Shown here: positions 1-59,867 of the stretch, one piece after another | How the letters are laid out: each line of letters opens with the position of its first letter | Position numbering within the stretch: position 1 is the stretch's first letter | Virus record (IMG/VR): IMGVR_UViG_3300029267_004697 | Coordinates: 1 to 59,867 of that record | Length of the DNA stretch: 59,867 bases | Reading direction: 5' to 3' (one strand) | From: a virus | The notes under the pieces: generated by a model | Databases searched by the model: none | What the model was told of the DNA's origin: nothing | Seen by the model: only the letters and a program-made list of their open reading frames with translations | Program-made: the position numbers and the translations under genes

Positions 1-423
1 GAAGAATATCAAGATACTACTGGTGTTCCTACTGGAAAATTTTATGAATATATTGTTAAAGATATACTAGGATTAGAGAAAGCAAGCCTAAAGGTTGACA
101 AATTAGGGTTCATTGAATTAAAATTAGGACAAGTGAGCGTTTATCTTAACACAGCTGAAGTAAGAGTAAATGTTAATGAACCGGCAAACACAAGTATCGC
201 AGTTGATTTTATAGGAAATGTTGAGGTTAAGACAAACGGAATGGCAACAATTGATGGCAGCTTGATAAAAATAGGAGATAAGGCTTCTAGCCACGCTATC
301 AAGGGAGAAGATTTGATTAGTTATCTGTACACACATACACACTCGCACCCGACAGGACCCACTGGCCCACCGATTACGCCACCGCCTTTTTCTTTGTTAG
401 CTACAAAAACATTAGTTGAGTAA
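1..423 (+). CDS. Baseplate spike-like protein, C-terminal part
   Basis: The reading frame is open from the first base, so the gene starts left of the window; an ATG-less internal start (GTG at 133) is not needed. The visible 140 residues are beta-rich with V/N/G alternation and end in a His/Pro/Gly stretch (THTHSHPTGPTGPP). That ending is typical of phage central-spike and PAAR-like baseplate proteins, where the His residues may bind metal at the spike tip. The stop is followed after 14 bases by the next gene with its own ribosome binding site. The spike role is inferred from the tail motif and position only. Confidence 0.6.
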   Translation, partial: EEYQDTTGVPTGKFYEYIVKDILGLEKASLKVDKLGFIELKLGQVSVYLNTAEVRVNVNEPANTSIAVDFIGNVEVKTNGMATIDGSLIKIGDKASSHAIKGEDLISYLYTHTHSHPTGPTGPPITPPPFSLLATKTLVE

Positions 424-437
424 AGGAGAAAGCTAAA

Positions 438-2489
438 GTGCCAATTTTAGACGACATTTTTGTTGAAGGTCCTAGCTTGGAAGATACTTACATCCCCCTT
501 TCTGGGGATCCGAGCAGATGGCCAAGCGAAACCTTAGAGAAACTTCTATCTGACTTCCCCTTTTTCAGGGAATCTGTCATCAAAACTAAAATAACTCACG
601 CAGACGACAAAACCCATTCAATGTTGGGTTCTCACACCATAGTTTTCCCTAATGACCAGATTATTTTCCCAACTATTGTCAGGCAAGGTAAGCTTTCTCC
701 ATTTGATGTTTTTCTATACAACGGCCTTTACTACCCTGCTACTGAAACTAGGATCCGTCTGATCATTTCCGGAAGAGGTCTGGTCGAATCTACTACTAGT
801 GAACCTGAAAAGTCTACTAGCCTTCTTGAAACTACCCAGACACCTGAGCTGATGACTGATCAGCCGACTGTCTACCAAAAGACATCATCTATTCTAGATA
901 AGCTTGCTTTTACAGTTACTCCTGCTGCAAAAAGCAATCTACTTAAATATATTAGAAGTAACAAAGATCTAGTTTCATTAAGCAAATACCCAGAAGTAAC
1001 AAAGGTATTCAAGAAACTTGTAGACTTACCAGTTTTAGACGATGACCAATATAATACAGCTCTTTCCGCACTTCTTCCTGTAGGAATTATTCAGATCAGG
1101 AAGAATACTGACGATACGTATACAGTTCTAACTAGCTCAGACAAAGCTTTTCATCCGGTTGAGCATAGCATGAGTGCAGAAGAACTTAATGCTTATCTAA
1201 ACAGCTTTATGGAGACAAGCTGGCCAGTCATTGATTCAGTCAATAGGGGAGGGGAGATTACTGTTTCTATGATGGATAATTCAGGGTCGATGGCTGTGCT
1301 TAGAACTAAAATTGAAGACACACTAGAAGTAGTTGATCCTGGGACCTATGCTTGTAAGACTGATTCTGGTGCTTTTGTTAAAGGTAAAGTTATCCCTCTA
1401 TTTGATTACTTGATGCAGCCACTTAATATGAATATATTTTACAATTCCTCTTTCTATTCTATTCAGGATAGATTCGCTGGAGAAAAGACAGAGGATTATG
1501 AAGTCCCTAAAGGAACTGAACCCTCGCCAGGCATGGTGGGAACATTCATACATAAAAGGAAGCCGATCGCGGTGATGCCCTTTACTATTACGTCTTCGCA
1601 CATGAAGACGCTTTATGATGATGCTAAGGCTTACTACGTCAAAGGTGTTTCTCTGGATAACCGCCCGGTTGAATTTCGATTCTCTGATACGTTTAAGGGG
1701 TGGATTAAAACTTCTGCTCCAGGAGAAGGTTCAAATGTAGGATCATCCAGATTACTAGATGAAGCTCGAGAAAGGATCTTCTGCGTCTCTTCAGATGACT
1801 TTGTGTTCGTCAGCTTAAAGGATGCTGTCAATCTTTCCCGCTATGCAAATCAGTTTAGCAAAGAGGCAGCACTTCGTTATGGAGATAGATTGAAGATCAA
1901 GAGCGATGGCAGTCGCTTTGTGATGGAAAGCCATCAGCTAAGTAAGTTTGCTTCTGTCCCTTCGTTTTTGACTGGGAGAGGGACTAGAAAAACCTTTAAT
2001 TTCAACGACATGGACTATAACGACGCTAAATTTTTCTTGGGTTCTGTCGGCTTTGATGTTCCCAGAACTGATGAGATCCTGAAAAAAGCTAAAGTTAATG
2101 GCAAGGTTGAACTCGTTAAGGTTAGCTTTCCTCAAACTATAGCTGAGCGTAAAGAAGAGCTTATCCCTAAAGTTAAAGCTACTCTGCAAGCTATCCCAGC
2201 AATCAAGGCTAGTTTTGTGAAGCAGGCAGCTATGACTAGGGATGAAGTTGCATTAGATCAGACTCTAGGACTTAATTTGGTAACCCCAGATAACATTATC
2301 TACTTTGTCAATGGAATTCCTGAAATGCAAAATACAGTGGAGAGACTAGCCTCCTTGCTCATATTCTCAAGGCTAGGGTTTAAAGATGTTCCTGAAAGAG
2401 CTATCAGAGACACTATGCTAGGATTGGAAAAGATATTATCAGTAGTTAAGATATTCAAAATTTATCTAGAACAGGATGATAAGGAATAA
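438..2489 (+). CDS. Large protein of unknown function, probably virion-associated
   Basis: A 683-residue protein starting at GTG, with AAAGGAGAAAG nine bases upstream. I do not recognise the family. It lacks signal peptide, membrane segments and nucleotide-binding motifs; a Ser/Thr/Glu-rich linker lies around residues 115-150. It sits between a spike-like gene and the terminase block and is transcribed with them, so a structural or assembly role is likely. A portal of similar size would be expected nearby, but I see no portal signature and do not claim one. Confidence 0.8.
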   Translation: MPILDDIFVEGPSLEDTYIPLSGDPSRWPSETLEKLLSDFPFFRESVIKTKITHADDKTHSMLGSHTIVFPNDQIIFPTIVRQGKLSPFDVFLYNGLYYPATETRIRLIISGRGLVESTTSEPEKSTSLLETTQTPELMTDQPTVYQKTSSILDKLAFTVTPAAKSNLLKYIRSNKDLVSLSKYPEVTKVFKKLVDLPVLDDDQYNTALSALLPVGIIQIRKNTDDTYTVLTSSDKAFHPVEHSMSAEELNAYLNSFMETSWPVIDSVNRGGEITVSMMDNSGSMAVLRTKIEDTLEVVDPGTYACKTDSGAFVKGKVIPLFDYLMQPLNMNIFYNSSFYSIQDRFAGEKTEDYEVPKGTEPSPGMVGTFIHKRKPIAVMPFTITSSHMKTLYDDAKAYYVKGVSLDNRPVEFRFSDTFKGWIKTSAPGEGSNVGSSRLLDEARERIFCVSSDDFVFVSLKDAVNLSRYANQFSKEAALRYGDRLKIKSDGSRFVMESHQLSKFASVPSFLTGRGTRKTFNFNDMDYNDAKFFLGSVGFDVPRTDEILKKAKVNGKVELVKVSFPQTIAERKEELIPKVKATLQAIPAIKASFVKQAAMTRDEVALDQTLGLNLVTPDNIIYFVNGIPEMQNTVERLASLLIFSRLGFKDVPERAIRDTMLGLEKILSVVKIFKIYLEQDDKE

Positions 2490-2492
2490 GAT

Positions 2493-2720
2493 ATGAACGA
2501 AGATAGAATTTATAAGCGAGCTTCTGACCTTCTCAAGAAAGAAGGAATGTCCCCCGTAATAACTTATAAGTTCTTGCGGCTACATAAAGGTTTGCCTAAA
2601 GCTAAAGCTGTTAAAAAGATGGTTCAGCTCGAAGGACCGACGACCAAAGCAGTCTATGGAGGTCAAAGAGCATCCGGTAAAGGTAGAATTAAGTCTTTGA
2701 TCGAAGCTATCAAGTTCTAA
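2493..2720 (+). CDS. Small tagged protein (DRIYK family)
   Basis: A 75-residue basic protein beginning MNEDRIYKRASDLLKKEG, four bases after the preceding stop. The N-terminal stretch is a clear copy of the peptide D-R-I-Y-K-x-A-x-x-L-L-x-K-E seen at the ends of several other proteins in this window. The rest is Lys-rich with no recognised domain. By analogy with the capsid-targeting peptides of T4 internal proteins, it may be a head-internal protein; this is inference. Confidence 0.7.
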   Translation: MNEDRIYKRASDLLKKEGMSPVITYKFLRLHKGLPKAKAVKKMVQLEGPTTKAVYGGQRASGKGRIKSLIEAIKF

Positions 2721-2729
2721 CCTATTTTT

Positions 2730-3674
2730 ATGCTAACATATCCTAGTGTTCCTTACGAAACTTTTTTAAAGTATGCTATCTTTATTTATGGAGATAATAA
2801 AGAGGTTAACGATTTTTTAAGGGAAAGTTTCTTACCCCCGATTGAAGATGAGTTTATAGACGCTAGAAGAGAAGCTTTACTTAACACTACTAAAAAGAAA
2901 ACAATTAGGGAATCTATAAAGGGTTCTTACATCCCCCCTAAAAACAGGACCACTTTTAATCACTTACTAAAGTGGCTAGTGGAAACTGGCCTTATCTTCC
3001 CATTTATTTATTTTCACCCCCAGGTTCTTCGTAGATATAAAGGGATTGAAGTTAAGGTTCTCAGGGAAGTTTTCTTACTAGCACTTCACCCTATGCTCAG
3101 GAGAGTCCACAACTGTGCTGTCTTCTTGAGGGAGAGCAGGGAGTTCCAGAATTGGTTCCCAATGAGGTGTTCTAGTCCAGCCTTCGAGTGGTATAGGTAT
3201 ATCTTTTTTAATCCTGAAATGGTAGAGACTGAGGGTGATTGGATCTACTACTTTAGAAAACTAGATAAGTCTGAAGCTAAACTGTATGATGCAGCTAAAA
3301 GGAATAATATAAAGTTTTGTATCTGGCTCCTTGGAGGGATACCTCAGATTAGTTTGGAAGAGCTCCAGGAAAACTTACAGTCTATCAGTTACTGGGGAAC
3401 CCTGGAGAAAATGAGAACAGATTTTGTAGGTGGTGAGCCTGAAGATCGTGGTGATCCTGAAGCTAAGCGGTGGGCTAGAATCGGTATAGATACAATGAAA
3501 GCTTCTACTCCTAAAGCCTTACCCCCTCCTCATTTAGAGGATGAAGAATCATTTGAACAGGTTATTGACGCTGAAGAAATAAAGGATAGTGACATTCAGC
3601 AAGAAATACCGGTGTTCGAAGGTCCTCTAGAAGGAAGAAAGAAGAAAAACCAGGAGGAAGGGATACACCATTAA
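2730..3674 (+). CDS. Hypothetical protein upstream of the terminase
   Basis: A 314-residue protein of unknown family, Trp/Phe/Tyr-rich in the first 230 residues, then an acidic and proline-containing tail ending in a basic patch (GRKKKNQEEG). No good ribosome binding site precedes the ATG. Its position just before the large terminase gene is where a small terminase or a head-completion gene is often found, but no helix-turn-helix is evident, so the role stays open. Confidence 0.75.
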   Translation: MLTYPSVPYETFLKYAIFIYGDNKEVNDFLRESFLPPIEDEFIDARREALLNTTKKKTIRESIKGSYIPPKNRTTFNHLLKWLVETGLIFPFIYFHPQVLRRYKGIEVKVLREVFLLALHPMLRRVHNCAVFLRESREFQNWFPMRCSSPAFEWYRYIFFNPEMVETEGDWIYYFRKLDKSEAKLYDAAKRNNIKFCIWLLGGIPQISLEELQENLQSISYWGTLEKMRTDFVGGEPEDRGDPEAKRWARIGIDTMKASTPKALPPPHLEDEESFEQVIDAEEIKDSDIQQEIPVFEGPLEGRKKKNQEEGIHH

Positions 3675-3682
3675 CACCTCCT
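3652..3682 (+). promoter_or_regulatory. Possible hairpin masking a Shine-Dalgarno sequence before the terminase
   Basis: AGGAGG at 3652-3657 can pair with CCTCCT at 3677-3682, just before the terminase ATG at 3687. The start codon has no other purine-rich site in range. This may lower terminase translation. It could equally be chance. Confidence 0.3.
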
Positions 3683-3686
3683 TTTC

Positions 3687-5720
3687 ATGATTTCCAGAAG
3701 TCAGTTTGCTGAGAAGTTTCTTAAGCTGAGAGGAAAGCCATTCTCTCTAAAAGGATACGAATATTTACTTCCAGTCTATGAAGATAGAGTTAAGGGAAGA
3801 AGAATATTACTGAAGACAGCTCGGCAGATAGCAAAATGCTGCTCAGAAGATACCGAAGTAACGTTATCAAACGGAAACGTAGTTAAAATAAAAGATTTAA
3901 AGGCTGGTGATGGAGTTTGTTGCCTTAATAATTCTACACTAAAAGCAGAGGCGGGTAAGGTTTTAGAAATACATGAAAATGGTGTTCAAGAATGTTACAA
4001 AATCAAAACAAAATATTTAAGGAATGAATTAATTTGTACATTGAATCACCCACTAAAAACATTATATGGTTATAGGCTTTTAGCTCAGCTGAAACCAGGA
4101 GACTTTGTGGGAATTTCTAGGCGTTCACCCCACTCAAAGGGGTTAAAACTAACACTAGAATATAATTTAACAAAAAAGAAATTTAAGAATTATGTAGATT
4201 TTTTTAATGATTCATTTCTGACTAGTTTGCTCAATAGCGATATTCTGTGGGATCAGATAGAATCAATAGAACCAGTAGGTGAAAAGCAAACTTATAATCT
4301 AGAAACCTCCCACAAAAACTTTGTAGCTAATGGGGTTATTACACACAATTCACAGACTATCTGTAATGTTAGTCAAATTGACTGCTTTCAGATATCTAAT
4401 TTCGATAATCTATATATTACTTTCACACAGAAACAGATGCTAGCCTTTGCTAGGCAGAAGATAGACCCACTTCTAGCGGAGAGTCGAAAAATTAGGGATT
4501 ATTTCTTAGCTGGTCCTTATATTCGTGATAGCATCACAGATAAACGATACAGTAATAACTCCACTACATTCCTGCGTCACTGCTATTTAACGGCTGACTC
4601 TGTTCGTGGAATTAGTGCTGATCGTATTTGTGTAGACGAGTGCCAGCTTATACTTACTGATAACATTCCAATCATTGAGGAGTGTGTTTCCCATTCTAAC
4701 TATAAGTGGATGTTGTATGCTGGAACTCCAACCTCGGAAGATTCCAGCTTAGAGGATTTATGGGATAATTCTACTCAGAATGAATGGTTGCTTAAATGTC
4801 CTCACTGCGGGAATTTCAACTATCAAGATATAGATATTATTAAAGAAGAGGGTTTGCAGTGCAGAAAATGCAAACGGATCATGGATAGAGACCAGCTCAC
4901 AGGCCAATACTTTTGCTTTCAGCCTGATGCCCCGATTGTCAGCTATAGGTTCACTCAGCTTACAGTGCCCTGGATGACTCATGCTGAGATAATGTACAAG
5001 ATTAAGAATTATTCAACTCAGAAGTTCTATAACGAAGTTTTAGCTTTACCTTTTAATGTTTCTGAGAAGGCTTTAAGCAAAGACGACATTTTGAAGAATA
5101 TGACTAGTCACCCCAACACAGTTGAATTTGCTAAGAAATTTGCTCAGCTTCCATTGGTAGCGGGGATAGACTGGGGAGGGGGATCCGATAGTTACACTGT
5201 ACTTTCAGTCGGCTATCACCAACATGGAGTAACTAAGATTATCTATTCTAAGAAGTTTATAGGTGCGGAAGCTGACCCAGTTTCACAAATAGATATCTTA
5301 GCTGACATTTGTGTGGAGCTTAAGGTTAGACTAGTTTTAGCTGACTTTGGTATGGGACTGACGAGTAATCCTCTCCTAGCTCAGAAACTAGCTAAATATG
5401 GAATAGGATTATATCCTATTATGTACACCGCCCAGAAAGAAACGTTAAGCTGGCAACCTATAGCAGTTAGATACCAAGCTAACAAGACGGTTAGCTTAGG
5501 CAGGTTGTTCTCTGATATGAAACAAGGTGGCAAGATAGAGTTCCCTAAGTATGAACCTGAGCTGTATAAAGACTTTCTCAATGTTAGGACTCAAAAACGA
5601 TTGCTCAGCGGTTCTTCAGTGATATTCTACGACCACAGAAGAGACGAGCCAGATGACTTAGTGCAGTCTGTAAACTATGTTCATCTGGGTGCCCCCTTGA
5701 TCCACCCTTATTTTCAATAA
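3687..5720 (+). CDS. Terminase large subunit, interrupted by an intein
   Basis: The 677-residue product is the DNA-packaging motor: an ATPase that pumps DNA into the prohead and a nuclease that cuts the concatemer. Residues 51-221 are an intein; splicing would give a protein of about 506 residues. After splicing, TARQIAK joins SQT to rebuild the Walker A loop, with Walker B at ICVDECQ. A zinc-finger-like pair (CPHCG and CRKC) follows in the middle, and the C-terminal RNase H-like nuclease shows GIDWGGG and LADFG acidic motifs. The gene lies upstream of the protease-scaffold-capsid block, the usual packaging order. Confidence is high for terminase; the exact subfamily is not clear. Confidence 0.93.
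   Translation: MISRSQFAEKFLKLRGKPFSLKGYEYLLPVYEDRVKGRRILLKTARQIAKCCSEDTEVTLSNGNVVKIKDLKAGDGVCCLNNSTLKAEAGKVLEIHENGVQECYKIKTKYLRNELICTLNHPLKTLYGYRLLAQLKPGDFVGISRRSPHSKGLKLTLEYNLTKKKFKNYVDFFNDSFLTSLLNSDILWDQIESIEPVGEKQTYNLETSHKNFVANGVITHNSQTICNVSQIDCFQISNFDNLYITFTQKQMLAFARQKIDPLLAESRKIRDYFLAGPYIRDSITDKRYSNNSTTFLRHCYLTADSVRGISADRICVDECQLILTDNIPIIEECVSHSNYKWMLYAGTPTSEDSSLEDLWDNSTQNEWLLKCPHCGNFNYQDIDIIKEEGLQCRKCKRIMDRDQLTGQYFCFQPDAPIVSYRFTQLTVPWMTHAEIMYKIKNYSTQKFYNEVLALPFNVSEKALSKDDILKNMTSHPNTVEFAKKFAQLPLVAGIDWGGGSDSYTVLSVGYHQHGVTKIIYSKKFIGAEADPVSQIDILADICVELKVRLVLADFGMGLTSNPLLAQKLAKYGIGLYPIMYTAQKETLSWQPIAVRYQANKTVSLGRLFSDMKQGGKIEFPKYEPELYKDFLNVRTQKRLLSGSSVIFYDHRRDEPDDLVQSVNYVHLGAPLIHPYFQ
3837..4349 (+). 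other. Mini-intein in the terminase Walker A motif
   Basis: Residues 51-221 of the terminase reading frame form a 171-residue intein. It begins CCSEDTEV (block A, Cys1), has the block B T-x-x-H within CTLNHPLKT, and ends NFVANGVITHN before Ser, the usual His-Asn and +1 nucleophile. There is no LAGLIDADG or HNH endonuclease between the splicing blocks, so it is a mini-intein that cannot home by itself. The insertion falls between the catalytic Lys and the Ser/Thr of the ATPase P-loop, a residue the enzyme cannot do without. Confidence 0.93.
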
Positions 5721-5797
5721 GGGCACTTGTCTTTTATATCTAATTCTATTAAACTTTCATCGTATACATAGTATCTTCATATGATAAGGAGTTTGTA

Positions 5798-6667
5798 ATG
5801 GACCAGTTGTTAGACGGAGAGCTTAAAACATTCGGACCAGAACAGTTTGAAATTTGGGGTGTGCAAGCTACCGATGAGTTTCTCAAGAACGGGGTACCTC
5901 TAAAGGATACAATCAAGAAGATGGCTACTGAGAATTCACTTAACCCTAAGCAAATTGCTAGAATTGCTGAGGTAGCTAACAATGCAACCTTCCTCGCTTT
6001 ATATAAGACATCACAGGACAAGACCGCAGAATTTCCGCTGGCTGACACTAGAGAGATTGTTACCGAGCTTAATCTTAAAGCATCTACAGATAACCCAGAC
6101 AGACCAGCAGAATTCCTCCAGCCTTTACCTTCGATGACAAAGAAATCCTCAAAAGTTTCCAAGGTATTTAATGATTTCTTAACCATGGGTGACGTCACAA
6201 AGGAAGCCGCCGCCCCGGATGAAAGGGAAAAGGTAAGTGGTGAGATCGACCGATTGCGTCAGGAGATTGAGAACTCCAGGGACGCATATACAACTTCTAT
6301 CTTCAAGCTAACCACTCTTAGGAAGGAAGCTAAGAATATGATGCAGAATCTTATTCTGAATGAACAGGCTTCTGCACCCGACTTAGTAGATGTGATGGAT
6401 GAAACTATCCCTGAGCAGAAAGCTACAGGCATGCTGCTGCTTCAGGAAGTTGTAGACCGTCTTAAGAAGTCAGCTGCAGCTACGTCAGAAAACTTATTCA
6501 ATCGCCACCCTGGAGTAACTGTAGTTAATGGTTCCCACCCTCTATTTGGGATAATTCAAACTATTGATCTAGAAGAGAACAAAGGCAGTAAAGCTTTAGT
6601 TGTAGGTGAGATGGCAGAAGAAAAGATTAGAGAGCTTAAGAAATCTCTAGTTAAATCTAACTTATAA
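5798..6667 (+). CDS. Hypothetical protein, possible head protein
   Basis: A 289-residue protein with a good AAGGAG site before the ATG. It is mostly predicted helix, with a heptad-like segment around residues 145-190 (EIDRLRQEIENSRD). No enzymatic motif is visible. It lies between the terminase and the small tagged proteins, where portal or core proteins are expected, but at this length it is too short for a portal. Confidence 0.8.
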   Translation: MDQLLDGELKTFGPEQFEIWGVQATDEFLKNGVPLKDTIKKMATENSLNPKQIARIAEVANNATFLALYKTSQDKTAEFPLADTREIVTELNLKASTDNPDRPAEFLQPLPSMTKKSSKVSKVFNDFLTMGDVTKEAAAPDEREKVSGEIDRLRQEIENSRDAYTTSIFKLTTLRKEAKNMMQNLILNEQASAPDLVDVMDETIPEQKATGMLLLQEVVDRLKKSAAATSENLFNRHPGVTVVNGSHPLFGIIQTIDLEENKGSKALVVGEMAEEKIRELKKSLVKSNL

Positions 6668-6681
6668 AAGGAGAATAAGCA

Positions 6682-7074
6682 ATGGATAAGTTGGCTAGAA
6701 TGAACCTGCTAGGTATTGGCGAAGATGATTATAGTGATAGAATCTATAAGTCTGCAGCTAATAAGCTAGCTAAATTTGATGTTGAAAAGGTAGAAGATTA
6801 CAGTGATTTGATAATCCCGACAAAACTGGAACCGGAAGCAAAGCAGCTAATCAAAAGAGAAATAGCAAAAAAGTACATTTTGAGACATCCGTGGGTAACA
6901 GGGATTCCCACATTAGGTCTTGCCCCCGTGATCCAGAAAGGTGTTTCTTCACAACGTATTGTTAAAGCATTAGCTAAGAGTCATCCAGAATTAATGGATG
7001 CGGTTGAAAGGGCCAAAGACAGGCAAACTCTAACGAATGCGGCTCTGGGTGCCGGGGTTCTTGCTGGTAGATAA
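6682..7074 (+). CDS. Small protein with double terminal tag
   Basis: A 130-residue protein that begins MDKLARMNLLGIG and then carries SDRIYKSAANKLAK at about residues 18-31. It therefore has both tag types seen in this phage: the MDKxARxNIL type and the DRIYK type. The C-terminus is a short Gly/Ala hydrophobic run (ALGAGVLAGR). A strong AAAAGGAG site precedes the ATG. A head-internal role is inferred from the tag and from linkage to the capsid protease. Confidence 0.75.
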   Translation: MDKLARMNLLGIGEDDYSDRIYKSAANKLAKFDVEKVEDYSDLIIPTKLEPEAKQLIKREIAKKYILRHPWVTGIPTLGLAPVIQKGVSSQRIVKALAKSHPELMDAVERAKDRQTLTNAALGAGVLAGR

Positions 7075-7083
7075 ATCGAAATA

Positions 7084-7320
7084 ATGAACGAGGTAAGAGA
7101 TACTCTAAATAAAGTTAGCTCAATGGGTGATGTAGCTTGGGGAGCTACTGAGAAAGCATGGAAAGGTACTAAGCTTCTAAGTAAAGGCTTGTGGAAAACT
7201 GGCCCACTTAACTTAATTTTTTTTGGTCCAGAAGCCTTTGCTAAAGCTAGTAAATCATGGAAAGCTTTTGGACCTTCAGCTAGTAAGACTACTAAGCTAA
7301 TTAAACCTAAAGGATGGTAA
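7084..7320 (+). CDS. Small hypothetical protein in the head block
   Basis: A 78-residue basic protein rich in Lys, Trp and Gly (AWKGTKLLSKGLWKTG). A hydrophobic stretch (PLNLIFFGPEAF) lies at about residues 41-52. It follows the previous gene by nine bases and is cotranscribed with the other small head-block genes. No family is recognised. Confidence 0.65.
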   Translation: MNEVRDTLNKVSSMGDVAWGATEKAWKGTKLLSKGLWKTGPLNLIFFGPEAFAKASKSWKAFGPSASKTTKLIKPKGW

Positions 7321-7325
7321 CAAAA

Positions 7326-7784
7326 ATGCCAACAACCTTGACTGATGCCCAGTTAAATAAACTAATCTCACAGGGATCAAAATTCAGAAGATCGAATTTA
7401 GGTATTGCTATAGGTACTTTACTGGCATTGCCTACAGTTTACACTCTAGGAAAAGAGGTACACAAATCTATTACTATGCCTAGAAAAATAGAAAGATCCA
7501 GAGATAACATGATGTCATTTTACCCTCAGCTAAAGGAATACAGTAAGAAAGACGTTGACAAGTATTTCAATAGTTTAGCTGAGATTGCTCCTATGACAGC
7601 TACTAGCCCAGCTTTAGCTGGGGCTTTTGTCCAGAAGTCGCTGGAGGCAGGTGGGGTGGATACTAGGATGATGGCAGATGTTCTAGATGTGGAAAAAAGA
7701 CGTGGAGAAACTACAGCCCCTAATGTGCAGAAAGCTTTTGGAGAATCAGTAGCAAAAACTGTAGCTGGTAGTGTTATTGGCTAA
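7326..7784 (+). CDS. Small membrane-segment protein in the head block
   Basis: A 152-residue protein. I prefer the ATG at 7326 over the one at 7314, because AAAGGA at 7308 is at a usable distance only from the later start. A hydrophobic segment (GIAIGTLLALPTVYTLG) near residues 28-44 is followed by a basic stretch, the same hydrophobic-plus-basic design seen in its neighbours. Function unknown. Confidence 0.7.
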   Translation: MPTTLTDAQLNKLISQGSKFRRSNLGIAIGTLLALPTVYTLGKEVHKSITMPRKIERSRDNMMSFYPQLKEYSKKDVDKYFNSLAEIAPMTATSPALAGAFVQKSLEAGGVDTRMMADVLDVEKRRGETTAPNVQKAFGESVAKTVAGSVIG

Positions 7785-7805
7785 TCAGCTAAGTAAGCCT
7801 TCATT

Positions 7806-9365
7806 ATGGATGGAATTAGAAAAACAATCTACTATGATATAGTAGATAACTATGGAATTCACCTAGAAATAGTTAAACCTAGAGAAGGCATAGTCAAAAT
7901 GGCTTCTGATATTTCAGACGAGTGTCTGAAACATATTAGCAAGCTGGAGAAAGCGGATACTGATATCACTTATGCCTTGACTAATGCTGTAGGAAGTGGT
8001 GAATACTGGGGATCAAACAAGAACGCCGACTACCTTATAGAAGGGGACTTAGCCGGTGGATCCCTAGACTTCGGCTACCAGACATTTCTAAAAGCTCATG
8101 TTTTTAGGGATCATCTAAACAAAGACCCGAAGTATAAAGTTGGGGATGTTCTCAAAGCATTCTGGAATCCTAGGATGCATAGAGTTGAGCTGCTAATCGG
8201 AATCTACAAACATAGAGCTCCAGAGATAGTGCAAAGACTAAATAACATGGAGACATCCAAGGAGCTGGTTGGTGTTAGTTTCGGACTCACAACTCCTTAT
8301 GAGCAATGTTCCTATTGCGGTAATGTTAACACCACTAGGTCAACTAGATGCTATCATTTAAAATATGAGTTAAACAAAGTTTACTCAGACGGAAGCAAAG
8401 TACAAGCACTAACTTTCAAACCCCTTTTCTATGACATCAGCTTCGTGTGGAACAGGGCTAACAGTGAAGCTCTGGTTCTAGTTAAATTAGCTAGTGTCGA
8501 GCAGAAAGAAGCTATTGTAGAAAAAGAAGTTGTATCACAAAACCCGTCTGTATTAGCTATCTATAAAGATCTAGCTAGAAAGGTTGTGGGCAAGATCGTT
8601 CAGATTGAACCTGATCTTAGCCCTGATGAAATAACAGTTTTAGCTAAGAAGCCGTTGAAAAAAGTGATGGGCTCGCTGACGGCTATGGGTATTATTCTAA
8701 AGCCAGATGAGTTTAAAGCTTTAGTTTCCAAGAAGAAAAATGAGGCTAGTGACATAGCTAAATTCTCTATGGAAGATCTGGATAATGACATTTTTGATTT
8801 AATGCTGCCTCGCTTGCACGACCGTTCTTACTACAGACCGTTTGTGCTTAGCAGAGCAATCGAAAACCAGGATAAACTAAAGAAAACTGCATCTGTAGAT
8901 CTTAATCAGGCAACCCCAGAATTATATAAAATTTATAGAGGACGAATAATCAAAGAGGCGAAATCTAAGAAAACATTTCCTTTATTAGCATTACTAATTG
9001 CTTTAGGAATAGGTGCGTATTACGGTAGGAAAACACTCAAGGAAGTTCCAGAACTAGGTAAATTCCCTCACTTTTTGGAGGCTGGTTCCATCAATCCTAT
9101 CAGCACTGCTGACATCCACAACAAAGCAATGGCAGGCATTGTAGTTCCATCAATACCAGTCAAGTTTAACGAAAGATACAAAGACTTGGTTGCTGGTGTT
9201 CCAGCTGCTTATGTACTATCTGCATACAAAGGTCTTGACTTTTCTGACAAAGACGTACAAAATTTAGCTAAGAATAGCATGGTTTCTTCTGTATATGAAA
9301 CAGAGGAGGCCGCAAAAACAGACGTGAGAATTATAGAGTCAATCTATAAGGAGGACACTAAATGA
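7806..9365 (+). CDS. Capsid maturation (prohead) protease with C-terminal extension
   Basis: The protein has 519 residues. The first 225 look like the head protease of large tailed phages: a conserved AHVFRDH (His103) followed by GVSFG (Ser158), then a Cys/His cluster CSYCG...RCYH typical of this subgroup and likely to bind zinc. Such proteases cut scaffold and internal proteins inside the prohead. The C-terminal half is unusual: it carries KIYRGRIIKEAK, close to the DRIYK tag, and then a membrane-like segment (LLALLIALGIGAYYGRK). The scaffold-like gene overlaps its stop by four bases. The catalytic assignment follows family knowledge and has not been aligned. Confidence 0.8.
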   Translation: MDGIRKTIYYDIVDNYGIHLEIVKPREGIVKMASDISDECLKHISKLEKADTDITYALTNAVGSGEYWGSNKNADYLIEGDLAGGSLDFGYQTFLKAHVFRDHLNKDPKYKVGDVLKAFWNPRMHRVELLIGIYKHRAPEIVQRLNNMETSKELVGVSFGLTTPYEQCSYCGNVNTTRSTRCYHLKYELNKVYSDGSKVQALTFKPLFYDISFVWNRANSEALVLVKLASVEQKEAIVEKEVVSQNPSVLAIYKDLARKVVGKIVQIEPDLSPDEITVLAKKPLKKVMGSLTAMGIILKPDEFKALVSKKKNEASDIAKFSMEDLDNDIFDLMLPRLHDRSYYRPFVLSRAIENQDKLKKTASVDLNQATPELYKIYRGRIIKEAKSKKTFPLLALLIALGIGAYYGRKTLKEVPELGKFPHFLEAGSINPISTADIHNKAMAGIVVPSIPVKFNERYKDLVAGVPAAYVLSAYKGLDFSDKDVQNLAKNSMVSSVYETEEAAKTDVRIIESIYKEDTK

Positions 9366-10090
9366 AATTTGAAGAGCTATTTGCAAAACTAGAAGAAGAG
9401 GATGTTCCTACTCCTTCTGACGACGACCTTAACAAGATGGCTCACCAGCTTCTGACTGAAAGCGTAGCTGATAAAGATGCGCCTGATAATTCAGGTATGG
9501 TGAAAAAGATTGCTTCAGCAGTCCTGGAAGAGCTAAAAAGAGCGGGTGTCGTGAAAAGCGCTACGGATATTAATGCAGGAATTCCTTCCAATGAAAATTC
9601 CCCTAATCCGCACCTTGAGAACCCGGTTGACGCACCCCCAGCGGTGGCACAGCCAACTAAGGCCCCTCAAACTGGTCTAGCTGATGCTATGCAGGATCCT
9701 ACGCCAGCTAACGTGGCAGCTTCTTCAGCTGACCCTGCTCGGGCTGCAGCTACTTCTGCGGAAGTAACTATTGAAGACCCTGAAGAGGCCGAGCTGATTC
9801 AAAAGGAACTGGAAGTCGTAACTGATACGGCCTCCAGGCTGTTGCAGGATGGAATCACAGAAGATCCCGTGGCCGCTTTGGCCGCTGCTTCTCTAGCAGC
9901 AGTTGAGGATTCTTTGGACACGGACGAAAGTGAAGATGAAGCTGCAACTGATGCTATTGAAGAAACACTGGAAGCCCTTGTAAACAATGCCGCAGAAGAA
10001 GAAAAACTCAGTGAAATCATTGAATCTTATGGCAGAGTCCATGCACGTGATTTAGTGAAAGAATACCTGAGAAACAATCTATTAGACTAA
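9362..10090 (+). CDS. Acidic scaffold-like protein
   Basis: A 242-residue, Ala/Glu/Asp-rich, low-complexity protein with Pro-rich middle and helical C-terminus. Its start overlaps the protease stop (ATGA), and AAGGAGG lies at the right distance. Composition and place between protease and capsid genes fit a prohead scaffolding or core protein. The segment LNKMAHQLLTES near residue 24 resembles the amphipathic tags of the nearby proteins. Confidence 0.75.
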   Translation: MKFEELFAKLEEEDVPTPSDDDLNKMAHQLLTESVADKDAPDNSGMVKKIASAVLEELKRAGVVKSATDINAGIPSNENSPNPHLENPVDAPPAVAQPTKAPQTGLADAMQDPTPANVAASSADPARAAATSAEVTIEDPEEAELIQKELEVVTDTASRLLQDGITEDPVAALAAASLAAVEDSLDTDESEDEAATDAIEETLEALVNNAAEEEKLSEIIESYGRVHARDLVKEYLRNNLLD

Positions 10091-10117
10091 CAAAAAAAAG
10101 GTAAAGGAGAATAAACA

Positions 10118-10549
10118 ATGAGTAATCTTATCAACAAACTAGCCGAAGAGATGCTTGAAGAGCAGCTAGAAGAAGCTCTTCTTGACAAGCTAGCTGATGA
10201 GCTTCTCGGCGATGACTTTGATGAAGATGAGCTGGAAGAGATCCTGGAGAAGGATGCTTCCGAGATGACTGATGAAGAAGTTGAGAAGTTGGCAGCGTGG
10301 GCTAGAGCTGGAAAAGCTTGGGGCTATGCCAAAAATCTCCCAGGAAGAGGCTGGGGAAAAGTTAAGGCTGGTGCAGGTAGAGGAAAAGCAGGAGTTCTAG
10401 CTGGCGGAAGATATGTGAAGGGACGAGCGGGTGCTCTATACGGAGGTATGTCTCCGCGTGAAAGACAAGCTGCTCTTGCGGCCTTAATCGCCGGTGGCGC
10501 ACTACCGGGCGGTTATGCTCTCGGAAAACGCCGAGGCAGAAAAAGCTAA
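10118..10549 (+). CDS. Small head-block protein, acidic head and Gly-rich basic tail
   Basis: A 143-residue protein in two parts: an acidic amphipathic N-terminus (MSNLINKLAEEMLEE) up to about residue 60, then a Gly/Arg-rich part with a hydrophobic segment ending GGYALGKRRGRKS. It is a paralogue of the next gene, which starts with the same 15 residues. Strong AAAGGAG site. Possibly a scaffold- or membrane-linked internal head protein; not a known family. Confidence 0.75.
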   Translation: MSNLINKLAEEMLEEQLEEALLDKLADELLGDDFDEDELEEILEKDASEMTDEEVEKLAAWARAGKAWGYAKNLPGRGWGKVKAGAGRGKAGVLAGGRYVKGRAGALYGGMSPRERQAALAALIAGGALPGGYALGKRRGRKS

Positions 10550-10571
10550 ACGCCATTCTACGGCGGATTAA

Positions 10572-10593
10572 AGGAAGAGCTTAAGCTCTTCCT
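10572..10593 (+). promoter_or_regulatory. Perfect palindrome upstream of a ribosome binding site
   Basis: AGGAAGAGCTT is followed at once by its reverse complement, making a 22-base palindrome. It ends 6 bases before an AATTGGAGG sequence. There is no T-run, so it is more likely an RNA stability or processing element than a terminator. A similar hairpin sits before the next gene but one. Confidence 0.45.
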
Positions 10594-10622
10594 AATTGGA
10601 GGTTAAAAAAGGAGAGTAGATA

Positions 10623-10964
10623 ATGAGTAATCTTATCAACAAACTAGCTGAAGAGATGCTCGAAGAAGCTTTGCTAGACAAGCTAGCTGATGAGCTTATT
10701 GAGGATGAGCTTCTTGATGATGTTCTTAAAGAAGCTAAAGTGCAAGCTCTTAAAAATCTTGCTACCAAAGCTTTTGGCACAGCTAAATCAAAAGTTATGC
10801 GAAGGAAAAAGGGTTGGGGTATAGCCAGAGGACTGGGTAAGTCTAGAGGCGAAGCTACTAGATGGGCATTTACAGCTAGAGAAAGAGCTCTAGGTAAAGG
10901 ACTTGCCGCCGGTGGTATTGGTGCTGGTGGTTACACCCTTGGTCGTCGGAGCAACAAGAAGTAA
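10623..10964 (+). CDS. Paralogue of the preceding small head-block protein
   Basis: A 113-residue protein starting MSNLINKLAEEMLEE like the gene at 10118, then a basic middle and GGIGAGGYTLGRRSNKK at the end. The acidic section is shorter than in the paralogue. The pair appears to come from a local duplication. Function unknown. Confidence 0.75.
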   Translation: MSNLINKLAEEMLEEALLDKLADELIEDELLDDVLKEAKVQALKNLATKAFGTAKSKVMRRKKGWGIARGLGKSRGEATRWAFTARERALGKGLAAGGIGAGGYTLGRRSNKK

Positions 10965-10976
10965 TAGTTATTCCTT

Positions 10977-10999
10977 AGGGAGGAACAATTTTCCTCCCT
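10977..10999 (+). promoter_or_regulatory. Hairpin upstream of a ribosome binding site
   Basis: AGGGAGGAA pairs with TTCCTCCCT around a short loop; AATTGGAGGC follows immediately. The arrangement repeats that at 10572, although the stem sequence differs. Confidence 0.4.
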
Positions 11000-11019
11000 C
11001 AATTGGAGGCTAAAAAAAA

Positions 11020-11310
11020 ATGGAAAAAGAAGATAGAATCTATAAAATAGCTAAAGAGCGTCTTATTAACAAAGAGGCTATGAGTGCTAGAGCAAAAGGT
11101 ATCCTAGCTGGTCTGGGAATAACTGGGGGCTTAGCTGGTACTGGTTACGGTGGCTATAGATATGGACGAAAACGTGGTGCCGAAGTTGGAGTTAGAACTG
11201 GCAGAGTACAGGCTGCTAGTTATTTTGCTCCTTATTATGCATCTGCCTTAAGAGCTGCACAATATTGGAAGCAGAAAGCATTGCCCAAATCAAAAAGTAC
11301 AAGCAAGTAG
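11020..11310 (+). CDS. Small tagged protein with Gly-rich hydrophobic segment
   Basis: A 96-residue protein beginning MEKEDRIYKIAKERLINKEA, a near-complete DRIYK tag. It is followed by GILAGLGITGGLAGTGYGG, a Gly-rich hydrophobic stretch, and then Arg/Lys. The KEA at the end of the tag could suit a T4-like prohead protease that cuts after Glu. Head-internal role inferred. Confidence 0.75.
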   Translation: MEKEDRIYKIAKERLINKEAMSARAKGILAGLGITGGLAGTGYGGYRYGRKRGAEVGVRTGRVQAASYFAPYYASALRAAQYWKQKALPKSKSTSK

Positions 11311-11331
11311 ATTATATAGAGGGAAATAACT

Positions 11332-11496
11332 TTGAAAATAACCGATCTACTTAGAGAACAGCTTAGCAAACTTGATGGTGACGCTAAAAAAGACATAGAA
11401 AAAGAAGCTAGTAATAGTTCTACTAACCCAAGACTAGTATTAGCTTCACTTCTAGAAAAGACAGCTGAGCTAATGGAGAAAGGCTATGATAGATAA
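11332..11496 (+). CDS. Small hypothetical protein, TTG start
   Basis: A 54-residue reading frame beginning TTG, with GAGGGA nine bases upstream. It starts MKITDLLREQLSKLDGD and is charged and helical, with no membrane segment. It overlaps the start of the next gene by 11 bases, which suggests coupled translation. It fills what would otherwise be the only gap in this packed block. Confidence 0.6.
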   Translation: MKITDLLREQLSKLDGDAKKDIEKEASNSSTNPRLVLASLLEKTAELMEKGYDR

Positions 11497-11932
11497 ACAA
11501 GCAAGAGTGAATATCCTTAAGTCAGCTGGCTGGGTTCAAGGGGCTATAAGCGGGGGAAAGCGTCTGCTTAAGAAGAAAATTGGTGTTAGCCCGAGAACAG
11601 CTAAAGCACTGAAAAAAGACTACTTTCCTACGGTTACTAAGGCAGTTAATAAATTAAAGTCAAAGCCTAAGCCTCAAGCTAAGCCTAGAGCTAAGCCTAG
11701 AGCTAAGCCTAAGCCTAAAGCTGAGCCTCAAGCTGCCTCAACTACCACACCCACTAAGAAGAAAGTTCACCCATTTGCTTATAAGGCTATGACCGCTGGT
11801 CTAGTGGGGACAACTCCACTAGCTATCTATGGTGGAGTCCAGGCTAAGAAAAACATTAGTAAATCTAGACAGCAAAGAGCTGCCCTAAAACAATATACTG
11901 AGCAATTTAAAGCTCAACAGGGATGGGGCTAA
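11486..11932 (+). CDS. Tagged protein with Lys-Pro repeats and hydrophobic segment
   Basis: A 148-residue very basic protein. It starts MIDKQARVNILKSAG, the second tag type. Residues about 52-75 are KP/KPRA repeats that probably form an extended linker. A hydrophobic segment (MTAGLVGTTPLAIYGG) and a basic C-terminus follow. The charge would suit DNA binding inside the head; this is inference. Confidence 0.7.
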   Translation: MIDKQARVNILKSAGWVQGAISGGKRLLKKKIGVSPRTAKALKKDYFPTVTKAVNKLKSKPKPQAKPRAKPRAKPKPKAEPQAASTTTPTKKKVHPFAYKAMTAGLVGTTPLAIYGGVQAKKNISKSRQQRAALKQYTEQFKAQQGWG

Positions 11933-11935
11933 AAA

Positions 11936-12286
11936 ATGGATAACGTAGCAGGAATTTTGAAATACGCAGCTAAAGTTATTAGAGAGCAGGAGCAGAAGAA
12001 TCAAGCCCTGCTAGAAACAATTGAAACTAAAGATAAGGAAGAGCAGTTTCGCAAATTGGCAAATGTAATGGCACAAAAGGGTTTGATAAGCTATGAGAAT
12101 ATTGATGATAAGATAGAGTCACTAATCAATTCTGGTAAGGATCCAATGATAGTTGAACAGGCTATTGAGCTAGCATTGACTAAGAAAGCATCGATTATTG
12201 AAGACACTTTTACTGATATCAAAACTAGTAAAGACCCACGTGCTAAAATACTACAAGTACTTCTAGACGAAGAGGATGAGGATTAA
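11936..12286 (+). CDS. Small helical hypothetical protein
   Basis: A 116-residue charged, largely helical protein beginning MDNVAGILKYAAKVIREQEQ, which resembles the amphipathic starts of its neighbours. It is followed 19 bases later by the decoration-like gene. No family recognised. Confidence 0.7.
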   Translation: MDNVAGILKYAAKVIREQEQKNQALLETIETKDKEEQFRKLANVMAQKGLISYENIDDKIESLINSGKDPMIVEQAIELALTKKASIIEDTFTDIKTSKDPRAKILQVLLDEEDED

Positions 12287-12305
12287 AACCATTAAGGAGG
12301 TCTAA

Positions 12306-12686
12306 GTGGCTAATTTTCAAGTAAGATATGGTTGTATCCTAGCTGAGTCTGAGATCGATACTACAGCTACTTTCGATGAAGGCACGACTCTGCAGCTCGA
12401 CACTTCTACTGGTAAGTGGAAGCCAACTGTCGCGGCTACTGGGAAGTTCCGGATCGTTTACACTGGGTATCCGTCCACTCGGCCGGATGTGACTGATGTC
12501 GGTAAGATCAAGGCAGTTCTTGGTCCTGGGATCATTGAGACTGACGTAATTTCCGGAGCAGTTGGTGATTATACTTACGGTGATGAAGTGTCTGCTAAAG
12601 CCGGGATGATTACATCTCTTGATACGACAGCGATCGGATTTGTAGCTGATAAGAGTACTACTACTCTTACGATTCAGCTATACTAA
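12306..12686 (+). CDS. Capsid decoration-like protein
   Basis: A 126-residue beta-rich, Thr/Gly-rich protein starting at GTG behind a near-perfect AAGGAGGT site. Lys/Glu-poor composition, small size and position directly before the major capsid gene fit a head decoration or stabilisation protein. Its codons are richer in G and C at the third position than neighbouring genes, as in the capsid gene, which suggests selection for high expression. Confidence 0.6.
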   Translation: MANFQVRYGCILAESEIDTTATFDEGTTLQLDTSTGKWKPTVAATGKFRIVYTGYPSTRPDVTDVGKIKAVLGPGIIETDVISGAVGDYTYGDEVSAKAGMITSLDTTAIGFVADKSTTTLTIQLY

Positions 12687-12769
12687 TACCAAAAAGAATG
12701 GTAAAATAGACAATTTTTTTTAAATAGTTAAATAGAAACTAGAAAAGAAAACGTAAAGGAGAAGGTAAC

Positions 12770-13672
12770 ATGAGTGATATGAATCTTGAGGGTCAGCGAT
12801 TTAATCAATTATTCATTGAGAAAATCCAGACTGCAGATGGACTAACTAAGGTTGCTAACGCAATGAATTCGTTCATCCGCATGAAGGTTCGTGAGCTCGG
12901 CATTGCCAGAAGGGTTATTAACCCCACTTACGTGACCAAAGAGGATCTAAAGCCTAGGACAGACAGTGATACTCTTGAGTACATTGCTGACAAGGAAGTA
13001 GATTCTGATGCTCTCACCGCTTCTTTCGCGGGGACGGTCGAGTACCATAAGATCAAAGGGCAGCGTGTAGCTATCCCTCTTTATCGGATCGCGAGCCAAA
13101 AGTTCAAGATCGCTGAGGAAGAGTTGCTAGCTTACGGATACCCGGTGACTAAGGTGGTCGAAGAGAACTCGCTGAAAGATATTTACAAGCGGGAAGACGA
13201 GAAGCTGGTTACGTTAGCTGATGCAGCTACAGCCTCCACTGGGAACCAGAATCTGGCTCTTGGTGCTGGGATGACCAAAGCTAAGCTGATGTCTGTTATG
13301 AAAATGATGATCCAGGACGAAGAGTCTGGATCTCCTATCATGGTTCTGATGCATGAAGCTGCTTGGGCAGACATGGTTGCTACTGATGCTACGGCTATCG
13401 GTGACGATCTGGCTAAGGAAAACCTGATTAATGGTTATCCTTACACAACCGTCTTCGGGAAACGCCTTGTGCTTACCCGGAAGACTTCTGTGATCGCTGA
13501 GGACACGTTCTATTGCTTCGGAGCTGAGGAGTGGCTAGGATATTTCTTGCTGCTTGGAGACGTGAAATTCTTCATTAAGACTGAACATGGTGACATTGAG
13601 TTTGGTACTAGAGAAACTGTTGGAATGAGTCTAGTGAATGTGCATAGTGTTGCTAAAGGAAAACTTGCATAG
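12770..13672 (+). CDS. Major capsid protein
   Basis: A 300-residue protein with the HK97-fold layout: a helical N-arm, then IPLYRIASQKFKI, a Glu/Lys-rich spine region, an A-domain containing MKMMIQDEESGSP, and a C-terminal GDVKFFIKTEHGDIEFG strand region. It is preceded by a strong AAAGGAGAAGG site and followed by a strong terminator, and lies after protease, scaffold and decoration genes, the canonical order. The fold assignment is by pattern and context. Confidence 0.85.
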   Translation: MSDMNLEGQRFNQLFIEKIQTADGLTKVANAMNSFIRMKVRELGIARRVINPTYVTKEDLKPRTDSDTLEYIADKEVDSDALTASFAGTVEYHKIKGQRVAIPLYRIASQKFKIAEEELLAYGYPVTKVVEENSLKDIYKREDEKLVTLADAATASTGNQNLALGAGMTKAKLMSVMKMMIQDEESGSPIMVLMHEAAWADMVATDATAIGDDLAKENLINGYPYTTVFGKRLVLTRKTSVIAEDTFYCFGAEEWLGYFLLLGDVKFFIKTEHGDIEFGTRETVGMSLVNVHSVAKGKLA

Positions 13673-13701
13673 TCTAAACTTGTAATCTGATTTTTGATCT
13701 G

Positions 13702-13732
13702 GCCCCCTTGATTCGTTGAGGGGGCTTTTTTT
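13702..13732 (+). terminator. Intrinsic terminator after the capsid gene
   Basis: GCCCCCT pairs with AGGGGGC around a 10-base loop and is followed by seven T. It ends the rightward head operon. Confidence 0.9.
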
Positions 13733-13735
13733 ATA

Positions 13736-13744
13736 TGGTATAAG
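13736..13744 (+). promoter_or_regulatory. TGGTATAAG promoter element
   Basis: TGGTATAAG, an extended -10-like sequence found at many operon starts in this window. Here it comes right after the capsid terminator and 30 bases before a small gene. Confidence 0.55.
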
Positions 13745-13774
13745 AACTTATAAGAACTATGGAAGGGGGGAATT

Positions 13775-13945
13775 ATGATTATAAAAAAATTCTCTCCCCT
13801 CCCCGAGTGGTACTATAAGGAGAGGGAGCTTCCATACCCGGAAGGGCCGGAACTAGTCCGGGTATGGAAAGTAAGCCTAGGCTGGAGGATAATCCAAGCC
13901 TGGGCTTTGATGGTAGGATTTTTGGCAGGGGCTTTCATCTTCTAG
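13775..13945 (+). CDS. Small membrane protein
   Basis: A 56-residue frame with GGAAGGGGGG upstream. It starts MIIKKFSPLPEWYYKE and ends in a hydrophobic segment (AWALMVGFLAGAFIF) that would span the membrane with the C-terminus at the boundary. It lies as a single gene between its own promoter element and a terminator that overlaps its last codons. Function unknown. Confidence 0.65.
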   Translation: MIIKKFSPLPEWYYKERELPYPEGPELVRVWKVSLGWRIIQAWALMVGFLAGAFIF

Positions 13946-13962
13946 GCCCCTGCCTATTTTTT
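13924..13962 (+). terminator. Terminator between convergent genes
   Basis: GGCAGGGGC pairs with GCCCCTGCC across the stop codon of the small membrane protein, followed by TATTTTTTTT. It separates rightward and leftward genes. Confidence 0.85.
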
Positions 13963-14526
13963 TTACAGCTTATAGATCTTATCTATTATCTTTTTAACTA
14001 AGGTTTCTTTAGTATCTTTCATAGGGAAGCTAGCACCTAGAGCATAAGCTACCTTAACCAGATCATACCTACGCTCCGCTAGTAGAATTTCTCTCATCTC
14101 AATGAAATGAGGAAGAAGCTCTTTATTGTAGTTAACTGGATCCTCAATAAACTTCCTCATACTAAAAGTAGTAGCTTCTTGTATGACTGAAGGAGGAGTA
14201 GGCTCCTCTAGATCAGGGATTGGTTCAGTTTCTACTGGAGACTTAACTCCATCTAGGACATCCTTAGTTTTAACTGGTTCTGGAGCTGGAGGGGTCTGGG
14301 GAACTGAGGGTGTTGGTTGCTGAGGAGCAGGTTCTTGAAGAATTGGAGCAAGTGGTTCTTTAACTCCTATAGGAGTAATATCAATAAGCTCTAATTCTCT
14401 AAGCTCGATTAGCCTATCAGGAAGCTTGCCGGAGTAAATCCTGAATACCTCAACATCTTTTTTGATTAACTGGTTATCATCAAGAGTAACAAATCCGTTA
14501 GAAATGTTCTTGATTTTGTACCGCAT
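13963..14526 (-). CDS. Hypothetical protein with proline-rich linker
   Basis: A 187-residue protein: a small beta-rich N-terminal part (to about residue 55), a Pro/Glu/Thr-rich linker, and a helical C-terminal part ending KKIIDKIYKL. AAGGAGG precedes the ATG. It is isolated between two terminators and is thus transcribed alone. The family is not recognised; a two-domain adaptor is a guess. Confidence 0.75.
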   Translation of the reverse strand: MRYKIKNISNGFVTLDDNQLIKKDVEVFRIYSGKLPDRLIELRELELIDITPIGVKEPLAPILQEPAPQQPTPSVPQTPPAPEPVKTKDVLDGVKSPVETEPIPDLEEPTPPSVIQEATTFSMRKFIEDPVNYNKELLPHFIEMREILLAERRYDLVKVAYALGASFPMKDTKETLVKKIIDKIYKL

Positions 14527-14567
14527 GTGAAATCCTCCTTCTTAAAAGTAGTCTTATAACTAGTATA

Positions 14568-14613
14568 CAAAAAAAACGACTACATGTCAATGAAGACTTT
14601 AAGTAGTCGTTTT
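14568..14613 (-). terminator. Terminator of the leftward tRNA/RNA ligase operon
   Basis: On the minus strand AAACGACTAC pairs with GTAGTCGTTT and a run of T follows. It lies just downstream of the tRNA-Ala gene. Confidence 0.8.
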
Positions 14614-14627
14614 TCCTAGTAAAGTTG

Positions 14628-14701
14628 TGGAGCTGGGGAGAATCGAACTCCCAACCTCCGGGTTGCAGGCCCAGCGCTCACCCAAATTGAGCTACAGCCC
14701 C
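14628..14701 (-). tRNA. tRNA-Ala (anticodon TGC)
   Basis: Full cloverleaf on the minus strand: acceptor GGGGCTG with CAGCTCC, D stem GCTC/GAGC, anticodon stem CTGGG/CCCGG, T arm GGGAG-TTCGATT-CTCCC. G3 faces T70, the main alanine identity pair. The anticodon loop is CCTGCAA, so position 33 is C rather than the near-universal T. CCA is not encoded. Confidence 0.88.
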
Positions 14702-14702
14702 G

Positions 14703-14816
14703 TTAGTTCCGGTTTCTTTTCTTCCAGCAGCTATACTCCTTTGTACTAGCAAACGCAAGGGCAAAGATAAATAGCACTATAATCCCTACTAGTATAGCTG
14801 CGATTTTAGATATCAT
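14703..14816 (-). CDS. Very small membrane protein
   Basis: A 37-residue frame starting MISKIAAILVGIIVLFIFAL and ending in a basic tail (CWKKRNRN). One membrane span with a basic end. The ribosome binding site (AAGGTGA) is weak and somewhat distant. It fills the space between the tRNA-Ala gene and the next gene. Confidence 0.5.
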   Translation of the reverse strand: MISKIAAILVGIIVLFIFALAFASTKEYSCWKKRNRN

Positions 14817-14894
14817 AACTAGAAAATTCACCTTATTCTACTAAGTATACTATTAACCGATACTATTATAGTATAAGGTATTGCTTCAATAGTT

Positions 14895-15251
14895 TCAACA
14901 ACCTTCACTAGAATCCTCTTCAGCATCGAGTAGGCTTTCACTTTTAATCTTCTTAATTTGCTCCTCTACGAAGCTTAACCTCCATTTAATCTGGGCCTTC
15001 ATACGCTCTAGTGTCTCGATAGAGTATTCTCCTCTAGATGAATCTTGAGAGAGTACGTTTCTAGGGCAACCGCTTTGGTCAGTGTTTTCTTTCTTTTTGA
15101 TTTCAGCTAAGAGTAGTAAAAAACTGTCGATCAGCCAAGAAATATCTTTTATATTGAGTGAAACAAGCTTTAGCCCAGTTTTGCTGTCATAAAACTTATC
15201 TCTAAACTTAGCTTCAATTTTAGAAAGGTCATCGATTTGTTCTGTCATCAA
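14895..15251 (-). CDS. Hypothetical helical protein
   Basis: A 118-residue charged protein with a long helical C-terminal half (ERMKAQIKWRLSFVEEQIKK). Its start overlaps the stop of the RNA ligase gene by four bases, so the two are probably translated together. Function unknown. Confidence 0.75.
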   Translation of the reverse strand: MMTEQIDDLSKIEAKFRDKFYDSKTGLKLVSLNIKDISWLIDSFLLLLAEIKKKENTDQSGCPRNVLSQDSSRGEYSIETLERMKAQIKWRLSFVEEQIKKIKSESLLDAEEDSSEGC

Positions 15252-16384
15252 ATCCTCCCGATTAAGACATTATAGATTATCTTACTATTTTCTCTACCAA
15301 ACTCATCTCCCATAGACCGCATTATTTCTCTCTTATTATTCTCCATAGTCCAGCCGTGCTCCTGCTCTAGTTGATTAAGCAGAGAGAAAGCATTTTCCTT
15401 TATCCTCTTTCGATTATTAACAAAGGAGATGCACCTTCTGATTAAGTCCTCATTTTCATTAACTTGACCTTCATCCCACTCTTCTAGTAATAGAGGCTTG
15501 AGATTATCATAGTTAAGCTCATCGTGATCCTCAAAGACATTCCAGCACGTAGCTATAATAGAATTCTTTCCCATTCTCCGACCAGCAGCGAAGTGAATGG
15601 CTTCGATAGTTTCTGGCTTAGCTTTAAACTGCCAGCATCTATTAGATAGATCAGTAACATACCAGACCTGCCCTTCTTGACCTTCATATGTATCTTCATC
15701 TAGCTTATTGAGATGAGTCTCCATTTCCTGCCTATGCTTATTGTACTCGCTCTCTAATTTAGCCTTGGAATCTATAACAGTTTCTAATCGAGGAATCGGC
15801 AGCTCTTTAGCAGCATCTATTTTCTCAGGGATAATAACTAGACCATCTTGGTTAACTCCGAATAGCATAGCTACATCCAAGTCTACCTCATATTTGATCA
15901 AATGAGTATTTCTATGACCGTATAGCTCATAGCTGATAGATAAGCCACTCTTGCTAGCTATATCTTTAATCATAGGATACTTCTCCAGCATCTCAAGCCA
16001 CATGCTGTAGAATGGGCGGTGAGTCATGGTGAAAGGGAGCAATCTAGTCTTATAGGAAGTAAACTGCTTGCTCTCATGATAATACGTATATTGAAGGATG
16101 TTAGTTCCATCCAGCTTCTCGTAGACCCTTACATTTTTAGCTGGAGGAAAATCATAGTTACCTTTTTTGTCAAACGGGTACTCTTGTTTGGGTGTTCCGT
16201 AAATCTTTTGGTCAGTCTCTTTACCATTAATAGCAACTAAGTAAAGCATCCCATAAGTGGACTTTCCTGTTTTGTGAATAAACCCAGCTAAGGTGTTCTC
16301 AGGGTTAAACGGGTCCTTCTCTTTGAAAGCTCCCCAGTTTTTATTAAGTCCTAGATCTTTTTTTGCTTCAACTAAATCTATCAT
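15248..16384 (-). CDS. RNA ligase
   Basis: A 378-residue nucleotidyltransferase that joins RNA ends through a ligase-adenylate step. Motif I is KLDGTN, with Lys90 as the expected adenylated residue; SYELYG fits motif III, EGQVWY motif IV and QFKAK motif V. About 120 C-terminal residues form a separate helical domain. Phage RNA ligases often repair host or phage tRNAs cut by defence nucleases, and this gene lies in the same leftward operon as five tRNA genes. DNA ligase is unlikely because the OB-fold is not evident and the motif pattern is of the RNA ligase kind. Confidence 0.85.
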   Translation of the reverse strand: MIDLVEAKKDLGLNKNWGAFKEKDPFNPENTLAGFIHKTGKSTYGMLYLVAINGKETDQKIYGTPKQEYPFDKKGNYDFPPAKNVRVYEKLDGTNILQYTYYHESKQFTSYKTRLLPFTMTHRPFYSMWLEMLEKYPMIKDIASKSGLSISYELYGHRNTHLIKYEVDLDVAMLFGVNQDGLVIIPEKIDAAKELPIPRLETVIDSKAKLESEYNKHRQEMETHLNKLDEDTYEGQEGQVWYVTDLSNRCWQFKAKPETIEAIHFAAGRRMGKNSIIATCWNVFEDHDELNYDNLKPLLLEEWDEGQVNENEDLIRRCISFVNNRKRIKENAFSLLNQLEQEHGWTMENNKREIMRSMGDEFGRENSKIIYNVLIGRI

Positions 16385-16497
16385 TGGCTAATCCCCTCTT
16401 GATTCTTCAAGCGTTATTCCACTCCTCTAATCATTAGTTTAATATCACGTTCAAGAGCTTCCACCACTATTACTATAAGGAGCATTATCATCAAGCT

Positions 16498-16710
16498 CTA
16501 ATCATTAAACATAAAAAGAGAACAGTCGTCATTGTCCCTTGGGTCATATTCTTCCCAATCGTCTGAGTCTCTATCTTCAAACGGCACACGCTCTATAATG
16601 CCAACACAACTATTTTTCCAGTATTTAACTTCCGGTTTACTCGTCCGATAAACAGCCGATCTCACATGACACCATTCGATTGCGTCTTTCAACAACACTA
16701 CTTCCTCCAT
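16498..16710 (-). CDS. Small acidic hypothetical protein
   Basis: A 70-residue protein with a very acidic C-terminal half (EDRDSDDWEEYDPRDNDD). GGAGGAAG is close upstream but overlaps the start region. No family recognised. The 113 bases between it and the ligase gene hold nothing I can identify. Confidence 0.6.
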   Translation of the reverse strand: MEEVVLLKDAIEWCHVRSAVYRTSKPEVKYWKNSCVGIIERVPFEDRDSDDWEEYDPRDNDDCSLFMFND

Positions 16711-16817
16711 TCCGTGAAATTTGTTTTTACATCCCCCGTGCTAAATGGGTATGATGTAGATATATACCTAGATCGTCAGTCATTTCCCCTCCATTGACTT
16801 ATCTTTCCTCGTTCCTC

Positions 16818-16832
16818 CTTTCTTCCAATAAG
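16818..16832 (-). repeat. Shared accessory-gene leader sequence
   Basis: On the minus strand CTTATTGGAAGAAAG, followed by GAGG. The same leader occurs at 36189 (+), 47679 (-), 48197 (-) and 51143 (-), always just ahead of a small accessory gene. Confidence 0.6.
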
Positions 16833-16837
16833 AACGC

Positions 16838-17338
16838 TTATAAAGTAACCCAGGTTCCAGTTTCTTCTTCCCAACCGAGCTTAAATTTTGTCATCATAGT
16901 CAGCCGTAGCCATACTTTCTCCGGTGATTGCCGATGGGGAAATAGAGCAGAACCGATGTAATCTTTTAGTGGTTTCCAAATATTAAAATCAATCATCTGT
17001 CCCGCACTCATCAGATTTTGGAGTTGATCCTGGCGTGGGAGCCAGATGTATGAATGTTTGTCGAATGTCCAGTTGCTCCAAGTGTAGGGGCGATTTGGAG
17101 AGATAAGTAGTTGAGACCTCCAATGTTCGTCAAAATGCTGGAAATACAGGTATTCGTTGTTTTCGGACCACTCCCTGTTCATCTCGTCTCGGTTTGCTCT
17201 GGTAGCTACCAAGAATCCGATTTCAGGATGGTCTCCATTCATCAGGCAACAGATGTCCGCTTGGCGGGGGTTCCAATGCTTCCCTTGGATTCGTTCTGCC
17301 GCTTGGCACATCTTAATGTAGTTTATACTAGTATCCAC
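16838..17338 (-). CDS. Hypothetical protein, Trp-rich
   Basis: A 166-residue protein with many aromatic residues and a C-terminal GTWVTL. The same last residues and about 40 bases beyond the stop recur at the end of the 56-residue gene at 36012, which marks a recombination junction. Function unknown. Confidence 0.7.
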   Translation of the reverse strand: MDTSINYIKMCQAAERIQGKHWNPRQADICCLMNGDHPEIGFLVATRANRDEMNREWSENNEYLYFQHFDEHWRSQLLISPNRPYTWSNWTFDKHSYIWLPRQDQLQNLMSAGQMIDFNIWKPLKDYIGSALFPHRQSPEKVWLRLTMMTKFKLGWEEETGTWVTL

Positions 17339-17368
17339 ATATCCTCCCTTCTTGTCTAATAATTGTCC

Positions 17369-17554
17369 TTACAGATAACCTTGATAGATCATTTCCCCCC
17401 TACCACACTTCCAGCACATAATCTCCCTCTCTCGGTATTCGATGTTTCCACACCTTGTACACACCCAATATGGCCCCTGGATAGATTGGCCTAAACCCCT
17501 AATCCACATCCCAACCTTGAGCCTGAATTTTGTCAACTTATTCATAACTGTCAT
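17369..17554 (-). CDS. Small zinc-ribbon protein
   Basis: A 61-residue protein with CTRCG and CWKCG spaced as in a zinc ribbon, after a basic N-terminus. The start codon region overlaps the end of the Nudix gene by one base. Zinc binding is likely; partner unknown. Confidence 0.7.
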   Translation of the reverse strand: MTVMNKLTKFRLKVGMWIRGLGQSIQGPYWVCTRCGNIEYREREIMCWKCGRGEMIYQGYL

Positions 17555-17967
17555 TATCGGGTCACTTCGCTCATGATGACTGGTTTGACAAGATATTCAT
17601 CCAATGCCATCGGGATCAGATATATAAGATTCGAGATCACCGGATAACTACCTACGTCTGCCGCGCATATTCTTTCAATCGGTTCATCGGTTGTCTGAAA
17701 AGCTAAATCAAACGCCTGGGGATTAATGGCATAATAGAAGTAAACAATCCAATCATCTCCTCTCACCACCGCTAAACTTTTCCAGTCTTTTATTTCTACG
17801 CCAATCTCCTCTTTCGCTTCTCTGATCATCGCCTCAAGTTCCGATTCGTCCTCTATGTGACCACCCACACCATTAAGATACCCAACCTGCCACTCTGGGC
17901 GATTTTTTCTTATCAGGAGAACATTAGTCAAATCATCGAAGAGAAAACCGACTACATATCTTTTCAT
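17554..17967 (-). CDS. Nudix hydrolase
   Basis: A 137-residue protein with a complete Nudix box: G-H-I-E-D-E-S-E-L-E-A-M-I-R-E-A-K-E-E-I-G-V. The REAKEE core holds the metal-binding Glu residues. It would hydrolyse a nucleoside diphosphate linked to another group; the substrate (oxidised nucleotide, NADH or RNA cap) cannot be told. AGGAGG precedes the ATG. Confidence 0.88.
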   Translation of the reverse strand: MKRYVVGFLFDDLTNVLLIRKNRPEWQVGYLNGVGGHIEDESELEAMIREAKEEIGVEIKDWKSLAVVRGDDWIVYFYYAINPQAFDLAFQTTDEPIERICAADVGSYPVISNLIYLIPMALDEYLVKPVIMSEVTR

Positions 17968-17976
17968 ATCTCCTCC

Positions 17977-18609
17977 TTACAGATAAGGCATATTATTATT
18001 ATTAATAATATCTTCCAAAGAAGACCATTTCGGTGACGTTACCAAAATGGTTTCACGAACACAATATTCTGCGGTATCCACATCTATCTTATGTTCTGGG
18101 TCGTACTTATTGTTTTCCTTGGAGTAATCAAATTCAGCATCTTCATGCTTTCTTAAAATGCTTCCCATTAATTTGTATGTCTTGGGGGCTTTCTTTGTGT
18201 AATCCCCCTCTAGTTTACTTAAATATTCAAACAGCTTCTCGTTCCTGGGAGAATAGGGTAAGATGCTGTCAGAAAATTCACCTGTATCTTTAAAATACCA
18301 CCCCTTGCCCCCACTAATCTTAGGACTATCAAATATAACTATTCTTTTAGTTTTAAGGTCTATAACATCCTCTTCGTGGCAAGAAAGATTAATATCTCTA
18401 GGTAAATCAATCCCAGTATCTTCTAGTGGTTTGACTGTGCCATGAGGAGGCCCATTGTCCCAGTGATACTCTGTGAAAAGAAACAATTCACCAAACTTTT
18501 CTCTGATGCCAATAAACCCAAGGCAAGTAGCATCAAACACTCCAAGTAGTAAGTTTCTAGAATGTATTTTATAAACCCTTCTATTTTTACAGTCTTCTAG
18601 CTTAATCAC
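17977..18609 (-). CDS. Hypothetical protein
   Basis: A 210-residue protein with no recognised domain. N-terminal half beta-rich, C-terminal part charged, ending in an Asn run (INNNNMPYL). It lies in the leftward RNA ligase/tRNA operon. Confidence 0.75.
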   Translation of the reverse strand: MIKLEDCKNRRVYKIHSRNLLLGVFDATCLGFIGIREKFGELFLFTEYHWDNGPPHGTVKPLEDTGIDLPRDINLSCHEEDVIDLKTKRIVIFDSPKISGGKGWYFKDTGEFSDSILPYSPRNEKLFEYLSKLEGDYTKKAPKTYKLMGSILRKHEDAEFDYSKENNKYDPEHKIDVDTAEYCVRETILVTSPKWSSLEDIINNNNMPYL

Positions 18610-18625
18610 CGATAGCTCCTATGGT

Positions 18626-19078
18626 TTAAAATCCAGATACCAAATCTTGCTGTCTGGTCGTGCTAACTGGTTTAATACTAATCTGCCTGATCCCGAAAAT
18701 AGTTTGATTATGCTCATCTAGTTTTTCTATACCTAGTTCACCTATGTAAGCTTCCTTCATAATCCAAGGTGTTAATACTTTAGCTCTTAGAGTTAGTGCC
18801 TCTACTAGAATTCCTTTAACTATTCTATGATAACCATCTATAACTCTTAAGAAAAATGGTTCGACTAGTATAGGTAAACTAATGTTAGCGTCAATTATTC
18901 TTTTTAGATGGAGTAGATCATACAGGCACTCAGATGGAGTTCTATTTTCCCAAACCGGATGATGCATGTAGTCAGCAGATAGAGGCCACTTAACAGTTTG
19001 CATATCGAAAGCTAGTTCGTGTAGCTTGCTCACATCAAATATCTTTCCGTCTAGATAAGCTATACCTTTAGGTGGCAT
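18626..19078 (-). CDS. ParB/sulfiredoxin-fold protein
   Basis: A 150-residue protein with VIDGYHRIVKGILVEA at about residues 77-92. D-G-x-H-R is the core of the ParB/Srx nuclease-like fold, which binds nucleotide or acts on DNA in phage and plasmid proteins. The protein has no helix-turn-helix, so it is not a full ParB. Specific role unknown. Confidence 0.65.
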   Translation of the reverse strand: MPPKGIAYLDGKIFDVSKLHELAFDMQTVKWPLSADYMHHPVWENRTPSECLYDLLHLKRIIDANISLPILVEPFFLRVIDGYHRIVKGILVEALTLRAKVLTPWIMKEAYIGELGIEKLDEHNQTIFGIRQISIKPVSTTRQQDLVSGF

Positions 19079-19081
19079 TGA

Positions 19082-19441
19082 TTAATCCGTGAAGTACCAG
19101 TCTGAAAAGACAGCAGAATAGTCATAGCTTTCTCCACAATATCCACAACGAACTGTATGTGCTTCTTCATCAATCTTCTCAAAGGCAATAAAAGAGACTG
19201 TTCCATCTGCTTCTCTTTCTGGCCTACCAATATAAGTAGCCGTAGTAACTAGCTCAAATTGTTCAGACCCACATTCTTGGTCGTCGATCAAATTTTTGCA
19301 TAGTAGAAGGTGACCCTCACCCTCAAAACACTCGTCTGTTAAGAACTCATCTGCTCTCTTTGAATTTTTTAGCCATTTCTCTAGTTTCTCAGCGTCATCT
19401 ATTGATAGAGACATCTCTTTATTATTAAAGTTGTAATTCAT
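19082..19441 (-). CDS. Hypothetical protein with C-terminal Cys pair
   Basis: A 119-residue acidic protein. CGYCG near the C-terminus and an earlier LLCK...EC may form a metal site. AAGGAG lies upstream. It is four bases from the ParB-like gene. No family recognised. Confidence 0.7.
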   Translation of the reverse strand: MNYNFNNKEMSLSIDDAEKLEKWLKNSKRADEFLTDECFEGEGHLLLCKNLIDDQECGSEQFELVTTATYIGRPEREADGTVSFIAFEKIDEEAHTVRCGYCGESYDYSAVFSDWYFTD

Positions 19442-19465
19442 TGCTTATTCTCCTTCCTTAGTTTA

Positions 19466-19536
19466 AGCGGATAATGGGAGTTGAACCCCTGTCCCGAGCA
19501 TGGCACGCTCCGATTTTACCATTAAACTAAGCCCGC
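19466..19536 (-). tRNA. tRNA-Gly (anticodon GCC), possibly degenerate
   Basis: Minus strand GCGGGCT ... loop GTGCCAT ... TTCAACT. The anticodon loop gives GCC (Gly) with T33. Acceptor pairs 6 and 7 and one pair each in the anticodon and T stems are mismatched, so it may be decaying or weakly functional. Its 5' end overlaps the last codons of the neighbouring gene at 19527. CCA is not encoded. Confidence 0.7.
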
Positions 19537-20189
19537 TCATAAAATCCCTTAATCAAATCGACAACCTCTCTTCCGGTAAGAATATTGTCGACGGCAGCCC
19601 CACTCAATCCGGGTGAGATATTGAAATCGATTGCGTAAATCTTCTTGGCGGCAACGAAATCAACTGCGAACATCGGTTCTTTTATCTTGGGATGATATCC
19701 TCTTCCTGCCTCCGCTAAAACCTCTACCCATGCCTTGTCACCGTAATTCGACCTCCAATCATCAATACTCGAATACCTCAGCCACCACTTCCTGTCTCCA
19801 ATCTGCAAATACCTCAAGGAAACTGAACCCTCACCCGGAGAAGTCGGGATAAATTCAGAGCAGAAATTATCTGGATGCTTTTCAAGGGCCTTTTCGGCAG
19901 ACATCCTTTCCTTTCCTTCTCCTCTATGAGCCATTTCATCCAAATAAACTACAACGCTCACAATCCTCATTATTCCATCAGGAATGTCCGAATACCGCTC
20001 TCTCAGCTTGGGGAAAACCTCTTTCACGATTCCAACCTCAGGGCTATTCAGACCAAGACTTTTGAGGAAACCAAACATTTCCCTTCTACCCATCCCTCCC
20101 CTAGACATTCGCTCAAATACGATGTCCCCTTCTCGATCAAACCAATGGTCGTAATAATCAAGAAAATCTGTCTTCAGTTGAATCTTCAC
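19527..20189 (-). CDS. ATP-grasp-like protein
   Basis: A 220-residue protein. The C-terminal part has FAVDFVAAKK followed by AIDFNISPGLSG, which matches the metal- and ATP-binding end of ATP-grasp enzymes (D-x-N-x-x-P-G). The N-terminal region is shorter than in full enzymes. It may ligate an amino group to a carboxylate, but the substrate is unknown. The gene end overlaps tRNA-Gly. Confidence 0.55.
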   Translation of the reverse strand: MKIQLKTDFLDYYDHWFDREGDIVFERMSRGGMGRREMFGFLKSLGLNSPEVGIVKEVFPKLRERYSDIPDGIMRIVSVVVYLDEMAHRGEGKERMSAEKALEKHPDNFCSEFIPTSPGEGSVSLRYLQIGDRKWWLRYSSIDDWRSNYGDKAWVEVLAEAGRGYHPKIKEPMFAVDFVAAKKIYAIDFNISPGLSGAAVDNILTGREVVDLIKGFYERA

Positions 20190-20203
20190 CTCAACCTCTC
20201 AAA

Positions 20204-20278
20204 TGGTGGGCCGACTGGGACTTGAACCCAGAACCCCCAGATTAAAAGTCTGGTACTCTTCCATTGAGTTACCGCCCC
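20204..20278 (-). tRNA. tRNA-Lys (anticodon TTT)
   Basis: Cloverleaf on the minus strand: anticodon arm CCAGA-CTTTTAA-TCTGG, T arm CTGGG-TTCAAGT-CCCAG, D stem ACTC/GAGT. The acceptor has one mismatch (position 4 with 69). CCA is encoded after the discriminator A. Confidence 0.9.
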
Positions 20279-20374
20279 TTACCCAAAATCCACCGAAATT
20301 TTAATCTGTTCCATGTCTCCTCCTTTATTAACTGGAGCTGGCGGTAGGAATCGAACCCACATTTCGCTGATTAC

Positions 20375-21166
20375 CTTACCACTATAGCTTTCGCTACCTA
20401 TTTCTAGTTTGTGGTCTGGACTATGTCTTTACCTTCACAGGTAGATAGCGTATAGTCTCTACGGTTCCTTTTCAGTTACCTCGGCATTGGCATGAAGACA
20501 ATTATTTGGTACTGATTTATTGTCTTTTTAGCTTTCACCGATACAGCTATCTCCACTCATACTATTCTTTTTCTAGTATAAGGCCCGTTAGTAAGATTTC
20601 CCTGATTGATATCTATATCTTCTAGAGAATCGTCCATTCCCTTATTCTTTCTTTTATAGGTTGGTAACTGAGCATCACAATTGGGGCATACCAATCGTAG
20701 GTTTTTGAGGGAATCGTTAGTAGGATCTCCATTGATATGATCGACTATTATGGGAATATCTTTGCCATTCCACCTTGACTTATTGCATATTTGACATTTT
20801 TGACCAAATTCATTAATTAGTATTCTCCTGAGAGTTTGCAGGTGCAAAACCCCTTGTCCTAATTTTTCTTTACTCAGTCTCATCCTATATTTAGTTGAGC
20901 AAGAAAAACAACAAAACTTTGGCTGCCCCCTTACATTATAACTAATTTCTGATCCACAATATAAGCAAGTACGTTTTAAGTGTACTTTCTTGTGGCCTCT
21001 GGTTTTTAATCCAAATTTATGCAACCAGTATCTAACTGTGGTTTGACTTACTTGTAATTCTCTCGCTATTGCTCTCTGCGTATTATTTTTAGAGAGTTGT
21101 TCTAGTACATTTTTTTCCATATGATGATTATACTAGATTTAGTTCTAAATTACAAGCTTTTGTTTC
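20375..21166 (-). other. Group I self-splicing intron in tRNA-Thr
   Basis: A 792-base intron. The upstream exon ends in T and the intron ends in G, as group I splicing needs. The catalytic core is visible near the 3' end on the minus strand: AGACTATA (20451-20458) pairs with ACATAGTCC (20418-20426) to form P7, and TAGCGAAAGCTA forms a P9-like hairpin. An HNH endonuclease gene lies in a peripheral loop, which makes the element potentially mobile. Confidence 0.88.
20557..21120 (-). CDS. HNH homing endonuclease encoded in the intron
   Basis: A 187-residue protein. Residues 1-40 are a helix-turn-helix (RAIARELQVSQTTVRYWL), followed by a Cys cluster (CLYCG, CCFSC) and the HNH nuclease motif: CQICN, IIVDHINGDPTNDSLKNLRLVC and PNC. 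It would cut intron-less tRNA-Thr genes so that repair copies the intron in. It lies wholly inside the group I intron and is read in the same direction. Confidence 0.93.
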   Translation of the reverse strand: MEKNVLEQLSKNNTQRAIARELQVSQTTVRYWLHKFGLKTRGHKKVHLKRTCLYCGSEISYNVRGQPKFCCFSCSTKYRMRLSKEKLGQGVLHLQTLRRILINEFGQKCQICNKSRWNGKDIPIIVDHINGDPTNDSLKNLRLVCPNCDAQLPTYKRKNKGMDDSLEDIDINQGNLTNGPYTRKRIV

Positions 21167-21228
21167 AGGTCAGCTGCTCTACCTAGTTGAGCTACGCCAG
21201 CTATTAACTATAAATATCTACTTCTTTA

Positions 21229-21486
21229 TTATTTCCCCTTAAATTTACGATACCATTCTCGTTTTTTGGGATCTTCGCTGTTTTTTAATTCACCAAACCA
21301 TGTTTTCCCGTCTTTGTTAAACCCATACACATCAGATACTTCGTTTAGCTGTATAGGGAGCTCCTTATCTCTACGCAAGTTTTCTTTTCCTTTCCTTCTG
21401 AATGTTCTATTGGCTAGCCTCTTGTCTTCCTTATCAGAAGCAGCACAAATTCCACAATAATCGTTTTTCCTTCTTGATTTACCCAT
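21229..21486 (-). CDS. Small basic hypothetical protein
   Basis: An 85-residue, Lys/Arg-rich protein starting MGKSRRKNDYCGICAAS. The CGIC pair may bind metal. The start overlaps the end of the next upstream gene by eight bases. No family recognised. Confidence 0.65.
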   Translation of the reverse strand: MGKSRRKNDYCGICAASDKEDKRLANRTFRRKGKENLRRDKELPIQLNEVSDVYGFNKDGKTWFGELKNSEDPKKREWYRKFKGK

Positions 21487-21724
21487 TAAACCTCTTCTCC
21501 ATTAACTTTTTACCTGTCTTAGCACACACCCACTCTCCACACCATTGATCCTCAGGTTCTATAATAATTGGCCAATCAGCCACAATACTTTCACCGACAT
21601 TAGACATAACTTTTCCTGGATACCGTTTACAAATACAGTTACCTCTGTCATTGGCGTCACCCTCAGCTCCACAACCATAAAGACAAGTTTTACAGTTGAT
21701 TTGTTTGCTAGGCAGTTTAACCAT
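21479..21724 (-). CDS. Small Cys-rich protein
   Basis: An 81-residue protein with eight Cys residues (CKTCLYGCG, CICKR, WCGEWVC), suggesting a metal-binding fold. I place the start at 21724, behind AAAAGGAGGAAG; reading further upstream would translate the tRNA-Leu gene. Confidence 0.7.
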   Translation of the reverse strand: MVKLPSKQINCKTCLYGCGAEGDANDRGNCICKRYPGKVMSNVGESIVADWPIIIEPEDQWCGEWVCAKTGKKLMEKRFNG

Positions 21725-21742
21725 TTTTCTTCCTCCTTTTGT

Positions 21743-21826
21743 TGGTAGGGGAGACAGGAATCGAACCTGCATGCCGAAGCACTAGCTCCTAAGGCTAGCG
21801 TGTCTGCCTAGTTCCACCACTCCCCC
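21743..21826 (-). tRNA. tRNA-Leu (anticodon TAG)
   Basis: Class II tRNA with a long variable arm (TGCTTCGGCA), anticodon arm CTAGC-CTTAGGA-GCTAG and encoded CCA. It reads CUA, a leucine codon used very often in the core genes of this phage. Confidence 0.93.
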
Positions 21827-21835
21827 CTAGTTATT

Positions 21836-22048
21836 TTACGTTTCTGATTCTAAGCAAGCATACAGTCTCCTAACCCCAACTCCATCATAGTGCAAAGGTG
21901 TAGGCTTATTAGGAAACGATTCACTGAAGTAATATCTGAACAACTCACAAGTAGGGTTACCAAAGTTATCAGAGGCTAGATAAGGACAAGTAGAATCACA
22001 ATATTGCTTATCTACTAATACCGTAACTTTTAAACTCTTCTTCTCCAT
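21836..22048 (-). CDS. Small Cys-containing hypothetical protein
   Basis: A 70-residue protein with CDSTCPYL, CELF and CLES, a possible metal site. It is the first gene of the leftward operon, with the promoter element at 22107 upstream. Similar small Cys proteins are common in phage but have no known role. Confidence 0.65.
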   Translation of the reverse strand: MEKKSLKVTVLVDKQYCDSTCPYLASDNFGNPTCELFRYYFSESFPNKPTPLHYDGVGVRRLYACLESET

Positions 22049-22106
22049 AGTTACTTCTATTTTGGATTAATATCTTTATTTTGTCAATAAAGAGACTAGC
22101 TCCAAT

Positions 22107-22115
22107 CTTATACCA
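22107..22115 (-). promoter_or_regulatory. TGGTATAAG promoter for the leftward tRNA/RNA ligase operon
   Basis: TGGTATAAG on the minus strand, 59 bases upstream of the first leftward gene. Confidence 0.6.
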
Positions 22116-22121
22116 CTTTCT

Positions 22122-22149
22122 TTGCAAAATCTAGTTTATATGCTATAAT
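22122..22149 (+). promoter_or_regulatory. Sigma-70-type promoter
   Basis: TTGCAA and TATAAT separated by 16 bases, reading rightward. It lies back to back with the leftward TGGTATAAG element and would use the host RNA polymerase. Confidence 0.65.
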
Positions 22150-22155
22150 TATAAG

Positions 22156-22236
22156 GAGACTGACGTGTTTTCTCCAAAGTCTCTTTCTTTCCTCCTTCCG
22201 GGAGCGGTCCTAGTCAGCTAGGACCGCTTCTCTTTT
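22156..22236 (+). ncRNA. Short transcript ending at a terminator
   Basis: Between the promoter at 22122 and the terminator at 22204 is about 80 bases without a gene. GAGACT and AGTCTC can pair as a first hairpin, and the terminator is the second. It may be a small RNA or an attenuated leader for the genes from 22296. Confidence 0.45.
22204..22236 (+). terminator. Intrinsic terminator
   Basis: GCGGTCCTAG pairs with CTAGGACCGC, loop TCAG, followed by a T-rich run. Confidence 0.85.
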
Positions 22237-22238
22237 TA

Positions 22239-22247
22239 AGGTATAAG
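22239..22247 (+). promoter_or_regulatory. AGGTATAAG promoter element
   Basis: A one-base variant of TGGTATAAG, right after a terminator and about 49 bases ahead of the gene at 22296. Confidence 0.5.
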
Positions 22248-22295
22248 ATAATAAATGAAATCTTATTAACGTTATTAACTAAGGAGGGTAAAACA

Positions 22296-22469
22296 ATGGT
22301 TAGGTACCAGCTTAAAATCACTAAGTGTAGGGAGCCGGTAAAGTGCTCCATTTGCAAGAAGCTCATCAATAAGGGCGAGCTTCATGAAGCGTGGTATTGT
22401 GGCTATTGCAAAGAGTGGGCTAACCACTTGAGATGTCAAAAGCCTAGAAAGGAGCATAACAATGTCTAA
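22296..22469 (+). CDS. Small zinc-ribbon protein
   Basis: A 57-residue protein with CSIC and CGYC placed as a zinc ribbon (KCSICKKLINKG...WYCGYCKEW). AAGGAGGG is upstream. Its stop overlaps the next start by eight bases. Confidence 0.75.
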   Translation: MVRYQLKITKCREPVKCSICKKLINKGELHEAWYCGYCKEWANHLRCQKPRKEHNNV

Positions 22470-22830
22470 TCTTTGGTACTATTATCTCCATCAAGATGGG
22501 TCGTTAATAGGGAAAAATCCAGCAGTAGTAGAGCATGATGATCAGTACTTTAATAGTCCTTTTGTAAAGAAGGTTTGGATGATCGATTTAACTAAGCGAG
22601 AAGATGCTTGGACTTTAGTGCTTGAGGCCCTAGCCCTTGGAGCCTCACTCGATCGAGCTAAAGAACTAGCTGAAAAGTGGAAACTAACTTATGAAGATTC
22701 TTTTGAAATGCTCTCACGGGTTAAGCCTACAGGTGAGATGAAAGAAGGAATGAAAATAATGATAGAGAAGATTTTTAAAGTGGACATTGACCAATATTGG
22801 GAAAGCGTTTTAGAGAAGCAAAAAAAATGA
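22462..22830 (+). CDS. Hypothetical protein
   Basis: A 122-residue mostly helical protein starting MSNLWYYYLHQDGSLIG. AAAGGAG lies upstream within the previous gene. A helix-turn-helix-like stretch (SLDRAKELAEKWKLTYED) is possible but weak. Ten bases later the tRNA-Arg begins. Confidence 0.7.
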   Translation: MSNLWYYYLHQDGSLIGKNPAVVEHDDQYFNSPFVKKVWMIDLTKREDAWTLVLEALALGASLDRAKELAEKWKLTYEDSFEMLSRVKPTGEMKEGMKIMIEKIFKVDIDQYWESVLEKQKK

Positions 22831-22839
22831 GGAATAAGT

Positions 22840-22916
22840 GCGTCTGTAGCTCAGCTGGACAGAGCAACGGACTTCTAATCCGTAGGCCGCAGGTTCGAGT
22901 CCTGCCAGGCGTGCCA
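22840..22916 (+). tRNA. tRNA-Arg (anticodon TCT)
   Basis: Cloverleaf with anticodon arm ACGGA-CTTCTAA-TCCGT and T arm GCAGG-TTCGAGT-CCTGC; ends GCCA with CCA encoded. It reads AGA/AGG, which the core genes use heavily. Confidence 0.93.
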
Positions 22917-22935
22917 CTAAGAAAGGAGATCAAAA

Positions 22936-23187
22936 GTGACCAAGGTAAAAATATCTGATTTAAGGAGAGAGATGATTGAAGGTGTCTTTAAATGTCCTAA
23001 ATGCGGGAGAGAGATTTCTGAGGAAAACGAGCTACTAGTTAGTGGAATCCACGAAGTATGGGTCTCGGCCACGCTTAGTGAATCCGGAGTTTATTCAGTA
23101 TCTGAACCAGCTGTTTATTCAGACGATTACGGAGTACACGACGAACCCGAAGAAGTGGTGGTGCAAGGATGTAATGAGTGTGTTTAA
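22936..23187 (+). CDS. Small zinc-binding protein
   Basis: An 83-residue protein starting at GTG behind AAAGGAG. CPKCG at residue 20 and CNEC near the end form a likely zinc site around an acidic beta-rich middle. Function unknown. Confidence 0.65.
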   Translation: MTKVKISDLRREMIEGVFKCPKCGREISEENELLVSGIHEVWVSATLSESGVYSVSEPAVYSDDYGVHDEPEEVVVQGCNECV

Positions 23188-23248
23188 CTTAAGATAATTT
23201 GAATTGAGACAAGGAAGTAATACCAAGAAATAAGGAAAGGAGAACAAA

Positions 23249-23503
23249 ATGTACAGGGTAGTAAAAACAGACGAAAAGGTTATATGGGGGAAGAAGGAGG
23301 ATGTTGATTGTGTTGTTGTTAGCCCAGCCATTACCCTTGCTGACGAGTTTGGGGGGAGAGCCCAGATCATTGTTGACGATCAGTGCTACGTTCTTCTTCT
23401 CAAGCAACATCAGGCGGAGAATTACAACCACACCGCTTGGTGGTTCAAGGAGGCAGTTGAGGCAATTAGGGGATTGGAAACCATCTCTCTAACCAGTCAA
23501 TAG
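23249..23503 (+). CDS. Small hypothetical protein
   Basis: An 84-residue protein beginning MYRVVKTDEKVIWGKKEDVD, with a strong AAAGGAGAAC site. Single domain of mixed fold, no recognised family. It is the last gene before a terminator. Confidence 0.65.
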   Translation: MYRVVKTDEKVIWGKKEDVDCVVVSPAITLADEFGGRAQIIVDDQCYVLLLKQHQAENYNHTAWWFKEAVEAIRGLETISLTSQ

Positions 23504-23530
23504 ACTGTGGGAATTAAGCTGCCTTTATAA

Positions 23531-23559
23531 GGAGTAGCTTCTACTACTCCTTTTTTTTT
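23531..23559 (+). terminator. Intrinsic terminator
   Basis: GGAGTAG pairs with CTACTCC and is followed by nine T. Confidence 0.9.
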
Positions 23560-23599
23560 AGCTTATCTTATGCTAAGATTAAAAGGGAGAATTGTATCT

Positions 23600-24010
23600 A
23601 TGACTAGAACCCAAGCAGTTAATCGTTTAAGAGAATTTATTAGGGATAAGAAGGAGTTAAACCGTCTTCTTCAAAATGACTATGAGAATGACCCTAGTCA
23701 ACTACAGCTGGCTTTGGATATGGCTGTAGATGATTTTAACACAACCCCACCTAGCATAGGAGGTTGTTCCTTAGAGTCATTTCCTAGTGACTATCTACTT
23801 ATTATAGGGGCTACAATCTCCCTTCTAGAATCAGCGGGAGTACTTCAGTCCAGGAATAGATTAAACTATGCTGATGGTGGATTAGCTATCTCAGTATCAG
23901 ATAAAGCTGAGGAGTATTCCAACTGGCTGAAAATGTTCATAAACGATTATGAAAATAAGAAGATTAGATATAAACAGTCACAAAACCTAGAATCTTGTTG
24001 GAGTATATAA
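23600..24010 (+). CDS. Neck/connector-like structural protein
   Basis: A 136-residue protein. I prefer the ATG at 23600, behind AAAGGGAGA, to the earlier ATG at 23570, which has no binding site. The C-terminal half (RLNYADGGLAISVSDK, then a helical end) resembles small head-tail joining proteins of large phages. The stop overlaps the next start (TAATG). The family call is tentative. Confidence 0.6.
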   Translation: MTRTQAVNRLREFIRDKKELNRLLQNDYENDPSQLQLALDMAVDDFNTTPPSIGGCSLESFPSDYLLIIGATISLLESAGVLQSRNRLNYADGGLAISVSDKAEEYSNWLKMFINDYENKKIRYKQSQNLESCWSI

Positions 24011-25065
24011 TGAATCGAAGCAGAATCTATAAAATAGCTGAAAACATTCTACTAGAAAACCCTCAAGCTTCTAAGGCCGATGCCACTATCAAGCAAAACC
24101 AGGAAACTGGGGGAATGATTAAGAAGTATAGAATAGGTGGGGCCTTGAACATCTATGATGAGAAGTTTGGTGATGTTCCTAGTAATGCTTATGATTATAG
24201 GGCTGCTTCCAGGGTAGCTGAAGCTAAAGCTATCTTGCAGCCAGACGGTCAAACTGGAGAGAGGATTAAATCTAATTTCAAGGGATTAGTCGATATGTTT
24301 GATCTTACTAAGAATCCAACAGCTGATCCTAGAAAGCATCAAAAGATAAATGAAGCTATAAACGCACTCAAGGAGTACAACTTGACTAAAGGTGCTTCTA
24401 CAAATGATACTAGAAGTAAAAAGGAAAAGCGCAGCGACAGACTAGAAACTGCCGTTGGAGTAGCCGGGTTACTCGGTTTAGCTGGATTAGGCATCTTTGG
24501 TGCTAGGAAGTACCATAAGTTCCTCCGCCAAGCTAGCAAACGTGAGCAGCAGTGGGGGCAGGCTTATGAGGAACGTAGTCGAAAAGCGAAGGAAGAGTGG
24601 AGAAGAAGGACGCAGGAGTGGGAACGGGAACGAGCACACAGAAGAGCGCAACAAGAAAGCCGCGGAAGAGCACAGGAAGAAAGCGATAGAAAATTTTGGG
24701 AAGACCTGGGTTCGTGGTCTAGAGGCGAGAGTTACACTGGAGGCGGGAGTTATACTGGAGGCGGGAGTGAATCCCACAAAGCCTGGGAGGACTGGTGGAG
24801 ATCAGCGAAGGATGTTGCTGGTTCAGAAAAAGCTAAAAAGACAGTAGGATTTGATCCAGAGCAGTTTACTAGAGAAGAAATCAAAAGAAGAAAGCGTGAT
24901 TTAATGAAACGTTATCATCCAGACTGGAATCCTAATGTCGACCCCAACAAGATGAAAGATATAAATGCTGCCTGGGATGTTTTAAGACGCACTGGAATGA
25001 CTAAAGGTGCTTCTACTTCTGATAAAATCTATTATAGAGCTTATTCGTTGCTAACTAAAAAATAA
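24010..25065 (+). CDS. Tagged membrane-segment protein with a C-terminal J-domain
   Basis: The 351-residue protein has, in order: an N-terminal tag (MNRSRIYKIAENIL), a hydrophobic segment (GLLGLAGLGIFGARK) near residue 150, a long Arg/Glu-rich helix, two Y-T-G-G-G-S repeats, and a J-domain with the HPD tripeptide near residue 303 (LMKRYHPDWNPN). It ends in a second tag-like stretch (SDKIYYRAYSLLTKK). J-domains stimulate Hsp70 ATPase, so the protein may recruit host DnaK. The tag and its structural-gene neighbours suggest it is packaged in the virion; that is inference. Confidence 0.82.
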   Translation: MNRSRIYKIAENILLENPQASKADATIKQNQETGGMIKKYRIGGALNIYDEKFGDVPSNAYDYRAASRVAEAKAILQPDGQTGERIKSNFKGLVDMFDLTKNPTADPRKHQKINEAINALKEYNLTKGASTNDTRSKKEKRSDRLETAVGVAGLLGLAGLGIFGARKYHKFLRQASKREQQWGQAYEERSRKAKEEWRRRTQEWERERAHRRAQQESRGRAQEESDRKFWEDLGSWSRGESYTGGGSYTGGGSESHKAWEDWWRSAKDVAGSEKAKKTVGFDPEQFTREEIKRRKRDLMKRYHPDWNPNVDPNKMKDINAAWDVLRRTGMTKGASTSDKIYYRAYSLLTKK

Positions 25066-25067
25066 AT

Positions 25068-25850
25068 ATGGATAAAATAGCTAGAGAAAACATTTTAAAA
25101 AAAATAGCAAAAACACGATGGATAAGAGAGATTTCAAAGTTGTCTCCAAAAAATCAAAAACGATTAATTGTTAATCTAACTGGAAGATCGAGATTTTTGA
25201 AGGAGCTAGGCCGAGGAAGCGAAGGCTTTACTCAAGTGCAGGTAACTCCTAGACTTGGTTTTACTGTTAAAAAAAGATATTTTCCGCTTTCAAAATGGGT
25301 GGGTACTGTCCCAAAGAAAGAAGTCGCTTATAGAGATTTACCTATGGAATTAAAGCAGCATATAACGAAGCGTTATAAAACAAAATTTGGGGTAGTTCCA
25401 TCAGAACTTAATGAATATGTAAAGGGAAGGCCATTGAAAGTTGAACAAACATCTTTGCCAGTTATACGTTTAGGCGGGCAAGGATCATATACCCCAGCTA
25501 CGTATGGTGGTCCAGATGCAAAGTTGTATGAAAGATTAACTAAAAAATTTGAAAAAACGAATATAGGTGATCTTGGCCCTCAGAATATTCTGGTCGCAGG
25601 TAAAAAGCCAAAGGTTATTGATTTTGTAAATAAGTCTATTCCTGCTTCATACGAGCGTCTTGGAAGGGGTAGCATAAAAGGTCCAATAAGATCATTTCTA
25701 CTTAATGGCCCTGCACCCCTAGTTAATAATATTTTATCAAGATGGGAAGCAACTGGTAAATTCCCAAGAAAATTATTCTTAGAATCTATGAAGAAAAGTA
25801 AAGCATCTGGTGCTGAAGTTTTAGAAAAAACTCCAACAGGATTATTGTAG
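25068..25850 (+). CDS. Tagged protein-kinase-like protein
   Basis: A 260-residue protein starting MDKIARENILKKIAK, the second tag type. LGRGSEGF at residues 47-54 looks like a kinase Gly-rich loop, GFTVKKRY supplies a possible ATP-binding Lys, DLGPQNILV (Asp168, Asn173) fits the catalytic loop of APH/Bud32-like kinases and VIDF (Asp185) the metal-binding Asp. The usual His before the catalytic Asp is Gly here. It follows the J-domain gene by two bases. Substrate unknown; it may also be an inactive fold. Confidence 0.6.
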   Translation: MDKIARENILKKIAKTRWIREISKLSPKNQKRLIVNLTGRSRFLKELGRGSEGFTQVQVTPRLGFTVKKRYFPLSKWVGTVPKKEVAYRDLPMELKQHITKRYKTKFGVVPSELNEYVKGRPLKVEQTSLPVIRLGGQGSYTPATYGGPDAKLYERLTKKFEKTNIGDLGPQNILVAGKKPKVIDFVNKSIPASYERLGRGSIKGPIRSFLLNGPAPLVNNILSRWEATGKFPRKLFLESMKKSKASGAEVLEKTPTGLL

Positions 25851-25901
25851 TAGGCATAACTAAACCATGGTCCTTTTTGACTCATTACTAACTAAAAAAT
25901 A

Positions 25902-26666
25902 ATGTTAGAAATTACAGATGTTGATGTCTTCCCTGACTTTGGTCACGATTACAATATAATCAGCTGGGTGGTAGCTCCTACTACGCAGTCAATAGATAAT
26001 TTCCGTCTAGACATACAAAGAGCTTACTCACCTGAGGACACATTTGTCACTATAGGTCAAGGAACATCTGACACTATTACTTTTACTGATTCTGATGTTT
26101 ATCTAAACGACAGATTCAGAAAATACTATTATAGGCTGCATGTCACCGACTTAACAACCCTAGAAGAACTAGATACAGACCCGTCTTACTCAAGCTATGA
26201 GTGGAATGCTTATTCTGCAGAAATAGCTAGGAGAGAGAACCTTCTACTAGAAACTTACATTAACTGTCCAGTTAAGTTTCTAGTCAGAAAGACTGAGGGT
26301 GAGTACTGTGATTGCTTCGATCCACTGAAACGAAGAGTTAAGACTAGCAGCTGCAGTGGATGTTATGGAACCGGCTTCCGTGGAGGTTTTTATAACCCTA
26401 TTGATGGTTATATAGGATCCGTGCCTAAGACTGAAGCAATTAGAATAGTAGTTGGCTTAGAAATGACTTCCACCGATCCAGTATTTTGGACTAGTAACAG
26501 TTTGAAGCTATCACCAGATGACATTATAGTGGACACAAAGTCTAATGAAAGATTCAGGGTGGTTAGAATAGAAACTACTTCAATGGAGGGTTACCCTCTC
26601 AGGCAAACTCTAGTTTGTCACCAAATTAAGCTTAGCGACATAGAGTACAGAATTCCTACTACTTAA
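25902..26666 (+). CDS. Neck/tail-completion-like structural protein with Cys cluster
   Basis: A 254-residue protein. Residues 1-100 look like a fibronectin-III-type beta domain. The second part has CDCFDPLKRR and SCSGCYGTGFRGG, a zinc-binding pattern seen in head-tail connector proteins of large phages. It ends in overlap with a leftward gene. Placement among connector and tail genes supports a structural role. Confidence 0.6.
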   Translation: MLEITDVDVFPDFGHDYNIISWVVAPTTQSIDNFRLDIQRAYSPEDTFVTIGQGTSDTITFTDSDVYLNDRFRKYYYRLHVTDLTTLEELDTDPSYSSYEWNAYSAEIARRENLLLETYINCPVKFLVRKTEGEYCDCFDPLKRRVKTSSCSGCYGTGFRGGFYNPIDGYIGSVPKTEAIRIVVGLEMTSTDPVFWTSNSLKLSPDDIIVDTKSNERFRVVRIETTSMEGYPLRQTLVCHQIKLSDIEYRIPTT

Positions 26667-26901
26667 AAGTCTTTAGTATTTCGGATGCTTTATTATAGAG
26701 GTAATCTTCTTCAGCTTTCTTGGGCAGTTTAGCTCCGTTTTCCCTAGCTTTGTTATAAGCGATAGCACTAGCGATCTCTTGAGCATGACTAGTGCTTTTA
26801 GGGTTAGTGCTACCTATACTCCCTGAACGCTTATACTTTTCCATCATCTCTTTAATGTTCTTGCTAATTGTTTTCTTTGACTTACCTTCTTGCAGTGGCA
26901 C
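26659..26901 (-). CDS. Small basic protein with C-terminal tag
   Basis: An 80-residue protein whose middle (STSHAQEIASAIAYNKAREN) matches a widespread family of small basic phage proteins of unknown role. The C-terminus, EDYLYNKASEILKTFK, is a version of the DRIYK tag. AGGAGAAG precedes the ATG. It is the only leftward gene in this block. Confidence 0.7.
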   Translation of the reverse strand: MPLQEGKSKKTISKNIKEMMEKYKRSGSIGSTNPKSTSHAQEIASAIAYNKARENGAKLPKKAEEDYLYNKASEILKTFK

Positions 26902-26974
26902 TTATTCTTCTCCTTTAGTATCCTATTACTATGAGTAGTATAACATTAACTAGTGTTTCGATCAATGATTTTTC

Positions 26975-26983
26975 TGGTATAAG
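26975..26983 (+). promoter_or_regulatory. TGGTATAAG promoter for the KH/RNA-array operon
   Basis: TCTGGTATAAG, 46 bases before the first gene of the operon that runs to the terminator at 29348. Confidence 0.6.
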
Positions 26984-27028
26984 CAATTTGTCTTCTCAAG
27001 GATTTTTATAGTGAAAGGAGAAAGGTAG

Positions 27029-27361
27029 ATGTCAGATGATTTAAAGAGGTATGCCGGGGGTTGTATTATTCGCATGATAAAAGACGGAAAATCTCCAGAT
27101 GAGATTGATCCAGATGAGATTAACAAGATTCTCAAAGGTAAATTTTCTAAAACTATTGCCGATCATGAAATCGCAGAAATTGTAGCTGATATAGCATCTA
27201 GGTCTGAATCCAGTCATAAACCGAAACAAGTAAGTGGAGGAGGAAGTAAAGTAAGCCCAATTGAAAAGTTGGCTAAGTACCTTAAAGATAAAGGGTATGA
27301 TGCCGTTATTGTATATAGTAGCGGAAAGGCTAATTTTTGGGTTAAACCTAACAAGGACTAG
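27029..27361 (+). CDS. Hypothetical protein, first gene of the KH/RNA operon
   Basis: A 110-residue protein: helical first half, a Gly/Ser linker near residue 73, then a small compact part (LKDKGYDAVIVYSSGKANFW). Strong AAAGGAGAAAGG site. No family recognised. Confidence 0.75.
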   Translation: MSDDLKRYAGGCIIRMIKDGKSPDEIDPDEINKILKGKFSKTIADHEIAEIVADIASRSESSHKPKQVSGGGSKVSPIEKLAKYLKDKGYDAVIVYSSGKANFWVKPNKD

Positions 27362-27364
27362 ATA

Positions 27365-27760
27365 ATGTTTGATGACCCAAAGGCTGTCTTAGAAATAAGT
27401 AAAGACAGTGTCAATATCTACAAGGGCACTGAAGGTACCATCGTAGGAAATAGTTCCATTCTTTTTCTAGACAAGCGAGAAGCTAAAATTAAAGGTAAGC
27501 TAGTAAAGCTCTCGGAAAATGATTATCAATACCTAGTTAACAATCGACTAGACGATGAGGAACTAGAACTAACTAAGATAATCAAAAGGATAGAAACAGT
27601 GTGGAACAGAGTAGGAGACTTAATCAAAGTCCCTACGAGCGCAAGGCAGCTAGTTCCTGTGTTAGAAAGGCACGGTTTACTAGCTAATACTAAAACCTCA
27701 GGAAATGAGGCATTTGTAGGATATGAGAAAGTAGTGAAATTTCTTAGAATGAACGAGTGA
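27365..27760 (+). CDS. Hypothetical protein
   Basis: A 131-residue protein, beta-rich at first, then helical, with a possible winged-helix-like end (RQLVPVLERHGLL...GYEKVVKFLRM). It follows the previous gene by three bases. Function unknown. Confidence 0.7.
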   Translation: MFDDPKAVLEISKDSVNIYKGTEGTIVGNSSILFLDKREAKIKGKLVKLSENDYQYLVNNRLDDEELELTKIIKRIETVWNRVGDLIKVPTSARQLVPVLERHGLLANTKTSGNEAFVGYEKVVKFLRMNE

Positions 27761-27769
27761 GGTAAGCAT

Positions 27770-27979
27770 ATGATCAAATTGTACCTCGGTTTCTTAGAGG
27801 GTCAGGACGGTTATGGGTACCCGCACATAATTGTGTATGATCATAAAGCTGATGAGTCATACAACTATGTCGGGAAAACGTTACCATTTGCAGATGTATT
27901 CAGGGCGATGCTCGCTAGGGAAGAAGAAGACATGAGAGGATTCCTAGCAAGACTAATCGAGGAGGAAAGGAAAAGATGA
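27770..27979 (+). CDS. Small hypothetical protein
   Basis: A 69-residue protein starting MIKLYLGFLEGQDG with a helical, charged C-terminus. Its last codons overlap the KH gene by four bases, which suggests translational coupling. Confidence 0.7.
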   Translation: MIKLYLGFLEGQDGYGYPHIIVYDHKADESYNYVGKTLPFADVFRAMLAREEEDMRGFLARLIEEERKR

Positions 27980-28239
27980 AAGAATGGTTAACAAACACGG
28001 TTAAGCAGTTAGTAGGTGAAGAAAATGCTAAGCTAGTGGTAGTTGAAGAGTTAGAAGGGAAGGAAATGTCAGTTATATTTGTCAGGGGACCTAGGGAAGT
28101 CCTAGGAATCGTTATTGGCAAAGGAGGCAGAACAGCTGGAGCCATCAGAACTATTCTTAATATTGCCTCTAGGCAGAGCGGTAAAAGATATATGCTAAAT
28201 ATTAGCCATAACACGGATACTAACGTTAAGGAAGAGTAA
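27976..28239 (+). CDS. KhpA-like KH-domain RNA-binding protein
   Basis: An 87-residue single-KH protein. IVIGKGGRTAGAIRTIL holds the GxxG RNA-binding loop (GKGG, residues 48-51), and the end KRYMLNI forms the last strand; size and layout match bacterial KhpA. KhpA proteins bind many small RNAs and transcripts. The stop codon lies six bases before the first of six structured RNA elements, on the same operon, so a shared function is likely but unproven. Confidence 0.88.
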   Translation: MKEWLTNTVKQLVGEENAKLVVVEELEGKEMSVIFVRGPREVLGIVIGKGGRTAGAIRTILNIASRQSGKRYMLNISHNTDTNVKEE

Positions 28240-28244
28240 TCCAC

Positions 28245-28409
28245 CAAAGCTTGCAGAAAGCTAGTTTATCCCTAGCAGATCTAAGAAAGTAGAAGGTGTA
28301 ATGATGCTTCTTTTCTGGGACCTGCCCTGGCGGCTAACGGGCCAACCGGCTCCGCGCCGCCGCCAGGCGCTGAGCCCAGAAAACGCACATTAATCAGTTA
28401 GAAGCTTTG
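28245..28409 (+). ncRNA. RNA array, element 1
   Basis: Closed by CAAAGCTT and AAGCTTTG. Inside are GCA, a small hairpin (GCTAG...CTAGC), an A-rich AGA strand, then a large GC-rich arm (TTTTCTGGG with CCCAGAAAA, CTGGCGGC with GCCGCCAG) and TTAG before the closing strand. Confidence 0.75.
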
Positions 28410-28445
28410 CAACTTAGCGTTTAGTTGGTTATATTCTAATTATTT

Positions 28446-28651
28446 ATCAAAGCTTGCAATAAGCTTACGAATAGTAAGCAGAAATAAGAAAAACCAACAT
28501 ATAACTGATGAGCAAACCGTTCAAACCAGGTTAGACTTCACCTCGGGAACTCAGTCGGAGATGTCCTTAAGAACATCTCCAGACGGGAGTTCCTCGTGAA
28601 GAACCACCTGGTGAACGCCTTTGCCCACAGCTATTAGTAAGAAGCTTTGAT
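28446..28651 (+). ncRNA. RNA array, element 2
   Basis: Closed by ATCAAAGCTT and AAGCTTTGAT. Small hairpin GCTTAC...GTAAGC, then CAGAAATAAG, then a long arm with nested stems GCAAA/TTTGC, CTTCAC/GTGAAG and GGAGATGT/ACATCTCC. Confidence 0.8.
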
Positions 28652-28673
28652 TCACAATGTAATTTATAATTAC

Positions 28674-28824
28674 TATAAAAGCTTGCGTAATCCAGTTCAG
28701 AAATGGACAGAAGTAAATAAAACTCGAGTAAGAAGACCATAGTTATATACGCCAAAGGACAGTTTTACAACGTCCAACGGCGTATAAACTAATGTTCTTC
28801 TTAGTTCAGATAGAAGCTTTTATA
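28674..28824 (+). ncRNA. RNA array, element 3
   Basis: Closed by an 11-pair stem TATAAAAGCTT and AAGCTTTTATA. Small hairpin TCCA...TGGA, then CAGAAGTAAA, then TAAGAAGA/TCTTCTTA, TATACGCC/GGCGTATA and GGAC/GTCC stacked in one arm; CAGATAG precedes the closing strand. Confidence 0.82.
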
Positions 28825-28834
28825 GGGTAGATAA

Positions 28835-29053
28835 AATAAAGCTTGCAAAAAGCCAGAAATACTGGCAGAAAAGAAACAAATAGGCAAGAGGTGCCTAAAC
28901 ACTAGATGACCTGACGACGTCAGCTGGCGAGGCTCCCTACTCAGATTTTTAGTCCAGGGACAAATCCTCTGGACATAAAAACAGAGACTAGAGCCTACGC
29001 CCTGCTGACCCGCAGCTCATCTGAGCCACCTCAACCCAGATAGAAGCTTTATT
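28835..29053 (+). ncRNA. RNA array, element 4
   Basis: Closed by AATAAAGCTT and AAGCTTTATT. Small hairpin GCCAG...CTGGC, then AGAAAAGAAAC, a GGCA/TGCC hairpin, AGATGA/TCATCT and an inner GTCCAG/CTGGAC hairpin; CAGATAG precedes the closing strand. The longest element. Confidence 0.8.
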
Positions 29054-29067
29054 TCTAAAGACATCAC

Positions 29068-29198
29068 TTCATAGCTTGCATTTACTTAGATTACTAAGTG
29101 AAAAGAAAGTACTACACGATAGCAGGAAGGCAGGCAAGGAGAGACACTGTTCACCTCCCTTACCTGCCTTCCAGATATGCCTAGATAGAAGCTATGAA
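29068..29198 (+). ncRNA. RNA array, element 5
   Basis: Closed by TTCATAGCTT and AAGCTATGAA; the base changes relative to elements 1-4 keep every pair. Small hairpin ACTTAG...CTAAGT, then GAAAAGAAA, then GGAAGGCAGG/CCTGCCTTCC; TAGATAG precedes the closing strand. The shortest element. Confidence 0.82.
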
Positions 29199-29206
29199 TC
29201 ACTGTT

Positions 29207-29346
29207 TAAATGGTTTGCTTTTTCCTAGAAAACTAGGGGGTGTAAAACAAACAGCTACACTTGAAATGATGAAGCCCAACCCTTGCACCGACGCCGGTTA
29301 CAGGGTTGGGCTACAATTCCATTTCAAAACAGATAGAAACCATTTA
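29207..29346 (+). ncRNA. RNA array, element 6
   Basis: Closed by TAAATGGTTT and AAACCATTTA, again changed in sequence yet fully paired. Small hairpin CCTAG...CTAGG, then TTGAAATG/CATTTCAA and GCCCAACCC/GGGTTGGGC in one arm; CAGATAG precedes the closing strand. Confidence 0.82.
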
Positions 29347-29347
29347 G

Positions 29348-29375
29348 GAGGGTAGTACATATACCCTCTTTTTTT
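29348..29375 (+). terminator. Terminator of the KH/RNA-array operon
   Basis: GAGGGTA pairs with TACCCTC, followed by seven T, two bases after element 6. Confidence 0.9.
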
Positions 29376-29408
29376 GACAAATTTTACACTTTATTGTAAT
29401 CTTTTAAT

Positions 29409-29858
29409 ATGGATCCAGACAATATAGCTGCAGACTCTGTCAAGGACAGAATTCTGCACAAGGTGGCAGAACAACTTTTAGTAGAGCTAAAACATCAGCT
29501 ATACTTGACTAATCTCAATAATAAGGATAAAATATATGAATCCTTTTCCGTCGATGTCAATAGCCCCGCTGGGAAAATAAACGTTAGTAGCAGCTTCAAA
29601 CCTGTTAAGTACTTAAATTCTGGTACAAAGCCTCATACTCTGATGGCATTAATTGGCAGGACAGTACCAATAAAAACACCCGCTGGTGTGCTTTTTAGAA
29701 CAGTAACCTGGGAACAAATAATAACTGGAAAATGGTTCCACTCAGGGATAAAAGGAAAGCATTTTATAGATGTAGCCATAGAAAACACTAAGAAGGATGT
29801 TCCTAGAATTATAAAAGAAGAGATGAGGAGATTCAATGAAGAAACTTCCGCAAGATGA
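29409..29858 (+). CDS. Tail-completion-like protein (HK97 gp10 type) with tag-like start
   Basis: A 149-residue protein. YLNSGTKPHTL, then KWFHSGIKGKHFID and a helical end, follow the pattern of HK97-gp10-like tail completion proteins (GTKPH...HPG-K...F). The N-terminus has DSVKDRILHKVAEQLL, similar to the DRIYK tag. No clear binding site precedes the ATG; the operon terminator is 34 bases upstream. Confidence 0.65.
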   Translation: MDPDNIAADSVKDRILHKVAEQLLVELKHQLYLTNLNNKDKIYESFSVDVNSPAGKINVSSSFKPVKYLNSGTKPHTLMALIGRTVPIKTPAGVLFRTVTWEQIITGKWFHSGIKGKHFIDVAIENTKKDVPRIIKEEMRRFNEETSAR

Positions 29859-29934
29859 GATAACCATCGCTAAAAAACTAAAAAATCTAGTCAAGAAGAA
29901 ACTCAAAAGCTTGAAAGATCAAGAAAAAGATTAA
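29836..29934 (+). CDS. Very small basic protein
   Basis: A 32-residue Lys-rich frame starting MKKLPQDEITIAKKLKNL, behind GATGAGGAG. It overlaps the previous gene's end and stops directly before the helicase ATG, so it may mainly couple their translation. Confidence 0.45.
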   Translation: MKKLPQDEITIAKKLKNLVKKKLKSLKDQEKD

Positions 29935-31581
29935 ATGATAGAATTAAGTTACTGCTTTGATAAAGGCAGGTGGATCATAGCTATTTTTGGGTATGATCCT
30001 AAAACGGTGAAGTTTATCAAGGATAATTTCTATCCGGCTTTATTCAAAAAAGAATACAAATGTTGGTATATTCCCTTCAATATAGATAACTACAAGAAAT
30101 TATTTAAGAAATTTGGCAATAGCTTGCATATAGATGAACTTTTAATTGAGAAGGTTAGGCAAGAGAACTCAAAGATTAAGCTCCACGACAAAGAGCAGGT
30201 TGAAATAGATGTGCCTGGGTTTGACTTGTGGCCTTTCCAAACTGTAGGTGTTAAATTCCTACTAGACTCAGGCGGGAGGGCTATACTAGCTGCAGATATG
30301 GGTAGCGGAAAGAGTATCCAGACTTTAGCTTATATGTCTATAACTAAACCTTTTCGAACTCTGATAGTCTGCCCCTCGTCAGTGAAATTCAACTGGAAGC
30401 GGGAAATAAATAGGTGGCTGAAAGAACAACCGGTCATAGTCGAAGCTTCTTCACCAAAAACTGTGAAGGAAGCTAAAGCTGTGCTCAACCACGGCGGTAT
30501 AATCATAGTAAATTATGAGTCTGTCAAGAAACTAGACACAGGAAGAGTGGAACTTCTAGTTTTAGATGAACATCACTTAGTCAAAACTAGGACTGCCAGC
30601 AGAACTATAGAAGTTGGCAAAGTAGCAAAGAAAGCGGACCACATAATCTGTTTGTCGGGTACTCCTATGCCTAATCGCCCAAACGAGTTATTTGGAGTAT
30701 TAAAAATGATAGATGGGGCTAACTGGTTCAGCTTCGTCAATTATGCTACTAAGTATTGTGCTGGTCATTATCAATACTTTTATAGAAAGAAGGTATTCAG
30801 GTCTGATGGGGCATCTAATCTAGAGGAATTAAAAGAGAAGCTTAAGCCTTATATGATTCGCTTCGAGAAAAAGGATGTGCTTAAAGATCTTCCGGAGCTG
30901 AGGAGAGATAATCTAGAAGTGCAGCTTGATAACTATGATGACTACAAAGAGGAAGAAGAGGCTCTAGTTGCTGAAATAAAGAACAGCAAAGACTCTATTT
31001 CCAGCATGATCAATCAAGTGAAATCAGATGAAACCATACCTCTACTAGTTAAAATAGACAGATTACAAGAACTTACAGCTAATCTTAAGGTTAGCCCAGT
31101 GTGTAAATGGACTAAAGATTTCTTATCTATATCTGATAATAAACTAGTTATCTTTGCTAGGCATATAAGCGTAGTAAACTCTCTCAGAGATGAACTGTCT
31201 AAATTTACTCAGGTAGAGGCAATCACAGGAGAAACGCCTGTTCCTGAGAGAGAGAATCTAATTAACGACTTTATGGCTGATCCTGAGCTTAGGGTTCTAG
31301 TGTTATCTAGAGTAGGGACACTCGGGATCAACTTAACTAACGCTTCAACGGCTGTGTTTATGGAAAGAGATTGGTCTTTAGCTAACGAGGAGCAAGCCGA
31401 AGCCAGACTACATCGTCCGGGGCAAGAAAATCCTGTCATGATTTGGTATGCTTTTGCCCCTGGGACTATAGATGTCAATTTTGCAAACTTGCTCGAAGAA
31501 AAGAAGCATGTAATAAACAAAGTTATGAATAGAAACCAATTTTATAGTTTGCTGGTAACAAGCTTGATTGAAAGGAGTTAA
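29935..31581 (+). CDS. SNF2-type DNA helicase/translocase
   Basis: A 548-residue superfamily 2 ATPase. Residues 1-85 form a small N-terminal domain as in HARP-like SNF2 proteins. Motif I is DMGSGKS, motif II LDEHH (a DEAH-box variant), motif III SGTPMPN, and the C-terminal RecA domain has LSRVGTLGINLTNA and EARLHRPGQ. It would move along duplex DNA or remodel forks. Phage relatives act in replication, recombination or transcription. It sits just before the sigma factor gene. Confidence 0.93.
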   Translation: MIELSYCFDKGRWIIAIFGYDPKTVKFIKDNFYPALFKKEYKCWYIPFNIDNYKKLFKKFGNSLHIDELLIEKVRQENSKIKLHDKEQVEIDVPGFDLWPFQTVGVKFLLDSGGRAILAADMGSGKSIQTLAYMSITKPFRTLIVCPSSVKFNWKREINRWLKEQPVIVEASSPKTVKEAKAVLNHGGIIIVNYESVKKLDTGRVELLVLDEHHLVKTRTASRTIEVGKVAKKADHIICLSGTPMPNRPNELFGVLKMIDGANWFSFVNYATKYCAGHYQYFYRKKVFRSDGASNLEELKEKLKPYMIRFEKKDVLKDLPELRRDNLEVQLDNYDDYKEEEEALVAEIKNSKDSISSMINQVKSDETIPLLVKIDRLQELTANLKVSPVCKWTKDFLSISDNKLVIFARHISVVNSLRDELSKFTQVEAITGETPVPERENLINDFMADPELRVLVLSRVGTLGINLTNASTAVFMERDWSLANEEQAEARLHRPGQENPVMIWYAFAPGTIDVNFANLLEEKKHVINKVMNRNQFYSLLVTSLIERS

Positions 31582-31586
31582 ACAAC

Positions 31587-32696
31587 TTGTTAAGCTTCGA
31601 TGAAACTTCGTTAGAGAGTTACTTCAAAGAATTGCACGACTTACCTTTATTATCACCAGAAGAAGAAAAAGAGGTATCATCTAGTTTAGATGAACTCAAA
31701 ACCGATGCTTTGTTTCTACTATCTCAAGATGATTTGCTCAGAAGGATGTTGTTTATGCCTAGAGAGCTAGGTGGGGTCTTTTCTGGGCATGATACAATTG
31801 AAGATATATTTGAGATCTCTCAGGCTGAAGAGTCCAGGGAGTATAAGGTGACTAAAGTTAGAAGGTCACTTTATCGCTTGCTTAAGATAGAGCCTGGAAA
31901 TGGTGTAAGGGCTTTATCTAAGCTTCCGTTTAGGTGGGAAGTTGTAGAAAGTCTGCTCCAGAAATACTGCAGTTACGGGCCAAGGCCCCAGTTAGCTCAG
32001 CTTCTGTACAACAAGATACTGGAAACTAGGGATAAATTTATAACCTCTAACCTAAGACTAGTCATTGAAATGATCAAGAGGCTAGGGATTAATCCTAATG
32101 GAGCAATCCCTTGGGAAGACTTGATTCAAGAGGGGAATATCGGTTTGATGAAAGCCGTCTCTAAGTATGATCCTAGTCGAGGATTTAGGTTCTCTACATA
32201 TGCTTGCTGGTGGATAACACAATCTGTTATAAGGGCTATAGCTGACAAAGGACGGTTAATTAGGCTTCCAGTTCACACTCAAAGCAAGGAGCTACGAGAT
32301 AGTAATAAGATGCCTGTTCAGATACTAATGCCACTAGACCGACCGGTTTACAGTGATGAGGATGGAGAAATGTGTCTAGCTGATGTACTGCCTCAAAAGT
32401 CAAACCAGGATGATATCACTTGCCTAGCAGAAATAAATGAGACATTGCTCAACTGCTTAACTAGATTTTCTCCTAGAGAGGAGAAAATAATCAGGATGTA
32501 CTATGGTTTAGATGGTAAGCTATATACACTAGAGCAGATCGGAGTTATCTTTGGTGTAACCAGAGAAAGGATAAGGCAAATAAGGGATAGACTACTTCAA
32601 TTGATGAGGTCCAACGAAGATCTAGATAATCTTAAGACAGATATAAGTGATGATCTGGATCCATTGGAATCAATGTTTACTTACATTCCAGAATAA
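31587..32696 (+). CDS. Sigma-70 family RNA polymerase sigma factor
   Basis: The 369-residue protein starts at TTG behind AAAGGAG. Region 1.2 is SLESYFKELHDLPLLSPEEE; region 2 has DLIQEGNIGLMKAVSKYDPS and FSTYACWWITQSVIRAI; region 4 ends TLEQIGVIFGVTRERIRQIR. This is a group 1/2-like primary-type sigma and not an ECF sigma. Region 1.1 is missing and about 100 residues lie between 1.2 and 2. It could direct host RNA polymerase to the TGGTATAAG elements of this phage; that link is inference. Confidence 0.93.
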   Translation: MLSFDETSLESYFKELHDLPLLSPEEEKEVSSSLDELKTDALFLLSQDDLLRRMLFMPRELGGVFSGHDTIEDIFEISQAEESREYKVTKVRRSLYRLLKIEPGNGVRALSKLPFRWEVVESLLQKYCSYGPRPQLAQLLYNKILETRDKFITSNLRLVIEMIKRLGINPNGAIPWEDLIQEGNIGLMKAVSKYDPSRGFRFSTYACWWITQSVIRAIADKGRLIRLPVHTQSKELRDSNKMPVQILMPLDRPVYSDEDGEMCLADVLPQKSNQDDITCLAEINETLLNCLTRFSPREEKIIRMYYGLDGKLYTLEQIGVIFGVTRERIRQIRDRLLQLMRSNEDLDNLKTDISDDLDPLESMFTYIPE

Positions 32697-32718
32697 ATCA
32701 AAAAGGAAGGGAGGGGAA

Positions 32719-33528
32719 ATGTGTAAATTTTTCAGTTGTGACTCAGATGGTGATGGGAATTTACTATATTTTGATTGGGAGTTGAGAAAAAAGATATTGT
32801 CTGGGGAGATAAAGCAGTACGAACCAGACAGCCATACCTCAATAGCTCACTGGTTTGGGTTCGAGGGTGAGGAAGAGGATGTACTAAATAAATACGAATA
32901 CAATCCCTTGACGAAGAAGTTTGTAATAGATCAGCTTAATGATACTATGGATGATTCTATCATAGTAAAAGAGAAGCTGGATAATTTTGATTGGAAAACA
33001 ATTGTAGAGCCGTTAATCATTAAGCCAATTATTCATCCATTCGAGATGGATGCACCCGAAATTACTCCAGAAATAGTTGATTTAGTAAAAAAGTGGGCTT
33101 CGGTCAGGGATTCGATCAGGTATTCGGTCTGGCATTCGGTTGGGGCTTCGGTCAAGGCTTCGACCAGGGATTCGGTCGGGCATTCGGTCAAGGCTTCGAT
33201 CAGGAATTCGGTCGGGGATTCGGTATGGGCTTCGGCCTGGGATTCGGTCTGGCATTCGGTTTGGAATTCGGTCGGGGAGTCGGTCTGGTATTCGGTCGGG
33301 GTTCCGGCCCGGAAGTCGATCAGGCATTCGGTTTGGAATTCGGTCGGGGATTCGACCGGGAATTCGATCGGGGCTTACTTTTCATCTTTCTTTGATATTG
33401 ATTACAAACACGATCTGTCTCCTGCAATCAAATTGTGGGAAATGGGATTAGTTCCGTCCTACGACGGGGAAGTATGGAGGCTGCACGGTAAGCCAAACGG
33501 TAAGGTATTATGGGAAGGGACAATCTAA
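32719..33528 (+). CDS. SV-repeat protein (paralogue 1)
   Basis: A 269-residue protein starting MCKFFSCDSDG behind GGGAGGGG; an earlier ATG in the same frame lies inside the sigma gene and is not used. After a conserved N-domain, residues about 128-216 are tandem four-residue units of the type x-S-V-x (WDSVWHSVWNSVGESV), coded by near-identical 12-base repeats. A conserved C-terminus (LHGKPNGKVLWEG) follows. The regular Ser/Val spacing suggests a solenoid. A close relative lies at 37566. Function unknown. Confidence 0.8.
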   Translation: MCKFFSCDSDGDGNLLYFDWELRKKILSGEIKQYEPDSHTSIAHWFGFEGEEEDVLNKYEYNPLTKKFVIDQLNDTMDDSIIVKEKLDNFDWKTIVEPLIIKPIIHPFEMDAPEITPEIVDLVKKWASVRDSIRYSVWHSVGASVKASTRDSVGHSVKASIRNSVGDSVWASAWDSVWHSVWNSVGESVWYSVGVPARKSIRHSVWNSVGDSTGNSIGAYFSSFFDIDYKHDLSPAIKLWEMGLVPSYDGEVWRLHGKPNGKVLWEGTI

Positions 33529-33549
33529 ACAAAAGAGGGGGGAGTAACT

Positions 33550-34104
33550 ATGGAAAGCATGGATTTGAAAACAGAGTTGGTCAATGGGATTATTTCTAAT
33601 GACATCAAAAATGATGTATTACAAAGTAACCTAGAGATAGACCCAGACTTCGTCTATAAACTAGCTTTCTATGTCAGGTCTGTTTACAAAGACATTGACT
33701 CAGCAATTATGCTCCTGGCTTACTGCGCTCATAATGAAAAAGCTAAAACAAAACTGAGACGCTGGATGAGTAAAATCATTCAAAGCCCAGAAGAGGTGGT
33801 AGATTTAATGTCTGTTTACTTAGACACTTTTGGAAAACCAATACCAAATTCTCTCAAGAGAGGTTTAGCTGACGTGCTGTCAAACTTTTGGCATTTCCCC
33901 CATTATTCTAATAATGGAGTGAGTTACAAGACTGTACTAAAGCTAATCCACCCGAAACCGCTCAACGAAACAAGAGCGGTAACTTACAAGTGTATATTGG
34001 ATAACAAGCTCGACAAATCATTCAAGTCAAAGAAGAAATCTAGGCCAATACCCAGTGGTGTAAACGTTCCTAAACTAGTTAGTATAGTTAATGACTATCT
34101 GTGA
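33550..34104 (+). CDS. Short TROVE (Ro60-like) RNA-binding protein
   Basis: The protein has 184 residues. FVYKLAFYVRSVYKDIDSA, SLKRGLADVLSNF and VLKLIHPKP (HPKP at 134-137) match the HEAT-repeat ring of TROVE proteins, which bind Y RNAs and misfolded RNAs. Full Ro60 has about 530 residues with a vWA domain; this one holds only part of the TROVE module and no vWA. A promoter element and a structured small RNA follow directly, as in bacterial ro-Y RNA loci. Confidence 0.8.
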   Translation: MESMDLKTELVNGIISNDIKNDVLQSNLEIDPDFVYKLAFYVRSVYKDIDSAIMLLAYCAHNEKAKTKLRRWMSKIIQSPEEVVDLMSVYLDTFGKPIPNSLKRGLADVLSNFWHFPHYSNNGVSYKTVLKLIHPKPLNETRAVTYKCILDNKLDKSFKSKKKSRPIPSGVNVPKLVSIVNDYL

Positions 34105-34107
34105 ATC

Positions 34108-34116
34108 TGGTATAAG
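34108..34116 (+). promoter_or_regulatory. TGGTATAAG promoter of the small RNA gene
   Basis: TCTGGTATAAGTAAA, four bases after the TROVE stop codon; transcription should start near 34123. Confidence 0.65.
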
Positions 34117-34122
34117 TAAAAT

Positions 34123-34247
34123 GAACCGCATATTATTTCGTTCGTAGTGGAGAGGGAACCTAATTTCCCTCCGGGTTTCCCAAGTTATATACTCGAACGG
34201 AGGAATATGCAAAAATGCCTGAGGTACTAATCTCAGGCATTTTTTTT
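34123..34247 (+). ncRNA. Structured small RNA next to TROVE gene (Y-RNA candidate)
   Basis: About 125 bases with no credible gene, bounded by a promoter and a terminator. The two ends pair: GCATATT (34128) with AATATGC (34204), a 4x4 internal loop, then CGTTCG with CGAACG. Inside is a GAGGGAA/TTTCCCTC hairpin. An end-to-end stem with an internal loop topped by further loops is the general plan of Y RNAs. I could not match the exact Ro-binding sequence. Confidence 0.7.
34214..34247 (+). terminator. Terminator of the small RNA
   Basis: AATGCCTGAG pairs with CTCAGGCATT, followed by eight T. Confidence 0.92.
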
Positions 34248-34287
34248 GTTAGTCATCTAAATTAACTCTAATTATAGGAGGATATCT

Positions 34288-34587
34288 ATGGACGTTTTAG
34301 TACCTCAATCTAATAAAGTTTTAGAGTACCTAGGTAAAGCTATAGAGGAACTAGGTAATCTAAAAGTAACAGGAAAGAGTAAGAAGATAGGAGGAATACT
34401 CCTAATCAAGCTCAACGAGATTAGAGATAGTGTTGAATGGCTGGTTAATAACACGATGGAACTAGTCAAAGTACAAGATAAACAGCAACTGGAGGTGGTG
34501 AATGAAGATAGCAATAGTGGGCTCCAGAAGAAGGAAGACCAAGAAAGACAAGGAGATAGTGAGACACGTGATAATGAGCTATCCTAG
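34288..34587 (+). CDS. Hypothetical helical protein
   Basis: A 99-residue charged protein, helical to about residue 70 and then disordered and Glu/Gln-rich. TAGGAGG precedes the ATG. Its last 86 bases overlap the SLOG gene in another frame, an unusually long overlap. Confidence 0.7.
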   Translation: MDVLVPQSNKVLEYLGKAIEELGNLKVTGKSKKIGGILLIKLNEIRDSVEWLVNNTMELVKVQDKQQLEVVNEDSNSGLQKKEDQERQGDSETRDNELS

Positions 34588-34861
34588 TGCAATTATTGTG
34601 AGTGGAGGTTGTGCTTCAGGGGCAGACAATTTTGCTAAGATTATCTGTACAGAGTTAGATCGTGAGATAGTAGAATTTCTACCAGACCTATCTAGTTGCA
34701 GTAGCTACCAAGAAGCAACCAAAGCTTATTACACTAGGAATAAGCAAATAGCCGAAAACGCAGATACAGTCTATGCCCTAGTGTCAGAAGATAGAACTGG
34801 AGGAACTGAAAATACAATCAAGCACGCAGTCACGCTAAAAAAGAAGGTAGTTATACTATAA
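34502..34861 (+). CDS. SLOG-fold protein (DUF2493/YspA-like)
   Basis: A 119-residue Rossmann-like protein: KIAIVGSRR at the start, IVSGGCASGADNFA as the nucleotide-sugar binding loop, and TGGTENTIKHA near the end. SLOG proteins bind nucleotide derivatives or act as ligand sensors; the phage role is unknown. GGAGGTG precedes the ATG. Confidence 0.85.
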   Translation: MKIAIVGSRRRKTKKDKEIVRHVIMSYPSAIIVSGGCASGADNFAKIICTELDREIVEFLPDLSSCSSYQEATKAYYTRNKQIAENADTVYALVSEDRTGGTENTIKHAVTLKKKVVIL

Positions 34862-34964
34862 ATAAGGGATAGGGATAGGTGAAATCAAAATAATTATCAA
34901 TCATATTATACGCTGTAATGAATATTGAATAGTACATAGACAATACTTATTAGGAGGGAGAGAA

Positions 34965-35606
34965 ATGGAAATAAGAAATAGATTTACCAATGAAATTATC
35001 GTAGAAGGAAAAGATTTGCAAGATTGTATTAAGAAAAGAAAAGACTTGAGGGGTGCATTCTTGGGGGGTACATTCTTGATGGATGCATACTTGAGGGACG
35101 CAAACTTGAGGGATGCATACTTGAGGGGTGCAAACTTGGGGGGCGCAGACTTGAGGGGCTCAGACTTGAGGGGTGCATTCTTGCTGGACGCAGACTTGAG
35201 GGGTGCATTCTTGAGGGGTGCATTCTTGAGGGATGCATACTTGAGGGGCGCAAACTTGGGGGGCGCAGACTTGAGGGGCTCAGACTTGAGGGGTACATTC
35301 TTGAGGGATGCATACTTGAGGGGTGCAAACTTGGGGGGCGCAGACTTGAGGGGCTCAGACTTGAGGGGTACATTCTTGAGGGACGCCTACTTAAGGGACG
35401 CAAACTTGGGGGGCTCAGACTTGGGGGACGCATACTTGAGGGGCGCAGATTTGAGGGGCTCAGACTTGAGGGGTGCAAACTTGAGGGACGCAGACTTGAG
35501 GGACGCAAACTTGGGGGGCTCAGACTTGAGGGGACGCAGACTTGAGGGGTGCATTCTTGAGGGGTGTGTACTTGAGGGGTGCAAACTTGGGGGGGCGCAG
35601 ACTTGA
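34965..35606 (+). CDS. Pentapeptide-repeat protein, frameshifted near the end
   Basis: Residues 25-190 are uninterrupted A(D/N)LRG-type pentapeptides, coded by near-identical 15-base units; such proteins fold as a right-handed four-sided beta-helix. At about 35530 a run has one extra G, so the frame shifts and the last 24 residues (RRLEGCILEG...) are out of frame. The original gene continued for about 400 bases (next entry). AGGAGGG precedes the ATG. Confidence 0.82.
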   Translation: MEIRNRFTNEIIVEGKDLQDCIKKRKDLRGAFLGGTFLMDAYLRDANLRDAYLRGANLGGADLRGSDLRGAFLLDADLRGAFLRGAFLRDAYLRGANLGGADLRGSDLRGTFLRDAYLRGANLGGADLRGSDLRGTFLRDAYLRDANLGGSDLGDAYLRGADLRGSDLRGANLRDADLRDANLGGSDLRGRRLEGCILEGCVLEGCKLGGAQT

Positions 35607-36009
35607 GGGACGCAGAAATCTTTTTTCAACCTGATCTTTATATACTTAAATCCCTTTGGGGGCAAACTCACTGTTTGGAAATATACGGTTGGCGACAAGA
35701 CACCCTATCAAACTGCGGTTTATGAGGTTGGTAAGGATTATAAAGAAGATGAGCTTGATACCAATGAGCTTGAAGCGTGTGGTCAGGGGTTAAATGTGGC
35801 TACCTTACGATGGTGCTGGCAAGATTCTAATGGCAAAGATAGTGTAAAATTCTTGAAGTGTGAGATTTGAGGTAAACTCTCCCGATGATATTGTAATTCC
35901 TCTCAATACCGAGGGTAAATTCAGGGTAAAGAAACTGAAAGTGATTGCTGAACATACAAGAGAAGATGTTGAGAAGATGCTGCTGGGGTATTCAAACCCA
36001 AGGAGATAA
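35607..36009 (+). pseudogene. Broken C-terminal domain of the pentapeptide-repeat gene
   Basis: Conceptual translation across frames gives further pentapeptides, then GGKLTVWKYTVGDKTPYQTA and, after another one-base shift near 35867, FEVNSPDDIVIPLNTEGKFR to a stop at 36009. The extra bases are in a G run at 35588 and near 35867. The coherent reading in pieces shows a once-intact C-terminal domain; either the gene is decayed or the assembly has indel errors. Confidence 0.6.
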
Positions 36010-36011
36010 AA

Positions 36012-36182
36012 ATGAATAAAAAACGATTTGTAGAGATTAAAGAGCATATCCAAAGGTGTAAATCCTGTGTTGGCCTAGATATTCCTCAAGATGAACTTGT
36101 CCGTCTTATATCTATCGCCGAGGAACTTCTTGTCGAAGTAAAAAACCGGGAAGAAGAAATGGGAACCTGGGTTACTTTATAA
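36012..36182 (+). CDS. Small hypothetical protein
   Basis: A 56-residue helical protein with two Cys (CKSC), behind AAGGAG. It ends GTWVTL; the end and downstream sequence match those of the unrelated gene at 16838, so this is a mosaic joint. Confidence 0.65.
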   Translation: MNKKRFVEIKEHIQRCKSCVGLDIPQDELVRLISIAEELLVEVKNREEEMGTWVTL

Positions 36183-36188
36183 GCGTTA

Positions 36189-36202
36189 TTATTGGAAGAA
36201 AG
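36189..36202 (+). repeat. Shared accessory-gene leader sequence
   Basis: TTATTGGAAGAAAG followed by a G-run; see 16818, 47679, 48197 and 51143 for other copies. Confidence 0.6.
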
Positions 36203-36206
36203 GGGG

Positions 36207-36272
36207 ATGATGAAACTTGGAACGCAGATTAAGTTAGCTGATGGAAGGGTAGGAACAAAGGAGGATTTATGA
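36207..36272 (+). CDS. 21-residue leader peptide ORF, coupled to next gene
   Basis: MMKLGTQIKLADGRVGTKED-type frame whose stop overlaps the next start (ATGA). An almost identical frame precedes the paralogous gene at 50425, so it is conserved. It may be a truncated copy of a longer phage domain or serve as a translation-coupling leader. Confidence 0.5.
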   Translation: MMKLGTQIKLADGRVGTKEDL

Positions 36273-36715
36273 CAGAAAAAATAATTAATGAGTCGAGGAT
36301 AGAAGGCGATTTGATCTTTGATGGGAAGATAATATTTGTCAATGATTGCTATGTGACAGGTAATGTCAAGGCAGGAAGGGGGATCGAGGCAAGAGAGTGG
36401 ATCGAGGCGGGAGAGGCGATCTGGGCGGGAGGGGGAATCGAAGCGGAATGGGTTTTTAGTTTTACTTTTTCCGTTTCCGCGAAAACCATTACTACCAAAT
36501 TCCTCCCGTTCTGGCGTAATTATTGGGCGGAAATGCCTCCGTTGAAGAAGTGGAGAGAGGACATTATGAATGACGAAAAGTGTTGGGGTGATTATCCAAA
36601 GATGCTGACAAAGAAGGAGAAAGAGGAAATCTGTGCTTGGGACGGCTGGCACTGGATTTTGCGAGCACAGCTGGAAATGTATCTAGGGTTAAAGAAAGAG
36701 CACGTTATACAATAG
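36269..36715 (+). CDS. Hexapeptide-repeat protein (short paralogue)
   Basis: A 148-residue protein. After a DGKIIFVNDCYVTGNV start there are a few six-residue units of the type G-x-I-E-A-x, coded by near-identical 18-base repeats, then a conserved C-terminal domain (LPFWRNYWAEMPP, WDGWHWILRAQ). The spacing suits a left-handed beta-helix. The paralogue at 50425 has many more repeats. Function unknown. Confidence 0.75.
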   Translation: MTEKIINESRIEGDLIFDGKIIFVNDCYVTGNVKAGRGIEAREWIEAGEAIWAGGGIEAEWVFSFTFSVSAKTITTKFLPFWRNYWAEMPPLKKWREDIMNDEKCWGDYPKMLTKKEKEEICAWDGWHWILRAQLEMYLGLKKEHVIQ

Positions 36716-36740
36716 AGAGTAAAAGATGGAAGGAGAAAAC

Positions 36741-37445
36741 ATGACAGGAGAAAAATTTGAAAAAATAGTTAAGGCCAGGGCCGAACAGCAAGTCCAAAAA
36801 AAGATCAGGGAGTTTAAGAAAAAGTGCTGCGCTGCCGCCAACGAGCTATATCGTCTTCATGCAGATGCGATTCATTTTAAAGAATATCCCGAAAAGTGGA
36901 AGGTGTTCTTTTTCATACTGGCGAGCACAAACAACACCAAGGGCTGGCCCAAAGAATTGTGGGAAGATGAGGAGGATCTTGTTACAAACGAACTTCTTGG
37001 CACCCTTCCGACCAGGACAGAATCCCCGGTGACTCCCTCCCCGGAGAGCTTCATCACAGACGAAGAAATTGAGAAGGGAAAAGAGAGAGACAAAAAGGAA
37101 GGATTTGTTAAGAAAGCAGATCACTATTTAGATACTCAAACTAGCTTGCAGTGGTCACTTGAAAATGCTGGACCCATGGACTGGGATAAAGCTATGGCCT
37201 ATGCTCAGTCGCTGGGGAACGGTTGGAGACTCCCCAGTATTGAGGAACTGAGAAAAATAAGAGACGGAAAATTACATGATCCGGTAACTCTGTTGCCGGG
37301 CATGTTGTCTAAGTGTTACTGGTCGGGTACCACGAACGCAGACAGTACCGACTATGCCTGGAGCGTGTACTTCTACTACAGCAGTGCGCTCAACCCTAAG
37401 TCATACGACTATTACGTCCGTTGCGTTCGTGACGGAGGGGAGTAG
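36741..37445 (+). CDS. DUF1566 (Lcl-type, C-lectin fold) protein
   Basis: A 234-residue protein; I prefer ATG 36741 behind AAGGAG. The first 110 residues are helical and charged. The rest is a DUF1566 domain (TSLQWSLENAG, WRLPSIEELRK, CYWSGTTNADSTDYAW, YYVRCVRDGG). The C-terminal 100 bases match those of the DUF1566 gene at 48862 except at scattered sites, as in variable proteins of diversity-generating retroelements. It could display a binding surface on the virion. Confidence 0.8.
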   Translation: MTGEKFEKIVKARAEQQVQKKIREFKKKCCAAANELYRLHADAIHFKEYPEKWKVFFFILASTNNTKGWPKELWEDEEDLVTNELLGTLPTRTESPVTPSPESFITDEEIEKGKERDKKEGFVKKADHYLDTQTSLQWSLENAGPMDWDKAMAYAQSLGNGWRLPSIEELRKIRDGKLHDPVTLLPGMLSKCYWSGTTNADSTDYAWSVYFYYSSALNPKSYDYYVRCVRDGGE

Positions 37446-37559
37446 ATACACTACAATATCTGGTGATGATCCGGGCAAACCAACCGCACCCCCCGGAAAG
37501 ATGTTTGCGGCTGTTTAATATACCAATGCCGGAACTAAGGAATCTTATTAAAAGGAGGA
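37446..37559 (+). pseudogene. Small gene remnant
   Basis: In one frame the sequence reads ISGDDPGKPTAPPGKMFAAV and stops, without a start codon. It looks like the tail end of a lost gene between two accessory genes. Weak evidence. Confidence 0.3.
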
Positions 37560-37565
37560 ATGAAA

Positions 37566-38363
37566 ATGTGTAAATTTTTCAGCTGTAATTCAGATGGTGG
37601 TGGAGAGCTGTTCTATTTTAATTGGGAGCTTCGCAAGAAGATGCTGTCTGGTGAGATAAAAAATTACGAACCGGACTCCCACACGTCCATAGCTGACTAC
37701 TTCGGTTACAAAGGGGAAAAGGAAGACTCGATGAACAAATACGAATACAACCCCCTGACTGGTAAGTTTGTGATTGATCAACTAAACACCACTGACGATA
37801 ATAGGATTGTTCAAAAGCAACTAGATAATTTTGATTGGAAAACAATTGTAGAGCCGTTAATCATTAAGCCAATTATTCATCCATTCGAGATGGATGCACC
37901 CGAAATTACTCCAGAAATAGTTGATTTAGTAAAAAAGTGGGCTTCGGTCAGGGATTCGACCAGGAATTCGGCCAAGGCTTCGGTCAGGGATTCGACCAGG
38001 AATTCGGCCTGGGCTTCGGTTTGGGATTCGGTCTGGAATTCGGTCGGGGATTCGGTCGGGGATTCGGTCTGGCATTCGATCAGGGATTCGGTCGGGGATT
38101 CGGTCTGGCATTCGATCAGGGTCTCTGCCTGGGCTTCGGTCTGGAATGCGGTTTGGGATTCGGTCTGGCATTCGGTTTGGGATTCGGTCTGGTATTCGGT
38201 CAGGGCTTACTTTTCATCTTTCTTTGATATTGATTACGGATATGATTTCTCCCCGGTGGTTAGATTGTGGGAGATAGGATTGGTTTCATCTTTTGATGGG
38301 AAGCTATGGAGATTGCATGGTAAGCCAAACGGTAAGGTATTATGGGAAGGAAACTTAACTTAG
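37566..38363 (+). CDS. SV-repeat protein (paralogue 2)
   Basis: A 265-residue relative of the protein at 32719. I place the start at 37566, which is correctly spaced from AAAGGAGG. N-terminal domains are diverged, but the DNA from about 37832 to the start of the repeats is identical in both genes, and the repeat arrays differ in unit order and number. That pattern indicates recent gene conversion. Confidence 0.8.
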   Translation: MCKFFSCNSDGGGELFYFNWELRKKMLSGEIKNYEPDSHTSIADYFGYKGEKEDSMNKYEYNPLTGKFVIDQLNTTDDNRIVQKQLDNFDWKTIVEPLIIKPIIHPFEMDAPEITPEIVDLVKKWASVRDSTRNSAKASVRDSTRNSAWASVWDSVWNSVGDSVGDSVWHSIRDSVGDSVWHSIRVSAWASVWNAVWDSVWHSVWDSVWYSVRAYFSSFFDIDYGYDFSPVVRLWEIGLVSSFDGKLWRLHGKPNGKVLWEGNLT

Positions 38364-38426
38364 GGGAACTGGGTGATTGGTCTTTCAGCTAGTAGAAGTT
38401 TGGTCTAACTAAAAAAGGAGAGTAAC

Positions 38427-38753
38427 ATGAAAAAGCTTTATAACGTGAGCGTAAGCATAGAAGCTAAACTTACTAGGATTTGGGAGCTTAACCAAATGGT
38501 AGAAGATGACCTTGATGTTGCTTTAATGAAAACGGATCTTGGAAACTACAGTACAGTTGATTTTACCGTAGACATAATCGACACTGACGAGGGAATTAGT
38601 GTTAACGGAAACGTCAACGTGTATGATATCCCTGCTGAGTCTAGGGATGAAGCTGAAGTAATGGTCTACCAGCTCCTAAAAAAAGCCGGTATTAATATTG
38701 GTCCTGGTGGTTTACTAGTTATAGAAAAAAGTGAGGATAACAAGGATGAGTAG
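38427..38753 (+). CDS. Hypothetical protein
   Basis: A 108-residue acidic protein of mixed structure behind AAAAAGGAG. Beta segments VDFTVDIIDTDEGISVNGNV alternate with helices. No family recognised. It starts a run of small genes with LFP motifs. Confidence 0.7.
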   Translation: MKKLYNVSVSIEAKLTRIWELNQMVEDDLDVALMKTDLGNYSTVDFTVDIIDTDEGISVNGNVNVYDIPAESRDEAEVMVYQLLKKAGINIGPGGLLVIEKSEDNKDE

Positions 38754-38755
38754 TT

Positions 38756-39142
38756 ATGGCTAAACAATTGAAAAACGTCGACGTGTATGCTATCCCAGAG
38801 GAACTAGATGAGATGGAGCAAATGATTTTCTTAAATGGGAAGATACCTCTTGTAGATTATGTAAGAATAGTTATTAACGATGCGGTAGCTAATCTACCTT
38901 ATGATGATTACGTGCTATTTGTTAAGTCACTGTTTCTGGCTTTGAGCAGGAACAAAGCTAAGAGACCTGAACAGTCAAAGAGAAGAATGATTGCGGATTT
39001 ACAAATGATAACAGGAATAGCTTTAAAGAAGATACAGCATAACAAAAGAAAACTTTTTCCTAAGACAGAGGGCATAACTATGGACGACCTTGTTGATTTT
39101 ACCGCAGACATAATTGACACTTTGGAGTCCTTCAATATTTAA
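38756..39142 (+). CDS. Hypothetical helical protein with LFP motif
   Basis: A 128-residue helical protein two bases after the previous stop. NKRKLFPKTEG lies near residue 101, followed by a helical tail. One of a group of small proteins here with K-L-F-P. Function unknown. Confidence 0.7.
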   Translation: MAKQLKNVDVYAIPEELDEMEQMIFLNGKIPLVDYVRIVINDAVANLPYDDYVLFVKSLFLALSRNKAKRPEQSKRRMIADLQMITGIALKKIQHNKRKLFPKTEGITMDDLVDFTADIIDTLESFNI

Positions 39143-39169
39143 ATAAGTTGTAAACAGGGGGGTACTAGA

Positions 39170-39517
39170 ATGTACAATGTAATTTCGGGAGAGGTTTTTG
39201 AATTTAAATACGACGATGTCTTCAAAATGACTATTACCCTTTTTGGTCGGCAGGGAGACAGAATACCGACAGAGTCATTGGTAGAAAAACTACTTAGCAC
39301 TTGTATGTTGTGTGAAAATGTTAAAGATAGTATCAGGGAGTTAAGCTTGCTGGACTTAGCTTATTGGCTGCACCATAATGAATTTCCTAGATGGGCGGCT
39401 GCACATGACAAAGAACTATTTCCCACAAGAGAAATTGTACGTAAAGCCTTGAAAGCCATTGTATCTGCCGAAAATGATCAGAAGTTATTCCCTCTAGAAC
39501 TCTACTTTGATGGGTAG
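39170..39517 (+). CDS. Small protein with two LFP motifs
   Basis: A 115-residue protein with DKELFPTRE in the middle and DQKLFPLELYFDG at the C-terminus. AGGGGGG precedes the ATG. The internal repeat of the motif suggests two binding sites or a duplication. Confidence 0.7.
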   Translation: MYNVISGEVFEFKYDDVFKMTITLFGRQGDRIPTESLVEKLLSTCMLCENVKDSIRELSLLDLAYWLHHNEFPRWAAAHDKELFPTREIVRKALKAIVSAENDQKLFPLELYFDG

Positions 39518-39703
39518 AAACTAGTAAAAGGTGGTACTAGTGGATTACAAAGAAATAGAAGACTCAATTTCCAAGGAAACTAACTATGGAGGGAATATAG
39601 GATGAGATCAGCATATCAAGCTTGTTATTTAGCTTTGGTATAGTTTTTGCTGTGAGTAAATACCTAGCAAACTAGTTGAAGGAAATACAAAAGGGAGGTA
39701 AAA

Positions 39704-40108
39704 ATGTCGTTTAGCTGTACGGATAAGTACCTAACTACTGATTCGAGAGAATTAGCACATATTTTATTTGAGAACTCTCTGAATAGCATGCTTACAGGTG
39801 TGAATCTAGTTCAGTCGCTGGTAAGGTTGCTGCAAGCAACAGAGAAACCAGCAAAACTAATTGAAATTATAAGATTACTAATCTCAGCAATTATTCATAA
39901 GATTAATGATCTGCAAACACATGTCTATAAGTCAGAAATGATTGAATCTGGATCCGGGTCAGGGATGGTTGCGATAAATAAGTTTTTTGTCATATCATCC
40001 TTGAGTAGTTTAGTTGAATCACTAGAATCTATGTATAGATCTTATAACTCAGAAAGAGTACTTAGTAGCGAGGGAATGCTTTTCCCGGCTAGAATAGTTA
40101 ATTACTAG
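39704..40108 (+). CDS. Small helical protein with C-terminal LFP motif
   Basis: A 134-residue helical protein ending SSEGMLFPARIVNY. Bases 39732-39856 are repeated exactly in the next gene. AGGGAGG precedes the ATG. Upstream, 39518-39703 holds only two tiny frames of doubtful value. Confidence 0.7.
   Translation: MSFSCTDKYLTTDSRELAHILFENSLNSMLTGVNLVQSLVRLLQATEKPAKLIEIIRLLISAIIHKINDLQTHVYKSEMIESGSGSGMVAINKFFVISSLSSLVESLESMYRSYNSERVLSSEGMLFPARIVNY
39732..39856 (+). repeat. 125-base perfect direct repeat, copy 1
   Basis: Identical to 40175-40299, in the same reading frame in both host genes (LTTDSRELAHILFENSL...). Flanking sequence differs at once on both sides. Confidence 0.9.
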
Positions 40109-40116
40109 GAGTAATC

Positions 40117-40713
40117 ATGCCAGTATCATTAGAAGATCTGGAGGCATACTTGGAGCAAATACCTAAGGAAAGATTAACTACTGATTCGAGAGAATTAGCA
40201 CATATTTTATTTGAGAACTCTCTGAATAGCATGCTTACAGGTGTGAATCTAGTTCAGTCGCTGGTAAGGTTGCTGCAAGCAACAGAGAAACCAGCAAAAA
40301 TGTGGTTTTACTTTAGAGGTTACCGCTACGAAGATTTACCTCTAGATGGAACAGCACTCAATTATTGTTATGAAGTACCTCATGCAATTGTAAGCAGCTT
40401 ATCTGATGAACTATTTGGGGAATCACTAGACAGTATATATTCTGGAGTAGACAACATGTCTGAGCTTGTCTCTAAAGTGATAAAGCTAAAAGAGCCTAGT
40501 AAAGTAGTTGAATTTATTAAATTAATAGCTGCCTCCCTAGCCTTTAAGCAAGACGATCTAAGAACAAACCCTACAAAGTATGTAGAGAACACTAATTTTC
40601 TACTTTTAGAGAGATTCGGCCCAGATAATATCCAGATGGTTTTACGGAATGAGGCAGATGCCCTAGTGCATATAATCGAGACATACAGCTCTGAGCGGTT
40701 AACCCACAGCTAG
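40117..40713 (+). CDS. Chimeric helical protein
   Basis: A 198-residue protein. Residues about 20-61 come from the repeat shared with the previous gene; residues 88-150 (ELFGESLDSIYSGVDNMSELV) are a diverged version of the same domain. It therefore looks like a fusion of a recent copy onto an old paralogue. An internal ATG at 40302 could be the original start. No LFP end. Confidence 0.65.
   Translation: MPVSLEDLEAYLEQIPKERLTTDSRELAHILFENSLNSMLTGVNLVQSLVRLLQATEKPAKMWFYFRGYRYEDLPLDGTALNYCYEVPHAIVSSLSDELFGESLDSIYSGVDNMSELVSKVIKLKEPSKVVEFIKLIAASLAFKQDDLRTNPTKYVENTNFLLLERFGPDNIQMVLRNEADALVHIIETYSSERLTHS
40175..40299 (+). repeat. 125-base perfect direct repeat, copy 2
   Basis: Second copy of 39732-39856, 443 bases downstream. 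Exact identity implies a very recent duplication. Confidence 0.9.
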
Positions 40714-40809
40714 AATAATTAAGGAGGAAAAATTCGGATCTACTATCTATGACCGTGAGCTGTCAGACGTATGGCCGCAAACAGCCAGGGAATACTTTGA
40801 GGAGGGGAA

Positions 40810-40920
40810 ATGAATATACTAGCTGCACAGGGTAATATCAACCTTAATGAATACCTTGACCACCCAACAGAAGACCAGCAGACCAAACTAGTAGAGGGAG
40901 AACTAAGATGCTTGAGTTAG
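40810..40920 (+). CDS. Very small hypothetical protein
   Basis: A 36-residue frame starting MNILAAQGNINLNEYLDHPT behind GAGGAGGGG, overlapping the next start. The strong binding site supports translation. No family. Confidence 0.45.
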   Translation: MNILAAQGNINLNEYLDHPTEDQQTKLVEGELRCLS

Positions 40921-41366
40921 AGCAGCAAGATAGTATAGATCTAGAGGAATTCCTAGCCTTACCCACTAGAGGTGAGCCGTTATATACCTTTTGTGACAGG
41001 CCCGCCCGACTCCTCGCACCAGTCTGCAGCTATGCTTTCGCCAATGAATCAATACAGAGACTAGAAAAGAAGCTGTTTCCAGACATTGCGGATCCAAGCC
41101 CAGCAATAAAGAGAATAAGAACACTAGCCAGGAATCTCATGCAGACAGAGTCTGGCGATAAGCTGGTCAGGAAAATAGTGCTGTTGTACGTAACCGTGCA
41201 TAAATTCAACTGGAATGTCAGCTTTACCAGAGCTACAAGCCTTATGGGACTAGTCGAATTAGAAGTTGAACTGTATAAGCTAGCAGTAGTCTGCACCTCA
41301 GAACGCAGCTCCAATAAGCTGCTGTTCCCTCTAAAACTAGCGGAAGGAGAACTAAAACTAACATGA
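40908..41366 (+). CDS. Small helical protein with two LFP motifs
   Basis: A 152-residue helical protein with EKKLFPDIAD near residue 60 and NKLLFPLKLAEGELKLT at the end. GGGAG lies upstream in the previous small frame. It overlaps the phosphoesterase start by four bases. Confidence 0.7.
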   Translation: MLELEQQDSIDLEEFLALPTRGEPLYTFCDRPARLLAPVCSYAFANESIQRLEKKLFPDIADPSPAIKRIRTLARNLMQTESGDKLVRKIVLLYVTVHKFNWNVSFTRATSLMGLVELEVELYKLAVVCTSERSSNKLLFPLKLAEGELKLT

Positions 41367-41947
41367 GAATCTACTTCACAGCCGACCTACACCTCAATCA
41401 CTGGACTACTGAGGATAGGAACATCATAAAGTACTGTTCCAGGCCATTCACTACCATAGAGGAGATGAACCAAAATCTAATCACTAACTGGAACAGCCTG
41501 GTCCAGCCGGAAGACCTAGTCTATCACCTAGGGGATTTTTGTCTCCGTACCAGCAAAGAACTGACAGCAGGGCACTGGGAATCACGGCTTAACGGCAAAA
41601 TAGTTCACATCCTAGGCAACCATGATTATAATAATAAGGTCAGAGGTCTCCAACAAGCCGTAATCAGGTTCTCCAAGCAGAAAGCACTCCTAGTCCACTA
41701 CCCACCTACAATGATAGAGGAAATACCAGACTTCTGTAATATAGTCCTCTGCGGCCATATCCACCATCATTGGAAGACCAAGTACCTAAAGGATAAGCTC
41801 CTAATCAATGTTGGTGTAGATGTCTGGGACTATAAACCTGTGAGCATAGACCAGATCCTAGCAGAGATACAGCGGACGCCTAATAATATCATTATAGATG
41901 AAACCTCTCCTAAAGCTCATACTCACACAGTTTCCATCCCAAGCTAA
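41363..41947 (+). CDS. Calcineurin-like metallophosphoesterase
   Basis: A 194-residue enzyme with the full metal-binding set: DLHLNH near the start, GDF at 55, GNHD at 83, H in LLVHYPP, and GHIHHH at 129. Such enzymes cleave phosphodiesters or phosphomonoesters in nucleotides or nucleic acid. The small size is that of YfcE/phage-type enzymes. GGAAGGAG is upstream inside the previous gene. Substrate unknown. Confidence 0.92.
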   Translation: MRIYFTADLHLNHWTTEDRNIIKYCSRPFTTIEEMNQNLITNWNSLVQPEDLVYHLGDFCLRTSKELTAGHWESRLNGKIVHILGNHDYNNKVRGLQQAVIRFSKQKALLVHYPPTMIEEIPDFCNIVLCGHIHHHWKTKYLKDKLLINVGVDVWDYKPVSIDQILAEIQRTPNNIIIDETSPKAHTHTVSIPS

Positions 41948-41953
41948 ATCTAG

Positions 41954-41990
41954 TATCTAACAGATGTTAGATAGTCTAACAATCGTTAGA
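41954..41990. repeat. Two tandem palindromes, operator-like
   Basis: TATCTAACAGATGTTAGATA is a perfect palindrome with a two-base centre; TCTAACAATCGTTAGA follows directly, with the same TCTAAC arms. Such tandem sites often bind a dimeric repressor. They may also be RNA hairpins after the phosphoesterase gene. Confidence 0.5.
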
Positions 41991-42148
41991 TAGTATGCTG
42001 AAGCTCAGGAGGTGAGTGTAAGTATAGTCCCAATATAGCTTAATTCAAGGTATAAGGAGGGTAATCACTAGTTTAAGCTACTGTAAGTGTTCATAATGCT
42101 TAAATAAATTGGGTATGAGTACAGTTGGGTGGAAGCTCCAGTTAAGCT

Positions 42149-42246
42149 AAGCTAAGTTATTAAAATAACTAGTAAAGTTAAGGAGTTAATGATAACAGGT
42201 AGTATTAGCTCTAGTGAGTGATAAGCTAAGTCATTAAAATAACTAG
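42149..42246. repeat. Pair of 24-base direct repeats in an intergenic region
   Basis: AAGCTAAGTTATTAAAATAA at 42149 recurs at 42223 with one change (C for T), both followed by CTAG. The 390 bases between 41948 and 42340 hold no gene; they are AT-rich, with many TAAG and CTAG words and these repeats. Confidence 0.6.
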
Positions 42247-42340
42247 GATAGTTTACTAGTTAAGGTACTAGTAAAGCTTAGGTATAGGATGGAGGGGAGT
42301 ATTATATCTCACTTAACTCCCTTAAACTTAAGGAGAATTT

Positions 42341-42832
42341 ATGCTACAATATTATTACACTATAACTCTGGACACTTCCCCAGACACTCTAACCATTTAC
42401 CCTAGCACTGCCGACACTTCCCCAGACACTCTAACCATTTACCCTAGCACTGCCGCCACTTACCCTAACACTCTAGCCCCTCAAGTCAATGACTCAAGCA
42501 CTCGCGCTTGCATCTCAGCAAGGACTTTATTTAACATTGACCCTCTAACTAATCAAAAATTTAGGGAGAGTGATCTTCGCCTAATCACTGAAGCTATAAC
42601 GAAGCATGGTGGCTTAGAGATGCTGGAGAGAGTTATACTATTCTGGGAAGGGTGTGGGTGGGGGCTTTATCTTAGATTCCTTTCTATGCTGAAGATGGCA
42701 GCTCACTTTGCTCTTGGACTAGCTAGTACTGACTTTACCTTAATTGATCAGGTGTTGGCATTAGCTATTAAGCTGCAGATTGAGGGGATTAATGGTAAAG
42801 ATAAACTATTTCCTCTAAGACTAGGAAGGTAA
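42341..42832 (+). CDS. Small protein with Pro/Thr repeats and C-terminal LFP motif
   Basis: A 163-residue protein. Residues 12-45 contain two copies of the unit D-T-S-P-D-T-L-T-I-Y-P-S-T-A, coded by an almost perfect direct repeat. The rest is helical and ends GKDKLFPLRLGR. AAGGAG precedes the ATG. Confidence 0.65.
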   Translation: MLQYYYTITLDTSPDTLTIYPSTADTSPDTLTIYPSTAATYPNTLAPQVNDSSTRACISARTLFNIDPLTNQKFRESDLRLITEAITKHGGLEMLERVILFWEGCGWGLYLRFLSMLKMAAHFALGLASTDFTLIDQVLALAIKLQIEGINGKDKLFPLRLGR

Positions 42833-42840
42833 AGTACTGA

Positions 42841-42898
42841 AAATACTAGAAGAGAAGAATAAACTATTCCCTAGGAGGTATTTTCTATGGTAAGAACT
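42841..42898 (+). pseudogene. Remnant of an LFP-motif gene
   Basis: One frame reads KILEEKNKLFPRRYFLW and stops but has no start codon. It looks like the severed 3' end of another gene of the LFP group. Confidence 0.4.
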
Positions 42899-42941
42899 TA
42901 TTATAATCCCCTATCTAGATTTAGCTATCAAAAACCACAGC

Positions 42942-43196
42942 TTGATATTGCGAAGGAGCGTATATCTTGATAGCCTTATTAGAAATAAACATGGACATAG
43001 CCTGATTTGGGAGTTGGGGTTAGTGGAGCTAAGCTGCCGTCGTCTGATGCTCGGGGAGACTCCACGTCGGTACTTTGGGCACACCCAAGACTATGAAAAA
43101 TACTCAAGATTACAGTCGCTTGCAGAAGATAAGCTGAAAGAGTGCATGCCTATTGAAGAGGAGAAGAAGCTATTTCCTAAAAGGAGAGTCAAATGA
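42942..43196 (+). CDS. Small LFP-motif protein, start uncertain
   Basis: A frame ending EEEKKLFPKRRVK, with at best a TTG start. A strong AGGAGG and ATG at 42887 lead into another frame (MVRTYYNPLSRFSYQ) that stops at 42970. The two halves together look like one gene broken by a frameshift near 42950. The end overlaps the next start by four bases. Confidence 0.45.
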   Translation: MILRRSVYLDSLIRNKHGHSLIWELGLVELSCRRLMLGETPRRYFGHTQDYEKYSRLQSLAEDKLKECMPIEEEKKLFPKRRVK

Positions 43197-43630
43197 AAAA
43201 GATGCTAGTGATGTTAATGCTAATAGTTGCTCCTTATACAGCTCAAGCTGCGTCTTATGATGAGCTGTGCAGTGGAGTGCTGCTCCAGCTGAATAAGTAT
43301 GGCATAGATGTTGAAAAGGTCTTGGTGGTAAATATAGCTGCTGGGAAGGTTCTAGGGATTGAGACTATCAACAAGATAAACCCGGAACTACATGAAATAC
43401 TTGCAATATCTACAATAGTAGTGGCTGCACTAGTTAAGGAAAGCGGCAGGAAAATAGACCACGTTGTGCTAGGTCCCTTGACTTTTAATGTAGAAGGAGA
43501 TGTGAGGACTTATAGGTTCACATCTTCCATGCAAGAGATATGGGTGTTAGTGGGTAAATACTACGGTGAGGGTGCCCCTCCCGATAAGGAGCTCCAGAAG
43601 ATTTGGCATCCAGTTGAAGAGGAAGACTAG
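43193..43630 (+). CDS. Exported hypothetical protein
   Basis: A 145-residue protein with a signal peptide (KKMLVMLMLIVAPYTAQAAS, cleavage likely after AQA). The mature part has one hydrophobic helix (ISTIVVAALV). It would act in the cell envelope of the infected host. AAAGGAG is upstream. Family not recognised. Confidence 0.75.
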   Translation: MKKMLVMLMLIVAPYTAQAASYDELCSGVLLQLNKYGIDVEKVLVVNIAAGKVLGIETINKINPELHEILAISTIVVAALVKESGRKIDHVVLGPLTFNVEGDVRTYRFTSSMQEIWVLVGKYYGEGAPPDKELQKIWHPVEEED

Positions 43631-43655
43631 GAGGGCTATATGCCCTCTTTTTTTT
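43631..43655 (+). terminator. Intrinsic terminator
   Basis: GAGGGC pairs with GCCCTC, followed by eight T; it ends the rightward accessory genes. Confidence 0.9.
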
Positions 43656-43753
43656 GATTAACCTATAGTACCTAATCACACTTGAGCACCTATAGTGAAT
43701 AATCCTTCTCTGTTTTCACTAAATCTCCGAGTGTGAAGGCAAAAAAAGGAACT

Positions 43754-43885
43754 AGGTATATTCGTACCGATATAGTACATTTCACTAGTGACTGGAAAAA
43801 AGTACTTGAGAAAAACTCTATATTCACTAGTAATATCACTAAGATATTAGCCTTTATCCACAAGAGGTATATTCGTACCGATATA
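43754..43885. repeat. Pair of 21-base near-palindromic direct repeats
   Basis: GGTATATTCGTACCGATATA occurs at 43755 and 43866, 111 bases apart, each preceded by A. Each copy is itself close to a palindrome around GTAC. The region from 43656 to 44719 is AT-rich and has no convincing gene besides the small RNA at 44091. Confidence 0.6.
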
Positions 43886-44090
43886 TCATATTCCACTAGT
43901 AATTTGAAAAAAAAAGTGGAGTTGTATACAATAAGTTTAGTTTACTAGTTATTACAATAGCTTACACTAGCATAATCTATGGTGTCTCGACGGTGAGCTA
44001 TGTTAAGTACCTATAATGTATAGTATATATTATGCATGACCAGCTTTGTGTATAGCAATACATTACTATAAGTGCTTATTACCTCAATGC

Positions 44091-44200
44091 AAAAAAAGAG
44101 GGTGCAGATTTGACCTCCAGTTGGGTCTCCCTCTTGCTGTGACCCCTGGGCTATCACCTCCAGGGGGCACAGCCACAGAGCTCATACAAGCTCTGTCCTT
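44091..44200 (-). ncRNA. Structured small RNA, three hairpins
   Basis: Leftward transcript from the TGGTATAAG element at 44207. It can form ACAGAGCTT...GAGCTCTGT, then GCTGTG-CCCCTGG...CCAGGGG-CACAGC, then AGAGGG...CCCTCT with seven T as terminator. The stems are long and GC-rich within an AT-rich region. No family recognised. Confidence 0.65.
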
Positions 44201-44206
44201 ACTATT

Positions 44207-44215
44207 CTTATACCA
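44207..44215 (-). promoter_or_regulatory. TGGTATAAG promoter of a small RNA
   Basis: TGGTATAAGAATAGT on the minus strand, as at 45515 and 45871. Confidence 0.6.
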
Positions 44216-44435
44216 TAAAATGTATCATACCCCGCCCCCATACCAATATGCCTAGTATCAAGCTAAAGCTATAGCATAAGCATAGATAGGTGATAGCTAG
44301 AGCATAGTGTAGTTAAGCATAGCCAAGGACTTTGACCTATAAGTTAGTGGGGGGTATAGTATATGGAAATGTGGAGTATATATTACATACCATGTAGTTC
44401 ACGATTAGCTCCTCTCCTATAGCTATATTTTTTTT

Positions 44436-44483
44436 TAGCTCCACTAGTCCCTAGCTCCACTAGTCCCTAGCTCCACTAGTCCC
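44436..44483. repeat. Three tandem 16-base repeats
   Basis: TAGCTCCACTAGTCCC repeated three times without gaps, in the convergent intergenic region. Each contains ACTAGT. Purpose unknown; protein binding site or replication slippage. Confidence 0.8.
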
Positions 44484-44719
44484 TACTAGCTCCTAAAAGT
44501 CTAAAAAAATTTTATAGTTTACTATAGCTCCACCCCTAGTAACTAGCTATAAGTAGTTGATATCTAAAGCTTTTCACTAGTATACTACTTAGTAGTAACT
44601 AGTTAAGTAGTGAATATTCCTAGAGAATATGGGACCCGTCGGTATGGATATACCAATCTCAAAAAAAATTTTGAGTTTCGTAGGTTTCAAACCCCAGCGC
44701 TTAAGTGGGCGGCGGGGGC

Positions 44720-45316
44720 TTAAAATCTGATTTTCTTGAGGATGGATTTAAAGAGGTCGCGTCTAGTCTTGTTGGTGGATTTTATGTGGGACAGTAGATT
44801 AACTATCTCATTACCGCTTTTTGTATGAGATATAGATTGCCAGAATGGTTTGTCTAGTAGCTTCATTGGTTTTATCTTGGCTGCTTTTATAGCGTCTCTT
44901 TGTACAGCATATTCTTCTACTAGTTTTCCTAGATTACCTAAGCCAGTGTAGCGGAAGAAGGGTTTATTCCTACTAATTGACATCCGGTGATAGAACGGCT
45001 TGTCTATATATCTTTGGGCATGTCCTAGTTCATGAAGCAGCATTAACTTCTTGGTTTGTGCCGGTAAGTTATGACGATAGATTATTGATACTCGATCAAA
45101 GCCTGGTGCTTTTGGAGGCATGAACCTGCGTTTGCGTGTAGGAAGTGGTGTCACCCACTGTACTGTTGCCCCTGTGCTCTCAAAACCCGCGAGACGATCA
45201 AGGTGAAGTCCAGATACTGGCTGTACTACATTCTTATAGTATGGGAAGTACTCCCTCTTGAGCTTAGCTTCTTTTTCTAGTAAGTATTTGGCTTGCTTGT
45301 ATATTCTGTCTTTCAT
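44720..45316 (-). CDS. Tagged zinc metalloprotease-like protein
   Basis: A 198-residue protein starting MKDRIYKQAKYLLEKEAK, the clearest copy of the DRIYK tag. HELGH at residues 95-99 is a zincin active site (HExxH) and EEYAVQRDA near 134 supplies a possible third ligand. It is a single gene followed by no other leftward gene. As a tagged enzyme it may be packaged and cut a host or prohead protein; that is inference. No clear ribosome binding site is seen. Confidence 0.78.
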   Translation of the reverse strand: MKDRIYKQAKYLLEKEAKLKREYFPYYKNVVQPVSGLHLDRLAGFESTGATVQWVTPLPTRKRRFMPPKAPGFDRVSIIYRHNLPAQTKKLMLLHELGHAQRYIDKPFYHRMSISRNKPFFRYTGLGNLGKLVEEYAVQRDAIKAAKIKPMKLLDKPFWQSISHTKSGNEIVNLLSHIKSTNKTRRDLFKSILKKIRF

Positions 45317-45343
45317 TAGTTTAATTATAGTATAAAACCTATA

Positions 45344-45509
45344 GAAAAAAAAGAATAGTGCAGGAGGAGGTTATTTCACCCCTGCAGAGGGTTCATGTCC
45401 TCCACAGGGGTTAATACCCCAGAGGGGTGCCTGGGTATAGTCCCAGGTAGGGCTGGCGCCCGGCCCCTGCATCAGCCGGGTACATAGCTCCCATTCACCT
45501 CCTCCTGCA
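45344..45509 (-). ncRNA. Highly structured small RNA closed by a long end-to-end stem
   Basis: On the minus strand the transcript starts after the TGGTATAAG at 45515. Its 5' and 3' ends are complementary over more than 15 bases (AGTGCAGGAGGAGGT with ACCTCCTCCTGCACT), and the 3' strand runs into eight T. Inside are CCCGGC...GCCGGG, CCTGGG...CCCAGG and paired CACCCCT/AGGGGTG segments. The whole RNA therefore acts as its own terminator. There is no credible gene within. Confidence 0.72.
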
Positions 45510-45514
45510 CTATT

Positions 45515-45523
45515 CTTATACCA
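45515..45523 (-). promoter_or_regulatory. TGGTATAAG promoter of the structured RNA
   Basis: TGGTATAAGAATAGTG on the minus strand, about seven bases before the likely RNA start. Confidence 0.65.
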
Positions 45524-45533
45524 TATTTTACTA

Positions 45534-45566
45534 AAAAAAGTAGTGGGGGCTTATGCCCCCCACTAC
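45534..45566 (-). terminator. Terminator of the gene at 45567
   Basis: On the minus strand GTAGTGGGGG pairs with CCCCCACTAC and seven T follow. Confidence 0.9.
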
Positions 45567-45818
45567 TTAGAACTCCTCGACCTTTGAGGTCGAGGAGCTC
45601 GTGAACTCCAGCCCCTTCCCGTCCGGCCGGGTCGCCCGGCCGGACAGCTCGACGGAGGATACTGCCGACCCCGCCGAGGGGTCGGAGATTTTCGTCCGCC
45701 CCTCCACCTGGAGGGAATATCCCATCCCCGCCCCCTCCAGGCAGAATCCTTCCTCAGACACGGTCAGCTCGACCGTGTCTATTTCGTATTTTCCCCCGTT
45801 CGTTGTAATTGTAATCAT
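45567..45818 (-). CDS. Small hypothetical protein, GC-rich gene
   Basis: An 83-residue beta- and Ser-rich protein starting MITITTNGGKYEIDTVE. The gene is clearly richer in G and C than its neighbours and ends in an inverted repeat (CTCGACCT/AGGTCGAG). GAGGAGGGG precedes the ATG. It has its own promoter and terminator. Probably acquired separately. Confidence 0.65.
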   Translation of the reverse strand: MITITTNGGKYEIDTVELTVSEEGFCLEGAGMGYSLQVEGRTKISDPSAGSAVSSVELSGRATRPDGKGLEFTSSSTSKVEEF

Positions 45819-45870
45819 TTTTCCCCTCCTCTGTCCTTTGTAGGAAGAGCCTATCTCCTCCTACACTATT

Positions 45871-45879
45871 CTTATACCA
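45871..45879 (-). promoter_or_regulatory. TGGTATAAG promoter
   Basis: TGGTATAAGAATAGTG on the minus strand, 53 bases upstream of the gene at 45567. Confidence 0.6.
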
Positions 45880-45962
45880 TATTTTACTAAAAAAAAATGG
45901 CTAAGCTTCGATGAGCTTAACCACTCTGTGGTTTAAGAGGAGGTGATTATTAGCCCCTCTAC

Positions 45963-46433
45963 TTAAATTATTTTAGTACTAGTTTCATCCCTCCTAGTAA
46001 TAACATTAGTTAACCTGGTTAAGGTTCTCATGTGAGTCCTTATCTTTTTAGCATCCTCCTTCTCCAGGAGATCGAATGGCTCCTTTGGGTAACTAATGCC
46101 TTTGCAGAAATCATCTGTGGCTTTGCTGAAATATCCCTCACGATTAGTAGAGCAGCTTGCCCTGGAGATGTGTTCGGATAGGATGCCGTTAAACTTGTCG
46201 TAGTCAGCTAACAACCCATAACTATGCAGCAGATCACTTAGCTCTCGACAAAGAGCTATAGCACAGGTTAGAGGAGGATTACAAGTGGAGCTGTCTTTGA
46301 CTCCGCATAGCTTATTATCTACAAATGTTCTGCAACAGGCTCCCCTGCACTCGTTTCTACAAAAGTCCCTGATCCCAGACTTCTGCATGAAGTTATTAAC
46401 TTTTTCTAGTGCTTCATCATAAGTAAGCTCCAT
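45963..46433 (-). CDS. Cys-rich hypothetical protein
   Basis: A 156-residue protein with ten Cys residues, mostly in the first 100 (DFCRNECRGACCRTF, LCGVKDSSTC). The pattern suggests a metal cluster or disulfides. GGAGGAA precedes the ATG. No family recognised. Confidence 0.7.
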   Translation of the reverse strand: MELTYDEALEKVNNFMQKSGIRDFCRNECRGACCRTFVDNKLCGVKDSSTCNPPLTCAIALCRELSDLLHSYGLLADYDKFNGILSEHISRASCSTNREGYFSKATDDFCKGISYPKEPFDLLEKEDAKKIRTHMRTLTRLTNVITRRDETSTKII

Positions 46434-46449
46434 TACTATTTCCTCCAGT

Positions 46450-46596
46450 TTAAAATAGGTAGTTCCAGATTACTTTTTCTATTCTGGTCAACCAATAGGT
46501 TGCTACAGCGGATATTGGAAAGGCTAAAACCCAGATGAAAAGTAGCGTTACTATAGATAACACGTGTTGAAGTGTTTCTTTACTCCTAGTTTTCAT
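46450..46596 (-). CDS. Small membrane protein
   Basis: A 48-residue frame starting MKTRSKETLQHVLSIVTLLF, one long hydrophobic segment followed by a short polar end. The ribosome binding site is weak. Position just upstream of the Cys-rich gene supports a real gene. Confidence 0.5.
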   Translation of the reverse strand: MKTRSKETLQHVLSIVTLLFIWVLAFPISAVATYWLTRIEKVIWNYLF

Positions 46597-46666
46597 AGGC
46601 TCATCCCATCTCGTCTCTCTTCTTTCTAATAATATCTGTCATTGAACCGACTTCCATAACCAAAAT

Positions 46667-46864
46667 TTATTTGAATCTAATCTTCGTTCCTATCCATTCA
46701 GTGTCTGCACCGCTAAGAATTTGCAGTCGTGTTTTCTTTGGAGTAAGTCTTATCTCAACAAAACCTTCTCCCTTGCGATTTGAAATACGATAAACAGTTC
46801 CTATCCGCTTGTCATTATTGACAAGACAATCGATTTGAAGATTATCATTTACTACCTCTAGCAT
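46667..46864 (-). CDS. Small hypothetical protein
   Basis: A 65-residue beta-rich protein (GTVYRISNRKGEGFVEIRL). GAGAGGGGATG places the start. No family recognised. Confidence 0.6.
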   Translation of the reverse strand: MLEVVNDNLQIDCLVNNDKRIGTVYRISNRKGEGFVEIRLTPKKTRLQILSGADTEWIGTKIRFK

Positions 46865-46924
46865 CCCCTCTCTTTCTTTCGATAATTGGTATTTTATTCC
46901 CCTAATTCATCGATTTTAAAGTAT

Positions 46925-46965
46925 GCTCCCGGATTATTATGGTTTACCGCTTTTATGCCGGGAGC
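46925..46965. other. GC-rich stem-loops between two leftward genes
   Basis: GCTCCCGG pairs with CCGGGAGC around a 25-base loop. To its right are further short inverted repeats (GCCAGG...CCTGGC near 47010). The stretch 46865-47062 holds no gene I can support; the hairpins may end transcription of the Gly-Tyr gene. Confidence 0.4.
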
Positions 46966-47062
46966 GAAGCAACCGAAGCTCGCAAGCAACGGCGGCCCAA
47001 GGTTCGCCAGGCCATGAACCCTGGCGTTGGCCTTGTTCTTTAGCACACCTCATGGAGATACT

Positions 47063-47332
47063 CTAACAGGAGCCGTCGCTGTAGCCATTGCCGTAGCCGT
47101 CGCTGTAGCCGTCGCCGCTGCCATCGCCGTAGCCATTGCCGTAGCCATTGCCGTAGCCATTGCCGTAGCCATTGCCGTAGCCGTAGCCATCGCCGTAGCC
47201 GTAGCCATCGCCGTAGCCATCACCGTAGTCGGAGCCATTGCCGTAGCCGCAACCGTCGTCGGAGCCATAGCCGTAGCCATCGCCGTAGCCGTAGCCATCG
47301 CCGTAGCCATCACCGTAGTCTATGCTTTCCAT
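47063..47332 (-). CDS. Gly-Tyr-Asp repeat protein
   Basis: An 89-residue protein that is almost all G-D-G-Y / G-N-G-Y units, coded by 6- and 12-base repeats. I choose this frame over the Ala-rich frames because GGGAGGTG lies at the right distance from its ATG. Such low-complexity sequence may be disordered or self-assembling. Function unknown. Confidence 0.55.
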   Translation of the reverse strand: MESIDYGDGYGDGYGYGDGYGYGSDDGCGYGNGSDYGDGYGDGYGYGDGYGYGNGYGNGYGNGYGNGYGDGSGDGYSDGYGNGYSDGSC

Positions 47333-47670
47333 ACTGGCACCTCCCCTATAGACCTTTTTGCTTGTTCTGTTGCATGAATGATTTCGATTACCTGAGTAAG
47401 AAGGATACTGTCCACCTCACAGGGGAACTTACAATTATTTGGATGTTTTACCCCCTCCATGGCTAGCTGTGAGAGGGAAGCCGCCCCCGACCAGTACCAT
47501 AGGCGGCGAGCATTCTTCAACTCTACCTCCTGGCCATCCCGGTTTGCCAGATATCCAGCGAACACCCCAGCAGAGTATGTCCTAGCAATGACGTATGGCA
47601 TACCCTCTACCTGGACATCTTTCCGCACATAGATGTTTCCATTGATGTTTACTTCTCTGCATTCACTCAT
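47320..47670 (-). CDS. Hypothetical protein
   Basis: A 116-residue protein whose first 50 residues (NINGNIYVRKD) are beta-rich, as in phage proteins with an Arc-like tail domain; the rest is helical. GGAGGAACA precedes the ATG. The end overlaps the Gly-Tyr repeat gene. Confidence 0.65.
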   Translation of the reverse strand: MSECREVNINGNIYVRKDVQVEGMPYVIARTYSAGVFAGYLANRDGQEVELKNARRLWYWSGAASLSQLAMEGVKHPNNCKFPCEVDSILLTQVIEIIHATEQAKRSIGEVPVWKA

Positions 47671-47678
47671 TGTTCCTC

Positions 47679-47693
47679 CTTTCTTCCGATAAG
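47679..47693 (-). repeat. Shared accessory-gene leader sequence
   Basis: CTTATCGGAAGAAAG followed by GAGG on the minus strand, ahead of the gene at 47320. Confidence 0.6.
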
Positions 47694-47706
47694 ACTAATT
47701 ATAAGG

Positions 47707-48186
47707 TCAATCCACGACCCGATAGTCAAAGGGAATCCAGCCGTTAGCTACGGCCTCCAGGTGTTCCCTTACCTCCTCATGTAAAAAGTCTCCTCCCCCC
47801 AATATCTCCTTGGCTTTCTCCTGAAGCCACTCTGCGGTACTCTTTGATATACTCCTAAAGGTTTTTTCATACTGTGGATAGAGCATCTTCTCATAATCGA
47901 GCAATCTCATTGGCTTACCATCACAACTCATCCACTTGGAAATGAACTCCCACATGATGCAACTGGCCTGAAACCCCGTAATCCCACCCTGGTTTGGGTC
48001 GTGGTTTATGGTGTGAGCTGCCGCTAGAGCCGCAGAAGCAACCGCATGACAGATGGTTCCGTAGTCGTGGGTATAATCTTGCGTTAGTTTTCGCATAAAT
48101 TCAGGCAACTTCTCGATGGTCATATCATTTGCCTCTCTATACCACTCTTCGTGGATGCCACTTTCTTCTGTTATCTCTTTTGCCAT
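47707..48186 (-). CDS. Hypothetical phage protein
   Basis: A 159-residue protein starting MAKEITEESGIHEEW, behind AGGAGAGAG; an earlier in-frame ATG lies in the leader repeat. It has a His/Ala-rich helical middle (ICHAVASAALAAAHTINHD). Proteins of this general look occur in many phages without a known role. Confidence 0.7.
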   Translation of the reverse strand: MAKEITEESGIHEEWYREANDMTIEKLPEFMRKLTQDYTHDYGTICHAVASAALAAAHTINHDPNQGGITGFQASCIMWEFISKWMSCDGKPMRLLDYEKMLYPQYEKTFRSISKSTAEWLQEKAKEILGGGDFLHEEVREHLEAVANGWIPFDYRVVD

Positions 48187-48196
48187 GATCTCTCTC

Positions 48197-48211
48197 CTTT
48201 CTTCCGATAAC
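48197..48211 (-). repeat. Shared accessory-gene leader sequence
   Basis: GTTATCGGAAGAAAG on the minus strand, ahead of the gene at 47707. Confidence 0.55.
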
Positions 48212-48216
48212 AAACC

Positions 48217-48387
48217 TTATTCCCCTTTTCCCAATTCCTTTTTAATTTGATCGTAAAGTATTTTTAAATTTTCCTTATCTCCGATGGTAATATTATCTAG
48301 GCAACGGTTTAGTCCGCTTTTTCCCTTAACCATAATATGTAGAAAATACAGCTCATCTGTTTCTGTTAATACTGGCTCAAACTTCAT
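48217..48387 (-). CDS. Small hypothetical protein (paralogue of 50258)
   Basis: A 56-residue protein starting MKFEPVLTETDELYFLH, with DNITIGDKENLKIL later. It is clearly related over its whole length to the gene at 50258. GAGGAGGAC precedes the ATG, inside the previous gene's end. Function unknown. Confidence 0.65.
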   Translation of the reverse strand: MKFEPVLTETDELYFLHIMVKGKSGLNRCLDNITIGDKENLKILYDQIKKELGKGE

Positions 48388-48595
48388 TTGTCCTCCTCGT
48401 CGTTTCGATATTCATATCATTACCAAACAAATAACCATGGGTCCCCGAGAATAAATGATGATATACCATACACGCCTGACACACTCCCGGGTCATTCGGC
48501 CCTTTTCCACCACAGGAACACTCCTCATTACAAGCCATACTTACCTTTCGTTTAAACTCATCGTAAATCGTGTCCCTAATTTCATTTTCTTCCAT
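48377..48595 (-). CDS. Small Cys-rich protein
   Basis: A 72-residue protein starting MEENEIRDTIYDEFK behind AAGGAGGA. CNEECSCGG and CQAC form a probable metal site. A longer in-frame start upstream would lack a binding site. Confidence 0.65.
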   Translation of the reverse strand: MEENEIRDTIYDEFKRKVSMACNEECSCGGKGPNDPGVCQACMVYHHLFSGTHGYLFGNDMNIETTRRTNEV

Positions 48596-48746
48596 TTTGT
48601 TCCTCCTTATCTGTTCCCTCAAGAAATTGATGTATTTCATCACATAAATCATCTAATTCAGTCAACGCAAATAAAACCTGACAATTACCGTTTGGTCTTT
48701 TAACAATATACTTCTTAAACAAGCTCTGAATGCATGGTTTGTTCAT
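48582..48746 (-). CDS. Small hypothetical protein
   Basis: A 54-residue frame starting MNKPCIQSLFKKYIVKRPNG behind AAGGAG, with a 14-base overlap into the next gene. No family recognised. Confidence 0.55.
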   Translation of the reverse strand: MNKPCIQSLFKKYIVKRPNGNCQVLFALTELDDLCDEIHQFLEGTDKEEQNGRK

Positions 48747-48861
48747 TGTTTGCTACTCCTTACGATAACGAACATTATGTTTCTTGTAAAATTCCAATCA
48801 TGTTTTTATTCGTATTCATAATTGTCCTTCTCAATATTATTGATACTTACAAATAATCACG

Positions 48862-49245
48862 TCACTCTCCGTCACGAACGCAGCGGACGTAACCGTTACC
48901 GGACTTACTACTGCTACCCATATAGCCATCGCTGAAGTAAACGTCATACGCATAGTCGGTATTGATGGCGTTCGTGGTACCCGCCCAGTAATACGAGAAT
49001 TTCGTATCCGGAAAGAAGGCAGTATCAATCGCCGGATTGTACTGGGAATAATCCACGATTGAGACCAGCTCCGCCACAGTAGGGAGCCTCCAATCGCTAT
49101 AACCACCCAGTTCTAACCCCTTAGCATATTCATTAGCTTCGTCCCAGTTTCTCCGCTTACCATCATCCTCTTGCTGCCATACGAGACTAGTTTTGTTGTC
49201 AGTAATAGTCCCGTCATTATTATCTACAAATCGTTTTTTATCCAT
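48862..49245 (-). CDS. DUF1566 (Lcl-type, C-lectin fold) protein, short form
   Basis: A 127-residue protein made only of the DUF1566 domain: NDGTITDNKTSLVW, WRLPTVAELVSIV, YYWAGTTNAINTDYAY and NGYVRCVRDGE. Its last 110 bases align with those of the gene at 36741, identical in blocks and different at scattered sites. AAGGGGAAG precedes the ATG. It lacks the helical N-terminal part of the paralogue. Confidence 0.8.
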   Translation of the reverse strand: MDKKRFVDNNDGTITDNKTSLVWQQEDDGKRRNWDEANEYAKGLELGGYSDWRLPTVAELVSIVDYSQYNPAIDTAFFPDTKFSYYWAGTTNAINTDYAYDVYFSDGYMGSSSKSGNGYVRCVRDGE

Positions 49246-49278
49246 TCTTCCCCTTTCTGTCCTATACTATAAGAGTAA

Positions 49279-50238
49279 TTAACACCTATTTCCCATTATC
49301 ACCCCTTTGCCCTCACACACTGGGCAATCTTTAAGGGGTTCATTTATTCCTATTATGAGTTTTTCTAGAAATTGGTCTATGTTGTCCTGAAGGTCTTGTT
49401 GATCTTTCCCCTCAAAGGGTTTAATTGGGGTATAGCCCCGATAGTTTTCCGGGGAGTAGGTCATTTCGTAAATCTTAAGCTGTCGGTATCGTCGCGTCTT
49501 AGTTTCGGTTCTTGGTTTCTTCCTTTGCCTACCGCTACCCAATCTCTCGACTTCGTATTCCTCTGGTTTTGCTAGTTCTATTTTCTTTACAACCTCAAAA
49601 CAGAAATTATAATCGGAGGTAATTTCCGCATATTGAGGATTGATATTACTCTTAATATATTGTCTGACAATATCATACGATTGCTTTGAACTAAGCCTAG
49701 AAGGTCGGGAGGGTAAAATCAGCGATGGAAATAATATTTGATCAAGCAATTGGTGGTCTATGTCTTTTTCGGTGATTGTATTTGCTCTTTGTTCAAGCAT
49801 GATCGGATAGGCAAAACCGTTAAACTCCTGTACATTGTCAAATTCGACCATATCAACAATCTGAAAATCTATTTTCGCGGTTTTTTTCGGGGGTATATCA
49901 CTCTTAAGTTCATATAATGACCGAAGATGGGTAAACTCGGGCAACCAATCCCCACACTCATCTGTAACCTCAACACTTAGAGATTTTGGGATTTTATCCG
50001 AGGCAAGAGAGACATCCTTCAATTCATATCTAAAATTGGTAGAAGGAGGTTGCACTTCACGGGAAATTGATTTTGGTTCCTCTTTAACAAAAACCCAATC
50101 TTTATGAAAGGTAGGCATCGGACTATGACCGTCAAAAGAAAATTTCAAGAGTGGAGATTTAGACGAATATTGACTATCTGAATATTCAGACAAATAAATA
50201 CCCCTTGGCGTTTTAATCTCAATTAATTTTAATAGCAT
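49279..50238 (-). CDS. Hypothetical protein with C-terminal Cys pair
   Basis: A 319-residue protein starting MLLKLIEIKTPRG behind AAAGGGAG. A basic stretch (GRQRKKPRTETKTRR) lies around 245, and the end (DCPVCEGKGVIMGNRC) resembles half of a DnaJ-type zinc finger. The long polar middle is unlike other genes here. Function unknown. Confidence 0.7.
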   Translation of the reverse strand: MLLKLIEIKTPRGIYLSEYSDSQYSSKSPLLKFSFDGHSPMPTFHKDWVFVKEEPKSISREVQPPSTNFRYELKDVSLASDKIPKSLSVEVTDECGDWLPEFTHLRSLYELKSDIPPKKTAKIDFQIVDMVEFDNVQEFNGFAYPIMLEQRANTITEKDIDHQLLDQILFPSLILPSRPSRLSSKQSYDIVRQYIKSNINPQYAEITSDYNFCFEVVKKIELAKPEEYEVERLGSGRQRKKPRTETKTRRYRQLKIYEMTYSPENYRGYTPIKPFEGKDQQDLQDNIDQFLEKLIIGINEPLKDCPVCEGKGVIMGNRC

Positions 50239-50257
50239 TTATCTCCCTTTCTAAAGT

Positions 50258-50428
50258 TTATTCAGCAACATCTAATTCATCTTGTATTTGTTTTTTTAAT
50301 ATCAATAAATTTTCCTTGTCTCCGATATTAATAGTATCCAATCTATTCTCAGTTCCACGTTTACCAGTAACATAAATATTTATAAAATACAGTTCACCCA
50401 TTTTTGCCATAACTGGTTCAAACTTCAT
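50258..50428 (-). CDS. Small hypothetical protein (paralogue of 48217)
   Basis: A 56-residue protein starting MKFEPVMAKMGELYFIN with INIGDKENLLIL later. Related to the gene at 48217. AAGGAGGAC precedes the ATG; its start overlaps the end of the hexapeptide gene by four bases. Confidence 0.65.
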   Translation of the reverse strand: MKFEPVMAKMGELYFINIYVTGKRGTENRLDTINIGDKENLLILKKQIQDELDVAE

Positions 50429-51075
50429 TTGTCCTCCTTAATTACATATTCGTTTCTTAACCCTAGATACATTTCCAGCTGTGCTCGCAAAATCCAGTGC
50501 CAGCCGTCCCAAGCACAGATTTCCTCTTTCTCCTTCTTTGTCAGCATCTTTGGATAATCATCCCAACATTTATTCTGATCAAGAATTTCTTTTCTCCATT
50601 TTCTAAAAGGAGGCATTTCCGCCCAGTAGTTACGCCAGAATGGGAGGAATATGGTAGTAATCTTTTTTGCCGAAACATCGAAAGTATAACTAAAAATATA
50701 TCCTGCCCTGATTCCCCTTCCTGCCTCGATCCACTCTCTCGCCTCGATCCACTCTCTCGCCCTGATCGCCCCTCCCGCTTCGATTCCCCCTCCCGCTTCG
50801 ATCCCCCCTCCTGCCCAGATTCCCCCTCCCGCTCTGATCGCCTCTCCCGCCTCGATCCACCCTCCTGCCCTGATTCCCTCTTCCGCTTCGATCCACCCTC
50901 CTGCCCTGATTCCCTCTTCCGCTTCGATCCACCCTCCTGCAGTGATCCCTCCTCTTGCCTCGATCTCCTGCCCGATAATCTTACCAGTTACATAGCACCC
51001 AACTTTAAACGTAATCTTCCCATCGGAGACTACGTCTCCCTTAATCCTCGACTTACTAATGATTTTTTCGTTCAT
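50425..51075 (-). CDS. Hexapeptide-repeat protein (long paralogue)
   Basis: A 216-residue relative of the gene at 36269, with about 16 hexapeptide units (G-G-W-I-E-A, E-G-I-R-A-G) coded by 18-base repeats between the same N- and C-terminal domains. Unit number differs strongly between paralogues, which suggests expansion and contraction by slippage. The start overlaps the 21-residue leader frame. Confidence 0.78.
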   Translation of the reverse strand: MNEKIISKSRIKGDVVSDGKITFKVGCYVTGKIIGQEIEARGGITAGGWIEAEEGIRAGGWIEAEEGIRAGGWIEAGEAIRAGGGIWAGGGIEAGGGIEAGGAIRAREWIEAREWIEAGRGIRAGYIFSYTFDVSAKKITTIFLPFWRNYWAEMPPFRKWRKEILDQNKCWDDYPKMLTKKEKEEICAWDGWHWILRAQLEMYLGLRNEYVIKEDK

Positions 51076-51137
51076 AAATCCTCCTTTGTTCCTACCCTTC
51101 CATCAGCTAACTTAATCTGCGTTCCAAGTTTCATCAT
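51072..51137 (-). CDS. 21-residue leader peptide ORF, coupled to next gene
   Basis: Same peptide as at 36207 (MMKLGTQIKLADGRVG...), same ATGA overlap with the following hexapeptide gene. About 85 bases are shared between the two loci. Confidence 0.5.
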   Translation of the reverse strand: MMKLGTQIKLADGRVGTKEDL

Positions 51138-51142
51138 CCCCC

Positions 51143-51157
51143 CTTTCTTCCAATAAG
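51143..51157 (-). repeat. Shared accessory-gene leader sequence
   Basis: CTTATTGGAAGAAAG on the minus strand, followed by a G-run and the leader peptide frame. Confidence 0.6.
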
Positions 51158-51166
51158 AGCAATTAT

Positions 51167-51640
51167 TTATACATTTCCCCATGCCTCGGTTAATCTTTTA
51201 TTGTGATCTTCTCTTGCTTGCGACTCCGCTTTGACCTTCTCTGCATTCTCTCTAGCCGTTTCTTCAATCTTGTTTTCTTTTTTTTCTATTAATTCAGCTA
51301 AAAACAGAATGATTTTAACTACCCAAGGACCATCTTTTATCCATTTACCGTTTCTCCAAACTTCTATTAATTCCCCGTTCTTGGGTTTGGGCATGGCGTT
51401 TCCACTGGTGGTCGAACTTTGACAGCCAGCTTGGATTTCTGTGTGTGGATCGGAGCAAATGAAAATCGAACAAGAATTATCTACATGGTGATAGTCAACC
51501 AATAAAATCCCAGCCTTGAAATAACAAAGCCTAACTGCCCGGTATGCCGATCCAGAGCAATTTGTTAATCCCAAACTACTTAATGAATGAATAAAACCGC
51601 TCATTTTGCTTCTGCTACTTAATAGCGTATTTGATTCCAT
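51167..51640 (-). CDS. Hypothetical protein
   Basis: A 157-residue protein with a Ser-rich N-terminal part, several Cys residues, one hydrophobic helix (PWVVKIILFLAELI) and a charged coiled C-terminus. No family recognised. The start is not certain: no strong binding site. Confidence 0.6.
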   Translation of the reverse strand: MESNTLLSSRSKMSGFIHSLSSLGLTNCSGSAYRAVRLCYFKAGILLVDYHHVDNSCSIFICSDPHTEIQAGCQSSTTSGNAMPKPKNGELIEVWRNGKWIKDGPWVVKIILFLAELIEKKENKIEETARENAEKVKAESQAREDHNKRLTEAWGNV

Positions 51641-51676
51641 TCTTCTTCCGTTGGCCCTTGCTGGTCTGACATTGGT

Positions 51677-51931
51677 TTATTCTTCCCCTTTCCACGGTAA
51701 TTGTGTAGAATCACTCCCATTTCGAAATAATCCTCCAGGCGGCCGCTCGTTTTCATCGTGTAATTTATGATCTAACTCAATGGCGGCTGGCAAAACCTCG
51801 TCAGATAAATACTGAATAACCTCGGCCACCGCAAAAGCATGACTATGTCTCCTTGCGGTAAAGCTCCGCTCGAATTTCACATCTAAAATCTCTGCAAAAC
51901 TGCCTCTGATGTCAATACTTATCTCTCCCAT
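51677..51931 (-). CDS. Small hypothetical protein
   Basis: An 84-residue protein starting MGEISIDIRGSFAEILD behind GGGGAGAAAC. Mixed fold, acidic end. No family recognised. Confidence 0.65.
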   Translation of the reverse strand: MGEISIDIRGSFAEILDVKFERSFTARRHSHAFAVAEVIQYLSDEVLPAAIELDHKLHDENERPPGGLFRNGSDSTQLPWKGEE

Positions 51932-51984
51932 GTTTCTCCCCTTTCCCTTTTTTCTTCGTCAATCACCGGTTCATACTCCTTCAT
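51919..51984 (-). CDS. Possible tiny ORF
   Basis: A 21-residue charged frame (MKEYEPVIDEEKRERGETW...) whose start overlaps the previous stop (ATGA) and whose end overlaps the next start. It may only couple translation. Confidence 0.35.
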   Translation of the reverse strand: MKEYEPVIDEEKRERGETWER

Positions 51985-52112
51985 TTCCCCTCCAATTTCG
52001 GTAATCGTTTCTCAACTAAACCTAACTCCATCCCCAGGTTTACAATGTCATTTTGTAAACCTGTCTGCCACCCCACCTGAATAACATTCCCATTGCAATC
52101 CAAAATCCTCAT
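51981..52112 (-). CDS. Small hypothetical protein
   Basis: A 43-residue frame starting MRILDCNGNVIQVGWQTGL directly after the previous stop. It has no strong binding site of its own and may depend on coupling. Confidence 0.45.
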   Translation of the reverse strand: MRILDCNGNVIQVGWQTGLQNDIVNLGMELGLVEKRLPKLEGK

Positions 52113-52346
52113 CTATTGTCTGACTAGATATTCTATCGTTCCATTATCCCAAAGTATGGCCCTGACAAATTTCGAAATATGGATGTTTTCAAGTTTATTC
52201 ATCATACTAAATAGCATATTTGTTTTCTGTTCTCCATACTTACTGATCAGGTAGCTATGTCTTTCTTCATATGGAATATTACGGATGGATTCTATCATTT
52301 CAATGAATTTTGATTGAGAAATTTCTGTCAATGTTTTTTTAGGCAT
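52113..52346 (-). CDS. Small hypothetical protein
   Basis: A 77-residue protein. I prefer the start at 52346 (MPKKTLTEISQ) behind AGGAGGG to the upstream ATG. Helical, no recognised family. Confidence 0.65.
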   Translation of the reverse strand: MPKKTLTEISQSKFIEMIESIRNIPYEERHSYLISKYGEQKTNMLFSMMNKLENIHISKFVRAILWDNGTIEYLVRQ

Positions 52347-52422
52347 TAACCCTCCTGTTGTTATCATCTATCTTATAAGGTAATCTCAACACAGATGTTT
52401 CGGATTAAACCAGATTTCCAAG

Positions 52423-52659
52423 CTAAACATTTAAATTCTCCCAAGTTTTTCTTTCTTTTTCGTTCATGAGGTTGATATCTCTATTGTTCTCGTCCCACAC
52501 TTCCCCCATAACGTCAACTAGATACTTCTTTAGGTTGTCTAGGGCTTCGCTTTTGGTTTGCCCCCATTGGGTGCATTGCCCGGCAGGACCAGTTGACCCA
52601 CAACTAGCATAATATTTCCCGGTCATTGAGTGCTTTCTCACCACTACGTTTTTAATCAT
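52423..52659 (-). CDS. HicB-like small protein
   Basis: A 78-residue protein with the HicB-like pattern: a beta start (KYYASCGSTGPAGQCTQW), then GQTKSEALDNLKKYLVDVM. HicB proteins are antitoxins or RNase H-fold regulators. No HicA toxin gene is seen beside it, so it may be a stand-alone relative. Confidence 0.6.
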   Translation of the reverse strand: MIKNVVVRKHSMTGKYYASCGSTGPAGQCTQWGQTKSEALDNLKKYLVDVMGEVWDENNRDINLMNEKERKTWENLNV

Positions 52660-52722
52660 TTTTCTACCCCTATTTTTCTAGGCACTATTGACCATATAAC
52701 TTATATTATCTACAATCACCCC

Positions 52723-53112
52723 TTAGGAAAAGAGGTCACTAAATTCCTGATCTGAATCAGCTATCTCCTTTTCTCTTAATTTTACCTCAATCTTAAAAAA
52801 CTTATCAAAATATAAGCAAGCAATCCCATAAGCAGAGAAGCCCGCCTCTCCAGATTCCATTGGTATAATTCTATTTTCCGAGTTTTCAATATATCCTACA
52901 GCTTTACTACTAAATAAATAATTATCGAAAGAATAATATTCGTGTGGTTCTACGCCATATCGCACAATAATGGTTGGATGCTTTGACCTACACAAGTAAA
53001 GATCAATGTTCTTATGTGTTTTTCCATCTGTAGTTATAACGGCGGTTCCCTGAAATTCACAAAATGGACAATCTTGTGCATTAGGGAAGTTTGGTGTTTC
53101 TTTCTTTTCCAT
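52723..53112 (-). CDS. Hypothetical protein with Cys pair
   Basis: A 129-residue protein starting MEKKETPNFPNAQDCPFCEF behind GGGAGGG. The CPFC pair and a later Cys-His (CRSKH) may bind zinc. Function unknown. Confidence 0.7.
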   Translation of the reverse strand: MEKKETPNFPNAQDCPFCEFQGTAVITTDGKTHKNIDLYLCRSKHPTIIVRYGVEPHEYYSFDNYLFSSKAVGYIENSENRIIPMESGEAGFSAYGIACLYFDKFFKIEVKLREKEIADSDQEFSDLFS

Positions 53113-53184
53113 TTTACCCTCCCGTTCTTGGCACAATTCCCTAACCCTCGATACCGCCCCTAGTTTCTAGGGGCGGTAAGATAG

Positions 53185-53346
53185 TTAGTGAAGCCGTTCT
53201 ACCATCTTTATAAATGTTGGGTAGTCCCACTCACCAACGTTTCCCCTCGGCCCGACCCAGTCGTGGTTGTAATACACCTCCCAAGCATGTACCCACGCCT
53301 GAACTTTCAGCCGAGCAAACACTAACATTTTTTGCCACCTGTTCAT
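53185..53346 (-). CDS. Small hypothetical protein
   Basis: A 53-residue Trp-rich protein starting MNRWQKMLVFARLKVQAW behind AAAGGAGGGG. It is followed by a 12-pair inverted repeat (TACCGCCCCTAG/CTAGGGGCGGTA at 53152-53178) that may stop or protect the transcript. Confidence 0.6.
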   Translation of the reverse strand: MNRWQKMLVFARLKVQAWVHAWEVYYNHDWVGPRGNVGEWDYPTFIKMVERLH

Positions 53347-53396
53347 ATCCCCTCCTTTCTAATAACGATTTTAAGTTTTTACTTTGTATTTAAACA

Positions 53397-53405
53397 CTTA
53401 TACCA
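53397..53405 (-). promoter_or_regulatory. TGGTATAAG promoter
   Basis: TGGTATAAG on the minus strand, 51 bases upstream of the gene at 53185. Confidence 0.6.
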
Positions 53406-53461
53406 TAATTACTATTAACTAGAATAAAAAAAAGAGGCGGTTAAGGCCCCTTTTTATGTAA

Positions 53462-53749
53462 CTAGTCTATTCTAGGTGGAAATAATAATTGGCTTTGCTC
53501 AGGAGGTGCATCTACTATTTCTAAATCATTCTCGGTTAAAAAGTTACGTTTAGACAGCCAATTCTCAACCAAATTAATTTCTAATACATCAACCCTGCCT
53601 CTTTTACTTTTAGTAATTCTGGCTAGTATTTGGGTAAGGCCACTATTATTATTCATCAGTAGAATATCCAACCAGTCTTTTCCTTTTTTGACTAGATACA
53701 GCTCACTTTCGCCTAGACTTAGAGGTAACTTTATTAATTTTGTTGTCAT
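53462..53749 (-). CDS. Small protein with C-terminal LFP motif
   Basis: A 95-residue protein, beta-rich, ending PPEQSQLLFPPRID. The Q-L-L-F in this copy looks most like a sliding-clamp binding motif. It overlaps the next upstream gene by 47 bases. Confidence 0.65.
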   Translation of the reverse strand: MTTKLIKLPLSLGESELYLVKKGKDWLDILLMNNNSGLTQILARITKSKRGRVDVLEINLVENWLSKRNFLTENDLEIVDAPPEQSQLLFPPRID

Positions 53750-54287
53750 GAGGAGCAGCCTCCTGTAGTTTTAACCTCCTTGTCATACTTTTTGATGCTG
53801 CTTTATCTGAAAAGTCCATCCTTACTGAATTATCATGGCTGTAGTCCCGCTCGCATCGGAAATCAAATTCTATATGGCTGTCACTAAAAACATAGATATG
53901 TACCTTAGATTTTTCCTCATCATCTAGTACCTTCTCTTGACATAGTGGACAAACAACTGGAACGGTGGTGGAATCTATAATTTTAGTTTCTTTAAGCTGA
54001 TCGGTGTCTTCATTTTTATGTTCTCTTACCTTTATTTTTAATCTAGTGTTTGGTGAGATTAAACCAAAGTGATCATCAGCATTATTCCAGTCCTCAAATA
54101 GTTGATGCTTAGAAACTTTAAGGTTGAACTCTACAAAATCAATATCTTTAGGCTCTCCACCTACTCTGGTATAATCAAACCCACCGTCAATATAACAAGC
54201 ACCACATTCACAGCTTCTACAGTCATGCCTAGCTCTAGAGAAAACTGTGTAACCACACTTTTTGCATCTTACTCCGTAAAGTTTCAT
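53703..54287 (-). CDS. Zinc-binding hypothetical protein
   Basis: A 194-residue protein. CKKCG and CRSCECGAC at the start form a zinc ribbon; CPLC lies near residue 115 and the C-terminus is basic. It overlaps the next gene's stop by four bases. Role unknown. Confidence 0.7.
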   Translation of the reverse strand: MKLYGVRCKKCGYTVFSRARHDCRSCECGACYIDGGFDYTRVGGEPKDIDFVEFNLKVSKHQLFEDWNNADDHFGLISPNTRLKIKVREHKNEDTDQLKETKIIDSTTVPVVCPLCQEKVLDDEEKSKVHIYVFSDSHIEFDFRCERDYSHDNSVRMDFSDKAASKSMTRRLKLQEAAPHDNKINKVTSKSRRK

Positions 54288-54661
54288 TTATTATCCTTTT
54301 CTATTTTTTTGTCAACTAGCTTGGAAAGCTCCCATTTATCATTATAACGAAGGTACAACCCTGGCTTGAACGACTGTGTATCTAGAACTATTTGGAGCGC
54401 TATTTCTGTTTCCCGGTGTGTTTGTTCTAACTCACTAACGGGCAAGTCATTGTCATCTTCTTCTATCGGTTCTCCGCAGTGAGGACAAACTTTTCTCTCG
54501 AAGCCAAGTATCTTAGCTAAATCAGACAGCACGTCACTATTTCCATAAGGTCTTTTGGGGTCTATACACGGGGCTCCAAATTCACAGTCATACCAGCTGA
54601 CTACAGCATTTGTTAAAAGATCTATATGTTCTTTCGTTAGCTGAAACGTTTCTCCTAGCAT
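54284..54661 (-). CDS. Hypothetical protein with Cys pair
   Basis: A 125-residue protein with CPHCGEPIEEDD in the middle, between two helical parts. It belongs to the leftward run of small genes. No family recognised. Confidence 0.7.
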   Translation of the reverse strand: MLGETFQLTKEHIDLLTNAVVSWYDCEFGAPCIDPKRPYGNSDVLSDLAKILGFERKVCPHCGEPIEEDDNDLPVSELEQTHRETEIALQIVLDTQSFKPGLYLRYNDKWELSKLVDKKIEKDNK

Positions 54662-54712
54662 TTGTTTATCCTTTCTACGTTAAGTTCTTCTACCGCCTAC
54701 TTTAACTAGAAA

Positions 54713-54808
54713 CTATATCCGCAAGTATTTTAGCGTATTTATTTCCCATTCCCAAACAGACTCCTCTTCTGCATCAGCAGACCCGTCACTAATTACTTTT
54801 ACCCCCAT
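54713..54808 (-). CDS. Possible very small protein
   Basis: A 31-residue acidic frame (MGVKVISDGSADAEEESVW...) overlapping the end of the previous gene. No clear binding site beyond a GGGGG run. Confidence 0.4.
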   Translation of the reverse strand: MGVKVISDGSADAEEESVWEWEINTLKYLRI

Positions 54809-54968
54809 GAATTATATAAGCAATATTATCATCGATAAAACCACTAGCAAAGGCTTCCAAGACGGCCTTCTCAAGTGTATCACCTAGGCCGAACCAACCA
54901 TCTATGGGTTCTAACGATTCGGCGGCAAACCATTTATGCCCAGGTTTTAGTTTAACTAGGCTCTTCAT
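54789..54968 (-). CDS. Small hypothetical protein
   Basis: A 59-residue protein starting MKSLVKLKPGHKWFAAESLE. Its start overlaps the end of the preceding gene. Compact mixed fold, no family. Confidence 0.55.
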   Translation of the reverse strand: MKSLVKLKPGHKWFAAESLEPIDGWFGLGDTLEKAVLEAFASGFIDDNIAYIIHGGKSN

Positions 54969-55143
54969 TTTCTATCTCTTCCCAAGCTAACAAGTTTCTT
55001 CTTCGTTCCAAGAAGTCTTTTAGTTTAGTATAGTGTTTACCGATTGACCATTTAATTATAGGAGGGGCTGCGGTTATAATACCATCATCATTCACGTCTA
55101 CCCCGCCACAAAAATAGTTAGTATTAATCCAGACTGATTTCAT
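54952..55143 (-). CDS. Small hypothetical protein
   Basis: A 63-residue protein starting MKSVWINTNYFCGGVDVND. Polar, with a basic-acidic C-terminus. No family recognised. Confidence 0.6.
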   Translation of the reverse strand: MKSVWINTNYFCGGVDVNDDGIITAAPPIIKWSIGKHYTKLKDFLERRRNLLAWEEIENEEPS

Positions 55144-55152
55144 TGCCTCTAA

Positions 55153-55596
55153 CTATTTCTTCTTTCTAGTTACTTTTTTTTTCACTACTGGAATTTCTTT
55201 TCCAGAAATGCTCCTAGGCTCATCGTAAATTACTAACATCCTCTCATGCATGTCTTTTGGAGGGTGTAAGTCCCAGCTAGTTCTATAACGAATAGCTTGG
55301 TAGATATCACAGGCTATTTGTGCTTCACTGGGAATAGAGTCTTCATAGATTCCATGATAAGCGTTTTCTGGCAGCTCAGGAAATAGTTTCTGCTTTAAAG
55401 CCTTTAATAGATAATCATTATAATGATGATATTTTAATTCACGCTGTTTCTTGTAGGGGATTATCCGTTCTATCATATCGAATTGACTTAGACACATTCT
55501 AAAATAAAATTCTAAAGCAAGTTTAGTTACTTCGGCTTGTTCTTTATTCAGCTCCAGTAACCACTTAGGTTCTTCTACATCTTTTTTCTCAGGCAT
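55153..55596 (-). CDS. Hypothetical helical protein with LFP motif
   Basis: A 147-residue helical protein with LKQKLFPELPENAY near residue 69 and a very basic end (VVKKKVTRKKK). The upstream binding site is AAAGGAG. Part of the LFP group. Confidence 0.65.
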   Translation of the reverse strand: MPEKKDVEEPKWLLELNKEQAEVTKLALEFYFRMCLSQFDMIERIIPYKKQRELKYHHYNDYLLKALKQKLFPELPENAYHGIYEDSIPSEAQIACDIYQAIRYRTSWDLHPPKDMHERMLVIYDEPRSISGKEIPVVKKKVTRKKK

Positions 55597-55646
55597 AAAC
55601 TCCTTTGATTCGTGAGCATGTTTCTTTTCTTCCTAACGCACTTTAG

Positions 55647-55964
55647 TCATATTCTTATTACAGGGAACAGCATCTTAACCGGTTTTTCTGATGGAAACAG
55701 CCTTTCTTTTGCTGTTTCCATATCAACTTGAATTAAAGCTACAACAGGCCAGACATAGTCATTTTTTTCTAGACGTACTTGTGTATTAAGCGGGTTGCTT
55801 GTCGTAGAACGCCTTATCGAACTAATTCGATCGATTGACCCAACATATTTGTCCATTGCTGTGGACCAATAATACATAGTCAAGTTTTTCCATCTGTGTA
55901 ACATTCTAGGAGGTGGCTTAATAATTGCCACCAATTCACCAACCTTTAAGATATTAGCTTCCAT
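55647..55964 (-). CDS. Small protein with two LFP motifs (paralogue of 55954)
   Basis: A 105-residue protein with KERLFPSEKP and a C-terminal KMLFPVIRI. The rest (W..AMDKYVGSIDRI...YVWPVVALIQVD) aligns with the next gene and resembles small barrel domains of the MIB/HERC2 type. The start overlaps the next gene. Confidence 0.68.
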   Translation of the reverse strand: MEANILKVGELVAIIKPPPRMLHRWKNLTMYYWSTAMDKYVGSIDRISSIRRSTTSNPLNTQVRLEKNDYVWPVVALIQVDMETAKERLFPSEKPVKMLFPVIRI

Positions 55965-56262
55965 CTTCTTTGCCCCCTTTTATCACTTTTAAAGGAAATA
56001 ACATCTTAGTACTAGATCTATTGTCTATTTTGATTAAAGCACATGGTGGCCAGTTAAATCCTATATCTTCTAAGCCAACAATATTATCAACGCAAGCATC
56101 ATGTGTTTTATCTAGGTATCTCACCACACACACTTTACCAACATGTCTGTCCATTCCCGGCGCCCATGAATCCTCGGCTTCAGCTTCCCACTGGAGCAAT
56201 CTAGCTTCTGAAGGTTTTCTGATCAAAACTAAATCACCACGTTTTAAACAGCTATTTTCCAT
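55954..56262 (-). CDS. Small barrel-like protein with C-terminal LFP motif
   Basis: A 102-residue protein starting MENSCLKRGDLVLIRKPSE behind TAGGAG; the longer frame upstream lacks a site. It has SWAPGMDRHVGKVCVV and ends TKMLFPLKVIKGG. Paralogue of 55647. Confidence 0.68.
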   Translation of the reverse strand: MENSCLKRGDLVLIRKPSEARLLQWEAEAEDSWAPGMDRHVGKVCVVRYLDKTHDACVDNIVGLEDIGFNWPPCALIKIDNRSSTKMLFPLKVIKGGKEDGS

Positions 56263-56427
56263 ATGTACTCCTAAACTAGTTGAAAATACTATAAGTTTAC
56301 TTATTTTTTGTTTGACCTTACGATCAAGCACTAGTAGGGTGGCACCACTCACATAAAAACTTTTCAACCAGGGCTTGGTTTGACAGCCTCTTGGCTAAGT
56401 TTAAAGAGTGGAAGTGACTTCTAATCA

Positions 56428-56613
56428 CTACCAGTTTATAGTTGGAGCATGCTCAGATTCGCTATCTTCAGCCTTTTCTTGAAGAATATCAACAAGTTCT
56501 TCACAGGTAATAATAGCGTCTTCCTTGCCGCTAAACCGAAAAACCTCCTCCAACAAAATATTTCCGTTTCTCTCCTCTTCGAGAATAATACTTACTTTAT
56601 AATTTTTATCCAT
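56428..56613 (-). CDS. Small hypothetical protein
   Basis: A 61-residue acidic protein starting MDKNYKVSIILEEERNGNI behind AGGAGGAAAGG. No family recognised. The 165 bases to its left (56263-56427) hold nothing I can identify. Confidence 0.6.
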   Translation of the reverse strand: MDKNYKVSIILEEERNGNILLEEVFRFSGKEDAIITCEELVDILQEKAEDSESEHAPTINW

Positions 56614-56677
56614 TTTTCCTTTCCTCCTACATTTGAATAAAAAAGAGGTGGAGATCAATTGATCTCCACCTCAAACT

Positions 56678-56866
56678 TTAGATGGCACCTGGACGGGGAC
56701 CCGGGCGGAGCAGGAGGTCCTCATCGCTCTCTTCTATGAGAGCTCCGGTTTCCCAATATTGCTCCAAGTCTTCGTAACTAATATTTCCAGGACAGTCGAG
56801 CGCGTCCCGGAGGCTGGCCCGCTCTCCGGGTAAATCCGGTAAACATCCTAAATATTGTATTTCCAT
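56678..56866 (-). CDS. Small acidic hypothetical protein
   Basis: A 62-residue protein starting MEIQYLGCLPDLPGERASL behind GAGGAGGGG. It is the first gene of the leftward run. Its DNA is richer in GC than its neighbours. Confidence 0.6.
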   Translation of the reverse strand: MEIQYLGCLPDLPGERASLRDALDCPGNISYEDLEQYWETGALIEESDEDLLLRPGPRPGAI

Positions 56867-56919
56867 ATCCCCTCCTCACTGTTTGAAAGAAGAGATAATC
56901 TCTTCATTCACTATTTTTA

Positions 56920-56943
56920 CTTATACCACTTTTATGGTATAAG
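56920..56943. promoter_or_regulatory. Divergent pair of TGGTATAAG promoters
   Basis: TGGTATAAG on the minus strand (56920-56928) and again on the plus strand (56935-56943), separated by six bases. They face away from each other toward the leftward and rightward genes. Confidence 0.7.
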
Positions 56944-56990
56944 TGAATTTAATTAGTATAGAATTTAACTTTTTTAACAAGGAGGACATC

Positions 56991-57218
56991 ATGATAAAAG
57001 AAGTATTCGAATGTGATTATTGTGGAAGGGAAATTCAAGATTTATAGAATGAAAGCGGGTGGACAGCAATAGAAGACTTTGATAACCTAACTATCACTTA
57101 TACTATGGGCAGGAATGCTGACGGATTACCAAGAACTAAAAGTCACAAAGTCCAATCGGACTCACTACACTTTTGTTCTACTGATTGCCTAGCAAACTTT
57201 ATTAAGGAAGGAAAATAA
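56991..57218 (+). pseudogene. Zinc-binding protein gene interrupted by an in-frame TAG
   Basis: From ATG 56991, behind AAGGAGG, the frame reads FECDYCGREIQDL, TAG at 57045-57047, then continues without break to HFCSTDCLANFIKEGK and TAA. The two Cys pairs only make one zinc site if both hal­ves are joined. Many genes here end in TAG, so the codon is not reassigned. Either the gene is broken or TAG is read through. Confidence 0.6.
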
Positions 57219-57237
57219 CATAGGAGGGAGGAATGTA

Positions 57238-57441
57238 ATGGAAGAAGACAGAGAATGTCCTGGATGTGGTGAAGTTGTAGATAATGCTTATTTGTATTGT
57301 CCATTTTGTGGATTTGAGCTTTTGGTAAAGCACCGGTGTAAAGCTGATAACGACGTTACCATAATGTATCCGTCGGGATATATTTATTGCCCCCTTTGTG
57401 GTGGGTGCCTTCGAGATAATGATTCGTCGTTTGGAAACTAA
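57238..57441 (+). CDS. Small double zinc-ribbon protein
   Basis: A 67-residue protein with CPGCG, CPFCG, C and CPLCGGC, two zinc sites. GGAGGGAGG precedes the ATG. Probably a nucleic-acid or protein adaptor; role unknown. Confidence 0.75.
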   Translation: MEEDRECPGCGEVVDNAYLYCPFCGFELLVKHRCKADNDVTIMYPSGYIYCPLCGGCLRDNDSSFGN

Positions 57442-57488
57442 AATGGAGGAACAATGGAACAAACAATAATAGAGAAAGGAGAATGTGA

Positions 57489-57779
57489 ATGACTATTAAC
57501 GAAGCATTAGTGCTTGTAAAGGCACTCCGTGGTAGGATGAACGAGCTCAGAGAAATTAGGAATGTATCCCTAGTTTCTAGAAGGTATCTAGCTGGAGAAG
57601 AAATGCGAGAAGTAGTCGAGCCCAGATATGACATGAAAACGTTGGATAAAATGATCGTAAGAATCGAGAACTTCCTTCTGAAGCTTGATGCTAAGATCAA
57701 ACAGACCAACGCCTTGACAATGCTGGATGGAGTATCTGAAGAGGAAGCAGAAAAACTGATGGAGCCGATCGAAGATTAG
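57489..57779 (+). CDS. Hypothetical coiled-coil protein
   Basis: A 96-residue helical protein (ALRGRMNELREIRNVS, DKMIVRIENFLLKLDAKI). AAAGGAG precedes the ATG. The following 220 bases (57780-58000) hold no gene that I can support and end near a promoter element. Confidence 0.7.
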   Translation: MTINEALVLVKALRGRMNELREIRNVSLVSRRYLAGEEMREVVEPRYDMKTLDKMIVRIENFLLKLDAKIKQTNALTMLDGVSEEEAEKLMEPIED

Positions 57780-58001
57780 TTTATAGTGGGAAGGTAGGAG
57801 TAGAGTTGTTAGAAAGAGTAAGAGCGTGGGTTAGCATACTAACTGATTGGAGTTTCTAGGGCAAACTTATAAATGACATAGAATTTGTTGTTGATTGTAG
57901 GTTGTGCCCAAATAGAACTCCTCCTTGTTGTTAGTTGTTGACATTTAGCTTCTACTTTTTCTTCAGCCTCTTTTATCTTCCCGCTTTTTTTTGCCAATGT
58001 C

Positions 58002-58010
58002 TGGTATAAG
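58002..58010 (+). promoter_or_regulatory. TGGTATAAG promoter
   Basis: TCTGGTATAAGTAAA, 32 bases before the gene at 58042. Confidence 0.6.
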
Positions 58011-58041
58011 TAAATTATCAACTACAACTTTGGGGGTTTTA

Positions 58042-58299
58042 ATGTTAAACGAGTGGGAAATATTGTCGTTTATAGCTGCAGGTTTTGAGCTTCTAGGTTT
58101 ATTACTGCTAGGTATGAAAAAGAAAATAGGATTTATTTCTAATATAGGAGGAGGATTACTATGGATACTATTTGCTTATCTAAGCAGCGAAGCTAGAGGA
58201 TTGTATCTAGTTTGTCCTACAGCGGTACTACTAAATATAAAGGGATATTTATTTTGGAGGAAGAATGAAAGCAACAGTAACTTATCTGTGTGGGTGTGA
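58042..58299 (+). CDS. Small membrane protein
   Basis: An 85-residue protein with three hydrophobic segments (FIAAGFELLGLLLLG, IGGGLLWILFAYL, LVCPTAVLLNIKGYLFW). The pattern recalls part of a PnuC-like nicotinamide transporter, but it is far shorter. I use the ATG at 58042; the longer frame would include the promoter element. Confidence 0.65.
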   Translation: MLNEWEILSFIAAGFELLGLLLLGMKKKIGFISNIGGGLLWILFAYLSSEARGLYLVCPTAVLLNIKGYLFWRKNESNSNLSVWV

Positions 58300-58621
58300 A
58301 GTCACAGCTTCAATAGATCAGATATTACCTAGCTGCTCTCTTCACGGTAAGCCTATACTAAAATTTATCTACGAAGGAAAACCTATTACACTGCAGGAAG
58401 CATATAGGTTAGCTCTAAAAAACAGTGTAGATTCTGATAAAATGATTGGTAGTGATACTGTGTTTACTAGTCAACCCTCACTTGAAAAACTATTAGTTAA
58501 GCTTGAAGAGTGCGGTTCTATTATTAAGGATTTATTTGAGGAACTAGTAGCAATCGAAAGACGGGTAAGAAAATTAGAGATAACTCAAATTAAACTAACT
58601 AAGGAGGTAAATGATGTCTAG
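58265..58621 (+). CDS. Hypothetical protein with C-terminal coiled coil
   Basis: A 118-residue protein. CGCEVTASIDQILPSC at the start may bind metal, and the last 45 residues form a coiled coil (LFEELVAIERRVRKLE). AGGAAG is upstream within the previous gene. Confidence 0.68.
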   Translation: MKATVTYLCGCEVTASIDQILPSCSLHGKPILKFIYEGKPITLQEAYRLALKNSVDSDKMIGSDTVFTSQPSLEKLLVKLEECGSIIKDLFEELVAIERRVRKLEITQIKLTKEVNDV

Positions 58622-58829
58622 AATAAAATGCAAGTTTTGTTATAATTATAATCCGGACTCAAAGAAATGCTTGATTAAGAAAACTACAGTGAGGTTAAAT
58701 AAAAGCAGGAAATGTGAGTATTATAGAGAGGATGCTGTAGCAATAATGGAAAGATTGAATTCATTAGAAGCTACAGCTAGACGTTCTCCCACAACGTTTG
58801 TAAATTTAGAAATAACTGACGTAGTATAA
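58614..58829 (+). CDS. Small Cys-containing protein
   Basis: A 71-residue protein with CKFCYNYNPDSKKC and a later C, a likely zinc site, then a helix. AAGGAGG suits either of the two adjacent ATG codons (58611, 58614). Confidence 0.65.
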   Translation: MSRIKCKFCYNYNPDSKKCLIKKTTVRLNKSRKCEYYREDAVAIMERLNSLEATARRSPTTFVNLEITDVV

Positions 58830-58841
58830 GGAAAGTGAATA

Positions 58842-59000
58842 ATGGAAAATTGTATCATGAAAGAAAAGGTTAAAGTTAAGCAAAGAAAGGTTTGGGCTAA
58901 GCCAAGCAAAATAATAAAAAGCAAAAAAGAAAAGTTAATGGAAAAACCAAGAAGAAAAGAAGCGTTGAGAAAAGAAATGAAAGGAGAAAATGGTGAATGA
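58842..59000 (+). CDS. Small very basic protein
   Basis: A 52-residue frame, over 40 percent Lys/Arg (KEKVKVKQRKVWAKPSK). AAGGAAAG precedes the ATG; the end overlaps the next start by 11 bases. It could bind nucleic acid. Confidence 0.55.
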   Translation: MENCIMKEKVKVKQRKVWAKPSKIIKSKKEKLMEKPRRKEALRKEMKGENGE

Positions 59001-59229
59001 GGCAATCACTAGTAAAGAAGCTGGAAAATTCCACGAGGTTTCTATCCTATTTTCGAAAGAGCATGTTGCTGAGATAGTGAGCAAGTTTAGAACAGATACT
59101 GGGGTAGAGGAGTACGATAGAAGCGACGGGGAAATCCTCGAAGCTTTTATCTTTGACTTAGTAGAGAAGTGTGCCAATGTCGGTTTTATTGACAACACTG
59201 CAATAATGAAGACTTTGTTTTCAAACTAA
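58990..59229 (+). CDS. Small hypothetical protein
   Basis: A 79-residue helical protein (MVNEAITSKEAGKFHEVS). AAAGGAG lies just upstream. No family recognised. Confidence 0.6.
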   Translation: MVNEAITSKEAGKFHEVSILFSKEHVAEIVSKFRTDTGVEEYDRSDGEILEAFIFDLVEKCANVGFIDNTAIMKTLFSN

Positions 59230-59246
59230 AGAAAGGAGAAATGGTG

Positions 59247-59720
59247 ATGAGGAAAACTTTCCTAGCGTTGTTAGTAGCTCTGGTTCTAGTGTTGGGGGTA
59301 GGTCCGCTATATGCTGATGAAGCTGCCGAAGCAGTTACAGGAACTGTTTTAGCTGAGGAAGATACTGGGGTTGTAGAAGCAAGGGAGTCTAAGTTTGGAG
59401 CTTGTAACGAAGACGGAACTATTTGTGCAGGCCCTTCAGCCTCAATCTTTGTCGGGCAGTACAACTGGAGCAACGATGAGTTTGACTTCGGGATGATTCC
59501 TGGTGTAGGCTATGGAATTAGCATTAAGACTAGTCCATTAGTGGACGTTGGTGCTGCCGTCTACGTGGCTACCAAAGTTGATGACCCACAAGCAGTTGAT
59601 GCTATTCTAGTCATATCATACATGGAGTATGTTCGAGCTGGCATCGGGTTTCAAAAGACAGAGGGCTTAGACGTAAACGGAATATTTGTGTTCGGTATAG
59701 GTGCGGATTTGTTTCAATAA
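59247..59720 (+). CDS. Exported protein, beta-barrel-like
   Basis: A 157-residue protein with a signal peptide (MRKTFLALLVALVLVLGVG, cleavage near LYA-D). The mature part alternates polar and hydrophobic residues in strands (GYGISIKT, VDVGAAVYVATKV) and ends in GIGADLFQ with terminal aromatic, as in outer-membrane or periplasmic beta proteins. ATG 59247 is better spaced from AAAGGAG than 59241. If outer-membrane, the host would be Gram-negative. Confidence 0.68.
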   Translation: MRKTFLALLVALVLVLGVGPLYADEAAEAVTGTVLAEEDTGVVEARESKFGACNEDGTICAGPSASIFVGQYNWSNDEFDFGMIPGVGYGISIKTSPLVDVGAAVYVATKVDDPQAVDAILVISYMEYVRAGIGFQKTEGLDVNGIFVFGIGADLFQ

Positions 59721-59732
59721 TCTAAACGAGAA

Positions 59733-59809
59733 AGTGGTGTAGACTAAACTGGGCCTAAGTCGCCTGAGAACTTTGCTCAGGAATGTGGGTTCGACTCCCG
59801 CCGCCACTT
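59733..59809 (+). tRNA. tRNA-like gene with enlarged anticodon loop
   Basis: Acceptor AGTGGTG pairs with CGCCACT, T8-A9, D stem GACT/AGTC, anticodon stem CCTGA/TCAGG, T arm GTGGG-TTCGACT-CCCGC. The anticodon stem encloses nine bases (GAACTTTGC) or, with one more pair, seven (AACTTTG). No T33 is in the usual place, so the isotype is not clear; CTT (Lys) or TTG (Gln) are possible. CCA not encoded. Confidence 0.65.
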
Positions 59810-59843
59810 TCTTTTCTAAAATCTTAATTACTAGGAGGGAGCT

Positions 59844-59867
59844 GTGGAAAAATTTGTGGAGTTTGAA
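59844..59867 (+). CDS. Start of a gene cut by the window end
   Basis: GTG behind TAGGAGGGA opens a frame MEKFVEFE that runs off the window. Confidence 0.5.

Follow-up and report, generated by a model that had tools for sequence, protein, structure and literature searches.

The open reading frame at 24010-25065 of the window, i.e., the complete 59,867-nucleotide stretch of viral DNA analyzed here, is probably a gene of a large tailed phage for a head-internal cargo protein, which would be packaged by means of short tags, trimmed by the maturation protease, and ejected together with the DNA, and whose J-domain would recruit DnaK of the host. What appears from the sequence to be new is that a J-domain protein of class C is combined with a signal resembling capsid-targeting peptides and new in sequence. 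Little is understood of the way in which phage proteins packed in the head unfold, travel through the tail, and gain activity inside the host; if the proposed reading is true, the phage delivers a ready-made handle on host DnaK at the moment of entry, and a head-packaged co-chaperone would connect the Hsp70 machinery of the host with phage entry. The coordinates of the relevant features are collected in Table 1.

Table 1. Features of the J-domain gene, its neighbors, and the head genes carrying the same motif (positions in the window)
Feature	Coordinates	Strand	Basis
Head maturation protease, N-terminus GIVKMA	7806..9365	+	phrog_18299 E 1.6e-6
Major capsid protein, N-arm LTKVA	12770..13672	+	phrog_2522 E 2e-18; alignments; phage gp27 6wkk E 4e-7
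Neck-region gene 1, conserved	23570..24010	+	33%/31% identity to Arash/D69 homologues; in 35/47 relatives
J-domain head-cargo protein (putative), 351 aa	24010..25065	+	ORF; PF00226 E 7.4e-9
N-terminal tag SRIYKIA, residues 4-10, LxKxA class	24019..24039	+	Motif list; 18 nt same as 11020 gene tag DNA
LTKGA, residues 125-129, predicted maturation-protease site	24382..24396	+	Matches capsid N-arm motif GL[TV]K[VE]A; 19-bp repeat
Gly-rich membrane-like segment, residues ~144-166	24439..24507	+	Hydropathy; inside predicted long helix
J-domain, residues 284-326	24859..24987	+	PF00226; PDB J-domain matches; HPD at 24916-24924
MTKGA, residues 330-334, predicted maturation-protease site just past J helix III	24997..25011	+	19-bp repeat
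C-terminal tag DKIYYRAYSLLTKK, residues 338-351	25021..25062	+	Compare J-protein of relative G008, ending NTYLEKIASSY
Second tagged cargo gene (putative), N-terminus MDKIARENILKKIA, kinase-like motifs (tentative)	25068..25850	+	Motifs; TCAD9 E 0.0022, below cut-off
Neck-region gene 2, conserved	25902..26666	+	Adjoins gene 1 directly in Arash and D69

The gene begins with an ATG at 24010, ends with a stop codon at 25063-25065, and encodes 351 residues. Since its start codon shares bases with the stop codon of the neck gene upstream and 2 bp separate its own stop from the next gene, it is a member of a compact operon. PF00226 is the sole Pfam family in the protein (E up to 1) and was assigned to residues 284-326 with an E value of 7.4e-9 and 36 bits, compared with a curated cut-off of 27.8. 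A phmmer search against PDB sequences matched the J-domains of DNAJA1, DnaJ 2, and others (E 7.5e-6 to 1e-2). The HPD tripeptide is intact at residues 303-305, helix II is basic (EIKRRKRDLMKRYHPDW), and the alignments with the PDB matches show that this helix retains the basic KRRKRDLMKRYHPD pattern. Three of the features by which J-domain proteins of class C/III are recognized, namely significant homology, an HPD between helices II and III, and a basic helix II, are present, whereas the layout of DnaJ classes A and B, in which a G/F region follows an N-terminal J-domain and is accompanied by a zinc finger and/or C-terminal substrate domains, is not, the J-domain being C-terminal and PF00226 standing alone. 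With the whole 351-residue protein as query, tblastn against 50,697 phage records gave no match.

AlphaFold2 was run on residues 130-351 with one sequence only as input and produced a low-confidence model. The helices at residues 288-302 and 312-327 flank the HPD loop in a J-domain-like manner, but the pLDDT is approximately 46 there, and a Foldseek search with this low-confidence model gave no match. A long helix is predicted at residues 136-238, with pLDDT values mostly above 70 and exceeding 90 in its middle; it encloses the membrane-like segment, which reaches a best 19-residue hydropathy of 1.84 and precedes the J-domain. The initial annotation had described a C-terminal J-domain with intact HPD, a membrane-like segment, and tags at both ends; all three were recovered here, the last as IYKIA at residue 6 and as MTKGA at residue 330 followed by the C-terminal SDKIYYRAYSLLTKK.

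The tags are instances of a single motif, [L/I/M]xKxA (a hydrophobic residue followed by xKxA), of which the J-protein contains three copies, starting at residues 6 (IYKIA), 125 (LTKGA), and 330 (MTKGA). Its two TKGAST copies form a perfect 19-bp direct DNA repeat, with 0.02 expected by chance, and its tag DNA has 18 identical bases in common with the tag DNA of the gene at 11020; the tags therefore probably move between genes and within genes. Between the terminase and capsid protein genes the motif reaches 12.0 copies per 1000 aa versus 1.5 in the other genes of the window (p 1e-11), i.e., it is about eight times denser there, and the 16 head-region genes hold 36 motifs compared with 7.7 in shuffled sequences (0 of 1000 shuffles reached that count). 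Among relatives, alignment placed the K and the A of the motif in every capsid-protein N-arm inspected, and the N-terminal motif of the protease aligns in Salmonella phage Arash and Vibrio phage D69. The presence of the motif in both the capsid protein and the protease suggests that the motif of the tags is also the one used by the maturation protease; LxKxA could also bind the scaffold without being cut.

In loci related through the capsid protein of the window (L037-L083 and L130-L177), the motif becomes an N-terminal peptide of the NKYLEKIA type, which occurs on 94 distinct proteins from 51 unrelated families at 60 loci. Because one short peptide is found on so many unrelated proteins, it is best read, from its distribution, as a transplantable targeting signal. 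Some of the tagged bodies resemble KptA/ADP-ribosyltransferases, SNF2 helicases, or glycine-zipper membrane proteins, as expected for delivered enzymes such as T4 Alt, which supports the assignment as head cargo. The largest tagged family has a YHGTS...G stretch similar to ART/KptA. Searches of papers for the NKYLEKIA string, with most subscription journals outside their coverage, found none. The tag would provide a sequence-only route to listing the internal, probably ejected proteins of this large-phage lineage, and it might serve as a peptide with which marker proteins are loaded into the capsids of these phages.

By analogy, the tag looks like the capsid-targeting and maturation signal of the T4 internal proteins. 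The capsid-targeting peptides of these proteins are common to unrelated proteins and fit the motif of the maturation protease (PMC5694885); in T4 (IPs, Alt) as in the relatives studied here, one short N-terminal peptide is carried by unrelated proteins, and the cargo includes ART-like enzymes. The first of these properties was recovered in the 94 proteins and 51 families described above; for the second, the motif lies in the capsid N-arm, where cleavage is predicted only. The T4 consensus ending (L/I)xE is replaced by LxKxA: the sites of T4 and the giant phages end in glutamate, whereas in our case the tag can also be C-terminal and packaging is a prediction. The ejection proteins of the giant phages SPN3US and phiKZ offer a further parallel, as they form a head-packaged set in which some members have membrane helices and some are cut by the prohead protease; in the accessible portions of the two reports, no member with a J-domain is mentioned, and the protease specificity is different (PMC5694885, PMC10052503).

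The J-gene lies between two genes that are called neck genes here because they follow the capsid gene. In Arash and D69, these two genes are directly adjacent and there is no J-domain gene. A scan with the capsid-protein alignment gathered 47 further relatives, across which the gap between the neck genes is a variable slot: it is empty in several, holds a 90-residue protein starting with MNKYLEKIA in four, an 8.6-kb insertion of fiber-like and other genes in one (L110, G031 21400-31400), and a J-domain protein in one (G008). Scans for close relatives yielded the near-identical, overlapping contig G001 only, and a host scan of genome contigs returned two short MAG contigs and no usable host. 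The "virion-type" label given to the protein in the initial annotation is supported, as a head protein, by the tags and the synteny, that is, by context.

This arrangement bears on an alternative that we consider unlikely, namely that the protein is an assembly factor, brought into the prohead by its tag, which recruits DnaK in the producing cell for the folding or release of head or neck parts and is then left in the capsid or expelled from it. Its translational coupling between two neck genes makes late production, at the time of assembly, probable, and the tags mark probable prohead components; yet a slot that is empty or occupied by unrelated tagged proteins in relatives does not behave as a needed part of the neck, and the tags otherwise occur on enzyme-like or membrane-protein-like sequences. 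We favor a role at entry over one in assembly because the tag class resembles the capsid-targeting signals of ejected internal proteins.

Downstream of the J-gene, the putative second cargo protein contains the kinase-like motifs LGRGSEGF and GPQNILV...KVIDF. Its assignment as a kinase was kept as tentative only, given the weak Pfam score, the lack of a match among PDB sequences, and the absence of BLAST similarity to the J-plus-kinase-like protein of relative G045. AlphaFold2 gave a low-confidence model for it.

The domain architecture of the J-protein repeats in two relatives, G008 and G005, despite J-domain scores below the Pfam gathering cut-off in both. The G008 protein (185 aa) has NKYLEKIA near its N-terminus, Gly-rich segments, a J-domain, and a C-terminal NTYLEKIASSY, and this doubly tagged protein occupies the slot between the same two neck genes as in the window. 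The G005 protein (634 aa) consists of an N-terminal NKYLEKIA, a HELGH motif, a Gly-zipper, and a C-terminal J-domain, and its gene adjoins RNA polymerase genes. The two proteins otherwise differ in sequence. In all three J-proteins (window, G008, and G005), the HPD is located 43 to 48 residues from the end and [LIMF]xKxA follows helix III. Tagged J-proteins turned up in no more than 2 of the 63 relatives (a large share of these being fragments), and their function is therefore optional. Two further proteins of approximately 352 residues (G045, L092 183-1241; G054, L178 646-1704) have a J-like N-terminus with HPD and kinase-like motifs; as they are without head tags, they were dropped as candidates for head cargo.

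That phage J-domain proteins are rare, as the initial annotation had stated, does not hold as such, given that a J-domain query with a permissive threshold matched 41 phage records (some of these contigs look bacterial) and that Rki of the T4-related phage RB43 has been characterized experimentally. What stands is that the virion context is unusual. The inspected phage J-genes with annotated neighbors sit among DNA-metabolism, chaperone/Clp, or unassigned genes, and it is for this reason that the unusual feature of the present protein is its virion context and not the occurrence of a J-domain in a phage. Paper searches, with most subscription journals outside their coverage, found no head-packaged phage J-protein. 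The best phage J-domain match was in Nitratidesulfovibrio phage SRB7757 (L014 9920-10993, E 3e-4). The start of that protein, MKSFKEYISEA, presumably resembles a T4-type capsid-targeting peptide, which we take as a lead only; its J-domain is N-terminal, unlike ours, and only two proteins of that phage start in this way. Moraphages encode both DnaJ and DnaK (PMC12619734).

Rki is, like the protein described here, a phage-encoded type III J-protein with an HPD, and host DnaK is the expected target of both; Rki binds DnaK through its J-domain and stabilizes sigma-32 (PMC3486835). DnaJ, in turn, is required for the sensing of phages by bNACHT25 (PMC12169576). Both observations lend some weight to a second alternative, in which the delivered J-domain titrates or misdirects DnaK/DnaJ, stabilizing sigma-32 or blinding DnaJ-dependent sensing, with no role at the membrane or in entry, and the motif after the J-domain could serve to free it. 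We nevertheless rate this as quite unlikely: a membrane segment is unnecessary for such a role, Rki is made early and not packaged, and the delivery step is common to this alternative and to our preferred explanation. Rki moreover has an N-terminal J-domain (H38) and is expressed early, whereas in our protein the J-domain is C-terminal and is combined with a membrane segment, head-type tags, and a gene position in the neck operon. That the protein is a structural decoration, external or tail associated, with LxKxA as a mere scaffold or neck interaction motif and a J-like fold lacking chaperone function, would fit the gene position between neck genes and the diverged J-domains of G008 and G005, but is very improbable in view of the basic KRRKRDLMKRYHPD pattern retained in helix II and of tagged proteins that are otherwise unlike decoration proteins.

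According to the preferred reading as ejected head cargo, the J-protein would be made together with the neck proteins, and the LxKxA-class signal (SRIYKIA here, NKYLEKIA in relatives) would draw it into the prohead alongside many unrelated cargo proteins. The maturation protease, probably recognizing the same motif in the capsid N-arm and in itself, would trim the J-protein at, or close to, LTKGA|ST (residue 129) and MTKGA|ST (residue 334), leaving a product that retains the J-domain together with the membrane segment and the long charged helix. When a cell is infected, this product would be ejected with the genome and lodge in the inner membrane, where the HPD-containing J-domain would bring in DnaK of the host and activate it where entry takes place. 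The recruited DnaK might assist in folding co-ejected proteins or in pulling them in, or it might be diverted from the first minute. A search of four records revealed no phage-encoded Hsp70.

Sec63 and Pam18/Tim14 are membrane-tethered J-proteins that recruit Hsp70 at a membrane, and the order of a membrane segment followed by a J-domain, as in Sec63 and Pam18, is also present in our protein. It differs from them in being viral, in having no homology beyond the J-domain (Pfam PF00226 only, E up to 1), and in having no known translocation channel as a partner. By extension of this analogy, the ejected, membrane-anchored J-protein might act like Pam18 or Sec63, with DnaK as an Hsp70 motor at the inner side of the entry channel that pulls or refolds proteins and perhaps DNA, and the LxKxA/NKYLEKIA code might define the ejected proteome of the lineage; we regard this extended proposal as speculative and on balance doubtful.

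Several further features of the window and of the overlapping contig were recorded. The complementary strand encodes, at 44720-45316, a tagged (MKDRIYKQA, LEKEA), metalloprotease-like protein with a HELGH motif, which is also found in the G005 J-protein, and, at 26659-26901, a DUF6496-like protein (E 0.001, below the cut-off) with the C-terminal tag DYLYNKASEILKTFK. The large terminase gene (3687-5720) contains an intein (PF14890, E 1.9e-15, residues 59-221). A duplicated gene pair at 32701-33518 and 37550-38350 is 79% identical, and a tandemly repetitive stretch (35044-35616) lies between the two copies. Upstream of the window, positions 10063-16143 of G001 encode a protein of 2026 residues, the homologues of which (25-33% identity) are divided between two genes both in Arash and in D69; one of the Arash homologues is annotated as RNA polymerase beta.

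Follow-up and report, generated by a model that had tools for sequence, protein, structure and literature searches.

Known retrons are defence units of bacteria in which one RNA is provided for each reverse transcriptase (RT). The retron RNA is enclosed by two inverted repeats, a1 and a2, and DNA synthesis takes place from the 2'-OH of an adjoining conserved guanosine (PMC8989520). It consists of a part with short hairpins, msr, and a long part that is reverse transcribed, msd (PMC8989520; PMC8867640), and msr, msd and the RT gene are present in one transcript (PMC8867640). The locus presented here shares this anatomy with the bacterial retrons Ec86/Eco1 and St85/Sen2 and departs from them in its arrangement. 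It is located in an uncultured tailed phage with a terminase and a head protein, of which a stretch of 59,867 nucleotides (IMG/VR record IMGVR_UViG_3300029267_004697; hereafter the window) was analysed. We consider it fairly probable that the locus comprises six tandem msr-msd-like RNAs of the retron type, which would be served in trans by a single RT encoded 35 kb away.

The array consists of six tandem elements of 131-221 nt each on the plus strand, at positions 28245-29348, separated by spacers of 36, 21, 8, 13, and 6 nt. The closing stems of elements 1 to 6 measure 8, 10, 12, 11, 10, and 11 bp. Element 1 (28245-28409) begins with an a1-like strand (28245-28252), the candidate branch G at 28253 and a small hairpin (28260-28276), and continues with the variable arm, a G at 28401 and the a2-like strand (28402-28409). 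The same order is seen in element 2 (28446-28651; a1 28446-28455, G 28456, hairpin 28463-28479, variable arm, a2 28642-28651) and in element 3 (28673-28825; a1 28673-28684, G 28685, hairpin at about 28692-28708, variable arm, a2 28814-28825). Element 4 (28834-29054) has its a1 at 28834-28844, G 28845 and the small hairpin at 28852-28866, after which an extra hairpin (28880-28897) precedes the variable arm and a2 (29044-29054). In the shortest one, element 5 (29068-29198), a1 is located at 29068-29077, followed by G 29078, the hairpin at 29081-29102, the variable arm and a2 (29189-29198). Element 6 (29205-29348) carries a1 at 29205-29216, G 29217 and a hairpin at 29223-29238, and then a second hairpin, the variable arm and a2 (29337-29348). 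All six elements thus have a GC directly 3' of the 5' stem strand, a hairpin of 5-9 bp at 3-10 nt from that strand, and then an A-rich linker and a long variable arm, with a G immediately before the 3' strand. The presence in every element of a G after a1, a G before a2, and an msr-like hairpin supports their likeness to retron RNAs. The sequence around the candidate branch point is UUGC, while many retrons carry (U)UAG. The G+C content of the arms is 51-64 % in five of the six elements, compared with 40.6 % for the window. No open reading frame of at least 80 amino acids was found in 28248-29408.

The array had been noticed in a sequence-only reading of the window, and its central claims held when they were followed up. 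Six consecutive closed elements were recovered using a structural descriptor, the common junction (a hairpin after UUGC, the variable arm, and the closing strand) was present in the folds of all six, and the 1.1 kb was free of open reading frames of at least 80 amino acids. Of the sizes given there (131-219 bases, spaced 8-36 bases), the minimum of 131 nt and the longest spacer of 36 nt stand, while the longest element is 221 nt and the shortest spacer 6 nt; the range of 8-11 bp for the closing stems has to be extended to 12 bp at its upper end. The arms are unrelated in sequence, as had been stated, but they are not perfectly paired: they are mostly paired, with bulges and internal loops, and elements 4 and 6 contain extra hairpins.

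Matched changes in the two strands of the closing stems, also claimed in that reading, were borne out by a covariation test over ten closing-stem positions in the six elements against 500 shuffles. Ungapped cores were used since a MAFFT alignment of the full elements misaligns elements 5 and 6. Of the 60 stem cells, 58 (96.7 %) are paired, as opposed to 76 % in the shuffles, and pairing drops to 28-57 % when the partner strand is slid by one to three columns. Two-sided compensatory changes occur in six of the ten pairs, an example being AUGGUUU/AAACCAU in element 6 versus AAAGCUU/AAGCUUU. The covariation score was 0.547 (0.175 in shuffles), a value reached by none of the 500 shuffles. Each element folds as a closing stem with a small hairpin and a large arm, with z-scores, calculated for each element singly, of -5.0 to -9.9 relative to dinucleotide shuffles.

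The descriptor required a stem of at least 8 bp, a GC adjoining the 5' strand on its 3' side, and a hairpin within 9 nt. It matched six times in the 1.1-kb array against a background of 0.08 per kb-strand, and further clusters of at least three matches were absent from approximately 1.5 Mb of viral DNA searched on both strands (approximately 3.1 Mb-strands). A cluster obtained in a later scan, in L229, was discarded, as it lies within a repeat-rich coding gene and is not an array of elements.

Two more IMG/VR contigs overlap the window at 99.99-100 % identity and belong to the same virus, by which the known sequence is extended to approximately 96 kb. One of these, G001, is 99.99-100 % identical to window positions 13-44658 and carries both an identical array, starting at G001 45194 on the plus strand, and a gene for a retron-type RT of 309 amino acids on the minus strand (G001 9104-10033). 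The RT gene is outside the window and was thus beyond the sequence on which the earlier reading had been based. Short indels separate two assemblies of the virus at window positions 42967-43021 and 14695-14727; the array is identical in both. Further genes of the window code for a large terminase subunit that includes an intein splicing domain (PF14890; 3687-5720, plus strand) and, at 34965-35606, 32647-33528, and 37560-38363, for a pentapeptide-repeat protein containing a long internal repeat and for two paralogues that are internally repetitive.

The assignment of the enzyme to the retron RTs was made by profile, sequence, and fold. In PADLOC, its best family is RT_II-A (121.7 bits) and all 25 best families are retron families; among the NCBIfam profiles, retron_St85 scores 109 bits, compared with 56 for group II and 36 for Drt3a. 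A phmmer search of the PDB sequences ranks the retron Ec86 RT first. In a Foldseek comparison of its AlphaFold model (pLDDT 86.8), retron RTs took all of the first 17 places, and group II, DRT, and DGR enzymes came after them. The catalytic YADD motif is intact, while other motifs are partly lost: NAxxH is not recognisable, VTG is changed to VMG, and QG to TG. In a tree, the protein forms a long branch, and its placement is uncertain.

No RNA gene adjoins the RT gene, as only 30 nt separate it from a divergently oriented gene for a fused RNA polymerase and only 13 nt from the following gene of its operon. Another RNA candidate close to the RT gene (L016 3479-3741) was rejected because it is located inside a thioredoxin gene, and apart from this one the descriptor gave no further match in the vicinity. 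In the approximately 96 kb known of the virus, no multi-element candidate other than the six-element array is present. PADLOC recognised no retron effector among ten open reading frames of the window, nor was one recognised among the operon neighbours of the RT gene. Directly behind the RT gene, in the same orientation, lies a PRTRC-like cassette (G001/L016 5700-9090, minus strand) with a ThiF protein (50 bits) and a weakly matching JAB protein, both below the cut-off; it possibly links ubiquitin-like chemistry to the RT. The fused beta-beta' RNA polymerase of 2026 amino acids is encoded at G001/L016 10063-16143 on the plus strand, its nearest named records being the Vibrio phages D69, D181, and D148 at approximately 30 % identity, and a sigma-70-type factor is encoded in the same phage at window positions 31587-32696.

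The locus thus has in common with bacterial retrons an RT that groups with the retron clade by profile and fold, closing inverted repeats of the a1/a2 type, a G beside a1, a short msr-like hairpin, and a long variable msd-like arm. It differs from them in having six RNAs instead of one, an RT that is encoded outside the RNA transcript at a distance of 35 kb and has degenerate NAxxH and VTG motifs, and no recognised effector gene, and in residing in the genome of a phage that itself encodes an RNA polymerase of the multisubunit type. The pairing of the RT with the array is suggested by their co-occurrence in one virus together with the anatomy of the elements; for this reason, we describe the array, with the same moderate confidence, as a template array that works like a retron yet falls outside the canonical retrons.

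The descriptor was also run on approximately 65 RT loci from bacterial genomes, phages, and plasmids. Just upstream of independent retron RTs, stems of at least 9 bp occurred at 0.157 per kb versus 0.038 per kb elsewhere (five cases), and stems of at least 11 bp at 0.094 versus 0.006 per kb (three cases), with clear cases in L056, L072, L122, and L132. A G after a1 combined with a G before a2 was present in 10 of 33 retron loci, in 30 of 479 background stems, and in all six array elements; the benchmark counts are low, and the array represents a single evolutionary case. The lengths of the elements are within the range of the RNAs found beside bacterial retron RTs. A search of Rfam, also proposed in the sequence-only reading, gave no match to the elements at either gathering or relaxed thresholds, the msr family (RF00170) included. 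When 20 retron-RT loci from bacteria and phages were searched in the same way as a control, none was detected and no msr match was obtained, so that the silence of Rfam on the array is uninformative. The view that the elements are a modular RNA family absent from Rfam can be kept, but they need not be left without a known class, since their anatomy is that of retron msr-msd RNA.

Other systems resemble the locus in part. Two large-phage records in IMG/VR, L132 and L128, also combine a retron-type RT with a candidate msr-msd-like RNA, but in these a single candidate is located immediately upstream, in the gap before the RT gene, and the records hold no array (in L132, the RNA candidate is at approximately 3476-3720 and the RT at 3986; in L128, the RT is at 4004). 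Both are apparently ordinary cis phage retrons. Diversity-generating retroelements likewise combine a phage RT with a noncoding RNA template; the RT described here is, however, outside the viral clade taken as DGR-like, its best folds are retron RTs, and no template/variable repeat of the RT region was found elsewhere in the contigs. The ToxI repeats of type III toxin-antitoxin systems, which are short, near-identical pseudoknots beside a nuclease gene, are tandem structured RNA repeats as well, whereas the elements of the array are 131-221 nt long, have unrelated arms, and adjoin no nuclease gene.

The array follows a gene for a KhpA/KhpB-like KH-domain RNA-binding protein of 87 amino acids (27976-28239, plus strand; PF13083, E 2.7e-13). 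As its stop codon is only 5 nt upstream of element 1 and an intrinsic terminator with a 9-pair stem and a T run (29346-29376, plus strand) is located directly behind element 6, the KH gene and the array probably form one transcript. This arrangement, together with the finding that a KH homologue was absent from 15 other phage RT records searched, favours an explanation in which the elements are phage RNAs that act independently of the RT and are bound by the KH protein, their arms being small RNAs, sponges, or defence decoys made of RNA, and in which the RT of the genome has no connection with the array. We regard this as unlikely: it leaves unexplained the retron-like junction, with its G after a1, G before a2, and msr-like hairpin, and also the retention by the virus of a retron-type RT that has no RNA of its own. 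No KhpA-type KH domain is known to select such a three-way junction. Long, nearly perfect hairpins that are richer in G+C and lie on a terminator-ended transcript might also have a structural or processing role that involves neither reverse transcription nor a specific protein partner, for instance as an array of RNase III substrates, a transcript stabiliser, or a packaging or antitermination signal. Plain hairpins would need neither the conserved three-way junction nor the covarying closing stems that all six elements have, and this explanation is less probable still.

A protein partner of another kind is offered by a TROVE (Ro60)-domain open reading frame of 184 amino acids at 33550-34104 (plus strand), 4.2 kb downstream of the array. 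Ro60/Y RNA systems would, like this phage, combine a TROVE protein with structured RNAs, and Ro-like proteins, some with a full-length TROVE domain, occur in other phages. The domain is incomplete here, covering profile positions 57-187 of 442 without the vWA part (a phage homologue has 461 amino acids), no match to Y RNA or YrlA was obtained even at a relaxed threshold, and the elements have no tRNA-like domain, making Y-RNA-like partners of this protein a very improbable identity for the array. Chance or an assembly artefact is barely conceivable. The array is known from one virus only, but it is identical in contig G001, other parts of which differ from the window by short indels, and both the density of descriptor matches and the covariation test contradict chance.

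Relatives of the array were sought in several ways. None of the other phage records examined contains such an array, including the complete or nearly complete records of phages that encode a retron-type RT, and a second virus holding both the RT and the array was not found. A first IMG/VR scan with DNA patterns of the element end-to-start junctions returned, besides G001, coding or chance matches, which were set aside; in the two junction scans together, no locus other than G001 had an array of elements by the descriptor. No similar DNA was present among the INPHARED phages, and no close relatives of the KH protein were found. Searching by the fused RNA polymerase gave the same virus only in IMG/VR and distant Vibrio and Salmonella phages elsewhere. 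The open-access literature yielded nothing relevant on phage retron arrays or on multiple msr-msd RNAs per RT.

If the array is a set of templates of the retron type, the phage RT would bind each of the six elements, and priming would occur from the 2'-OH of the G after a1. The RT would then begin next to a2, on its inner side, and copy the variable arm, so that the cDNAs we infer for elements 3, 4, and 6 are predicted to begin with TATCTG, that of element 5 with TATCTA, that of element 1 with TAACTG, and that of element 2 with TTACTA. Up to six distinct RNA-linked DNA hairpins could be the outcome. The co-transcribed KH protein might, more tentatively, bind or process the RNAs of the array.

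What such products would do is a matter of speculation. As no effector gene was recognised, they are proposed to serve the phage itself, perhaps as a small decoy library or as antitoxin-like baits against host defence. A counter-defence role, with DNA or RNA-DNA hairpins acting as decoys, is plausible but speculative; it is made plausible by the Gad1-like anti-Gabija protein that the virus encodes at window positions 49279-50238 on the minus strand (Pfam PF25705, E 2.4e-79). A multiplex retron device, in which one RT acting in trans copies six different msd arms carried on one polycistronic RNA and the DNA hairpins are directed against host defences, decoying either DNA-sensing defence proteins or the effectors of host retrons, is a tentative extension to which we give slightly less than even chances. 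The uses suggested in the sequence-only reading, decoys or scaffolds for six different targets, are possible for the products, while that of packaged RNAs is unsupported. A role of the arms as donors for self-editing is argued against by the finding that none has a significant sequence match elsewhere in the virus.

With six template-like RNAs and an RT that lacks a template of its own, the virus may make six different DNA hairpins using one enzyme. If this is true, retron templates are open to multiplexing and exchange, and phages themselves use retron chemistry. A natural array of six templates with an RT acting in trans would then also offer a ready-made multiplex supply of intracellular DNA.

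Follow-up and report, generated by a model that had tools for sequence, protein, structure and literature searches.

A Leu-Phe-Pro motif recurs near the C termini of accessory proteins with several different bodies in a phage coding for a fused RNA polymerase

Our analysis reveals that eight genes in two accessory clusters of a phage genome carry the tripeptide Leu-Phe-Pro (LFP) close to the C-terminal end of their products. We interpret this tail as a short linear motif through which its carriers would dock on a single shared partner, and which owes its spread in part to gene duplication; we give this reading, in which binding is inferred, a probability of about 0.58. A common partner had been put forward in the original prediction, made from the DNA letters alone; it is still the best-supported reading, given the enrichment, a signal at the protein level, at least two folds, and a tandem copy, with partner binding as its conjectural part.

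Phage, contigs, and gene set

The stretch analyzed (the window) is one virus record of 59,867 bp, IMGVR_UViG_3300029267_004697. A sister contig, IMGVR_UViG_3300029258_003188, is near-identical across window positions 1–44,658 and holds ~17 kb more upstream, and a third, IMGVR_UViG_3300017989_000171, reaches further still. The phage codes for a fused beta-beta' RNA polymerase (2026 amino acids), a family-A DNA polymerase, a sigma-like factor, and a homologue of the Gabija anti-defense protein Gad1, together with primase-, helicase-, and RecA-like proteins recognized by inspection of the sequence. A lineage of phages with multi-subunit RNA polymerases is already established (PMC7481178). We defined 110 window genes by a simple ORF rule and manual curation, not by Prodigal. 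A scan of bacterial genomes with Gad1 for the host of the phage gave no match.

The polymerase gene lies about 0.8–7 kb upstream of the window start (L008:10063–16143 in the sister contig). Its product is ~30–34% identical to counterparts in Vibrio phage D69 and Salmonella phage Arash, and relatives of it are encoded by 301 IMG/VR stretches. Beside this gene, L008:5700–10033 (minus strand) encodes a PRTRC-like ThiF/E1 protein (TIGR03736, E 2e-13, below the curated cut-off), a JAB protein, and a retron-type reverse transcriptase (PADLOC RT_II-A, E 8.5e-36).

Several other genes of the window were recorded in passing. The Gad1 homologue (49279–50238, minus strand; PF25705, E 2.4e-79) has an internal LFP. 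The large terminase gene (3687–5720) reads as split by an intein-like insert (CCSEDTEVTLSNG...VANGVITHN). Short in-frame repeats with 12-, 15-, and 18-bp periods occur in the genes at 32647–33528, 34965–35606, 37560–38363, 47027–47377, and 50425–51075, whose products include one that resembles pentapeptide-repeat proteins and two SVRDS/SVWNS repeat proteins that are paralogues of each other. Similar ends resembling the Lcl C-terminal domain PF07603 (...YVRCVRDG) are found at 36726–37445 and 48862–49245 on opposite strands, the Pfam match being shown for the former only.

Carrier genes and their tails

The features are as follows; "stop" marks the end of the protein.

38756–39142, plus strand: 128-residue protein; internal LFP at 39053–39061 (KRKLFPKTEG)
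39170–39517, plus strand: 115-residue protein; internal LFP at 39416–39424 (KELFPTRE); tail LFP at 39485–39493 (QKLFPLELYFDG stop; KLFPLELYFDG stop)
39704–40108, plus strand: 134-residue protein, helical bundle as predicted by AlphaFold2; tail LFP at 40079–40087 (GMLFPARIVNY stop)
40117–40713, plus strand: 198-residue paralogue of 39704; tail without LFP
40908–41366, plus strand: 152-residue protein; internal LFP in the body at 41073–41081; tail LFP at 41322–41330 (RSSNKLLFPLKLAEGELKLT stop; LLFPLKLAEGELKLT stop)
42341–42832, plus strand: 163-residue protein, its first part a 42-bp tandem repeat; tail LFP at 42806–42814 (KDKLFPLRLGR stop)
42838–42890, plus strand: non-coding remnant with LFP at 42864–42872 (EEKNKLFPRRYFLW; NKLFPRRYFLW stop), immediately before the ribosome-binding site that follows
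42887–43196, plus strand: gene broken by an insertion; tail LFP intact at 43170–43178 (EEEKKLFPKRRVK stop; KLFPKRRVK stop)
53462–53749, minus strand: 95-residue protein; tail LFP at 53485–53477 (SQLLFPPRID stop)
55153–55596, minus strand: 147-residue protein; internal LFP only, at 55386–55378 (KQKLFPELPEN)
55647–55964, minus strand: 105-residue SH3-like paralogue; two tail LFPs, at 55700–55692 and 55670–55662 (RLFPSEKPVKMLFPVIRI stop)
55954–56262, minus strand: 102-residue SH3/Mib-repeat-like protein, ATG at 56262; tail LFP at 56001–55993 (RSSTKMLFPLKVIKGGKEDGS stop; MLFPLKVIKGGKEDGS stop)

All motifs first listed at 39170, 39704, 40908, 42341, 42942, 53462, 55647, and 55954 are in frame at those genes, and the internal copies reported for 38756, 39170, 40908, and 55153 were found as well. 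The second copy in 55647, previously placed among the internal ones, is present but belongs to the tail, where LFP stands twice in tandem. The remnant described near 42841 proved to be the non-coding copy at 42864–42872. Across the nine tails, the consensus is [KMLR]-L-F-P-x, followed by Lys or Arg in 6/9 and by a hydrophobic residue in 6/9, with Pro directly after Leu-Phe invariant; the Lys or Met said to precede the tripeptide do occur, but so do Leu and Arg.

The TTG ORF at 42942 is the 3' part of a split gene. Its intact counterpart in the sister contig is an 84-residue ORF with a start equivalent to 42887, and the window has 55 extra bp at about 42967–43021 that divide it. The DNA of the remnant at 42864 resembles the tail and ribosome-binding site of this next gene, so it appears to be the end of a gene that has since decayed. 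The internal LFP of 38756 may be a former tail, because the last 17 residues of that protein are similar to part of 38427, the gene before it. The internal copy of 40908 lines up with Leu-Phe in the bodies of its paralogues and is therefore probably not a tail motif, and that of 55153 is possibly part of the body.

LFP tails exceed the expectation from composition

The two accessory clusters, at 38.8–43.2 kb (plus strand) and 53.5–56.4 kb (minus strand), lie in opposite orientation and comprise 16 genes together. LFP is the top over-represented tripeptide in these genes, with 13 occurrences compared with 0.41 in shuffles (Poisson 1e-15). The nine copies in eight genes that fall within 14 residues of the C terminus compare with an expectation of 0.25 over the 110 window genes. 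LFP is also the most enriched tripeptide in the last 25 residues of these 110 genes (9 versus 0.28; 2.5e-11, or about 2e-7 after correction for 8000 tripeptides). The distance from LFP to the end is 4–12 residues, and 14 for the upstream copy in 55647.

The loci of polymerase-sharing phages, with genes called by the same crude ORF rule as in the window and with some loci possibly overlapping, have an LFP tail in 4 of 2839 genes, with 154 LFP tripeptides in 844,155 residues. Compared with these, the proportion of tailed genes in the window (8/110) is significantly higher (Fisher 1.3e-9, or 3.9e-7 when only six body types are counted). No LFP tail was found in the nine larger relatives taken alone or in the remaining sequence of the phage genome covered by contigs. 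These data run against the refuting condition set beforehand, a C-terminal motif frequency no higher than composition predicts. A lone LFP tail in relative L046 was judged to be chance, and OR844998 and OR846602, first taken as relatives, were dropped from the comparison as bacterial contigs with separate rpoB and rpoC.

The tetranucleotide CTAG is in excess in the LFP clusters, at 2.9 (38000–43300) and 2.4 (52700–56400) times expectation; elsewhere in the window, the ratio is 1.5–1.9.

The tails occur on two different predicted folds

In the AlphaFold2 model of 39704 (mean pLDDT 76), helices form a bundle accompanied by a small beta hairpin; a fold search with it returned generic bundle matches only. 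The model of 55954 has an SH3-like fold (mean pLDDT 64, with a core mostly at 70–83), although four of the five models were poor. Its best Foldseek match was the Mib-repeat of Mind bomb 1 (PDB entry 4tse; E 0.019, probability 1.00), with a VIA Z of 7.6 (below the 8 needed for a decisive match) and an rmsd of 2.5 over 69 residues. The Mib-repeat/SH3-like domain of Mind bomb 1 may share the predicted body fold of 55954 and 55647, but the phage proteins have a single domain plus the LFP tail, and the sequence likeness is weak.

In both models, the tail (residues 121–134 of 39704 and 89–102 of 55954) has a pLDDT below 50, in alignments of only 2–3 sequences. This is suggestive of LFP tails as disordered extensions on two folds, although the low values could reflect the shallow alignments. 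LFP recurs, above chance, on at least two different predicted folds.

Duplication accounts for some of the carriers

The statement that the bodies differ holds for about six body types, whereas at least two groups are diverged paralogues with inherited tails. When the bodies were compared with LFP masked, 55647/55954 and 39704/40117 emerged as clear paralogues, and 39704/40908 and 38427/38756 gave weaker matches. In the alignment of 39704, 40117, and 40908, of which 40908 is a probable diverged relative of 39704, the residues SER..S ahead of the tail align as well. We detected no relation of the bodies of 39170, 42341, 42942, and 53462 to other carriers. Because some tails share ancestry, the independent cases appear to number about six. 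Scans of PHROGs, Pfam, PDB sequences, phage records, IMG/VR, and GTDB turned up no homologues of the LFP proteins apart from those in the near-identical contigs. In profile searches of 38–49 polymerase-sharing records, the SH3-like pair had one weak match (E 5.5e-4), whereas no match was obtained with the helical family.

These relationships raise the alternative that the clusters are merely a zone of repeated duplication and recombination, in which the LFP ends would be inherited 3' modules with no single partner. The start of 40117 holds a 125-bp exact copy of 39732–39856 in 39704, 40117 and 40908 both align with 39704, 55647 and 55954 are 33% identical, a duplicated stretch is common to 38427 and 38756, and the tail and ribosome-binding site of 42942 have a look-alike in the remnant at 42864. 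LFP is nevertheless invariant while the bodies are at about 20–30% identity or unrecognizable and synonymous sites are saturated, which argues for selection on the tripeptide, and the helical bodies show no sign of homology to the SH3-like ones. Of the paralogues, 55647/55954 and 39704/40908 retain LFP, and 40117 lacks it. We consider ancestry alone an unlikely explanation, if a serious one.

A general handling signal fits the motif poorly

The tail could instead be a general handling signal, such as a degron, a chaperone site, or a virion-packaging tag, a reading that we regard as improbable. DnaK favors a hydrophobic core between Lys or Arg residues, and the LFP core with its Lys/Arg flanks fits this preference. 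Nevertheless, a generic chaperone site would not be this invariant, and the variable distance to the end leaves the motif with no fixed C-terminal position. Packaging tags common to several phage proteins are known from the internal proteins of T4, whose capsid targeting sequence is likewise one short peptide on several otherwise different proteins. That sequence, however, is N-terminal and is cut off by the prohead protease, whereas LFP is C-terminal and its carriers are not encoded in the virion gene block, where a separate N-terminal motif, DRIYKxA, is found. Streptococcus mutans SsbA carries a C-terminal ClpXP tag, LPF (PMC5143411), made of the same three residues near the C terminus; it differs from the LFP motif in its order, L-P-F, and in being strictly terminal. 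Literature on an "LFP motif" yielded unrelated uses only, plus one apparent misprint of LPF.

The motif [DS]RIYKxA is itself found near the N terminus of five proteins, mostly in the virion block.

2493–2720, plus strand: [DS]RIYKxA protein
6682–7074, plus strand: [DS]RIYKxA protein
11020–11310, plus strand: [DS]RIYKxA protein
23995–25065, plus strand: [DS]RIYKxA protein
44720–45316, minus strand: [DS]RIYKxA protein

It is absent from 11 polymerase-sharing relatives and could be a capsid-targeting or maturation signal.

The tails lack the defining residue of sliding-clamp motifs

Binding to the sliding clamp (DnaN), including that of the host, had been proposed for the tails. The bacterial clamp-binding pentapeptide, QL(S/D)LF (PMC9690074), is likewise short, frequently C-terminal, and built around Leu-Phe, and it is shared by unrelated proteins that bind one hub; the Leu-Phe core is present in 9/9 tails, within apparently flexible extensions. 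Given this pentapeptide, Gln is expected three residues before the leucine of Leu-Phe, where it occurs in 0/9 tails. The Pro that invariably follows Leu-Phe here has no place in this pentapeptide, and the tails typically have a basic residue two positions later. The resemblance noted for QLLF in 53462 does not hold, as the spacing is off by one and the string Q-S-Q-L-L-F has no Gln at the required position; QSQLLF might be a hexapeptide variant, and the looser pattern QxxLxF fits 53462 only. Furthermore, a search for PF00712 in 20 phage records (this phage and 19 relatives; the records are incomplete) found no clamp gene. Together, these results make clamp binding, which could still involve a host DnaN, very unlikely.

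The signal resides in the protein

The LFP codons resemble one another no more than random draws from codon usage (likeness 0.768 versus 0.764, with 38% of draws as high), and TTYCC is distributed 14:4:4 over the three frames of the cluster genes. Because the codons match the codon-usage null and the bias is in frame, the LFP signal resides in the protein. Moreover, the tails of 55954 and 40908 agree (RSSTKMLFPLKV and RSSNKLLFPLKL, respectively), with RSS[NT]K[LM]LFPLK[LV] in common and differing bodies. As the serines in this shared tail come from different codon families, the agreement points to selection or convergence at the protein level.

A DNA- or RNA-level element at gene ends that incidentally reads LFP, for instance TTYCCT pairing with the next Shine-Dalgarno sequence, is accordingly hardly credible. 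Several junctions do have TTYCCT just before an AGGAGG-like site, and one LFP copy is non-coding; however, internal copies exist, and no gene lies close downstream of the copy at 53485. With the codon and frame tests, a DNA repeat or regulatory element was rejected. Chance or composition, favored by nothing except the post-hoc choice of motif, can be dismissed for practical purposes because the excess survives both the correction for 8000 tripeptides and the control with relatives.

A proposed docking tail for accessory proteins

Under the docking reading that we prefer, the tail, roughly [K/M/L/R]-L-F-P-x-[K/R]-[hydrophobic], would stand on flexible extensions of lineage-specific accessory proteins, and its exposed Leu-Phe-Pro would insert into a hydrophobic groove of one partner, recruiting proteins with different bodies to the same place. 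Some of the present motifs would have arisen when carrier genes were duplicated (39704/40908; 55647/55954), and others when different bodies gained the tail. The likeliest partner is either a protein of the host or one specific to this phage lineage, rather than a component of the shared replication and transcription core, because the LFP tail is nearly absent from phages with a related RNA polymerase.

More tentatively, as a possibility that we consider less likely than not, the C-terminal LFP may be a phage-specific addressing code: like a zip code, it would direct fast-evolving accessory proteins of unrelated structure to a single hub, either machinery of the host or a phage structure restricted to the lineage, and new genes would plug in by acquiring the tail. 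If the tails bind one partner, LFP would be a tag with which orphan phage genes could be searched for more members of a host-takeover module, and a short tail peptide would be a bait for identifying the hub. It would also mean that phages can re-equip their accessory proteins by a shared linear motif and not by a shared fold.
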